This document shows positions 1 through 64,000 of a DNA stretch of 64,000 nucleotides, piece by piece (within the stretch, counting starts at the first letter, position 1; each line of letters starts with the position of its first letter). This stretch comes from Elephas maximus indicus. Taxonomy: Eukaryota; Chordata; Mammalia; Proboscidea; Elephantidae. The DNA lies in assembly GCF_024166365.1 (NCBI RefSeq), contig NC_064826.1:19678001-19742000 (forward strand), in the 5' to 3' direction. The notes beneath the pieces are model-generated. The model had not been told where the DNA came from, searched no databases, and saw only the letters and a list, made by a program, of their open reading frames with translations. The translations under genes were made by a program, and so were the position numbers.

Positions 1-3000
1 AGATATGGACATTCCATCTTACCGGAAGCTATGCTTCTTTTCCTCTCAGTGAGTTCAGTAGTCCTCCCCAGCCTTTCCTCAACCTGTATTCATCCCCCTT
101 AATGATTCAACCCCCTTAACCCTTAATCAACTGAGCTCACTTCATGAGCTTATTTCAGTAAGATTTTGTCTCAATGCCTGAAGTTATGCCCATCTCTCCC
201 CACTTCCCACAAGCCCAACCCAATTTCTTCCCAATGTCTCCACCCATCCAGCCCTCTCAAACCCGGTGCAAATCCTCATCCCCAACAGCTACCCTTCCCC
301 ACTAGATACATAGTAGTTAGAGCCTGGCAGAAATTTTCACCCTTTCAACACCGGTCAAGGCTGTAAGAGCAGTCATTCCTTCCTACCCCTTGCTCTCCAC
401 CGGTTTTGCTCATTTCTTTCCCTGGCCAGCTCCTTGCAGGCTGGCTTCCACACTCTAAGTTCTATCACCTGGGACCATGTGAGACCTACCAGCATTCCTC
501 TGTTGCTCTTCTCCATGCTCCCCAAGTCAGAGTCCACCCTGACTCACTCTGACAGCACTATAATTTTGCTCATTCCTTGGGTACTTCCATTACTTTGTCC
601 TTCTTTCCTTTGTGACACTCCTGTTTCTCTGCATCATCACTTTCCCATTTTTCATTCTTTCTACCTTTCCTTAAGTGACACGTGTCTTCTGTTTGTCCCC
701 TTGGCTCTTCTGTATGACCCATATGCCTCTAAACTACCAACTGCCTGCCATTTGAATGGCTTCGGTCATCATTCCTCCAAAGGCGTGTGCTCCCTTCTTT
801 GACCTGCTCTCAGCGCTCAAACTCTTTCCATCCTCTTGCTCTCCCACAATCCTTACGGAATCCATTATCTTTCACAACTCCTGACGTTCCCTTGGTTTCC
901 AACCTCCACCTTCCCTTTCGGAACACTTTCCTTAGGCCTTTCCCACTCTATATTTCTTCCTCTTCTTTCTCCCATTTACACAGGTGCTTCCACTCAATGC
1001 TTTACAGGCCATTTCCTCACTTCATTGCCTTTTCTTCTTCTCCCCTCCGTTGCTTCCATTTCACCTTGATGGTGCATCGTGGCATATCTCTGTTAATCGC
1101 ACTTTTCCACACTCCCTGTAGTGAGACCCTGCAGTTGCCCCCTTGCTTCTCTTTCCTTGCTCGCCACACTGCCTTCTCAAAACACCATCTTCCAGTTGTA
1201 AGACCATCTTCTTTCCTGTGTACCATGATCCATCCTCTTCTCTTTTTCATGCTGTGTTATCCTCTACATGGAAACTATTAGCAACAAACTTCCCTCTGTA
1301 CTTTCTTTGCTCCCTCTGTACCAATTTGATAGGGATATTAACTTTGTGGACTGTATTTCTCACACCACTTCAGTTTTGCCAGGAATCCCCTCTGGCCCTC
1401 ATAGCCTCTATAGTTTTCCACCTATTGCTAAACCTCCATCCTTTTAACCAGCATTGATAGCAGAAACACCGATTCAGTAATCTTTACAAAAAATATGTCA
1501 ACATTGATTGCCACCCACACTCGACCATTTGCGAAGATCTTTGCTACCCACATACTGGACTCAGTCCACGTTAGTCCATCCCAAAGATCCTCATCTTATC
1601 TGCCAGTGATTTTCATTCAGCTTGCATCTTCATGTGCAACCTTGTTCCTTTTCCTCTGTTCAACCCAAGTCATCATGGCCTTTTACCCTTGACAGCCATG
1701 GTTCTTCACATGCCTGGTCCTTCTCCTCCCTTCTCTCTTCTCTACTGCTATACGTACAACCTAACTTTAATACCACACATGCCACCAAGCAGACCCCTGA
1801 AATCTGCCAATGTTCCTAGTTTGAGAATAGCCTATTCCACTTTCCTACTTTGCTTATTGGCTGCCTTGCTGATTCAGAAACCCCTGCCAATTTAAAAGGT
1901 TCTATCCCTTTTTTCATGCCTTCTTTCTTCTCCATCAGTTTTTCCACTGTACTCCCATCCCACTCAGTGCCCGTCATGTCTGCCTACCTGCAGCTGCCTC
2001 CGTACACACTGGGTACAGCTTAGAGGAAGCACAGCTCTCCTGGGCATTTTGGGCTCCTTTTGTCTTCAAGGGATACTAGCTTCATCTAACTATTCATCCA
2101 TAGGCCCCCTACCATTTCAAAGCCTATGGATGGATTCAGCAGTCTTTTCAAGGACATCTACACCCTTATTGACATACCCTCAACTGCTCCCACAATTTCC
2201 AGCTTCTTGGTCCCCAACCTGCTGTCTGATTTCATCCCTAGCCATCCTACGTTCCCACTTCTGCCATTTTGGCAACAGTCATTTTCTCTTACGCCATCTC
2301 TCCCAACTTTCATCCCCTTGACATGCTTCCCCTTTCATTTCCGTGTTTGTCTCCAGCGTATCCAAGGTGCCACACCTTCAACAACCCCATTCTACTTTGA
2401 CCTCATCCCACTTCTCGTTACTTTCACGCTTCTTACTCACCTTAATACTCTTTCTCCTCCATGATCTTCCTCAACCACTTTGCCGCTTTTGGGGGGAAAG
2501 TTCCTGGATTCTGCATTTTTACTCCCTCTCTGCTTTCTTGGTAACGCATCTCCTGGTGCAGTACATTCCCCGAACACAAGAACAGCCTCTCCTCTCTAAC
2601 CTGATATGCTATGTCTACTCTCCTTTCTCCTCATCTGTGGACCAACTCTCAGCTATCGCATCCTCCCATGTTTTTCAAACTCCTCACCTGATCTCTAAGC
2701 TCCTGGGGCGAATGTTACTGTGTTTCTTACATTCCCACTCTATTGCACAGCAAACTACTCTCAAACCTTACCCCTTTGATATCTTCTTAGCTACCGTCTG
2801 TGAATCTTTGGGCTGGATTCGCTAGACTTCTCTGCTCTCTCCTCTCTTCTTGAACCCCCCATATGCTACTCAACCCAATTCAGTACTCCTTGCTTCAGAC
2901 ATACTGTACTGAATCCACATGCTTTGCCCACGAACCCATGCTCATGTCGCTAAGGACGCAGTATGCAGTTTTATTCAGATCCCATGAATTTTTGCTCTAT

Positions 3001-3795
3001 TTTTTCATTTTTGCAATCAGACCTCTTTCAAAATATTCAGGCAAAGCTCTCAGGGAGGTTCTTCCTGTGGATCTCCTACCTTTTCCTTTCCCCAGAGCAT
3101 TTTTACCTCCTGCCCAGATGCTTAACCCCTTACTCAACTGAAACACTTTCGGCCCTCCTCTCCTGCTCTGTAGAGAGCTCTCAGGCTGGGTACAACGGAC
3201 CAACCCTCTTTCTTCTTCCTCTACCTAACACTCCTCTTCAAAATCCTCTCTTTCAACTTCTTCCCTCTCTTTTACCCCTTCCTTCAGCATGGACGCCCCA
3301 TCCAGTGCTGTTTCCCAACTTCCACACAACCCATCTGCCCTGTACTTGCAACTCTCTTCTTTCTCATCCTTACTTCTCAGTCCTTCTCTATCGTCTAACC
3401 ACCACTTTCATTTGCCCTCCCTGCACTTGACCATGAGTCCCAACCCAACAGTCATCATTTTAAGTGCCTTCACGGCTACATCCATTTGCTCGCTGTCAAA
3501 CTCCTCCTCACCCTCGGTACTTCACTCCCACCTGACTGTCTTGAGTCTGATGCCTCTATCTCCCAACTCAGAAACATCATCTACTCATACCGTCCATCTT
3601 CACCTGCTCTCTACAGTCTTCCTTCACCAGTAATTCTCACCCGAGGACACATGACCCCGAAGGTAGCCCATCAGCTTCATCTGTCAGGGTTGTTTTTTGC
3701 GGAACCGAGCTCAGCCCCCAGATTGATAGGACTGCCTTAGGGGTTCATGCCCACAGCCCCCCTCAGGTGAAATTCATACCCCCCATCCTCAGTAA
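1..3795. repeat. Satellite unit U1 (A type, left end cut by window)
   Basis: Position 1 corresponds to about base 415 of unit U3 (7363), so a full copy would be about 4.2 kb. It carries A-type signatures: CACTATAATTTTGCTCATTCC near 558, and the segment near 3110 that reads CAGATGCTTAACCCCTTACT. It is otherwise complete up to the boundary motif at 3796. Confidence 0.85.
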
Positions 3796-6700
3796 GAATC
3801 ACTGCTGTGGAGGGAAGGCCACCTTTATTCCCTGTACTTCACTTTCCCTTTGCTTCTTGTGATTGCTATTTTACAGGTCCTAGATCTAGCATTTTCTCCA
3901 CTCTGATATAAGACTGCCAGTCTCCTTTGGAATCACCTTATTCCCTTCCATATTGACTTGTGGACACACCGTGTGTTCTGAACCACACTCTGCATTCAAG
4001 AATTGCTGCCTTCAACCTCCCACTGGTTCCCAACCATTATTACTCTTAGGCATTCTGTCAGTATCTTTGGCACCAGTTGGTCCTACCTGGTGGTTATTAT
4101 TGTCCTTCCTGAACCTGCCTTTTTTAAGTGTAAATGGCTAGGTGGCACTGCACAGCCTTCCCCCTTTGGTCCGCAAGTCTCTCTAGGTACTTTGCCAACC
4201 AGACATGACTTTCCACTTTACCAGAGCTACACTCCTTTTCCTCCTGGGTGGATTCAGTTCTACTCCCAAGCCCTTCCTCAACCTGTATTCATCCTCCTTA
4301 ACCCTTTGACATGTAATCAGTTCATAAGCTGAATTAAATAAGATTTTGACTCAATACCTGGAGTTATGCCCATCTGTCCCCATTTCCCACAACCCCAACA
4401 GGACATCTTCCTACCCTGTCCCCCCTACCATCCCATTCAAACCTGATCCTGAACCTGGTCCCTGCCAGTCACCTGTCCCCTCTGGATCCATAGTAGTAAA
4501 GAGCCTGGCAGAAATATTCACCCTTTCAACACTAGTCAAGGCTTTAAAAGCACCCATTCCTACCTGCCCATTGCTCTCCATCATGTTTGCTCTTTTCCTT
4601 CCCAGTCCTGCTCCTTGCAGGCTGGCCTCCACAACATAGGTTCCTTAAAGTGGGTACATCTGAGGTCTACCAGCATTCCTCTGTTGGTATGCCCCCTCAT
4701 CACCTGCCTCCCCCTGTAGGTGTCCAGCCTGCCTTACATTGACAGCACTGTAATTGCACTCCTTCCTTGGGAGCTCCTCCTTACTCTGTCCTTCTTTCCT
4801 TTGTGACACTCCTGTTTCTCTACACCATCACCTCATTATTTCAGTCACCCTTTCTGCCTTTCCTCAAGTGACACGTGTCTTCTGATTGGCACCTTGGCTA
4901 TGGACTAACACCCTGCCTCTTCTACATGGCCCACATGCCTCTAAACAACCAACTGCCTGTCATTCGAATGGATTCAATCATCTTTCCTCCATAGGCATAT
5001 GCTCCCTTTTGAGACCTGATCTCACTTCTGAAACTCTTCCCATCCTCTTGCTCTACCACAATCCTTTGGGAATCCCTTACTTTTCACAACTTCTGATGTT
5101 CGCTTGATTCCGACCTTCCATTTCAGAGCCCTCTCCTTATGCCACTTCCACTCTAATACTTCTTCCTATTGTCTCTTCCATTTCCACAGGTGCTTTCGCA
5201 CAGTCCTTTACAGGCCATTTCCTCACTTCATCCCCTCTTCCTCTTCTCGCCTCCACTTGAAATTGATGGTACATCATGGCACATCTCTACCAATCGTACT
5301 TGTCCAGCATCTCCCTAGTGAGACCCTGCAGTTACCCCCTTGTTCCTCCTTCCCTATTCACCACACTGCCTTCACAAAACACCATCTTCCACTGGTAAGG
5401 GCATCTTCTCTCTTGTGTACGATGCTCCACCCTCTTCTCTTCTTCCTGCTCCGATATCCTCTACATGAAAACTATCAACCACAAACTTGCCTTTGTACCT
5501 TCCGTAATCCCTCTTTGCCAGTTTCCTAGGGACATTAACTTTGTGGACTGTACTTCTCTCACCACTTCGGGTTTGCCAGGATTCCCCTCTGGCCCTGGTA
5601 GGTTCTACAGTTTTCCCACCTAACGCTAAACCTCCATCTTTTTAACCACTACTGAATAGCAGATGTCACCTCAATATTGATTTCCACCCACATTCAACCA
5701 TGTTCAAACATCTTTGCTACCCACATACGAGACTCAGTCCGCAGAGTCCATCCTGAAGTCCCTCAGCTTACCCGCCAGTGGTTTTCATTCAGGTTGCATC
5801 TTCATGTGCAACCTTATCCGTTTTCCTCTATTCAACCCAAGTCATTACAGCCCTTTGTTCCACTTTCCCTTAAGAGCCCTGATTCTTCAAATGCCTAGGC
5901 ATTCTTCTCCCTTGTCTCCACTTTTACAGCCCATATAACCTGGTTCATTAGACTGGATTCATTAGACTTCTCTGCTCCCTTTTGAGCCCCCACATTCTGC
6001 TCAACCCACATCAGTACTGCTTGGATCACATGTCCTATACTGAATCCACACACTCTGCCCGTGAGTCCACGCCCAGGTTCCTAAGGACACACTCTCAGGT
6101 TTTATTCAGGTGCTGAGAAATTTTGCTGTCTATAATCTTTCATTTTAGCATTCAGACCCCTTACTTCAAAATGTTTAGACAGAGCTCTCAGAGAGGTTCT
6201 TCCTGTGGTCTCCTACCTTTTTCCTATCCCCAGAACATTTTTGCCTTCTGCTCAGACACTTGACCGCATACCGCAACTCAACTACACTTAGCCTTCACTC
6301 CTGCTCTGCAGAGAGCTCCCTGGCTGGATACAATGGATGAACCTTCTTTCTTTCTTCTCCTGCTTAGCACTCCTCTTTTTAAAATGCTGTTCCAATGTTC
6401 TCTTCCCTCCTTTCGCCCCTCCCTTCAGCATGCACACCCTATCCTATGCTGTTTCCAAACATCCACACAACCCATCTGCTCTGTAGTCACCACTCCCTTC
6501 TCTCTCAGCCTTACTTCTCAGTCCTTCTCTGTCCCCTAACCACCACCTTGCATCTGTCCTCCCTACTCTTGACCATGAGTCCCAACCCGACAGTCATTGT
6601 TTTAAGTGCCTTAACAGCTACATCCATTTGCTTGCTGTCAAATTTGTCCTTGTCCTCTGTACTGCTCTCCCACCCCTGACTGTCTTGAGTATGATGCCTC

Positions 6701-6947
6701 CATCTCCCCAACTCAGAAGTGTCATCTACTCATGCTTCCCAGCTCTCCTCAGCTCTCTACTGTCCCCCTTCCAGCAGTGATTCTCACCCAAGGACACATG
6801 ACCCCCAAGGTGGCCTATCAGCTTAATCTGTCAGGGTTGTTTTTGAGCGGAACCCCGCTCAGCCCCCAGATGTTTTGATAGGCCTGCCTTAGGGGTTCAT
6901 GCCCACAGCCCCCCTCAGGTGAAATTCACACCCCCCATCCTCGGTAA
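3796..6947. repeat. Satellite unit U2 (B type, ~1.08-kb internal deletion)
   Basis: B-type signatures are GACAGCACTGTAATTGCACTCC near 4740 and CAGACACTTGACCGCATACC near 6263. At about 5937-5945 the text jumps from the segment equivalent to U3 9105 to the one equivalent to U3 10182. That removes about 1.08 kb and accounts for the shorter length (about 3152 against 4233 bp). Confidence 0.85.
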
Positions 6948-9900
6948 GAATCACTGCTGTGGAGGGAGGCCACCTGTACTCCCTGTGCTTCACTTTCCCT
7001 TTGCTTCTTGTGGTTGAAATTTACAGGTCCTACTCAAAGATCTCGGCATTTTCCCCACTCTGCTATAAGACTGCCTGAATCTCCTTTTGGAATCGCCTTA
7101 TTCTCTTCCATATTGACTCTTGAGCACACCATGCACTCTAAACCACACCCTGCATTAAAAAGTTGTTGCTTTCAACCTCCCACCGGCTACAAACCATTAT
7201 TACTCTTAGGAATTCTGTCAGTATCTTTGGCCCCAGTCTGGTCCTATCTGGTGCTTATTATTGTCCTTCCTTAAATAGCCCTTTTTGAGTGTAAATGACA
7301 AGGTGGTACCGCTGAGCCTTCCCTCTTTGGCCCTGAAGTCTTCCTAGGTATTTTGCCAACTGGACATGGACATTCCGCCTTACCAGAACCTATGTTTCTT
7401 TTCTTCTCTGTGAGGTCAGTAGCCCTCCCCAGCCTTTCCTCAACCTGTATTCATCCCCCTTAATGATTCAGTCCCCTTAACCCTTAACCAATGGAGCTTA
7501 CTTCATGAGCTCAATTCAGTAAGATTTTATCTCAATGCCTAGAGTTATGCCCATCTCTCCCCACTTCCCACAGGCCCAACCCAGTTTCTCCCCACCCTCT
7601 GCACCCATCCAATCCACTCAAACCCAGTGCCAATCCTGAACCCCAACAGCTACCCTTCCCTGCTAGATACATAGTAGTAAAGAGCCTGGCAGCAATTTTC
7701 ACCCTTTCAACACTAGTCAAGGCTCTAAGAGCAGTCATTCCTTCCTACCCATTGTTCTCTATCGCTTTTTGCTCATTTTCTTCCCCGTCCAGCTCCTTGC
7801 AGGCTGGCTTCCACACCCTGAGTTCCATCAGTTGGGACCATATGAAACCTGCCAGCATTCCACTATTGCTCTTCATGTTCCCCAAGTCAGACTCCAGCCT
7901 GATCCACTTGAACAACACTATAATTTTACTCATTCCTTGGGTCTTCCATTACTTTTGTCCTTCTTTCTTTGTGACACTCCTGTTTCTCCACATCATCACT
8001 TTCCCATTTTTCATTTTCTCTTTCCACCGTTCCTCAAGTAACACTTGTCTTCTGTTTGTCCCCTTGGCTCTGGACTAATACCCTGCGTCTTCTATATGGC
8101 CGGTATGCCTCTAAACTACCAACTGTCTGCCATTCGAATGGCTTCAGTCATCTTTCCTGCACAGGCCTGTGCATCCTTCTTTGACCTCCTCTCACCATTC
8201 AAACTTTCTGTCCTCTTGCTCTGCCACGATCATTATGGAATCCATTACCTTTCACTGCTCCTGATGTTCCCTTCATTTCCAACCTCTACCTTCCCTTTCA
8301 GAACCCTAAGGCCTCTCCCGCTCTAATATTTCTTCCTCTTCTCTCTTCCACTGACACAGGTGCTTTCACTCAGTCCTTCACAGACTATTTTCTCACTTCA
8401 TCCCCCTTCCATTTCGCTTTGATGGTGCATCATGCCATATCTCTGCTAATCACACTTTTCTGCACTCTCCCTGGTAAGCCACTGCGGCTACCCCCTTGCT
8501 TCTCCTTCCCTGTTCACCACACTTCCTTCTCATAACACCATCTTGCAATTGTAAGACCATTTTCTTTCCTGTGTACCATGCTCCATCCTCTTCTCTTTTG
8601 CATGCTTTACTATCTCTACATGGAAACTATCAACAACAAACTTCCCTCTGTACCTTCCTTGCTACCTCTGTTTCAATTTGTTGAGGATATTAACTTTATG
8701 GACTGTACTTCTCACACCACTTCGGTTTTTCCAGGATTCCCCTCTGGCCCTGGTAGCCTCTACAGTTTTTCCACCTAACACTAAACTTCCATCCTTTTAA
8801 CCAGTATTGATAGCAGAAACACTGATTCAGTAATCTTTACAACACATGTCAGCATTGATTCCCCCCCACACTCCACCATTTGCAAACATCTGTGCTATCC
8901 ACATACTGCACTCAGTTCATGTGAGACCATCCGGGAATCCCTCACCTTCCCTGCCAGTGATTTTCATTGAGGTTGCATCTTCATGTGCAACCCTCTCCAC
9001 TTTCCTCTGTTCAACCCAAGTCATTATGGCCCTTTACCCCACTTTCCTTTAACAGCCAGGGCTCTTTGCATGCCTGGGCCATCTATTCTCTTCCCTCTTT
9101 TCTACTGCTACAGCCTACAATCTTACCTTAATTCCACACATGCCATTGAGTAGACCCCCTGAGATCTGCTGATGTTCCTATTCCACTTTCTTACTTTAGT
9201 TATTGGCCCCCTTGCTGATTCAGAAACCCTTGCCAATTCAAAAAGATTCTCCCCCTTTTTTCATGCCTTCTTTCTTTTCATCAGCTCTTCCCACTGAACT
9301 CACATTCCACCCAGCACCCTGTCACATCTCACTACCTGCAGCTGCCTCCATACATACTAGGTACAGCTTAAAGGATACACAGCTGCCTTGGGCTTTTCAG
9401 CCTGCTCTTGTTTTCAAGGGATACTAGCTTCATCCAACTATTCATCCATAGGCCCCCTACTATTTGAAACCTGTGGATGGATTCAGTAGTCTTTTCATGG
9501 ATATCTACACCCAGGTTGACCTACCCTCACTGCTCCTACTATTTCCAGCTTCTTAATCCCCAACCTTCTGTACTGAATCCATTGACTGTCTGAATTCACC
9601 CCTAGCCATCCTACATTTCCCCTTCTGCCATTCTGCAACAGTCAATATCTCTTTCACCATCTCTCTACCTTCCATCCCCTTGACATGCTTCCACTTTAAT
9701 TTCCATGCCTGTTTCCAGTGTCTTCAAGGTACCACACCCTCAACAACCCCATTCTATTTTTACCTCATCCCACTTCTCATTACTTTGACACTTCTTACTC
9801 ACATAATACTCTTTCTCCTCCTTTGTCTTCTTCAACCACTTTGCCAATTTTTGGAGGATAGTTCCTGGATTCTCCGTTTTCACTCCCCCTCCAGTATCTT

Positions 9901-11180
9901 GTTCATGGATCTCATGGTGCAGTACATTCTCTGAACACCTGAACAAGCCTCTCCTCTCTTAATTGATATGCCATGTCTGCTCTTCCTTCTCCTTCTCATC
10001 TATGGACCAGCTCTCAGCTATCACACTCTCCCATGTTTTCCAAACTCCTATCTGATCTTTAGCTCCTGGGGCCAATGTTACTTCTCTCCTACATTCCCAC
10101 TCTGTTGCACAGCAAATTACTTCAAACCTTAACCCTGTGATATTTTCTCGGCTACCGTCTCTGAATCACTGAGCTGGATTCATTCGACTTGTCTGCTCTC
10201 TCCTCCCTTCTTGAACTCCCCATATGCTGCTCAAACCAATTAAGTACTCCTTACTTCAGATAGACTGTACTTACTTCAGATAGACTGTACTGAATCCACA
10301 CCCTCTGCCCATGAACCCATCCTCATGTCCCTAAGGATGCAGTGTCTGGTTTTATTCAGGGCCCAAGAATTTTTGCAGTGTATACTCTTTCATTTTTGCA
10401 ATCAGAACTCTTCTTTCAAAATATTCAGGCAAAGCTCTCAGGGAGGTTCTTCTTGTCGCTCTCCTACCTATTCCTTTCCCCAGAGCATTTTTGCCTCTTG
10501 CCCAGATGCTTGACCCTGTACCCAACTGAAACACTCTTGGCCCTCCTCCTGCAGAGAGCTCTCAGGCTGGTTACAATAGACCCCTGCCTAATACTCTTTT
10601 TTTTTTTCCCCAAAATGCTCTCTTTCAATGTTGTCTTCCCTCTCTTTTGCCCGCTCCTTCAGCAGGGACATCCCATCCAGTGGTGTTTCCTAACATTCAT
10701 ACAACCCATCTGCCCTGTAGTCACCACTCCCTTTTCTCTAAGCCCTACTTCTCAATCCTTCTCTATCCCCTAACCACCACCTTCAATTGCCCTCCCTACG
10801 CTTGACCATGAGTCCCAACCCGACAGTCATCATTTTAACTGCCTTCACAGCTACATCCATTTGCTCGCTGTCAAACTCCTCCTCGCCCTCGGTACTTCAC
10901 TCCCACCCCTGACTATCTTGACTCTGATGCCCCCACCTCCCCAACTCGGAAGCATCATCTACTCATAATGTCCATCTTACCCAGCTCTCCACTGTCCCCC
11001 TTCCACCAGTGATTCTCACCCAAGGACGCATGACCCCCCAAGGTGGCCCATCAGCTTCATCTGTCAGGGTTGTTTTTGAGCGGAACCCCACTCAGCCCCC
11101 AGATGTTTTGATAGGCCTGCCTTAGGGGTTCATGCCCACAGCCCCCCTCGGGTGAAATTCACACCCCCCATCCTCAGTAA
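6948..11180. repeat. Satellite unit U3 (A type, full length)
   Basis: A complete unit of about 4233 bp and a good reference for the A subtype: ACTATAATTTTACTCATTCC near 7917, and CAGATGCTTGACCCTGTACC near 10503. A short local tandem duplication of about 21 bp (ACTTCAGATAGACTGTACT twice) sits at 10252-10290. Confidence 0.88.
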
Positions 11181-14100
11181 GAATCACTGCTGTGGAGGGA
11201 GGGCCACCTTTACTCCCTGTGCTTCACTTTCCCTTTGCTTCTTGTCATTGCAATTTGCAGATCCTACTCAAAGATCTTGGCATTTTCCCCACTCTAAGAC
11301 TTCCAGTCTCCTTTTGGAAGCACCTTATTCCCTTCTGTATTGACTCGTGGGCACACCATGCACTCTAAACCACACTCTGCATTAAAGAATTGTTGCTTTC
11401 AATCTCCACCTCCTAATTATAATCACTCTTAGGCATTCTCTCAGTATCTTTGGCACCAGTTGGTCTTACCTGGTGTTTATTTTTGTCTTTCCTTAACCTG
11501 CCATTTTTGAGTGCAAATATCGAGGTGACACTGCAGAAGATTCCCCCTTTGGCCTTCAAGTCTCTAGATATTTTGCCAACCAGACATGGACTTTCCACTT
11601 TACCAGAGATACACTCCTTGCCCTCCTGGGTGGATTCAGTTGTCCTCTCAAGCCTTTCCTCAACGTGTATTCATCCTCCTTAACCCTTTGACATGTAATC
11701 GGTTCGTAAGCTGAATTAAATAAGATTTTGACTCAATACCCGGAGTTATGCCCATCTGCCCCCACTTCCTATCCTGTCCCCCCTACCATCCCACTCAAAC
11801 CTGGTCCTGAACCTGGTCCCCACCAGTCACCTGTCCCCTCCGGATCCATAGTAGTAAAGAGTCTGGCTGAAATTTTCACCCTTTCAACACTAGTCAGGGC
11901 TCTAAAAGCACCCATCCCTTCCTGCCCATTGCTCTCCATCATGTTTGCTCTTTTCCTTCCCAATCCTGCTCCTTGCAAGCTGACCTCCACATCATAAGTT
12001 CCTTAAAGTGGGTACATCTGAGGTCTACCAGCATTCTTCTGTTGGTGTGCCACCTCATCTCATTCCTCCCCCTGTTGGTCTCCAGCCTGCCTCAGTTTCA
12101 CAGCACTGTAATTGCACTCCTTCCTTGGGAACGCCTCCTTCCTTTGTTCTTTCCTTTTTGACACTCCTGTTTCTCTACACCATCACTTCATTATTTCATT
12201 CTCCCTTTCTGCCTTTCCTCAAGTGACAGGTGTCTTCTGATTGGCACCTTGGCTATGGACTAACACCCTGCCTCTCCTATATGGCCCATATGCCTCTAAA
12301 CAACCAACTGCCTGTCATTTGAATGGATTCAGTTATCCTTTCCTCCAGACCTGATCTCACTGCTGCAATTCTTTCCATCCTCTTGCTCTGCCACAATCCT
12401 TTGGAAATCCCTTAGCTTTTACAACTTCTGATGTTCTCTTGATTCCAACATTCCATTTTAGAGCCCTTTCCTTAGGCCACTCCCACATTAGTACTTCTTC
12501 CTCTTTTCCATTTCCACAGGTGCTTTCACACAGTCCTTTACAGGCCATTGCCTAACCCCTTTTCCACTTCTCACCTCCATTTCAACTTGATGGTGCATCA
12601 TGGCACATCTCCGTCAGTGGTACTTTTCTACCCTCTCCCTAATGAGACCCTGTAGTTACCCCCTTGCTCTTCCTTCCCTGTTCACCACACTGTCTTCTCA
12701 AAACACAATCTGCCAATGGTAAAGGCATCTTCTTTCTTCTGTACCATGCTCCATCCACTTCTCTTTTTCCTGCTCCCCTATCCTCTATGTGAAAACTATC
12801 AACAACAAACTTCTCTTTGTACCTTCCTTAATACCTCTATGCCAATTTGCTAGGGACATTAACTTTGTGGACTGTACTTCTTTTACCAGACCAGTTTTGC
12901 CAGGATTCCCCTCTGGCCCTGGTAGGTTCTGCATAACACTAAACCTGTACCCTTTTAACCATCATTGAAAAGCAGAAAAACAGATTCAGTAATCTTTATG
13001 ACATGTCACCTCAATATTGATTTCTACCCAAACCCCACCATTTGGAAACATCTTTGCTACCCACATACTGGACTCAGTCCACAGAGTCCATCCTGAATCC
13101 CTCAGTTTACATGCCAGTAGTTTTCATTCAGGTTGCATCTTCATGTGCAACCCTGTTCCTTTTCCTCTGTTCAACCCAAGTCATTATGGCCCTTTGTTCC
13201 ACATTCCCTTAAGAGCCCTGATTCTTTGAATGTCTGGACTTTCTTATCCCTTGTCTCCACTACTACAGCCCACAGCCTGATCTTATTACCACACATACCA
13301 TTGAGTGGGCCTCCCTGAGATCAGCCAATGTTTCTAGTTTGGGAATAGCCTATTCCACTTTTTCACTTCCCTGATGGCCCCCTTGCTGATTAGGACACCC
13401 TTGTTAATTCAAAAGATTCTCTACCTTCTTTCATGCCTTCTATGCTATTTTTTTTTCTATCAATTCTTCCACTGAACTACTTACATCCCACCCAGCACCC
13501 AGTCATGTCTGGCTACGTCCAACTGCCTCTGTGCACACTGGGTACAGCTTAAACGATACACAGCCCTCCTGGGCATTTCGGCCAACTTTTGCCTTCAAGT
13601 GATACTAGCTTCATTGTAAACATCCACCCATAGGCCCCCTTCCATTTCAGACCCTATGGGTGAATTCAGTAGTCTTTTCATGGGTATCTACACCCTAGTT
13701 GACATACCCTCACTGCTCCCACCATTTCCAGCTTACTGGTCCCCAACTTGCTTTACTAAATCCGCTGGCTGTCTGAATTCACCTCTAGCCATCCTATCTT
13801 TCCCCTTCTGCCATGTTGACAACAGTCATTTTCTGTTTCACCATCTCTCTACCTTTCATCCTCTTGATATGCTTCCCCTTTCATTTCCATGCTTGTCTCT
13901 GTTTCCAAGGTGCCAAACCCTCAACAATCCCATCCTGCTTTGACCTCATCCCACTTCTCCTTTCTTTCACACTTCTTACTCCCTGTAATACTCTTTCTCC
14001 TCCTTTGTCTTTTTCACCCACTTTGCCCCCCTTTTGAGTCAAAGAGTTCTTTGATTCTCCATTTTCACTCCCTCTCTCGTTTCTTGGCCTTGCCTCTCCA

Positions 14101-15354
14101 GGTGCAGTACTTTCTTTGACCCTCTGAACAAGCCTCTCCTCTCTTACCTGAGGCCCCCATACTCTGCTTTTCCTTCTCTTTCTCATCCTTGGACCACCTC
14201 TTGGCTACAAACTGTCCAGTGTTTTCCAAACTCCTCACCTAATCTCTAGCTCCTGGGGCCAGTGTTACCATTTCTCCTGCATTCCCACTCTACTTCACAG
14301 CAAATTATTCTCATAACCTTAACCCTGTAAAATTTTCTCAGCTACCATCTGTGAATCTTTGGGCTGGATTCATTAGACTTCTCTGCTCCCTTTTGAGCCC
14401 CCCACATTCTGCTCAACCCAGGTCAGTACTGCTTGGTTCATACATACTGTACTGAATCCACACCCTCTACCCTTCAGTCCACGCTCAGGTCCCTAAGGAC
14501 ACAGTCTCAGGTTTTATTCAGGTCCTGACAAATGTTCTGTCTGTAATCTTTCATTTTTGCTTTCAGACCCCTTATTTCAAAATGTTCAGACAGAGCTCTC
14601 AGGGAGGTTCTTCCTGTCGTCTTCTACCTTTTTCCTATCCCCAGAGCATTTTTGCCTTCTGCCCAGACACTTGACCGAATACCCCAACTCACCTACACTA
14701 AGCCTTTCCTCCTGCTCTGCAGAGAGCTCTCTGGTTGGGTACAATGGATGAACCCTCTTTCCTTCCTCCCCTGCTTAGTACTCTTTTTAAAATGCTCTCC
14801 TCCAATGTTCTCTTCCCTCCCTTTTGCTCTTTCCTTCAGCATGAACACCCCATCCTGTGCTGTTTCCTAACATCCACACAACCCGTCTGCCCTGTAGTTA
14901 GCACTCCCTTTTCTCTCAGCCTTACTTCTCAATCCTTCTCTATCCCCTAACCACCACCTTACATTTGCCCTCCCTAGCCTTGACCATGAGTCTCAACCCA
15001 ACAATCACCATTTTAAGTGCTTTCATGGCTACATCCATTTGTTCGCTGTCAACCTCGTCCTCGTCCTCCGTACTTCTCTCCCACCCGACAGTCTTGAGTC
15101 CGATGCCTCCATCTCCCCAACTTGGAAGTATCATCTACTCATCCTTTCCATCTTACCTAGCTCTCCACTGTCCCTCTTCCACCAGTGATTCTCACCTGAG
15201 CACGTATGACCCCCAAGGTGTCCCATCAGCTTTATCTGTCAGGGTTGTTTTTGAACAGAACCTCCCTCAGCCCCCAGATGTTTTGGTAGGCCTGCCTTAG
15301 GGGTTCGTGCTCACAGCCCCCCTCAGGTGAAACTAGTCTACCTATCCTCTGTAA
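11181..15354. repeat. Satellite unit U4 (B type, full length)
   Basis: A complete B unit of about 4174 bp. The GGATTCAGTAGTC-like marker recurs at 11632, 12325, 12983, 13662, 14366 and about 15015, and begins the next unit at 15718. Spacings are 693, 658, 679, 704, 649 and 703 bp, so the unit reads as six monomers of about 690 bp. Confidence 0.85.
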
Positions 15355-18300
15355 GAATCACTGTTTTGTAGGGAGGGCCACGTTTATTCCCTGGGCTTCA
15401 CTTTCCCTTTGCTTCTTGTGGTTGCAATTTACAGATCCTATTCAGAGATCTTTTTTTTTTTTTTTATTCAGAGATCTAGGCATTTTCTCTACTCTGATAT
15501 AAGACTGCCAGTCTCCTTTCTGTCAGTATCTTTGGTCCCAGTCTGGTCCTACTTGTATCTTAGTATTTTCCTTCTTTAACCTACCTTTGTTGAGTGGAAA
15601 TGATAAGGTGGCACTGCTGAACCTTCACTCTTTGGCCCTTAAGTTTCTCTAGATACTTTACCAAACAGGCATGGATATTCCATCTTACTGGAAGCTACGC
15701 TTCTTTTCCTTTTGGGTAAGTTCAGTAGTCCTCCCTAGCCTTTCCTCAACCTGAATTCATCCCCCTTAACCCTTAACCAATTCAGTGCCTCCTTACTTTG
15801 TCTTTCCTTTTTGACGCTCCTGTTTCTCTATGCCATCACCTTCCCGTTATTTCATTCTCCCTTTCTGCCTTTCATCAAGTGACACGTGTCTTCTGTTTGA
15901 CCCCTTGGCTCTGGATTAACACCCTGCCTCTCCTGTATTGTGCATGGGCCTCTAAACTACCAACTGCCTGCCATTTGAATGGCTTCAGTCATCTTTCCTC
16001 CATAGGCTCGTGCTCCCTTCTTTGACCTGCTCTCACTGCTGACACACCTTCTGTCCTCTTGCTCCGCCAGGATCCTTTTGGAATCCATTACTTTCACAAC
16101 TTCTGATGTTCTCTTGATTCCAACCTCCGCCTTCCATTTTGGAGCCCTTTCCTTAGGCCTCTCCCACGCTGGAACTTTTTCCTCTTCTCTCTTTCATTTA
16201 CGCAGATGCTTTCACACAATCCTTTACAGGCTGTTTCCTCACTTCATCCCCTCTTCCTCTTCTTGCTTCCATTTTGACCTGATGGTGCATCATGGCACAC
16301 TCTGCCAATCGTACTTGCCCGCCATCTCCCTAGTGAGACCCTGAGGTTACCCCTGTGTTCTTCCTTCCCTGCTCAACACACTACCTTCTCAAAACACCAT
16401 CTTCCAATGGTAAGGGTATCTTCTTTCTTTTGTACCATGCACCATCCTCTTCTCTTTTTCCTTTTCTGCTATCCTCTACGTAAAAACTATCAACAACTAA
16501 CTTCCCTTTGTACCTTCCTTGCTCCCTCTGTGCAAATTTGCTAGGGACATTAACTTTGTGGACCGTTCTTCTCTCACCACTTCACTTTTACCAAGATTCC
16601 CCTCTGTCCCTGGTAGCCTCTGTAGTTTTTCCACTTAACACTGAACCTCCATCCTTTTAACCATCACTGAAGAGCAGAAACACAGATTCAGTAACCTTTA
16701 CAACATGTCACCTCAAGATTGATTTCCGCCCACACTCTACCATTTGCAAACATCTTTGCGACCCACATACTGGACTCAGTCCACAGAGTCCATCCTGAAG
16801 TCCCTAGCTTACCTGCCAGTGGTTTTCATTCAGGTTACATGTTCAGGTGCAACCCTATCCCTTTTCCTCTGTTCAACCCAAGTCATTATGGCCCTTTGTT
16901 CCACTTTCCCTTAAGAGCCCTGATTGTTCACATGCCTGGGCCTTCTTCTCCCTTGTCTCCTCTTCCTACAGCCCACAACCAGACCTTAATACCATACATG
17001 CCATTGAGTGGCCCCCTGAGATCTGCTGATGTTCCAGTTTGGGAATAGCCTATTCCACTTTCTCACTTTTTTGATGGCCCCTTGCTGATTAGGAAACCCT
17101 GGCTAATTCAGAAGATTCTCTCCCTTCTTTCATGCCTTCTGTGCTTTCTTTTCCATCAGTTCTTCCACTGAACTACTTTCATCCCACCCAGCACCCTGTC
17201 ATGTCTGGCTACCTGCAGCTGCCTTTGTACACACTGGGTACAGCTAAAACAGTGCACAATCTCCTGGGCATTTCGGCCAACTTTTGTCTCCAAGTGATAC
17301 TAGCTTCATCGTATACATCTACCCATAGGTCCCCTACCATTTCAAAGCCTGTGAATGGATTCAGTGATCTTTTCATGGATATCTGCACCCTAGTTGACAT
17401 ACCCTCACTGCTCCCACCATTTCCAGCTTCTTGGTCCCCAACTTGCTGCACGGAATCCACTGGCTGTCTGAATTCACCCCTAGCCATCCTACCTTTTCCC
17501 TTCTGCCTTGCCGGCAACATTTTCTCTTTTACCGTGTCTCCACCTTTCATCCCCTTGACATTGTTTAGGTGGTATACCCTAAACAATCCCATTCTGCTTT
17601 GACCTCATCCCACTTCTCCTTTCTTTCACACTTCTTACTCCCATAATACTCTTTCTCCTCCTTTGTCTTTTTCACCCACTTTGGCCCCCTTTCAAGTCAG
17701 AGTTCCTTGATTCTCCATTTTCACTCCCTCTCTCCTTTCTTGGCCATGTCTCTCCAAGTGCAGTACACTCTTTGCCCCTCTGAACCAGCCTCTCCTCTCT
17801 TACCTGAGGCCACCATACTCTCCCTTTCCTTCTCTTTCTCATCCTCGGACCACCTCTTGGCTATAAACTCTCCCATGTTTTCCAAACCCCTCACCTAATC
17901 TCTGGGGCCAATGTTACCATTTCTCCTACATTCCCACTCTACTTCACAGCAAATTACTCTTATAACCCTAATCCTGTAAAATTTTCTCAGCTACCATCTG
18001 TGAATCTTTGGGCTGGATTCATTAGACTTCTCTGTTCTCTTTTGAGCCCCCCACATTCTGCTCAACCCAAGTCAGCACTTCTTGGTTCATATGTACTGTA
18101 CTGAATCCACACCCTCTGCAAGTGACTTCACGGTCAGGTCCGTAAGGACACAGTCTCTGGTTTTGTTCAGGCCCTGACAAATTTTGCTGTCTGTAATACT
18201 CACTTATAGCAATCGGACCCCTTATTTCAAAATGTTCAGACAGAGCTCTCAGGGAGGTTCTTTCTGTTGTCTGCTACCTTTCCCCTTCCCCAGAGCATTT

Positions 18301-18843
18301 CTGCCTTCTGCCCAGACACTTGACTGCAAACCCCAACTCAACCATGCTCAGCCTTCACTCCTCTTCTGCAGAGAACTTGCTGGTTGTTTACAATGGATGA
18401 ACCTTCCTTCCTTCTTCCCCTGCTTAGCACTCTTCTTTTTAAAATGCTCTGTTCCAATGTTCTCTTCCCTCCCTCTTTTGCCCCTTCCTTCAGCATGTAC
18501 ACCCCATCCTGTGCTGTTTCCTAACATCCACATAACCTCTCTGCCCTGTAGTCGGCATTCCCTTCTCTCTCAGCCTTACTTCTCAGTCTTTCTCTCTCCC
18601 CTAACCACCACTTTGTATTTACCCTCCCTACCCTTGACCAGGAGTCCCAACCCAACAGTTACCGTTTTAAGTGCCTTCATGGCTACACCCATTTACTCAC
18701 TGTAAATCTCATCCTACTCCTCCATACTTCTCTCCCACCCGACAGTCTTGAGTCGGATGCCTCCATCCCCCCAACTCAGAAGCATCATCTAGTCATACTT
18801 TCTATCTTCCCTAGCTCTCCACTGTCTGCCTTCCACCAGTGAT
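15355..18843. repeat. Satellite unit U5 (chimera: A head, B body)
   Basis: The head to about 15,782 carries A signatures (GTCCCAGTCTGGTCC, GATAAGGTGGCACTGCTGAACC), with a small deletion near 15,512 and a poly-T insertion near 15,452. At 15,782-15,787 it joins a B body at a point about 0.95 kb into a unit. The body continues as B type (for example CAGACACTTGACTGCAAACC near 18315) and stops about 0.19 kb short of a full unit at about 18,843. Confidence 0.75.
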
Positions 18844-21542
18844 TCTCTCCTGTGGTACCCCCTTGCTTCTCTTTCCCTGCTTGCCACACTACCTTCTGAA
18901 ACACCATCTTCCAATTGTAAGACCATCTTATTTCCTGTGTTCCATGCTCTATCCTCTTCTCTTTTTCATGCCCTACCATCTTCTGCATGGAAACTATCAA
19001 CAGCACACTTCCCTCTCTGTACCTTCCTTGCTACCTCTGTGCCAATTTGCTGAGGATATTAACTTTGTGGACTCTACTTCTCCCACCACTTCAGTTTTGC
19101 CAGGATTCCCCTCTGCCCCTGCTAGCCTCTATAGTTTTCCTACCTATCACTAAACCTCCATCCTTTTAACCAGCATTGATAGCAGAAACATGGATTCAGT
19201 AATCTTTACAACATATGTCAACATTGATTTCCACCCACACTCTACCATTTGCAAACATCTTTGCTACGCAAATACTGCACACAGTTCACAGAGTCCATCC
19301 TGAAGACCCTCAGCTTACTTGCCAGTGGTTTTCGTTCAAGTTGCATCTTCATGTGCAACCCTGTCCCTTTTCCTCTGTTCAACCCAAGTCATTATGGCCC
19401 TTTGTTCCATCTTCCTGTGAGAGCCCTGATTCTTCAAATGCCTGGGTCTTCTTCTCCCTTATCTCCACTTCTACAGCCCACAGCCTGACCTTAATACCAC
19501 ACATGCCATTGAGTGGCCCCCCTGAGATCTGCCAGTGTTCTTAGTTTGGGAATAGCCTGTTCAACTTTCTTACTTTCCTTACTGCCCCCCTTGCTGATTG
19601 GAAATCCTTGCCAATTCAAAAGATTCTCTCCCTTTTTCTATGCCTTCTTTCTTTTCCATCAGTTATTCTCACTGAATTTGCATTCCACCCAGTGCCCTGT
19701 TTTGTCCCACTACCTGCATCTGCCTCCATACGCACTAGGTACAGCTTAAAGGATACACAGCTTTCCTGGGCCTTTTGGCCTGCTTTTGTCTTCAAGGGAT
19801 ACTAGCTTTATCTAATATTCATCCATAGGCTCCCTACCGTTTCATAGCCCGTGGATGGATTCAGTAGTCTTTTGATGGATATCTACACCGTTGTTGATAT
19901 ACACTCACTGTTCCCACTATTTCCAGCTTCTTGGTTCCCTGCCTGCTGTACTGAATCTACTGGCTGTCTGAATTCACCCCTAGCCATCCTGCATTCCCCC
20001 TTCTGCCATTTTAGAACAGTCATTTTCTCTTACACCATCTCTCCCAACTTTCATCCCCTTGACATGCTTCCGCTTTCATTTCCATGTTTGTCTACAGCGT
20101 CTCCAAGGTGCCACATCCTCAACAACCCCATTCTACTTTGACCTCATCCCACTTCTCGTTACTTTCACACTTCTTACTCACCATAATATTCTTTCTCCTC
20201 CTTGGTCCTTCTTACTCACTTTGTCCCTTTTGGGGGGAAAGTTCTTGGATTCTGCATTTTCACTCCCTCTCTGCTTTCTTGGTAATGCATCTCCTGATGC
20301 AGTACATTCCTGGAACATCTGAATGAGTCTTTCCTCTCTTACCTGATATGCCACGTCTACTCTTCCTTCTCCTTCTCATCCGTGGACCAGCTCTCAGCTA
20401 TCACACTCTCTCCCATGTTTCCAAACTCTTCACCTGATCTCTAACTCCTGGGGGCAATGTTACCATCTCTCCTGCATTCCCGCTCTATCGCACAACAAAT
20501 TAGTTTCAAACCTTAACCCTGTGTTATTTTCTCAGCTACCATCTCTGAATCATTGAGCTGAGCTGGATTCATTAGAACTCTCTGCTCTCTCATCCCTTCT
20601 TGAACCCCCCATACGCTGCTCAGCACAATTCAGTACACCTTGCTTCAGACATACTGTGCTGAAACCACATGCTCTGCCCCTGAACCCATGCTCAAGTCCC
20701 TCGTGAATAGTCTCTGGTTTTATTCAGGTCCCTAGAATTTTTACTGTGTATACTCGTTCATTTTTGCAGTCAGACCTCTTCTTTCAAAATATTCAGGCAA
20801 CGCTCTCAGGGAAGTTCTTCCTGTGGATCTCCTACCTTTTCCTTTCCCCAGAGCATTTTTGCCTCCTGCCCAGGTGCTTAACCCCTTACTAAACTGAAAC
20901 ACTTTCGGCCCTCCTTCCTGCTCTGCAGAGAGCTCTCAGGCTGGGTACAGTGGACCAACCCTCTTTCTTCTTCCTCTACCTAACACTCCTCTTTTCAAAA
21001 TCCTCTCTTTCAATGTTGTCTTCCCTCTCTTTTACCCCTTCCTTCAGCATGGATGCCCCATCCAGTGTTGTTTCCTAACATCCATATAACCCATCTGCCC
21101 TGTAGTTGCAGCTCTCTTCTGTCTCAGCCTTACTTCTCAGTCCTTCTCTATCGTCTGACCACCACCTTCATTTACCCTCCCTACACTTGACCATGAGTCC
21201 CAACCCAACAGTCATCATTTTAAGTGCCTTCACGGCTACATCCATTTGCTCGCTGTCAAACTCCTTCTCACCCTCAGTACTTCACTCCCACCCCTGACTG
21301 TCTTGAGTCTGATGCCTCCATCTCTCCCCAGCTCAGAATCAACCAGCTCTCCACTGTCCCCCTTCCACCAGTGATTCTCACCCAAGGACGCATGACCCCC
21401 CAAGGTGGCCCATCAGCTTCATCTGTCAGGGTTGTTTTTGAGCGGAACCCTGCTCGGCCCCCAGATGTTTTGATAGGCCTGCCTTAGGGGTCCATGCCCA
21501 CAGCCCCCCTCAGGTGAAATTCACACCCCCCATCCCCGGTAA
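18844..21542. repeat. Satellite unit U6 (A type, 5' truncated)
   Basis: It begins abruptly with TACCCCCTTGCTTCTC, a point about 1.54 kb into an A unit (equivalent to 8489 in U3). A-type text follows at 18,850-19,240 and from about 19,600 onward. A stretch at about 19,250-19,560 matches B units better, suggesting gene conversion. Confidence 0.78.
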
Positions 21543-24500
21543 GAATCACTGCTGTGGAGGAGGGCCACCTTTATTCCCTGTGCTTCACTTACCCTTTGTT
21601 TCTTGTGGTTGCAATTTACAGGTCCCATTCAAAGATCTCAGCATTTTCCCCACTCTGCTATGAGACTGCCCATCTCCTTTTGGAATCACCTTATTCCCTT
21701 CCATATTGACTTGTGGACACACCATGTGTTCTGAACCACACTCTTCATTAAAGAATTGTTGCTTTCAATCTCCACCTCCCAACCATTATTACTCTTAGGC
21801 ATTCTGTCAGTATCTCTGGCACCAGTTGGTGCTACCCAGTACTTATTATTGTCCATCCTGAACCTGCCTTTTTTGAGTGTAAATGGCAAGGTGGCATTGC
21901 AGAGCCTTCCGCCTTTGGTCCTCAAGTTTCTCTATATATTTTGCCAACCAGACAAGGACTTTCCACTTTCCCGGAGCTGCGCTCCTTTTCCTCTTCGTGG
22001 GTTCAGTAGTCCTCCCTAGCCTTCCCTCATCCTGCATTAATCTTCCTTAACCTTTGACATGTAATCAGTTCATAAGCTTAATTAAATAAGATTTTGACTC
22101 AGTGCCTGGAGTTATGCCCATCTCTCCCCTCTTCCCGCAGCCCCAGCACGATTTTTTCCTACCCTGTCCCTCCTCCCTTCTCACTCAAACCTGGTCCCAA
22201 TCCTTGTCCCTGCCAGCCACCTTTCCCCTCCGGATCCATAGTAATAAAGAGCCTGGCTGAAATTTTCACCCTTTCAACACCAGTCAAGGCTGTAAAAGCA
22301 GCCATCCCTTCCTGCCCATTGTTTTCCATGATGTTTGCTCTTTTCCTTTCCAGTCCTGCTCCTTGCTGGCTGGCCTGCACACCTGAGTTCCTTAAATTGG
22401 GTATATCTGAGATCTGCAAGCATTCCTCCGTTGGTATGCTCCCTCATCTCCTTCCTCCCCCTGTGGGTGTCCAGCCTGCCTCACTTTGACAGCACTGTAA
22501 TTTCGCTCCTTCCTCGGTAGCTCCTCCTTAGTTTGTGACGCTCCTGTTTCTCGACACCATCACCTTCTCATTATTTCAGTCTCCCTTTCTGCCTTACATC
22601 AAGGGACACGTGTCTTCTGTTTGACCCCTTGGCTCTGGACTAACACCCTGCTTCTCCTATATGGCCCGTATGCCTCTAAACTACTAACTGCCTGCCGTTT
22701 GAATGGCTTCAGTTATCTTCCCTCCTTAGGCTTGTGCTCCCTTCTTTGACCTGCACTCACCACTCACTCTTTCTGTCCTCTTGCTCCACCAGGACCCTTT
22801 TGGAATCCATTACCTTTCACAACTTCTGATGTTCCCTTGATTCTGACCCCTCTACCTTCCATTTTAGAGCCCTTTCCTTAGGACTCTCCCACTCTAGTAC
22901 TTCTTTCCTCTTTGCTCTTCTGTTTACACAGGTGCTTTCACACAGTCCTTTACAGGCCACTTCCTCACTTCACCCCCTCTGCCTCTTCTCGCCTCCATTT
23001 CAACTTGATGGTGCATCATGGCACATCTCTGCCAATCCTACTTTTCCACCCTCTCCCAAATGAGACCCTGCAGTTACCCCCTTGTTCTTCCTTCCCTGCT
23101 CAAAACACCACCTTCCAATTGTAATAGCATCTTCTTTCTTGTGTAACACGTTCCATCCTCTTCTCTTTTTCCTCCTCTGCTATCCTCTACATGAAAACTA
23201 TCAATAACAAACTTCCCTTTTTACCTTCCTTGCTCCCCCTGTGTCAATTTGCTAGGGACATTAACTTTGTGAACTGTACTTCTCTCACCACTTCGGGTTT
23301 GCCAGGATTCCCCTCTGGCCCTAGTAGGTTCTACAGTTTTTCCGCTTAACACTAAACCTCCATCCTTTTAACCACCATTGAACAGCAGAAACAAAGATTC
23401 GGTAATCTTTATGACATGTCACCTCAACATTGATTTCCAGCCACACACCACGATTTGCAAACATCTCTGCTACCCAGATACTGGACTCAGTCCACAGAGT
23501 CCATCCTGAATCCCTCAGCGTACCTACTATTAGTTTTTGTTCAGGTTGCATCGTCATGTGCAATTCTCTCTTTTCCTCTGTTCAACCCAGGTCATTATGG
23601 CCCTTTGTTCCACTTTCCCTTAAGAGCCCTGAATCTTCGAATGCCTGGGGCTTCTTTTCCCTTGTCTCCTCTTCCTATAGCCCACAACCAGACCTTAATA
23701 CCATACATGCCACTGAGTGGCCCCCTGAGATCTGCTGATGTTCCAGTTTGGGAATAGCCTATTCCACTTTCTCCCTTTCTTGATGGCCCCTTGATGATTA
23801 GGAAACGCTTGCTAATTCAGAAGATTCTCTCCCTTCTTTCATGCCTTCTGTGCTCTTTCTTTTCCATCAGTTCTTCCACTGAACTACTTGTATCCCACCC
23901 AGCACCCTGTCATGCCTGGCTACCTGCAGCTGGCTCTGTACACACTGGGTGCAGCTTAAATGATGCATAATCCTCCTGGGCATTTCAGCCACCTTTTGTC
24001 TCCAAGTGATACTAGCTTCATCATAAACATCCACCCATAGGCCCCCTACCAATTTCGAAGCCTGTAAATGGACTCGGTAGTCTTTTCACGGATATCCACA
24101 CCCTAGTTGACATACCCTCACTGCTCCCACCATTTCCAGCTTACTGGTCTCCAACTTGCTTTACTAAATCCGCTGGCTGTCTGAATTCACCTCTAGCCAT
24201 CCTACCTTTTCCCTTCTGCCATTTTGGCAACATTTTCTCTTTCACCATTTCTCCGCCTTTAATCCCCTTGACATGCTTCCCCTTTCATTTCCAGGCTTGT
24301 CTCCAACGTTTCCAAGATGCCATACCCTCAACAATCCCATTCTGCTTTGACCTCATCCCACTTCTCCTTTCTTTCACACTTCTTACTCTGGTAATACTCT
24401 TTCTCCTCCTTTGTCTTTTTCACCCACTTTGCCCCCATTTGGGGTCAGAGCTCTTTATTCTCCATTTTCACTCCCTCTCTCCTTTCTTGGCCATGTCTCT

Positions 24501-25769
24501 CCTGGTGCAGTACTTTCTTCGACCCTCTGAACAAGCCTCTCCTCTCTTACCTGAGGCCGCCATACTCTGCTTTTCCTTCTCTTTCTCATCCTTGGACTGC
24601 CTCTTGGCTTTAAACTCTCCCATGTTTTCCAAACTCCTCAGCTAACCTCTAGCTCCTGGGGCCAATGTTACCATTTCTCCTGCATTCCCACTCTACTGCA
24701 CAGCAAATTACTCTCATAACCTTAACTCTGTAACATTTTCTCAGCTATCACCTGTGAATCTTTGGGCTGGATTCATTAGACTTCTCTGCTTTCTGCTCCC
24801 TTTTGAGCCCCGCCCCCCATCCTGCTCAACCCAAGTGAGTACTGCTTGCTTCAAACATGACTCTACTGAGTCCGCACCCTCTGTCCATGAGTCCACGCTC
24901 AGGTACCTAAGGACACAGTCTAAGGTTTTATTTAGGTCCTGACAAATTTTGCTGTCTATAATCTTTCATTTTTGCCTTCAGACCCCTTATTTCAAAATGT
25001 TCAGACAGAGCTCTCAGGGAGGTTATTGTCTCCTACGGTTTTCCTCTCCCCAGAGCATTTTTGCCTTCTGCCCAGATGGTTGACCCCATACCCAAACTCA
25101 ACCACGCTCAGCCTTCCCTCCTGCTCTGCAGAGAACTCTCTTGTTGGGTACAATTGATGAACCCTCTTTCCTTCTTCCCCTGCTTAGCATTCTTCTTTTT
25201 AAAATGCTATCTTCCAATGTTCTCTTCCCTCCCTTTTATCCTTTTCTTCAGCATGGACACCCCATCCTGTGCTGTTTCCTAACATCCACACAACCCGTCT
25301 GCCCTGTAGTCTACACTCCCTTCTCTCTCAGCCTTACTTCTCAATCCTTCTCTGTCCCCTAACCACCACCTTGCTTTGCCCTCACTACCCTTGACCATGA
25401 GTCTCAACCCAACAGTCATCATTTTAAGTGCCTTCAGGGCTACATCCATTTGCTCGCTGTCAAACTCCTCCTCGTCCTCCGTACTTCTCTCCCACCCCTG
25501 GCAGTCTTGAGTTTGATGCTTCCATCTCCCCAACTCAGAAGCATCATCTACTCATACTTCCCATCTTCCCCAGCTCTCCACTGTCCCCCTTCCACCAGTG
25601 ATTCTCACCCGAGGACGCATGAGCCCCAAGGTGACCCATCAGCTTCATCTGTCAGGGTTGTTTTTGAACGGAACCCCGCTCAGCCCCCAGATGTTTTGAT
25701 AGGCCTGCCTTAGGGGTTCATGCCCGCAGCCCCCGTCGGGTAAAATTCACCCCCCCAATCCTCGGTAAG
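21543..25769. repeat. Satellite unit U7 (B type, full length, last homogenised copy)
   Basis: A full unit of about 4226 bp with B signatures (CACTGTAATTTCGCTCC near 22493, TGACCCCATACCC near 25081). Similarity to the array fades within about 100 bp after 25,769, where the diverged flank begins. Confidence 0.85.
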
Positions 25770-27450
25770 AATCACTGCTGTGAATAGTTGGCCTCCTTTA
25801 CTCGCTACGCTTCACTTTCCCATTGTATACCTCTAGCATTTTCTTGGTGGCAATTTACACATTCTAGTCAAAGATCCAGGTGTTTTCCCTGAGGTAAGTT
25901 TGACTGTCTTGTCCTGGAAATATTTGTTGTTGTCCGTATTTCCTTTTTCTGTATGACCTTCCTCAAGTGTGTTTGTCACACCACTGTTTGTCTACTCCAC
26001 CCCCCCATTCTCACTTTTCTAAACTATTTCTCATCAAAAGCTTGTTTGAAAACTTTCACTTTTTCTATAAAATCAGGTATTTACAAGCAAACTCTCTGAA
26101 TTCCCTAGCTACATTTCCCTTCTATTTGCACCCAGTTTTTCTCTTCTAGCATTGTCATCCCATACCTTTTACATTTACACACTCTGACAAGCGTGGCAAA
26201 ATTTTCCATTTAAGCCGTCCTTATTTTACCCATTCGTTTAACTAGCTCCATCGTGCATTCCTCTTACCACACTTTAGTTTTTTTTAGTGTCTCCATCCAT
26301 ACTCTAATTATGCAAGTTTCCTCTATTTTGTCACCATTATCATCCTGGATTTTATTAGCTTATTTATGTATTTTCTGAGGGACCCCTTTACTCTTGTTTG
26401 CAACTTTTTTTTTCCCATTATTATTCTATTCCTCTTATTCTCTTCTTGTCTTGAAGAGAGTCCCTGCCTCATTTCCCCACTTCTGCCATATTTTTTTCAG
26501 TACCATCTCTCTGACATATTAAGTCGTCCGTTCTAGATATGGATGTGCATTTTCAGTTTCTTTTCATTGTGCTCTTTCTCCATCTCAACTCTATCCCTCT
26601 TTACCAATTTCCAAACTTTCTTTTTTTCTGTGCTACATTTTGGGATCAGGTTTAAACATATAACTCAACCTGTCTTTTCCACTTTTCTTTCTCTAATATT
26701 CCACTCTAATGTATATAGTTCTCTTCTGACTTCCTTCCATCTTGCCTTCCCTCATTTTTCTATCCATATCTTTGGCCCATTTTAATCCTATATCCCTTTC
26801 TTTATGTGTTCCTTCTGCTGACCTCATTGCTTTGGATTCTCCTTATTTTGAAGCTGACTTCTCCTATATTTACTTTAGTTTCTCTGAATTGTTGTCTAAT
26901 CCATACAGGGCTCTTCCTATTTGGCCTCCATCATCTATCTTCTTCCTTATTCCATTATATTTGCCAAAGTCATGCTGCCCAATCTTGTTTTTCAGTGTCA
27001 TTCTTCCCATGATCTTTCCCATTTAAAGGTAAATTTAAAGTTGCTTTTCCACTCATTTTCTTGTTTCTCCTGTTCTGCCCTGGATGAATATCTTTATTAG
27101 CCAGCTATATACTATGTAAAATTCCTATGCATTCCCAAGTATCTTCCTGTTAGGTGCCTCTTTTAGTTCTACATTCATATCTCAATCCATTTTTATATTT
27201 CTTCTTCCCTATATGATGTGCCCAATTGCTTTAGACTCTCTATTCATCTTTCCTTGTTTCAAGTTCTTGTCACTGAAACTGTAATCTTTCTATTGACTGT
27301 ACTTTTAATGCAAAGGTACTTTCCTGGTCACCATCCCTCTTATGTCCAATTTTTTGTTTTCACATTATCTCCTCCCTTTCTATCTTCCTTTAAGAATTGC
27401 CTTCCCACACAGTTTTCTCCACACCTTCCTGACTCAGCTCCTTGAAAAGT
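25770..27450. repeat. T/C-rich satellite-like flank, diverged
   Basis: The + strand stays strongly pyrimidine-rich after the homogenised array ends, but I could not align it base by base with the 4.2-kb unit. It may be decayed monomers of the same family or simple pyrimidine-rich DNA. No gene is seen. Confidence 0.5.
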
Positions 27451-28190
27451 CCAAGCAATTTTCATTATCCTTCGTTTAATGTATGTTGATTAAGTTTTTG
27501 GTATTAAAAGCTTACATTGTTATTAAATTTGGGGAAGATAAAAAACCTTCAGCCATCTCCCTTTAGAAAGCCCAACAGATTTTCTCAACCATCACTCAAA
27601 TACTATTATAAAAACTTACTATTATAAATATCAGACATTTTAAAGAAGTTACCTAATTATTGAACACATAATTCATTCATTAGTGGACAGGTTTGTGCAG
27701 TACAAAATGATACCATACTACAACATAAGGCTATAATTACCTTTTCTTTTACACTCCAGGGAGCAATGAAAAATTTTCAAGATAAATAACTTACACATAT
27801 ACACTTTTAAATGAAGTAAACAAATAAAATTTTTGGAAGTGGTTACTTACCATTGGCGAGTTGCTTCAGTTGTCCCCTTCATTTTGTGGGGAAGATGATA
27901 GGAGTTATGTACAACACGATTAAAAACCTTGAGCATAGGCAGTGAGGCTACTGGTAGAAGAGCTGAGATACGACCGCAGTAAAAATATTCCATCTCAAAC
28001 AGAGTTTTGTGAAAACTAAAAGTTTTTGCTAGCACAAGAATGACGATTTACCGTACCAGGTGTCCCAAGCACACAGTGATACAAGGATAAAACTTTTCAC
28101 ATGGACATAACAAGGATTTGGATAGTGTGAGTAGATAGCTGGTGATACCTACATTCCTCATTCTGGGCCTCTGTAATACTTGCCATTTTG
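27451..28190. other. Non-satellite island between repeat blocks
   Basis: Base composition changes to ordinary A+T-rich DNA without pyrimidine skew. On the - strand an open frame (28,035-27,847) ends next to CCAATG|GTAAGTAA, a strong splice-donor match at 27,850/27,851. The protein is not one I recognise and no exon is proven. Confidence 0.45.
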
Positions 28191-31100
28191 TACTTTGCAT
28201 ATTCCAAACCCAGCCTACTTTGTACAGCTCTTCTCTATCCAGTATCTTTCTCCCTTCTCCCTTCCACTTCTTCATACAAGTCTTCTCAGTTGCTTCTCTC
28301 ACTGTCAGCTCTTCCTAATGATTCCTTACCTTCTCAGCACACATTTAACATCACACTTATAGGCAGGTCTTCCCTAATTCCCTGACTCTATGATAAATCA
28401 TTGAATAAGGGATTACTCCCTTAAGGCTGACCTCATCATGATTCCCCAACCAATAACAGTCATTCATTCTACAGAAGCAGCACCCACCCATACCTTCTAA
28501 AAGACCAATCCCGCTGTTTTTAAGGTTTCCACCAATGGCTTCTTATCAAGGGTTATCTTCATCCATCTCCTTCTAACCTTTCCTATCAACCAGTCACCTC
28601 AGTCATAAATTTTCCACTAAAACTTCAAGAGCCAGCCTACCCCAGCTCCTGTCTTTTGCAAACCTGATCCTCTTCTGTTCTATACACAGTACTTCTGACT
28701 CCTGACCCTTTTCCCATTCTGTGTTTAATTCACACCTGATTTGCTGTGTCGTCACTCCACCTACTCAGAAGGGCTCACTAGTTAATACAGTGCCCCTTTC
28801 ATTGCCACCTATGTGTTCTTTTTCTTCCATCATGACCTTTGGCCCAAGGATGGAGCAATGGTGATTTCTGCCTTCATTATCAGTGATTATTCAAATAATC
28901 CCTTTCCATCTGCAAGCAACTAGATCATTGCGTCCCTACTCCTTTATTTCTTTCGTTTCGCTGCAGACTCCCTGTGTTTCCTTCAGCTTACATTATCCTC
29001 ATGGATGTAATCATCTCTTCTGGGTATGTATGCTCTTGGTATCCAGCACTCACTATTCAAACCTCTTCCATCTTACTTATTTTCTACACTCTGTACTGAA
29101 TCTGTTTATACCCTCCATCCATTCTGGACTTTCCTAAGACTCCTGCTCTGGCCCAGTTTAAGTCCGTTGCGTTTAATCTTTCTCTAACCCCTCATTCTAT
29201 TGACTGTACCCACTGCTTCAAGTATTCTTCCAGCAAAACTTTCTAGACAGCAATGCTTCATACCCCAATTCTTATTTACCCACATTCTTACCTCTCTGTT
29301 TCCTCCCTTGGCTGATATCTGGCTAAACATACAACTCTTCACTAAACTTCCAATTCTAATATCTCAGTATTCCTCCTTCTGGCCCTCTTTAATGCCCTTC
29401 CTTGTTTAACTTTTGGCAAAACTACATGCTCTGCACCCCAACCTGAATCCTGTATCACCTTTCCTTATTTAGATTCCAGCCTCAGTTTTTCTCTACTCTT
29501 TGCTTTTTTTTTTTTTTTAATACAAATCTCATCATACTGGCTTCTCTTACAGCCAGTTCTAACATGACACTTTCATTTTGAGCAAACTTTAATATCACAC
29601 TTATAGCAAGTTCTTCCTGATTTCCTTTGATAATTCACATTGCCATGTATATTAAACATCTATAATATTTTCAGCTTCCATCTCTCATCATATAATGGAC
29701 ACTATTCTTCTCCTGAGGTGTACTTATTTATGATACCCAACAATTTCCCACCAAATACAGATAAACTGCTCACCCATACCCTCTAGCTGGTCAAACCAGG
29801 TCTTTCAGGTTGCTAGCAATGGCTTTTTTTTAAGATTCATCCTAATTTTCTCCCTCTAACCTTTCATATCAACCAAGCCTTTTAATAGAAACATTCCCAC
29901 CCTCCCCAAAACAATTCATATACCCATTACTGTACTTCTTCATATCTTAACTTCATGCTGTATTTGCTTCAGTTCTTCTTTTAAAGAAATAAAATATTGC
30001 ACATACAGTTGAGAGTCCCTTGGTACCAATCCCCAGAATTATTTACTTTTCTCACTTCCAAGAGAGAAACGCTACATGAATTTGATACTTATCCTCATAC
30101 ATGTTTTTATAATTTCATTAAATTTTTATATATCCATAAATATATAATGCTATCTTTGAGAGTTTTTAAATGTAAATTATATTCTTTAAAATTTTTTTCC
30201 ACCAAGACTTCAAAAGCTTGTCTACTTTCTGATTCCTGTTCATATTTAGGCCTTTGCTTCTCTCTCATTATATACCCTACTCACTGTAAACACTTAAGCA
30301 ATCTAAATATAAACATTTAACCAGTTAGACCAGCTCTGAGATTTGACAGATTTCTCCAGCCTGGGTCTCTTTAATCCAGAAACCTTACCTGCCTTTTTGC
30401 CACTCTGACTACTCAGAACCCCCCTCTAATTCATGCAATGCCCCCATCACTTAAGATTAAAGTCCCTCTCTTCTTCTTCTATCATGCCCTACTATGTATT
30501 AACTATCCATTTCAGCTTCAGTCACTATCATAGCAATGCTACAGTACTCTTTCCCTGAGATTTACTTCCCCTGTGATTCCTAGCCCCTCCTCAAGAAATA
30601 TACACAATCATCTCCACAGACAAACCACTCACCTATGCTCCCCAACTGGTCAGTCCTAGCGTCTTTTAAGGTTACTAGTGAAGCCTTTTTAGGAGAATTC
30701 ATCTTAATAAAACTCCCTTAAAATGTCCTATTAACGAAATTTTTAATTAAAAAATTCTAATGAAGGTTTCAAGAACTAGCCTACTCCCTAATTCCTATTC
30801 CTATCCAGGCCCCTGAAAGTCTCCTATTAGATACACACCACTCATTGTCATTGAGCCTTCTCATCCATTTGACCACCTAGATCCAGTCTGAGATCTTACA
30901 GGTTTCTCCATTCTGGGTTTCTTTATTATTATATACCTGACCTACCTGTTGCCACTCTATCTATTCTTAACTCTTCTTAATTCATTTAGTGTTCCTCACT
31001 GAGTTAACAAATTCTCTCTTCTCTGCCGTTCTTCACATGACCCCTTCACAACTGCAGGCATCTTCACTTTGCTTTTCCATTCATTTCCTCTTTGTTCCTT

Positions 31101-31697
31101 ATTTTGCCCTAGAGAAGCGCACTGCCTTATCTTCTGTGTCCCTCCATCTTTCAACCACCAACCTATGTGTCATTCTTACAGATTCCATTTTGTCTTCTGG
31201 ATAAATACTCCCCTTGTGTTAGGCACTTGCTGCTCAACCCACTCCATCTCCCCTCATGTCCTGCACTCTTTACTGCATTCATTTGTACTGTAGTTCAACC
31301 TAAACTTTCATAGGATTCCTGCCAGTGGCCTGCCTCTTCGGTCCATCCCATTTAGACTTTCTCATCTCTTACTCTATTGACAACATACCCATAACCTCAG
31401 ATGTTTTTCCAGCAAAGCTTCCTGGACAGCAAAACCTCGAATCCCTATTATTACTCTGCCACATTCTTTCCTCACTCTCTCTCTCCTTGTTAATACACAG
31501 CTCTGACAAGTGTCCAACCCTCATTTCCTGGTGTTCCTCCTTGGCCCTTTTAATGCCTTTGCATTATTTGTTGTTTTCTACACTGCTTATTCTGCATCCT
31601 GGCCTGATCCATACATCCCCTTCTCCTTATTTAGCTTCCAACTTCATCTTCAGCTCCCTCTTTCTTTGCTATTTTTCATACAAGTATCCTCAGTTAA

Positions 31698-31874
31698 GGA
31701 GCCCTGGTGGCACAATGGTTAAATGCTTGGCTGCTAACCAAAAGGTCAGCAGTTTGAAGGCTCAGTGATCTGCTCCTGTAAAGATTACTGCCTTAGAAAC
31801 CCTATGGGACAGTTCTACTTTGCCCTATAGTGTTGCTTGAGTCAGTATCGACTCGATGGCACCCAAGAACAAAT
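31698..31874 (+). mobile_element. AfroSINE (tRNA-derived SINE)
   Basis: It begins GGAGCCCTGGTGGCACAATG, carries the GCTGCTAACC..AAAGGTC segment of the tRNA-like head, and ends near TCGACTCGATGGCACCCAAG. It is inserted in the diverged satellite block. Confidence 0.92.
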
Positions 31875-32845
31875 CCTCAGTTGCTTCTTCCACTTTCAGC
31901 AAATCCTAATATGTTTCCTTAATTTCTGAGTACATCTTTAACATCTCTCTTATAGGACATTCTTCCCAGTTTCCCTTTGGAGATTTGCTCTGTTTATCTT
32001 AATCTTTCACAGTGATGGACGTATATTCTTTTTGAAGTTTCCTTCCCTCATGATGTCTACTCTCTTTCCTCATGCAAAACCAATCCTCGACTCTTTAGAC
32101 AAGTCTTCCCTTAGTTTCTCACCTCTCTTCTTCCTTCTGCATCATGACCTTGGGCCCACATATGCTGCCATATTCCTCCAGTCAGTATCAGTGACAATTC
32201 TTGTCAATATTAAGTGAGTGATACCTTTTCATCTTTTGGCAATTTTAACTTCACTGTTCTACTCTTTTTTTCTTTGTTTTGCCTTATAAAAACTCTATCT
32301 TCAACATCCCTCCTTCATTCAGATCATTCCTTGGCTCAGGAATGACCATTCCCATGGATTCAGCTGTCTCCTCTGGGTAGACAAACACCTTATATTCTGC
32401 CCTTGCTGTTCAGATTCTGCAGACGGATGCATTTAGAGCCATCCCCTTTCACCTCTCTTACCCCTTCCTCTTCACAAAGCTTCCTTAACAGATCGCCCTT
32501 ATAACCTCAGTTCTTATTTAGCCACATTCTCTCCTCTCTCTTTTTTGATAGTGACCTAGATTAACATAAAATCACTCCACCAAATTTCCTACTCTCCCAC
32601 TTCCCAGGATTCCTCATTCCAGCACTCTGATGCCCTTACCACCCACTGGCCATTTTACCAGTTCTATTTTTCATACCCTACCCTAATTCCTTGGTCCCCT
32701 TTCCCTTTTTTAACCTCCATCCTTTCATTCAAGTCTCCTCAGTTGATCCTCTAATTTTCAGCTAATCCTAACATGACAAGTTCCTAGCGAAATTTTTTGT
32801 TTGTTTGTTTTAATCATAATTACTTTTAATCTGCTTCATCTAAAA

Positions 32846-33000
32846 CAGTGGTTCTCAAACTGTAGCTTGTTACAACATGAACTGCTGGGCCTCACCCCAA
32901 GTTTCTGTTTCAGTAGATCTGGGGTGGGGCCCAAGAATTTATGCTTCTAACAAATTCCTAGGTAGTGCTGATGGAGCACATTTTAAGTACTGCTCCAAAC
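32846..33000 (+). mobile_element. MER5A-like hAT-Charlie MITE
   Basis: It begins with the terminal repeat CAGTGGTTCTCAAACTGTAG and contains GTTTCAGTAGATCTGGGGTG and TTCTAACAAATTCCTAGG, as in the MER5 consensus I remember. The right end is degraded. Confidence 0.8.
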
Positions 33001-34237
33001 TTTCCCCCCAGCCAAGCCCTTTAATTAAAAATTCCCCACCAAGGCATCAAGAGTGAGTCCACTTCTAACTCTCATTCCTATTCAGAACTTTTCTTCTCTC
33101 CCATTATATGTACTAGTCATTGTACCTGGGCCTTATACCCAACACATTTCAAAAACTAGACCCATTCTGGGGATCTTTGTGGTACATGTGGTCTTACTAC
33201 CATGCAGCCTACTCAGATCATCTTCTGATTTATACAGTGCTTCTCATAACTTCGGTCCCTCTCTTCTTCCATGCCTTTTGGCCCAAGTACAGGGCCTTCT
33301 CCCTCCAATCAATATTTTCCATTCTTCAAATAAGCCCTTTTCATCTGGGGACAACTTTAATGGCTCTCCCATTCCTTTTCTCATTGTTACCTATCTAGCC
33401 CTAAAGAAATATGCTACCTTATCTTTAACCTCCCGTCTTCTTTTAGGTACCATCTATATTTCCTTTCAGTGGGCTGTCTTGTCCTGGATAGCACTCCCTC
33501 ACCAGGTTCTATCCCCAGTAGCTGTCTGTAACTTTCAGGAAATCTTCGTGTGACAGAGTAACTTGTGAGAGTAACTTTAATGTGGCACTGAAATGATACT
33601 CATTTGTAGCTCCCTTTGGCAGTGTGCCCTCTTAATTATATATAGTACTTTCATCTGCCACCTGTACCTGGAAATAACAAATGAGATTTTACTCGAGTTG
33701 GGTTCCCAACATGATCTCCAGCCACTCATCTCCCAATATTAGGCATCCATTCTACAGACATATTACTCAAAGATCTATCCTGGTATCTTTAAGATTGCTA
33801 CCCTGGGTTGTATCAGGGTTCATCTTAACCCATCTCCTCTAATCCTTCTAATTAAAACTCTCACCAAAGCTTTCTGTTACGTTTCAGGCCGGTGTTCTCC
33901 CATTACATATACTGCTTTTCAAAGCCTGGCATTAAGACCCAACATTTGACCAAATAGACCCATTCTCAGATCTTACAGGATTTTCCATTCTGGGTCTCTG
34001 TTCCTGTTATCTGCCCTGGTGCCACTCCACCTACTCTTAGCTACTCTTTGTACAGTGCTCCCTTTACTTAGTTTTGTCTCTCTCCTCTTTCTTATTCAGT
34101 CGTGATCTTTGGTACAAGTATAGTGCCATATCACTCCTATTACTACCTGCCAATCTTCAAATGACCCTATCTCTTCTGCAGGTTCTTCCACTCTTTTCCT
34201 CAGTTAATCCTAGAGAAACTCCTACGTTACCCTTTGA

Positions 34238-34431
34238 TATTTGCCATCGAGTCAATTCGGACTCATAGCAACCCTATATGGCAGAAGACAACTGCTCCAT
34301 AGGGTTTCCTAGGCTGAAATCTTTACAGGAGCAGATCGCCAGGTCTCTTCTCCCACGGAGCTGCTGGTAGGTTGGAACTGCCAACCTTTTGGTTAGCAAC
34401 TGAGCCCTTAATCATCACGCCACCAGGGTTC
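34238..34431 (-). mobile_element. AfroSINE, reverse orientation
   Basis: It reads TTGCCATCGAGTCAATTC..ACTCATAGCAACCC through to GCCACCAGGGTTC, the complement of the SINE tail-to-head order. It interrupts the diverged satellite block. Confidence 0.92.
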
Positions 34432-37390
34432 ATTCTAGTTTACCTACACAACGTCTTATTTTTTCAGCTTTGTATCATTCCCATGGAATCAGTACTCTTT
34501 TCTTCCATCTTCCTATTTCTTCCATACTTTTCTAAATACATTTGCACTTCTATTCAATTCAGACCTTCATAGGATTCCTGCCATTGGTCCAGGGCTCAGA
34601 TCCTTCCCATTTAGACTCTTTAACTTTCCACTCTACTGATAACACTCATTGGTTCAAATATCATTCAAAGATTCCCGATAGCATTCCCTCACAACACCAA
34701 TTTTTATTTAGCCAGTTTCTCTTCACATTCTCTCCCCTTCTTTGGTTGCAGTCTATCTTAACTGTATCTCTCTACTGAATACACTACCGTTTTCCATTGT
34801 CCCTCATTCTGGCCCTCTTTAATGCCCTTCCCTAGCCATACCTTATATTCTGCACCCAAGCCTAAATCCTACATCCTCACTCCTTTTTCAATTTCCAGCT
34901 TCCATCTTCTCTCCTCTCTCCTCCTCTGTGGTCTTTTCATACAAGTCTCCCTAGGAAATGCCTGTCGCTTTTGGCCAGTGCTTACATGGCAGGGTAACTC
35001 ATAAGAGCAACTTTAATGGCACACCACACAATACAGTATCTTAACTATCTGTCATCCTTTCACTTAACCATCTCTCTGGAGAAGGAAGGGGTACAGAATT
35101 CTCTGCAGATGCACTTCCCTCACAATCTTCACCCATTTCCAATCTAGTAGCAATAACTCATTCTCTGGACAAACTACCCAGCCACGCCCTCTAATAAGTC
35201 AACCCTAATATCTGTAAAGTTGCCAGCAACAGCTTTTTGTTGGCATTCATCTTAATTAGATAAAAAATTTAGCTTCCTTATAATCATTCCGATCAACCAA
35301 GTCCTTTAACAATTCCTCTCCAAGAGCTAGTCTACTGCTGCTTCCTCTTCAAGTCCTCCTTGTTCCTCACCCTGTCTGTAATACCTCCCATTGCAATATG
35401 GCCTGTACACCCCAAATATGACCAATTTGGCCTGTCTTGAGCTCTCACAGGATTCTCCATTCTGGATCTTTATTCCCCACCTGGTCTACCTTGTAGGTCC
35501 TCTACCATAGTACTCCCTTTTCTTAGCTTCCAATTTCTTTTTGCTTCCAACCTTTTTTCTTTCTTATTCCATCATGACTTAATGTCTGTCATTCCTTAAT
35601 GACTCCTCTCATAGAGGGCCAGCATTTATAGTGCTTTTCTGTGCCTTACCTCCTTTTCCCCCTGTACCTGCCTTAGAGAAAAACCTTATCTTCAACCTGT
35701 CTCCTGCCATTTGTATATAGTTCCCATGGATTCAACACACTCCGGGTAGGTATATGCCTTGTTTCTTGGCACTCACTGCTCACCCTGCTTCCGTCTTCCT
35801 TGATTTCCACCCCTCTACACTGCATGCATTCCTTCAGTTCAGTTCTGACCTGCCTAGACTGCTGCAGTTAGCCCAAGATTCTGATCCATCCCTTTCACCC
35901 TCTTTCTAACCTTTCACCCTGTTGGCCACATCCTTTTCTTTAGTTATTATTTCAATAAAGCTTTCTGGAATTACCTCATAGCCCCATTTCTTCTTTAGTC
36001 ACAGTCTGCCCTCCAGTGGTTGAGACCTGGCAGCTCCCCACCGAATTCCCCACTTGGCCACACCGCACATCCAGCACTCCAGCCCAATTCACCTGTCCCT
36101 CTCTACTGAGCTTCCAGGAGCCATCTTTTCTCTAATTCTGTGTTCTTTACACGTAAGCCTTCTCAGTAGTTCTCCCCTTTTCAGTCAGTCCTCACAAGAC
36201 AGGCCTCATTTTTTGAGAAACTTAATGTATAGATAGATATTCAGGGTATGCATTCCTATTCCCTTTGGTTGTTTGCCTTGCTTTCTTCATGAAGCTCTCA
36301 TCTTTATATTATGGTAATGGATTCAGTATTGTTGTCTTGCCATGGAAAGAGTCTCTTCTCATCACCCAATGTCAGTAATTCTCTCTAAGCTACAACATCG
36401 ATAGATTGCTACCAATGGTTTTTATCAGAGTTCATCTTAGATTCCTGTAACCTCTCATATCAGTCAAACCATTTAATTAAAAATTTACCACAAAGTTTCA
36501 GGAAACATTTTCTCTGCTAATATCATTCCTATTTACTTCCTTAATCCTTTTCTCTGTATCACTTACTTCGTAAGTGTCTTCTGCCTTTACTTCTACATAA
36601 AATTCAACCAGTTTGCCCCAGTGCATGATCCACCATTGTTCTTGATTTTTCTCTCCTTATTCCTCTTCCTCCTTACCTGTAGCCTCCCTGCTTAATCTGA
36701 ACCAATCTGGGATTCACATAATTTTCTATCAGTGAATGTCTATCCTGCCTCTTCATTCTTACTTGATCATGACCTTTGTCCCCACCATAATTCTGTATCT
36801 CTCCCTTCATTTTTTTTTTTTTTTTTTAATACTTCATCTGACTTATTCTGGGTCTGTGTTAACTTCTTCTTCATTCTACCTTCACCCTGCAGAAAGCCAT
36901 CAATCCCTTTACAGCATTGAGATAGATTCTGTAGTCTTGATAGGTATACTCTTTCCTATAAGGCACTCCCTGATCACCCTGCTGCTATCATCTGTTTCTG
37001 ACATACTCTACAGAATCCACTTGCTGTCTGTATTAGATCTGCTCTTCATAGGATTCCTACCAGCGGCTTGAATTAGTCATCATCTTATTTAGCTTATCTC
37101 TAACCTTTCACAATCTCTTGACTGCCAAAGCCTGTTAAAAATTGTCTAGTCACCTTCATTTGCAATACCAGGTATTGTACAAGTCGTTCCTAAACAAATT
37201 CTCTTCTCAGCACTTATGGATTAGCATACCTCTTACTGTTGCCGGACTACCTCATGGCCTATCTGGCCTCTTTCCCTTGCCTCTTGTACCTTCCTCTGTT
37301 TGCACACCTCTTTCTCATCTTTTGAGATCTAATCAAACTATTATATCCTTTCAGATTTTTTATGATTTTCCCAAACTGATCAAGGGTGAT

Positions 37391-38000
37391 CCTGCCCCCT
37401 ACCCAGCACTCTGTTAACACTTTAATGAACCTATGGCCCTGAGTTATAATACCACAGATCTCACACATGCACACTTATTTAACTCCCAGACAATCAGCTT
37501 TTAGAGACAGAGGTCATGTCTCAGTCACCTTTTTATCTAAGTGTCTGGCACGTTCTCTTACACCTTTACATGTAGTAGTGTCAACATGTATCGGCATCTG
37601 CTACATGTTTGGGTAGATGGATGGAAGGGTAGATGGATGGAGTTTAAAGTCAAGGCTCAGCAGATGAACATCTCACTACCAAACCTTGTCATTCATGGTC
37701 TTTACATTCGAGTCTATTCTTTCCTCTCCTTGCTATCCCCCAGTAATTTTCCAACTTAATTTCTAGTAATTATTGTACCTACAAGCCTTTTCTAGACCAT
37801 TTCTAGACTTAAATGTGTTTTCTTCATCCATGCCTGCTAAATAATTCCCTCCTTGAGACACTTCAGAAAATGCTGTCTCTTTCATGAAGACTTCACTTTC
37901 TAGAAATATGCCCCATTCTCATTCCTGATTACTTCTACCAGTCATCTTAAAGCATACAATTGCTCACTTGCTTTTCCATTTTAAGACACTAAGTTTATTT
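37391..38000. repeat. Possible L2-like relics
   Basis: Segments such as AGACAGAGGTCATGTCTCAG and GTGTCTGGCACGTTC near 37,507-37,556, and AATGCTGTCTCTTTCATGAAG near 37,869, resemble L2 3' sequence. Divergence is high. A short GGATGGA-type simple repeat sits near 37,617-37,640. Confidence 0.35.
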
Positions 38001-38526
38001 ATATTAGAACCTCATTATTAATCTACTTACTGTAGGTTGAAATTTGACATAAAACAAGTTCATTCAGGAGATCTGTGGACCCCCTGTCAGTCCACAGTCT
38101 AAATTTAATTTGATGATCAGGGTGCTTTTTACCATCAGGTTTTTTTGCTTGTCTGTCAGCTCCTAGAGCAGCGATTCTCAAATTTTTCAATGCCAGTCCT
38201 TTTGACCGGCATGCAGAAAACCCAAGAAGTATCTCCCCTACTGTTTTCTTTATACCAATACAAAAAATACAAAAACCGAGTTTGGCCCATACCATTCTAA
38301 CCCATAGTAGTGAAAAGATTTGAAAATCGTACTTGGTGAAATTGCCTTTTTGACCAGTCTGCGTGCTGCTTTTAAGCAAGTGCTAACCCAGAAAACAGGG
38401 CCTGTGTCTGTTTAACTCGATAATGTAGAGCACAACGCCAGGGGCAGGTGGTGCCGCCTGGGCTACTGACGGAACCTGTGCGTCCGCGATACGCAGTGAC
38501 ACAGGCTCCCTATCTCTTTCTGCCAG

Positions 38527-38624
38527 TTGCATGCACCTTCAGCTGCACCATGAAGTTTACCGTCCGGGACTGTGACCCTCGCACTGGCGTTCCAGAGGAA
38601 GATGGCTATGACGACGAGTATGTG
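38527..38624 (+). CDS. COPG2: COPG2 coding exon (human exon 21 equivalent)
   Basis: The acceptor is CTTTCTGCCAG and the donor is GTG|GTGAGT. It enters within a Val codon, encodes ..[22 protein letters not shown], and ends in phase 0. It is the first exon after the satellite-bearing intron. Confidence 0.94.
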
Positions 38625-38989
38625 GTGAGTGGCTCCTGACCCTGGGCGTGCCGAGTGACTCCTGCCTTCAGAAGACATCTTTCTAGGACTCTCGACATGA
38701 ACATGTGGGATTTGGATCCTTCTCACACAGATTACAGCTGAGGACCTGGTTCTAATCCTCCTCTGTAATGGGACTGCATCATGCTAAAGAGTTGAGATTT
38801 ACTGCTTTGTGACTAATTAAAAGCAAATTCACCCCTTTTTTCTTTGTAATAGGGATAATTAAGAAATGAAAATATCTGCATAATTTTCATTGAGATCAGT
38901 TTTATTTAAAGTGTGTTTCTGGCTCAGCAACTTTTAGTCTGCTTTAAGATAGCCAGATTGTGGACTGAAAAGCCATCACATACTAGAGG

Positions 38990-39020
<31 letters not shown>

Positions 39021-40500
39021 TCGACCTGTTAGTGAACGTTCAAAAGGTACCATATGGCCTGAACAGAGGTTAGGTGTGGTGATGTGACGCCTTTGGACCT
39101 TGGGGCTTCAGCTATTGATCTGAACGTGGCTCTTGCCAGATACCTTATTTTCTTACTTTCCTTTGCCGAGGCCTACAGCGTTAGGTTTCTCCAGACTACA
39201 GAACTTAAACTATTTTGGTAGTAGAATTTTCCTAGGCCCCTACAAAGGATGTAACACAGAATAATAAAACCATATCAGCTAGTTCCTTCCATCTTTGTTC
39301 TCTACTAAAAGGGCCTTGTTTACTGACCCCTACTCGTTACCTCCCAGCTGGAAGACCTTGAAGTGACAGTGTCTGACCACATTCAGAAGGTGCTGAAGCC
39401 TAGCTTTGCCGCTGCCTGGGAAGAGGTGGGAGATACCTTTGAGAAAGAGGAGACCTTTGCCCTCAGTTCTACCAAAACCCTTGAAGGTGAGAACAGTTTT
39501 GCTCTCAGTGTATTGCCTGTATCAAACTTAATCAGCGTATTTGTTACTCCAGGAGGACTCCCTTTTTCTTTAAATACTTCATAAATCATTTCACTTGATA
39601 GACCAGGACTTATCTCCATCGTCTAATTGAATTGACCAGTTTCTATCCCAGCAGCCTCCCTGCACACACCACCAGCTCTCAGCACACACTAGAGCGGAGG
39701 CAGATCCCTACTCTGAGCTTTTCTAATGCTGTCGCATAAATCTTCTCAACACAGAAGCTGTCAACAACATCATCGCATTTCTGGGCATGCAGCCGTGTGA
39801 GAGGTCAGACAAAGTACCTGAGAACAAGAACTCCCATTCCCTCTACCTGGCAGGTAAGAATCTTCCATCAGACCGCCCCTACATTTTGTTGTAAAATTTA
39901 ATAGGAAGGGATGTGGGGGCCCGGGGGGGCATCTCCTGTCCTGCTATTGTGCCATCATCTCACTACATGAGTTAGGATTTGAAGCCCAGTCAAAATGAGT
40001 AATCTGTTTTAGCAGCTTAATTAATTTGCATACGATTCTTAGGTTATTCCTTTAAGATGTTATTTGGCCTAAAACACTTACTTAAATCTCTCCCACAGAT
40101 ACCGATGCCACCCAGCCCCCACCCCCTCCCCTGGCCCCGATTGCGTACTACAAATCAGTATTACTGAATACCTTCTATGCACCTGGTATCATGGGAATAT
40201 AAAAATTTAGAATTTGTTTGTAGGATTCAGTTCCCACCATAAACACAAATCTCCAGAAAAGGCAACCTAAAAGATAATAGGAAGGAGATGCAGGCAGACC
40301 ATGGTAGATTTCAGTACTCAGAGCTTGTTTGGCATTCTTAATCTGCTTTTCCTCACTGTTTTCTCTCAGGTGTGTTCAGAGGTGGCTATGATTTACTGGT
40401 AAGGTCCAGGCTGGCCTTAGCAGATGGAGTGACCATGCAGGTGACTGTCAGAAGCAAAGAAAGAACACCTGTAGATGTTATCTTGGCTTCTGTTGGATAA
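38527..40500 (+). CDS. COPG2: COPG2, coatomer subunit gamma-2, last four coding exons (partial)
   Basis: Gamma-COP is a large subunit of the COPI coat, which drives Golgi-to-ER and intra-Golgi vesicle traffic. Exons are 38527-38624, 39348-39486, 39755-39853 and 40370-40500. Joined, they give an open frame of about 155 residues ending in TAA, matching the end of the roughly 871-residue protein. This is the C-terminal part of the gamma appendage (ear) domain, the region known to bind ARF-GAP and accessory factors. Recognisable strings are [43 protein letters not shown] and the end [10 protein letters not shown]. All junctions have AG/GT sites and compatible phases. [17 protein letters not shown] and the DCDPRTG stretch favour the gamma-2 paralogue over COPG1. 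Earlier exons lie beyond the left edge. In human these would be exons 21-24. Confidence 0.96.
39348..39486 (+). CDS. COPG2: COPG2 coding exon (human exon 22 equivalent)
   Basis: The acceptor is TTACCTCCCAG and the donor is GAAG|GTGAGA. It is 139 nt and encodes [15 protein letters not shown] through [10 protein letters not shown], then one base of the next Glu codon. Confidence 0.95.
39755..39853 (+). CDS. COPG2: COPG2 coding exon (human exon 23 equivalent)
   Basis: The acceptor is CTCAACACAG and the donor is GCAG|GTAAGA. It is 99 nt and encodes [20 protein letters not shown] through HSLYLAG. Confidence 0.95.
40370..40500 (+). CDS. COPG2: COPG2 terminal coding exon with stop
   Basis: The acceptor is TTTTCTCTCAG. 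It encodes [17 protein letters not shown] through [10 protein letters not shown] and TAA at 40498-40500. The 3' UTR follows. Confidence 0.96.
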
Positions 40501-40889
40501 GTTTCTACTGGGCACGATGAAGCTGGTGTACACGCTGTCAGCAGGCTTAAGCTAGTGGCGTGAGTTTCCCAGAATCACCCCTGTAAAGATTGATGCTTTT
40601 GAAGCAGCAAATTCAATGTTTAGCCCTAAGCCAGCAGATCAAGCAAATGCCTGTCTTGTGCATGGTGGCTTTTTCTTGTTCTTTCTTTCCCTTTTTATTA
40701 CACGTGGTCAACTTTGGTATGGTAGTGCAGCTTTGGGTGCTCTTGAAAATTAAGTACTGTTCTATACCCCAGCTGCTTGACTTCATTATATTGTTTAATT
40801 TAATGTGCTTCTGAAAGCTCCTGAAAATTTTTATCTCAGAGGGGTGGTGGGGGAGGGGAAGCCAGAGTCCGCTTTTGTCAAAATTCATT

Positions 40890-40895
40890 TTTATT
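40890..40895 (-). terminator. MEST: Distal candidate MEST polyadenylation signal (opposite strand)
   Basis: TTTATT on + is AATAAA on -. Use would give MEST a 3' UTR of about 1.25 kb and would make the two genes' 3' ends overlap by some tens of bases. Confidence 0.5.
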
Positions 40896-40902
40896 AATAG
40901 AA

Positions 40903-40908
40903 AATAAA
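40903..40908 (+). terminator. COPG2: COPG2 polyadenylation signal AATAAA
   Basis: Canonical hexamer about 400 nt after the COPG2 stop. A second copy is at 40945-40950. It lies 8 bp from an opposite-strand AATAAA that could serve MEST. Confidence 0.65.
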
Positions 40909-41402
40909 CACTGATTCCACTTTCATTGTTATATTGAAGCTGCTAATAAAAAAAAAAAAAAGAATTTAAAATAATCACTTAATCTTGTTTTGACTAAGAC
41001 AATGAAACTGTGCCTTAAAAAAAAAAAGTATCCAGCACCATTTGCTCAAAAGTATTTCAGAATTTGTTCTTAAAAATTTCTGGAACTTTCCTGTCTGTAA
41101 AGCACAGGAATTGCTGAGCTACATGAGAAAGCCTCTCTGGGACAACCAATGAGAAGTTAAACAATCATCATCAAAGGAGTCAATGTACATTCAGCGTGGT
41201 GACTGGGACACACCATGATCCCCTCCCCTCCACTGAGGCTCAGGAGCACTTAGGCAGGAATAGTTGGGCTGTTCCATGCTGTTAGAATTGGGCTTTCCAG
41301 CGAATAACAGTAAATCTCTGGCACAGATGCTATTAGTCAGTCATGTCTTGTGATTTTAGGAAATTCTGAAAATAGTTTGGGTTTAGTTCAGATTTCGTTC
41401 AA

Positions 41403-41408
41403 TTTATT
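41403..41408 (-). terminator. MEST: Proximal candidate MEST polyadenylation signal
   Basis: AATAAA on the - strand, about 720 nt after the MEST stop codon. It is the only canonical signal I found between the stop and the distal one at 40890-40895. Confidence 0.5.
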
Positions 41409-42125
41409 TAGAATTTAAACATGTTTACTAAGGTTCACTATTCTACCACAGTAAGTATCTGCTGGTTTAGTACCCTTATAAAATATGTGTATAAAAAACA
41501 TACATGTGGATAAATCATAGTCTTAAAGCATATGCTGAATGCTATATTATTTAAACTAAAATCCATCGTAACAAAATGTCTGTGATTAGAAGCAGCTAAG
41601 GAAACTAAATTCGAAGTCATGCTAAGGGAGAGTCGTGCTGAAGCGGTGGGGCTCAGAGACGCTAAAAGCGCGCGCCCCTAAAGCCGCTCAGGGAGAGGTA
41701 AGGCCCCTCCTCATTCTTTATGATTCCAATTAGGGCGGGACCAGAAGTCAGCATCTCTAAATATTTCAGAAAAGCTCATAGACTGTTAAAAAAATCTTTC
41801 ATGAAAAGGAATGTCTGCCTCTCCTACTGACTGCGTCAGGGAATAGTTGTACCCATCAGAATTTCCTAATAACACAAAAGACAAAGTCAAATCCATACAC
41901 TTGATCAGATGTCAAGGGAATGGGGAGACGGAATGTCAGGTCAACCCTTAGTCGGAGCGTCTGCTGGCTTTTTGCTATACTCTGTTCACCAATGTGAGTA
42001 AAGTGGACTTTTGTGAGAGAAAAGTGTTTAGTGGCCAGGACCTCTTTTGGGCATCGCTTCTAAGTGGAATATACACAACAGATAGGGATTAGGGAAGGTA
42101 ATACAGGGAAGCTACTCTTTCCAGC

Positions 42126-54674
<12,549 letters not shown>

Positions 54675-54930
54675 GGCTGCCCTTAGCCCATGCCGCCCGC
54701 GCCGGGCCCAGGCTGCAAGGGCGCCGGCACACGGCCGGGCGGGCACTGCGGCGGCCAACAGCGCGGAAGGGCGGCGCCGGGGCCCGGTGGCCCGGCCACT
54801 CACTCGGATGGATGTCCGCTGCGGCACTGCGCGAGGCGCGACTGCCGCAGAGGAGGCGCCTAGGCTCTGCCCGCGCTACTGCACTGTGAGGTGCTGGTTG
54901 CCGCGGCAGCTGCAGAGCGAGTGGGCGCCC
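54675..54930 (-). promoter_or_regulatory. MEST: MEST 5' UTR and core promoter (inferred)
   Basis: The stretch upstream of the MEST ATG is very G+C-rich and lacks an evident TATA box, as expected for a CpG-island promoter. The exact start site is not visible. Confidence 0.55.
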
Positions 54931-55260
54931 GCTTTTAGAGCCCACCGGCGCCCCGCCCCGGGCCCGCCTACCGCCCGCCCACCAGCTTCTCCACGGCCAG
55001 GTCCGCCCTGCGTCCTCCCGCCCCCCAGCCCTGAGCAGCAAGGTCTGCGGCAGAAACGCTCCTCTGGCTAGTTAGGGCCGAGAAAAAGACGATAGACCCA
55101 TGAGACCCCTGGTTGCCTCCCAGCAGAATCCAATCTCCCCCCACCCTGCCGCTTAGACCACCTGCAGGCTGCCCTGCCCAGAGGAATTGCCACTGTACTT
55201 AAGGTGCAGACCGACTCAGAGGTGCGCCGTGCTCAGGGTACCGGGGCTCAGGGGGACCCT

Positions 55261-58250
55261 GGGCTCAGGTATACCGCTGTGGCACCTGCTCTAGTCCCGC
55301 GCACTGTGGGGGTTCCAAAATGTGCAAGTCCCTGTTTCCAAAGCAGTTATTCCCGAGTGCCCGACACTTCCTTAAATATCTAAAAACCCGTAAGGACCAA
55401 AGGCATAACACAACCACATCTAGGGAACAAGTTCTATTAGCCCTACCACCAGCCCACAGGGGCAAATTCATGGGGTGGCCGCTGCCTATCAACAAGGGCG
55501 AAGCTTGGAGAAAGTCTGATTTCTGGCGGGACTCTGGTGTGGCCGCCTCAGCGCCACGCACCTTTTCTTTGCAGCAGCTCAAAGTGGGCCGCATGCCAGG
55601 CACCCAGCCACAGCCCTCGCGGCACTGCGCGGTGCCATAAAGAGGGTGATCGTCCCAATTATTTACACCGAACCAAAAAAAAAACCCACTGCGTCAAGTC
55701 AATTCTGACTCAGAGCGACCCTATACCGAAGCTCTCCTTTATTTTAAGTTGAATCAAAACGCAAGGGCCAAAGTGGTACAGGAAAGAGGAAAGGATTTTT
55801 TTTTTTAATCTGTGATCATTTAAAATGCATCTACTACGCCTTTAAAAAGAAAAGTGGAGTATAATCGCTTCGTGCCTGTGTTTGGTTTATGGCTTTAAAC
55901 TGAAATCCACATGGAGGCGCAGGCCCAGCTCCCACCAACGAGGGCGCTGCAGGCCTCGCTTCCACCGCGGCAGCAGCGCGCAGGCTGCGACTCCAGTGCA
56001 GGCGAGCACCCTGTGGCCCAGGCCGGGGCTGAGCCTGTGGGGGCATCGAACCGTGGGCTGGGGACATGAAGGCCACCGCCAGAACACTAGAGAAACCACC
56101 ACAGATAAACATGCCATCAGTGTGGCCGAATACAGGATAGAATTCTCCTGGTGTCCTATTAAGAGGGCCATTAACCCCAATGCTCACTTAGCATCTACAG
56201 AGCGCCCAAAGCCGGGGATACAAAGAGGAAAGAGAAATGGCCCCTGTCCTAGAGCCCGGTGCATGCCATGAAGGGACGGGGAGCACAAGAACTGATGCTT
56301 TTTTCCTGGCACCATTTTGTGACAGGCTGGCCTCCTCCCCCAACGGGTAAGGCCCTCAAAGGCTGAGCCCAAGTCCTCTCCACCTTTGTATGGCGGAGCC
56401 CGCCACAGTGCCGGACACAAAGCAGGCCCCTAATAAATCCTGCATGAATAAGTACAAGAATTTGAGGGCACACAGGGGAGGAAGTAATTAAGGGGAGGGG
56501 GAAGGGTTGTCTTGAATGATGAATAGACATTTACCAGAGGGACAAAGAACATTCCAGCCAGAGGGGATGGCCTCTCAAAGTCCCGGAGCGCAGAACCCAG
56601 CGACCTTTGGGGAAAATGGCCAGTCCTTTGGACTGGAGTGCGGACGGGCAAAAAATTATGCTAGAAAAACCGATTACATCCTAAGGAGTTTGGAATTTGT
56701 CCTGAAGAAAACAAAAAGCCACAGATGGAGTTAAGCCCTTTATGGCCTTAATTGGTTACTTAACAAAATTTAAAATAGTCCCCTTACAAGTCAAGGATTA
56801 CCTATTTTAACTAAGGGCCACCACTTTTAAGAACTGAATTACTTAAAATTTAAATCCGTATTTTCAACAGAGAACTGCCTGTTCTAACAACAGGATAATA
56901 ACAGCCTTTGCATTGTGTATTTTTCAGATTTATTGTCAATGGAACCTATGAGTCCCACAGACAATTCCACGCTTTCAGCATTCAAAGTGAAGACAATTTT
57001 CTATTTAATGGACTGAGTGCCGCATAAACGGTCTTATTCTGAAGGCCGTGGACAGGTCTACTCACGTGGAAAAAGTGGGGAGACGGGGGGGTGGACAAGG
57101 GAACCTGGGGGCGGTGGAGGGACCAGGGATGGATCTTGAAGGCCAGTGGAATTTTCAGGCTGTCGCTCAAGAGGAACCCTCCTGGGCAGAATGACCAGGG
57201 ATAACTTCCTTGGGGAAGGAGGAACTGGATCGGGGTGGGCCTGGAACCCAGAATTTGGTTCGGTAGAGAAAGCATTCCCGTCTGGAAGATGCTCCAGTGC
57301 AAAGCAAGGGCTTAGAAAACCACAGAGGAGACTGAGAAAAGACCAGCTTGGCTAAAAAGCTGGGAATTTGCTCTCAGAAGCCGAGGGAGAAAATGCTGGC
57401 AGTAATGCCCCAGGAGCCAAAGAGTTAATGAATCTTCTAATTGTGCCTGCAGACTTCCAGAAGGAGCTTCTTCCACAGGGGAGAAATCTGGTACAGCGGA
57501 TGGGCCCCTTGGAGCACAGAGACAGCGCATAACCATCCATAAATTCCAGTTCTGTCCCTGGCTCTTTGTGGTGCCCCCTGAGGTCTTGGATTCACAGACA
57601 CCCACTTTATCCACAGCCCAGGCAGCACGATTCCTCCACCCAGCAGCCTGTCACACATTCCTATCGCATTCCACTGCCAACACAGTTCCACGGGAGAAGT
57701 CCTCGGATTTGTACAAAAATGAGTGTGAGAATCTCTGCATTTATCATCTCACTGATACATATGAGATCAGCAGGGTTGGTACCGTGGGTCTAACGATCAT
57801 ACTTTTTCCTAACTCCAACTGGAGAGCCATAATATGACAAACACAAGGGTATCTATGGAGACAATAAGGCAGAATTGGGACTGCCACTTTCAAGAGCCAT
57901 AATTATCAATTCAAATAAACTCGAAAAGTTCCAGATGGGAGAAACTTGGCTGAACAGCGGCACGTGTGAAAGAGACGTAGCATTTGAGTTGACAAACTCA
58001 GCGAGTTAATGTGCTATGGCTCCAAAAAAGCCAAAGCCATTGTACACTATAATTAGAGAAGTAACGAGAATTAGCTAACCCAACCCTATTCCACTAGTCA
58101 GACCTCACAGAAAGTATTTTATTCTGTTCTGCAAAGCAGCTACTAAGAGACACACAAACAAACAGGAATTTGTTCAGAGAAAACTAAACTGCACTGCAAA
58201 TCATGTCAGGTGGTTGAAGGTACAAGAGCTCTCAACTTTTAGGCTCCTAC
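55261..58250. other. Region upstream of MEST, no gene recognised
   Basis: Mixed sequence with a minor GC-rich patch at 55,910-56,070, containing another TGCCGC on - at 55967. Near 56,170-56,760 there are degraded interspersed-repeat-like segments (for example TACAAAGAGGAAAGAGAAAT and AGGAGTTTGGAATTTGTCCT). In human, the antisense RNA MESTIT1 and the long first intron of alternative MEST transcripts occupy this side; I see no exon I could defend. Confidence 0.45.
55671..55731 (-). mobile_element. AfroSINE 3' fragment
   Basis: An A-rich start, then GCGTCAAGTCAATTCTGACT and CAGAGCGACCCTATACCGA. Only the tail remains. Confidence 0.75.
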
Positions 58251-58261
58251 TATGGGCATGA

Positions 58262-58457
58262 GGAGCCCTGGTGGCACTGTGGTAAAGCACTCGCCTGCTA
58301 ACTGCAAGGTCAGCGGTTGAACCCACCAGCCACTCCACAGCAGAAAGACATGGCACTCTGCTTCCCTGAAGATTACAGCCTAGGAAGCCCTATGGGGCAG
58401 TTCTACTCCGTCACATGGGTTCACTGAGTCGAAACTGACTCAGTCGCAATGGGTTTT
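58262..58457 (+). mobile_element. AfroSINE with target-site duplication
   Basis: It begins GGAGCCCTGGTGGCACTGTG and ends CAGTCGCAATGGGTTTTT. It is flanked by ACTATGGGCAT before and ACTATGAGCAT after. Confidence 0.93.
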
Positions 58458-58474
58458 TACTATGAGCATAGCTC

Positions 58475-58655
58475 TTTACCTAACTTATCCCCCATCCTCA
58501 CAATAGCCCAGCTAGATTAGTATGTTCATTCATATTTTGCAGAGAAAGATACAGCTGCTCGGAGCATGAAGTGCTGGTGTGTGAGGGACTAAGAGCTGGA
58601 TGCATGGGCTCTGGCTCCAAAGGTAGCGTTCTTTCCACTACACTACACTGCCTCC
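58475..58655 (-). mobile_element. MIR-type SINE relic
   Basis: TTTGCAGAGAAAGATACAGC, then GAGCTGGATGCATGGGCTCT and CACTACACTACACTGCCT, reads like MIR in reverse order. It is degraded. Confidence 0.5.
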
Positions 58656-59590
58656 CTGTCTGAAATAACTGGGCAGGCTTAGTGTGAAGAAAAGAAGCCT
58701 TGTGGAGGCAGTGGAGGAAGGAAATGTGTTAGCAGTCCTCAAATATTTGTGGAAGCAGTATTGGACATTTCATTCTGTATGTCTCCGATGAGTGCAAATT
58801 ATAGAGAAACAGATGTCGATTCAACATAAAGAATTCTTCAACAGTCGGGGCTGTTTAGAGGCACCAGGCAACTCAGCTACCTTGGGCCAGTATAAGTTCC
58901 CTGTTTCTAAGGGCTGGATAACCCTGTGGCAGCATGCAAGCTCTAGATACATGGCTGAATGAATGATCTATGAAGTGTGGTCCCATGTGACAGAAACCAA
59001 GGCTCAGAGAGATCTCAGAGCTTGGCCAAGGTGATCCCGCTTCCTGAGGAACAAATCCACTAAGTCTCCCTCGGCAGCCTAGAGCTCTTTGCCCAACATG
59101 CTGAGGGCAAGATAAATGGAAGAAATTACAAATGTGATCATGCCAACCTCCCTCTCAACCATGTATAACCAATATATCCCAGAAATGACTGGCATCTTCC
59201 TCCCTCTTCAGGCCCTTTTAAATAAAAATTCCTTGGCTGAAAAGCTCAAAAGATGAATGGCAGACAAGAGAATCAAAAGAGCTGGCTCTTCCATTCACCA
59301 GATAGGATGAACCTAAATGACAATGGCTTCCATACAGTGATACTGGGCACCCTACAGTATCTTTACACACCCTGTGCATTCCCACACACATCCGATAATC
59401 CCATACCTGGTACCACGTGCCTAGAGTATCTTATCCATGCACCCAGATAAATGGTTTGCAGGATTCTGACTAATTAACAGTATCTTGCATTTTTATAATT
59501 ACCGTTTCATGCATACCATCCTGTCTGAAGCTTACTAGAGTTCTCGAAGGAAACAGCTACTTTCTTTCAGATCTGCATCCCCCGCCCCCC
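58656..59590. other. Intergenic sequence, nothing recognised
   Basis: Apart from a possible MIR scrap near 58,985-59,050 (CCAAGGCTCAGAGAG), I see no feature. Confidence 0.5.
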
Positions 59591-59599
59591 AGAAATTTC

Positions 59600-60600
59600 C
59601 TAGTTGCCGGCGGAAGAAAAGGCTACAGCACACAACGCGCTCTTCCCCCCCCCCCCCCCACACCAACTTTCCATGTTACAGGATCCCCCCAGCCTGGATG
59701 AGTCACCCCACAAACAGGTGTTCCACTTTTTCTCGATTGCAATCCTCGCCTCACACCTTCTCCAGCTGTCCTCCCCACCCAGCGTGCCCTGGTCTTCTGC
59801 CCCTACTGCTACCGAGCTATCCCAGCGGTCACAGCGCCGGGGCGGGGGCAGGAATACAGCACCCGCTGGTGCCCCTGCTCGGACAGAACACCTCCACGCT
59901 CTGCACTGCGGTCGCACCCCTCGTCCCTGGCTGCCACCCCGCGCCCCTCGCCGTTCGTGCGCACAGGGGTGCACGCCAACTCACTAACCACCACGGCGGC
60001 AGGGCCACGGTGGGAAGGAGCGGCCTCCGGAGATATTGCATCCCAATGCCCTGGTAGAGCAGAAGGAACGAACAGTGATAAGGGAGGGGTAGGGGCTTCA
60101 GTGCTTCTGTCCCACCTCGGGGTTCCGGGAGATGGTGATCAAGTGCGGCACTGCGTCACCCACGTGGCCCTCGAGCGGGCGCGGCACACCTCGTGCGGCC
60201 ACCGAGAGCCCCAGGCAGTACCACAGCCCCATCGTGTCCTCACACCCGCCTGGGCTGCCACCTCTCAAAGCTTTGTCAGCTGGTAGGTGTGGCCCACGCA
60301 CAGGAGCCACCTGCCCCAAGTATGGCCGAACCCACTCTTAGGGTGGGCTGGGAGGGGGAGCGTGGGGGATCTACTCCTCCCTGCCGGTCTCCTCAGGTAA
60401 AACTTGGGCTACAAGACTCCATGTTTGGGGGAGCCAGTTGTGCATGTGCTTCCCGGGGCCAGAAGTTCTTGGTCTTAACCCGGTTACCAGAGGGGACCAG
60501 CCGAGCCACTGAACATCCAGCTCTGGGCCAGAGCGTTGCTGCCTCTGCGTGAGCCCTTTGCCTGGAGCCAGCGTGAGCTGCCGCCTTCTCCCTGGCAGGC
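59600..60600. promoter_or_regulatory. Second GC-rich/CpG-rich block upstream of MEST
   Basis: CpG-rich from about 59,790 to 60,300 with a poly-C run at 59,645-59,659. TGCCGC-type hexamers occur at 59996 (-), 60145 (-) and 60579 (+). It lies about 5-6 kb upstream of MEST exon 1. Human MEST has alternative first exons upstream, so this is a candidate alternative promoter for MEST or an antisense RNA. The open frames here are not convincing proteins. Confidence 0.45.
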
Positions 60601-60721
60601 GTCAGCGCCACCTATTGCAAAGGGCATGTAATGGACGGCTATGATCCTGCCTTTGAACATCATTTAAGGAACTGGATGGATGAGAATAAAATTTTAGAAG
60701 ACCTAAGCACTTTTCCTTCAT

Positions 60722-60900
60722 AAAAAAAAAAAAAAACACACACCCAAACCTGTTGCTGTCAGTCAATTCCGACTCATAACGACCCTGTAGGGCAAATTAG
60801 AACCGCCCCGTAGGGTTTCCAAGGAGTGCCTGGTGAATTTGAACTGCAGACCTTTTGGTTAGCAGCTATAACTCTTAACCTCTGTGCCACCAGGGTTTCC
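60722..60900 (-). mobile_element. AfroSINE, reverse orientation
   Basis: A long A tract, then TGCTGTCAGTCAATTCCGAC through TTAGCAGCTATAACTCTTAA and GCCACCAGGGTTTCC. Confidence 0.93.
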
Positions 60901-60913
60901 TCACCTGGACTAA

Positions 60914-61077
60914 AGAAAGCCAAACCCTCTGCCATCCAGTCGATTCCAACTCAGAGGGACCCTATAGGGCTGAGTGGAACTGCCCCATAGTGTTTCCAAG
61001 GAGCGCCTAGTGGATTTAAACTGTGAAACTTTTGGTTAGCAGCTGTAGCTCTTAACCACTACACCACCAGGGTTTCC
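60914..61077 (-). mobile_element. AfroSINE, reverse orientation, adjacent to the previous copy
   Basis: GCCAAACCCTCTGCCATCCA through CACTACACCACCAGGGTTTC. TCACCTGGA occurs on both sides (60901-60909 and 61078-61086), consistent with a target-site duplication. Confidence 0.92.
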
Positions 61078-61084
61078 TCACCTG

Positions 61085-61930
61085 GATGACCTCCTAATTG
61101 GGTTCCAGGCCTCCATCATTGTCACTTCCCAATCCATCATTCACATACCTGCCAAAGTGATCTTTCTGAAATGCAAATCGGATCACATCTCTTTTCTTCC
61201 TAAAACTCTTTAATGACACTCTGTTGCCAATGCTGAAGTCAAGCTCCTAGCTTGGTAGCAAAATACTTCAAACATGAGCCCTTGACATCCTCTACAATCT
61301 GCTCTCCTATCCCTTCACTCCACCTCTCCCACCCCCAAAGCCTCATGCCCCTATGGGAACATTGCTAATTATGGTTCCAAAACACTGTGCAGTTTCCTTT
61401 CCTCATGTCTTTACAGGTGTTCTTCCTCCCTGACAAATATGTCCTTCTCCACTTTGTCTATTAGGAGCCCTGGTTGCACAGTGGTTAGTCAGCTTGGCTG
61501 CTAACCGAAAGTCTGGCGGTTCAAACCCACCCGTTGCTCCTTGGAAACACTATGGGGCAGTTCTACTCTGTCCTATAGGGTCACTATGAGTCGGAATCAA
61601 TTTGATGGCAGTGGGTTCAGTTTGGTTTCTTGCCACTTCGGCTACCTAAAATAAAATTCCTATTCATTCTTTGAAACTCAACTTAGTTGTCACCCTCTGA
61701 TAAACCTTCCCTGAATCCCTCTCACAGAAACAGTCACTCCCTCCTCTGTGCTAACCCTGTCCCTTGTCCGTACTTCAACATCACTGTGTCGTGATGATGT
61801 TTTCAGAGCTGTCGTGCCCCTCCTACCACATTGCTCTGATCCTTGAAAACAGGGACAGCATGTCATTTCTGTGTCCCTTCTGCCAACCCTCATTTTATAA
61901 TAATGATCGTAAAAGTGAAAAATAGCAAAC
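61085..61930 (+). mobile_element. L2 LINE 3' relic split by an AfroSINE
   Basis: AAAGTGATCTTTCTGAAATG and CTTCTCCACTTTGTCTA lie before the SINE. TTCTTTGAAACTCAACTTAG and AACCTTCCCTGAATCCCTCT lie after it. Both follow the order of the L2 3' consensus I remember. Confidence 0.72.
61463..61624 (+). mobile_element. AfroSINE nested in an L2 relic
   Basis: GGAGCCCTGGTTGCACAGTG through GAGTCGGAATCAATTTGATG and GCAGTGGGTTCAG. The L2 sequence resumes on the far side, so the SINE is the younger insertion. Confidence 0.93.
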
Positions 61931-62123
61931 ATTTATGGAATACTATGTCCTGGACAGACACCACTGGCCCATAAAAAAATTAAAACGTTTGCTGTTATTT
62001 ATTGCAGAGCTGGTAAGTTGTGGAGCTAGAACTCGAACCCATATCTGTCTGATCACTGGAAACCTTTCATTAGAAGGGTTTATAGAATTCAACCAGGACT
62101 GTGAGTCAGTTCGGTCCGGTTTG

Positions 62124-62256
62124 AACCCCTGCTGAGAATTTGAATTTTTAACAAATTCCCAGGAAGCTATACATAAGAATCACTTGAGGATCTTGTTAAG
62201 ATGTCAATTTTAATTCAGTATGTCTGAGGTAGAAATGCAAATTCTCAGCAGGGGTT
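62124..62256. repeat. Inverted repeat with 18-bp perfect arms
   Basis: AACCCCTGCTGAGAATTT at 62124-62141 is exactly complementary to AAATTCTCAGCAGGGGTT at 62239-62256, with a 97-bp loop. The arm text resembles MER5-type termini, so it may be a folded or compound MITE remnant. Confidence 0.75.
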
Positions 62257-62383
62257 GTTCGAACTAGAACAGATTAGTTCAAAGCCTTGAATTAAAATAT
62301 TTGAAAATTATGAGTCAATTTTTAAAACTATTACTGCTTGCTAAGTTTTTCTTTAAAGGAAAAATACATAGCTTTTCTACTCT

Positions 62384-62522
62384 GAACCAAAAAAAAAGCA
62401 ATTACAACTCATAACGACCAATAGGACAGAGTAGAACTGCCCCATAGGGTTTCCAAGTAGCTGCTGGTAGATTTGAACTGCTGACCTTTTGGTTAGCAGC
62501 CATAGCTCTTATCCACTGTGGA
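62384..62522 (-). mobile_element. AfroSINE, truncated, reverse orientation
   Basis: AACCAAAAAAAAAGCAATTA, then GACAGAGTAGAACTGCCCCA, to TTAGCAGCCATAGCTCTTAT. The head is incomplete. Confidence 0.88.
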
Positions 62523-62899
62523 TGACAATTGAGTGTTCTAATTTAAACTAATATCCAGAGTTGATCTTCTTTTTGCAAAGAAGTCCAAATAAATACTCTT
62601 GAAGTCAGGCTTAATGAGAAAACAATCTTGTTGTTATTTTCTATAATCTGTTGTTATAGGGATGTTATGATTACATTTGCTAAGGAATTTACAAACTGTA
62701 AGCCAATAACGACTAAGTTTTTTTTCAAAACCCCTTCTGGGTAAGTGGGTGGGAAGAAAAATCTAAATTGAAAGAGTCACCATAGAATGTTCAAGACGTG
62801 GACAGAGATGGAGATACCAAGATATTATGAGGGTTGTGATGTAAGGTCTAAATGAGTCAACAAGTATAAAGCACTTAGAGATTGCCTATAATATAGGAC

Positions 62900-63050
62900 T
62901 CACCGGTGTTGAGTCGATTCCGACTCATAGCAACCCTGTAGGACAGAGTAGAACTGCCTCATAAGGTTTCCAAGCAGCACCTGGTGGATTCGAACTGCCG
63001 ACCTTTTGGTTAGCAGCTGTAGCTCTTAACAACTACGCCACCATATTTGC
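62900..63050 (-). mobile_element. AfroSINE, reverse orientation
   Basis: GTTGAGTCGATTCCGACTCA through TTAGCAGCTGTAGCTCTTAA and CTACGCCACCAT. Confidence 0.92.
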
Positions 63051-63282
63051 CATTACTGTTATTGTTATGTTGTTGATGACATTAAGATCTTCCAGTAGCC
63101 CTCAATCCAGTGGTAGAGCTACTCATATGAGCTGATAACAAGCAATGTGATAAAAGAAATATACAGCTGTGAACAAAGTTCTATAGCAGTTCCAAGGGGT
63201 GAAAGTCTGCCAGAGTACAGAGGGGCAGGGACTCAAGATGGCACCAAGAGACCACATGGCTGAGAAACTAGCAAGTAACTGT

Positions 63283-63830
63283 TGTTGTTGTTCTTAGGTA
63301 CCGTTAAGTCAGTTCCGACTCATAGCAGCCCTATGTACAACAGAACAAAACCCTGCCCAGTACTGCATCATCCTCACAATCCTTGTTATGCTTGAGCCCA
63401 TTGTTGCAGCCACTGTGTCAACCCATCTCATTGAGGGTCTTCCCCTCTTTTGCTGACCCTCTAATTTACCAAGCATGATATCCTTCTCCAGGCAATGATC
63501 CCTCCTGGTAACATGTCCAAAGTATGCCTGTAAGAAGCATTCTGTCTGTACTTACAAGACAGATTTGTTCATTCTTTTGTCAGTCCACGGTACATTCAAT
63601 ATTCTTTGCCAACACCATAACTCAAAGGCATCAATTCTTCTTCGGTCTTCCTTATTCCTTGTATAGCTTTCACGTGCATATGAGGCGATTGAAAACACCA
63701 TGGCTTGGGTCAGGTGCACCTTTAGTCTGTAAAGTGACATCTTTGCTTTTTAACACTTTAAAGGGGTCTTTTGCTGCAGATTTTCCCAATGCAATGCGTC
63801 ACTAGGATGCCTCAACTGTCCACCTAGAAC
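63283..63830 (-). mobile_element. RTE-clade LINE 3' fragment with reverse-transcriptase C-terminus
   Basis: The - strand open frame at 63740-63552 encodes RRRIDAFELWCWQRILNVPW followed by TDKRMNKSVL, with TQAMVFSIASYARESYT before it. This is the conserved region near the end of RTE/BovB-type reverse transcriptases. The element's 3' end at 63,283-63,345 contains GTCAGTTCCGACTCATAGCA and a (TTG)n-like tail on +, the same text as the AfroSINE tail. It is truncated and not functional. Confidence 0.85.
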
Positions 63831-64000
63831 CAGAGCAACACCATCTAACTTTTGGTCTACAGAAACATTTTATTTGTTGGCAAGTCTTTTATTACTGAAG
63901 GCTCTGTTTCTTAGAACCCATAATATTTACAATTTCTACACTGTTCTAAGCCTTGCTTTGCCTCTGGCACAGAGATGGAGCTGTGGCCAAAGGGGAAAAG
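63831..64000. other. Window end, nothing recognised
   Basis: A short stretch that may be further upstream sequence of the RTE element or unique DNA; I cannot tell. Confidence 0.4.

Follow-up and report, generated by a model that had tools for sequence, protein, structure and literature searches.

How large is the repeat array in the COPG2 intron beside the imprinted gene MEST in the elephant, how is it built, and how did it arise? The original prediction, made from a 64,000-nucleotide stretch of DNA (the window), described a homogenised, nested macrosatellite of which no earlier account was known. None was found among the literature matches listed, in a search with most subscription journals outside its scope.

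A single tandem array occupies most of one COPG2 intron

The array is real and far larger than the window shows. In self-alignment, head-to-tail copies on the + strand fill window positions 1-25,889, with offsets of 4,221, 7,361, 10,367 and 8,411 bp, identities of 78-87% and a longest aligned block of 7.1 kb at 84% identity. The ~4.2-kb unit is thus clear, and low-complexity matching is ruled out as an explanation of the array, as unit alignments are kilobases long and nulls score far lower. As had been proposed, the array is cut by the left window edge: units of 4.2-4.45 kb are recognisable from C12:19,304,896, and a fringe of the same family begins near 19,303,400, ~375 kb left of the window. 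The 4.2-kb-type units span about 399 kb, of which 138 kb of core were placed via register and search matches only. A genome search that scored 40 of its 97 first-look candidates reported 43 matches, all on C12 at 19.306-19.702 Mb. With kb-sized, head-to-tail units on the + strand, 4,444-4,453 bp apart, in an array of hundreds of kb, this is most likely a macrosatellite, and the window contains only its decayed right shoulder.

The placement in COPG2 is supported by PF08752, which has six exon-like matches genome-wide. Two of these bracket the array intron, covering profile positions 49-107 at C12:19300093-19300260 and 112-146 at window 38523-38627. The exon junctions (AG/GTACTG and CCAG/TTGCATG) delimit an intron of 416,253 bp, ~96% of which is a single head-to-tail tandem array of roughly 400,000 bases, in a conserved coding gene that adjoins an imprinted one. 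That MEST is the neighbour, again as predicted, is supported by mir-335 and three matched MESTIT1 regions; the array lies on its 3' side, ~28 kb from the presumed MEST promoter CpG island, which begins near 54.3 kb (Table 1).

Table 1. Features of the window (positions in the window)
Feature	Position	Strand	Basis and remarks
Pyrimidine-rich strand-asymmetric domain	1..38250	+	GC/AT skew, 1-kb bins; boundary by 250-bp steps
Unit r8, subtype X	1..4147	+	Unit boundaries and tree; first 53 bases left of window
Unit r9, subtype Y, shortened (3,161 bp)	4148..7308	+	Unit boundaries and tree
Unit r10, subtype X	7309..11530	+	Unit boundaries and tree
Unit r11, subtype Y	11531..15611	+	Unit boundaries and tree
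Unit r12, subtype Y, truncated	15612..18850	+	Unit boundaries and tree
Unit r13, subtype X, truncated	18851..21896	+	Unit boundaries and tree
Unit r14, subtype Y	21897..25890	+	Self-alignment, boundaries, tree; final recognisable 4.2-kb unit towards MEST
Older monomeric layer, same repeat family	28139..37136	+	Self hits, block HMM, reverse test
COPG2 exon 3' of giant intron	38527..38624	+	PF08752 112-146; acceptor CCAG/TTGCATG, donor GTG/GTGAGT; ends judged by eye
mir-335 (MEST intron)	50547..50638	-	Rfam RF00766, 93.1 bits
37-bp repeat, 6.6 copies, edge of presumed MEST CpG island	54165..54412	.	Repeat count and CpG profile
CpG island, presumed MEST promoter/DMR	54301..55200	-	GC 0.64-0.76, CpG o/e 0.65-0.88, three 300-bp bins

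Shoulder units are decayed and fall into two subtypes

Units r8-r14 are mutually only 81-88% identical (gaps ignored), so that "homogenised" does not describe the array in the window; the homogenised core is found beyond the window, at C12:19,323,663-19,648,558. Shoulder units match this core mostly at 65-82% identity. The window units fall into subtypes X and Y, both supported 100/100 in the tree, and the order from r7 reads r7 X Y X Y Y X Y. While two subtypes therefore exist as proposed, the strict alternation that would give an 8.4-kb period was not significant (p 0.098 over 5,040 orders; 0.042 without r12, a post hoc exclusion).

In the same tree, tips are long (0.16-0.20) for units l1-l3 and r1-r5 and the inner branches joining them short or weak; the alignment of old units contains many gaps, with 7,226 columns against a consensus of 4,280 bp. 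Left and right units are intermixed, suggesting that both shoulders derive from one old array, with r7-r14 and the core forming younger nested clades.

A homogeneous core, probably renewed locally

The core measures 324,895 bp and consists of 73 units of 4,444-4,453 bp; 41 were fully read and 32 were taken from the register (two of those partly read), ~138 kb being placed by register and not letter by letter. As the array is known from a single assembly, this count of units may be partly in error. Units diverge by 0-1.6% inside each of two blocks, A and B, and by ~5.7% between them. The blocks are separated by 231 near-fixed columns, with a single A/B chimera at their junction, and core units bear private variants. 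Mean divergence is lowest between lag-1 neighbours (0.42% and 0.30% in blocks A and B, respectively) and broadly increases with distance in both blocks, as predicted by local duplication. At lag 2 it is higher than at lag 1 in both, with no dip and hence no dimeric period. Some groups of units, such as c08-c12 and c29-c33, are identical to 0.0-0.1%; such identity in a single assembly might mean that most of the core is artefactual, graph traversal during assembly having lengthened a shorter array, while the decayed shoulders are real. The private variants, the near-fixed A/B differences with one chimera between the blocks, and the growth of divergence with distance argue against this explanation, which we consider very unlikely.

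Core A and core B share a 376-bp insert that is absent from all 19 other units, and a search of 105 kb, comprising the left flank, the left shoulder and the window, found no further copy; we take it to resemble an RTE-type element. Core bins have a GC content of about 0.50 and a CpG o/e of 0.42-0.55, as compared to a CpG o/e of 0.21-0.25 in fully old bins on either side. Substitution rates from the consensus, approximate because the consensus is a weighted majority, are raised in core B over nine old units for A>G (121 v 84 per 1000) and T>C (111 v 66) but not for C>T (99 v 120) and G>A (112 v 119), as GC-biased conversion predicts. Such conversion alone does not explain G>T (72 v 40 per 1000, core versus old) and G>C (75 v 34), and rare core variants give conflicting equilibria for A (71 sites) and B (68 sites).

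The 4.45-kb unit size and the location in an imprinted domain are reminiscent of snoRNA host arrays, and the array could in principle be what is left of a repeated-gene cluster, with snoRNA, tRNA, protein-coding or LTR units, instead of a satellite. Yet neither 20 kb of core (stretches L026 and L017) nor the part of the array in the window gave an Rfam match that reached the gathering score, a tRNA search of L026 found none, and the longest ATG-started ORFs encode 111 aa (core B) and 157 aa (window shoulder). A gene cluster thus appears hardly credible.

A multi-unit consensus retains traces of a ~700-bp monomer

Each unit had been predicted to comprise six monomers of ~690 bp. In a weighted consensus of 4,280 bp, built from 21 rows (the consensus of core A, that of core B and 19 non-core units), repeats within the unit at 679, 705, 1,375, 1,399 and 2,093 bp scored 46.8-61.1 bits, whereas the highest of 20 Markov nulls was 38.3. 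Of the six segments, 2-5 share a clear signal; that of segment 1 is weaker and partly shifted in register, and segment 6 shows none that can be distinguished. Whole-segment identities (36.7-52.2%) overlap their null, which has a mean of 40.5 and a maximum of 50.6, so it is local blocks that support the sub-period. One window unit showed a 32.6-bit match at offset 1,339 (a score without null comparison), and the best score of a single core unit, 26.8 bits, fell within 20 nulls (22.6-31.1). A period of ~700 bp therefore holds for segments 2-5 of the consensus, but the monomer is not discernible in a single core unit or in segment 6.

The predicted nesting is supported, and extends to one more layer. 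Window ~28-37 kb contains monomeric copies of the same family, ~58-77% identical and irregularly spaced from 0.56 kb upwards, and this layer is common to both intron ends. Self hits reach 199 bits (35.4 at most in 4 Markov nulls), a block HMM scored 36.7, 23.1 and 22.7 bits (at most 5.5 for the null across 505 kb), and a reverse test gave 17.1 bits (null best 1.7). In plain blastn of window 26-38 kb against the array, only matches to one SINE exceeded the null; kinship with the array was then shown by the consensus and HMM tests. A repeated SINE at the locus is presumably Afrotherian, which fits an Afrotherian source.

Strand asymmetry and possible read-through from MEST

Across the strand-asymmetric domain, GC skew is mostly -0.3 to -0.5 and AT skew mostly -0.1 to -0.3 (1-kb bins), and the domain stops about 280 bp short of the COPG2 splice acceptor. 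In core B, the MEST-sense strand has 28.7 runs of at least three G per kb and the opposite strand 3.1. R-loop-like sites, predicted by a simplified rule of our own, number 4 versus 0 (MEST-sense versus other strand) in two core units and 8 versus 0 in the window shoulder. The two core units also carry more MEST-sense poly-A hexamers than expected (AATAAA, 6 versus 1.8; ATTAAA, 4 versus 1.1). MEST-sense read-through of the array would be G-rich and perhaps R-loop-prone.

Mouse Mest transcription is reported to run on into Copg2 in neurons, lowering Copg2 (PMC3389743; see also PMC8257706), and R-loops at the imprinted Snord116 locus to influence a convergent gene (PMC4169248). Together with the strand-biased motifs, these reports would fit a selected, copy-number-dependent regulator: paternal MEST-sense read-through (cf. 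mouse MestXL) would yield G-rich R-loop RNA and be slowed and ended in the array, tuning paternal COPG2 and protecting the rest of the gene. The 55-kb right shoulder is also SINE-poor, with one SINE bin versus 14 in 63 kb of non-array sequence (150-bp bins, in which close copies may be doubled or a single copy split). However, inserted sequence is present in all three left-shoulder units, and conservation along the unit is flat (0.67-0.80 in 100-bp bins, mean 0.73, 12 units). Substitution in nine old units draws GC skew towards -0.07, so that the array skew was probably inherited from the founder, and the substitution spectra give no support for selection for strand bias. Moreover, R-loop-like sites number 0 on either strand of the monomeric layer closest to MEST, and the window shoulder shows no excess of poly-A hexamers (AATAAA, 12 versus 9.7 expected; ATTAAA, 3 versus 6.7 expected). 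Core A, core B and the window also lack an exact match to a CTCF consensus, and a CTCF-type macrosatellite was rejected on that basis. We therefore regard a selected regulator as unlikely. As any MEST read-through would head into it, the array poses a testable question, namely whether a long strand-biased repeat shapes convergent transcription in an imprinted domain.

Proposed origin and age

We consider it highly probable that the array, with its observed layering, common orientation, intron position, strand asymmetry and tree, is an ancient, still-turning-over macrosatellite that grew within one COPG2 intron, renewed by unequal exchange and gene conversion; we infer both this process and the order of its early steps. 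A pyrimidine-rich monomer of ~0.6-0.7 kb would first have been tandemly repeated, leaving the monomeric layer at both intron ends as its remnant. About six monomers would then have formed the 4.2-kb unit, which spread as a single array. Local unequal exchange and gene conversion may subsequently have renewed successive stretches, first the X-Y stretch of the right shoulder and later the core, whose founder unit had presumably acquired the 376-bp insert; blocks A and B would have arisen last, inside the core. Units outside the active zone would decay where they stand. The array was probably tolerated because it lies inside an intron, and no essential function is needed to account for it. The layers, from monomer through decayed shoulders to near-identical core, offer a legible history of satellite growth away from a centromere.

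With pairwise divergence taken as 26% (K ~0.32), the oldest 4.2-kb layer would be 73 My old at an assumed rate of 2.2e-9 or 133 My at an assumed 1.2e-9, and related arrays are therefore possible in other placentals. A gap in the COPG2 sequence of an older human assembly would be consistent with a human counterpart. On the boldest reading, the MEST/COPG2 domain harbours a macrosatellite of great age, perhaps shared across placentals: its strand bias would render paternal MEST read-through prone to R-loops, array length would thereby tune imprinted COPG2 expression, and the corresponding intron of other mammals would contain a rapidly renewed version of its own. We consider this reading improbable.

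Comparison with known systems

Centromeric alpha-satellite has a young homogeneous core, older flanking layers, a monomeric fringe and larger units built of monomers. The COPG2 array shares this architecture, including units of diverged monomers, and to that extent resembles centromeric higher-order repeats as proposed. It differs in its 4.45-kb unit, its coding-gene intron and a core without a dimeric or other homogenised multi-unit period; no signs of a centromere were seen in the sequence.

The Snord116 tract is likewise repeated. At this Prader-Willi locus, an imprinted tract converges on another gene and R-loops are reported (PMC4169248); in the COPG2 array, R-loops are only predicted, and no RNA family was found in the two core stretches. 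The human macrosatellites DXZ4, D4Z4 and RS447 are similar in having a kb-scale head-to-tail unit and extending up to hundreds of kb (PMC3018141, PMC3599962), here apparently at one locus among the candidates scored. Unlike these, the elephant array is intronic in a coding gene, strongly strand-asymmetric, without an exact CTCF-like match and flanked by long decayed shoulders. The SST1 macrosatellite on human chromosome 19, reported to have paternal expression and periodic DMRs in placenta (PMC12644668), links a macrosatellite to parent-of-origin chromatin. The elephant array, known from sequence alone, occupies a COPG2 intron beside MEST. It shares the gene, and probably the intron, with COPG2IT1/CIT1, which we take to lie in intron 20. 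COPG2IT1/CIT1 is reported as a paternally expressed COPG2 transcript (PMC12042466, PMC3446743).

The array and its setting in the COPG2 intron

Self-alignment of the window yielded same-orientation blocks within positions 1–25,889, with offsets of 4,221, 7,361, 10,367 and 8,411 bp at 78–87% identity and further blocks down to 76%, establishing that the array is real. Queried against the genome, window positions 4201–6000 gave at least 43 matches, all on the plus strand and all at 19.306–19.702 Mb of the same contig (C12, NC_064826.1; 40 of the 97 first-look candidates scored). We mapped the array on the letters of 19,280,001–19,480,000 and 19,618,001–19,678,000 plus the window (19,678,001–19,742,000); as anticipated, it continues beyond the left window edge, and it is larger than originally reported. 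Near-identical units form a core between decayed left (l1–l3) and right (r1–r14) shoulders, with transitional units on its left (mixL, 77–92% identity to core) and right (mixR, 68–82%).

Coordinates of the array and of neighbouring gene features (C12 unless marked as window positions)
Feature	Position	Strand	Assignment or source
PF08752 profile 49–107	19300093–19300260		COPG2
PF08752 profile 112–146	19716523–19716627		COPG2
Left shoulder	starts 19,304,896
Core	19,323,663–19,648,558
Right shoulder	core end to about 19,703,890, ending inside the window
Three MESTIT1 conserved regions	window 56966–59322	−	Rfam

The core comprises 73 units (16 of type A, one A/B chimera and 56 of type B), of which 41 full units were counted from letters and 32 by register, two of the latter partly from letters. 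The 138 kb of core bridged by register correspond to 32.0 units, and 9 of the 43 window-query matches start there. "Homogenised macrosatellite", as the original prediction had it, describes the near-identical core and does not extend to the decayed part in the window. The array is most likely a macrosatellite, more layered than first noted. No prior description was found among the literature matches listed, and a term look-up for "COPG2" gave no hit in the main text of two human large-repeat surveys (PMC2588610 and PMC3599962). SST1 in placenta (PMC12644668) is a related parent-of-origin macrosatellite.

The predicted location in a COPG2 intron beside MEST was borne out. A PF08752 profile search of the whole 3.40-Gb genome returned six matches, including the COPG2 pair that brackets the array and a corresponding pair, about 1 kb apart on contig C28, which was taken for COPG1. 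Splice junctions read from the sequence (AG/GTACTG and CCAG/TTGCATG) delimit a COPG2 intron of 416,253 bp (19,300,274–19,716,526). The window has four Rfam matches, all on the minus strand: the three MESTIT1 regions and mir-335. MEST and COPG2 are therefore arranged tail to tail, with MEST running towards COPG2. The MESTIT1 regions share this strand with mir-335 despite the description of MESTIT1 as antisense to MEST. A 37-bp repeat in six to seven copies (window 54165–54412) borders the CpG island presumed to be that of MEST, possibly as part of an imprint control region.

Unit types, subtypes and monomers

Among 36 aligned units of the 41 full core units, type A units are 0–1.6% and type B units 0–0.9% apart, while A and B diverge by about 5.5–6.1%, with 231 near-fixed differing columns. 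Mean divergence is minimal between adjacent units (A, 0.42%; B, 0.30%) and on the whole climbs with lag; neither block shows a dip at lag 2, and the core therefore lacks a dimeric period. Five further full units, which close the core on its right side, were mapped only and are 99.39–99.57% identical to the reference unit.

In a tree of the 19 non-core units and the A and B consensus sequences (with good support for 9 of its 18 inner branches and weak support for 7), units l1–l3 and r1–r5 have long tips (0.16–0.20) and short inner branches, l1 grouping with r3 at 91/98. Then come r6 and a younger clade, r7–r14, located in the window and just to its left; in the core clade, mixR branches first, then mixL, then A and B. 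Two alternating subtypes with an 8.4-kb period had been proposed. Within r7–r14, both subtypes, X (r8, r10, r13) and Y (r9, r11, r12, r14), were recovered at 100/100, but their strict alternation was not significant (p 0.098; p 0.042 with r12 dropped). Multi-unit alignments in which X-Y is matched to X-Y (offsets 7,361 and 10,367) reach 83–84% identity, mismatched registers (offsets 4,221 and 14,610) 78–79%.

The suggested composition of six monomers of about 690 bp per unit held in part. No internal repeat above chance was detected in a single core unit, but a weighted 21-row consensus (4,280 bp) gave five internal matches of 46.8–61.1 bits at one, two and three times about 680–705 bp (best of 20 nulls, 38.3 bits). 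Segments 2–5 of its six segments share a block of about 150 bp at about 65% identity; segment 1 shows a weaker signal, segment 6 is indistinguishable, and whole-segment identities among the six do not exceed the null. An HMM of this block found eight matches of at least 6 bits in window 26–38 kb (best of 40 Markov nulls, 5.5). Conversely, a model built from window 28–37 kb alone matched the corresponding consensus part at 17.1 bits (best null, 1.7) and also the left intron end (19,303,393–19,304,665). The reciprocal matches indicate that, as far as tested, the whole biased domain, and not 1–25.9 kb alone, belongs to one repeat family, with a fringe of older monomeric copies at both ends.

A possible role in the imprinted domain

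By a simplified ad hoc rule, R-loop-like sites on the MEST-sense strand numbered four in two core B units and eight in the window shoulder, with none on the opposite strand in either; the monomeric layer had none on both strands. In mouse, Mest read-through reduces Copg2, according to a review (PMC3389743) and to PMC8257706. Together, the predicted sites and mouse read-through make it testable whether the array might act as a transcription brake on MEST read-through; flat conservation along the unit counts against such a role. A link to imprinting is possible and testable.

Array turnover, base composition and insertions

We suggest that the array is renewed by unequal exchange together with gene conversion, a scheme fitted by the local similarity, the A/B chimera, a core-specific 376-bp insert and the higher GC and CpG content of the core. 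The insert (unit positions 1938–2313) occurs in the consensus units of both core types, A and B, but in 0 of 19 other units and marks the founder of the core; it possibly derives from an RTE-type retroelement.

Window 1–38 kb is strongly strand-asymmetric, with a GC skew mostly of −0.3 to −0.5 that is near zero in the bins just after. Because the substitution trend in nine old units is towards 38% GC with a GC skew of −0.07, the pyrimidine bias is best viewed as a founder trait. A>G and T>C are elevated en route to the core, unlike C>T and G>A; since G>T and G>C are likewise elevated, a GC bias in the core is suggested, short of proof. The equilibria estimated from rare variants disagree between A and B (71 and 68 sites).

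SINE bins numbered three in the examined array letters (two in the left shoulder, one in the right, none in the core) and 14 over the 63 kb examined beyond it. Depletion is not general, since each of the three units of the left shoulder contains inserted sequence (173–722 bp), two of them with SINE matches. At unit consensus 3748–3930, an inverted repeat (CAGTGATTCT ... AGAATCACTG) encloses a short segment, which we take to resemble an old DNA transposon. A tRNA-type SINE occurs as two tandem copies at window 47721–48067, with relatives in the 14 bins outside the array.
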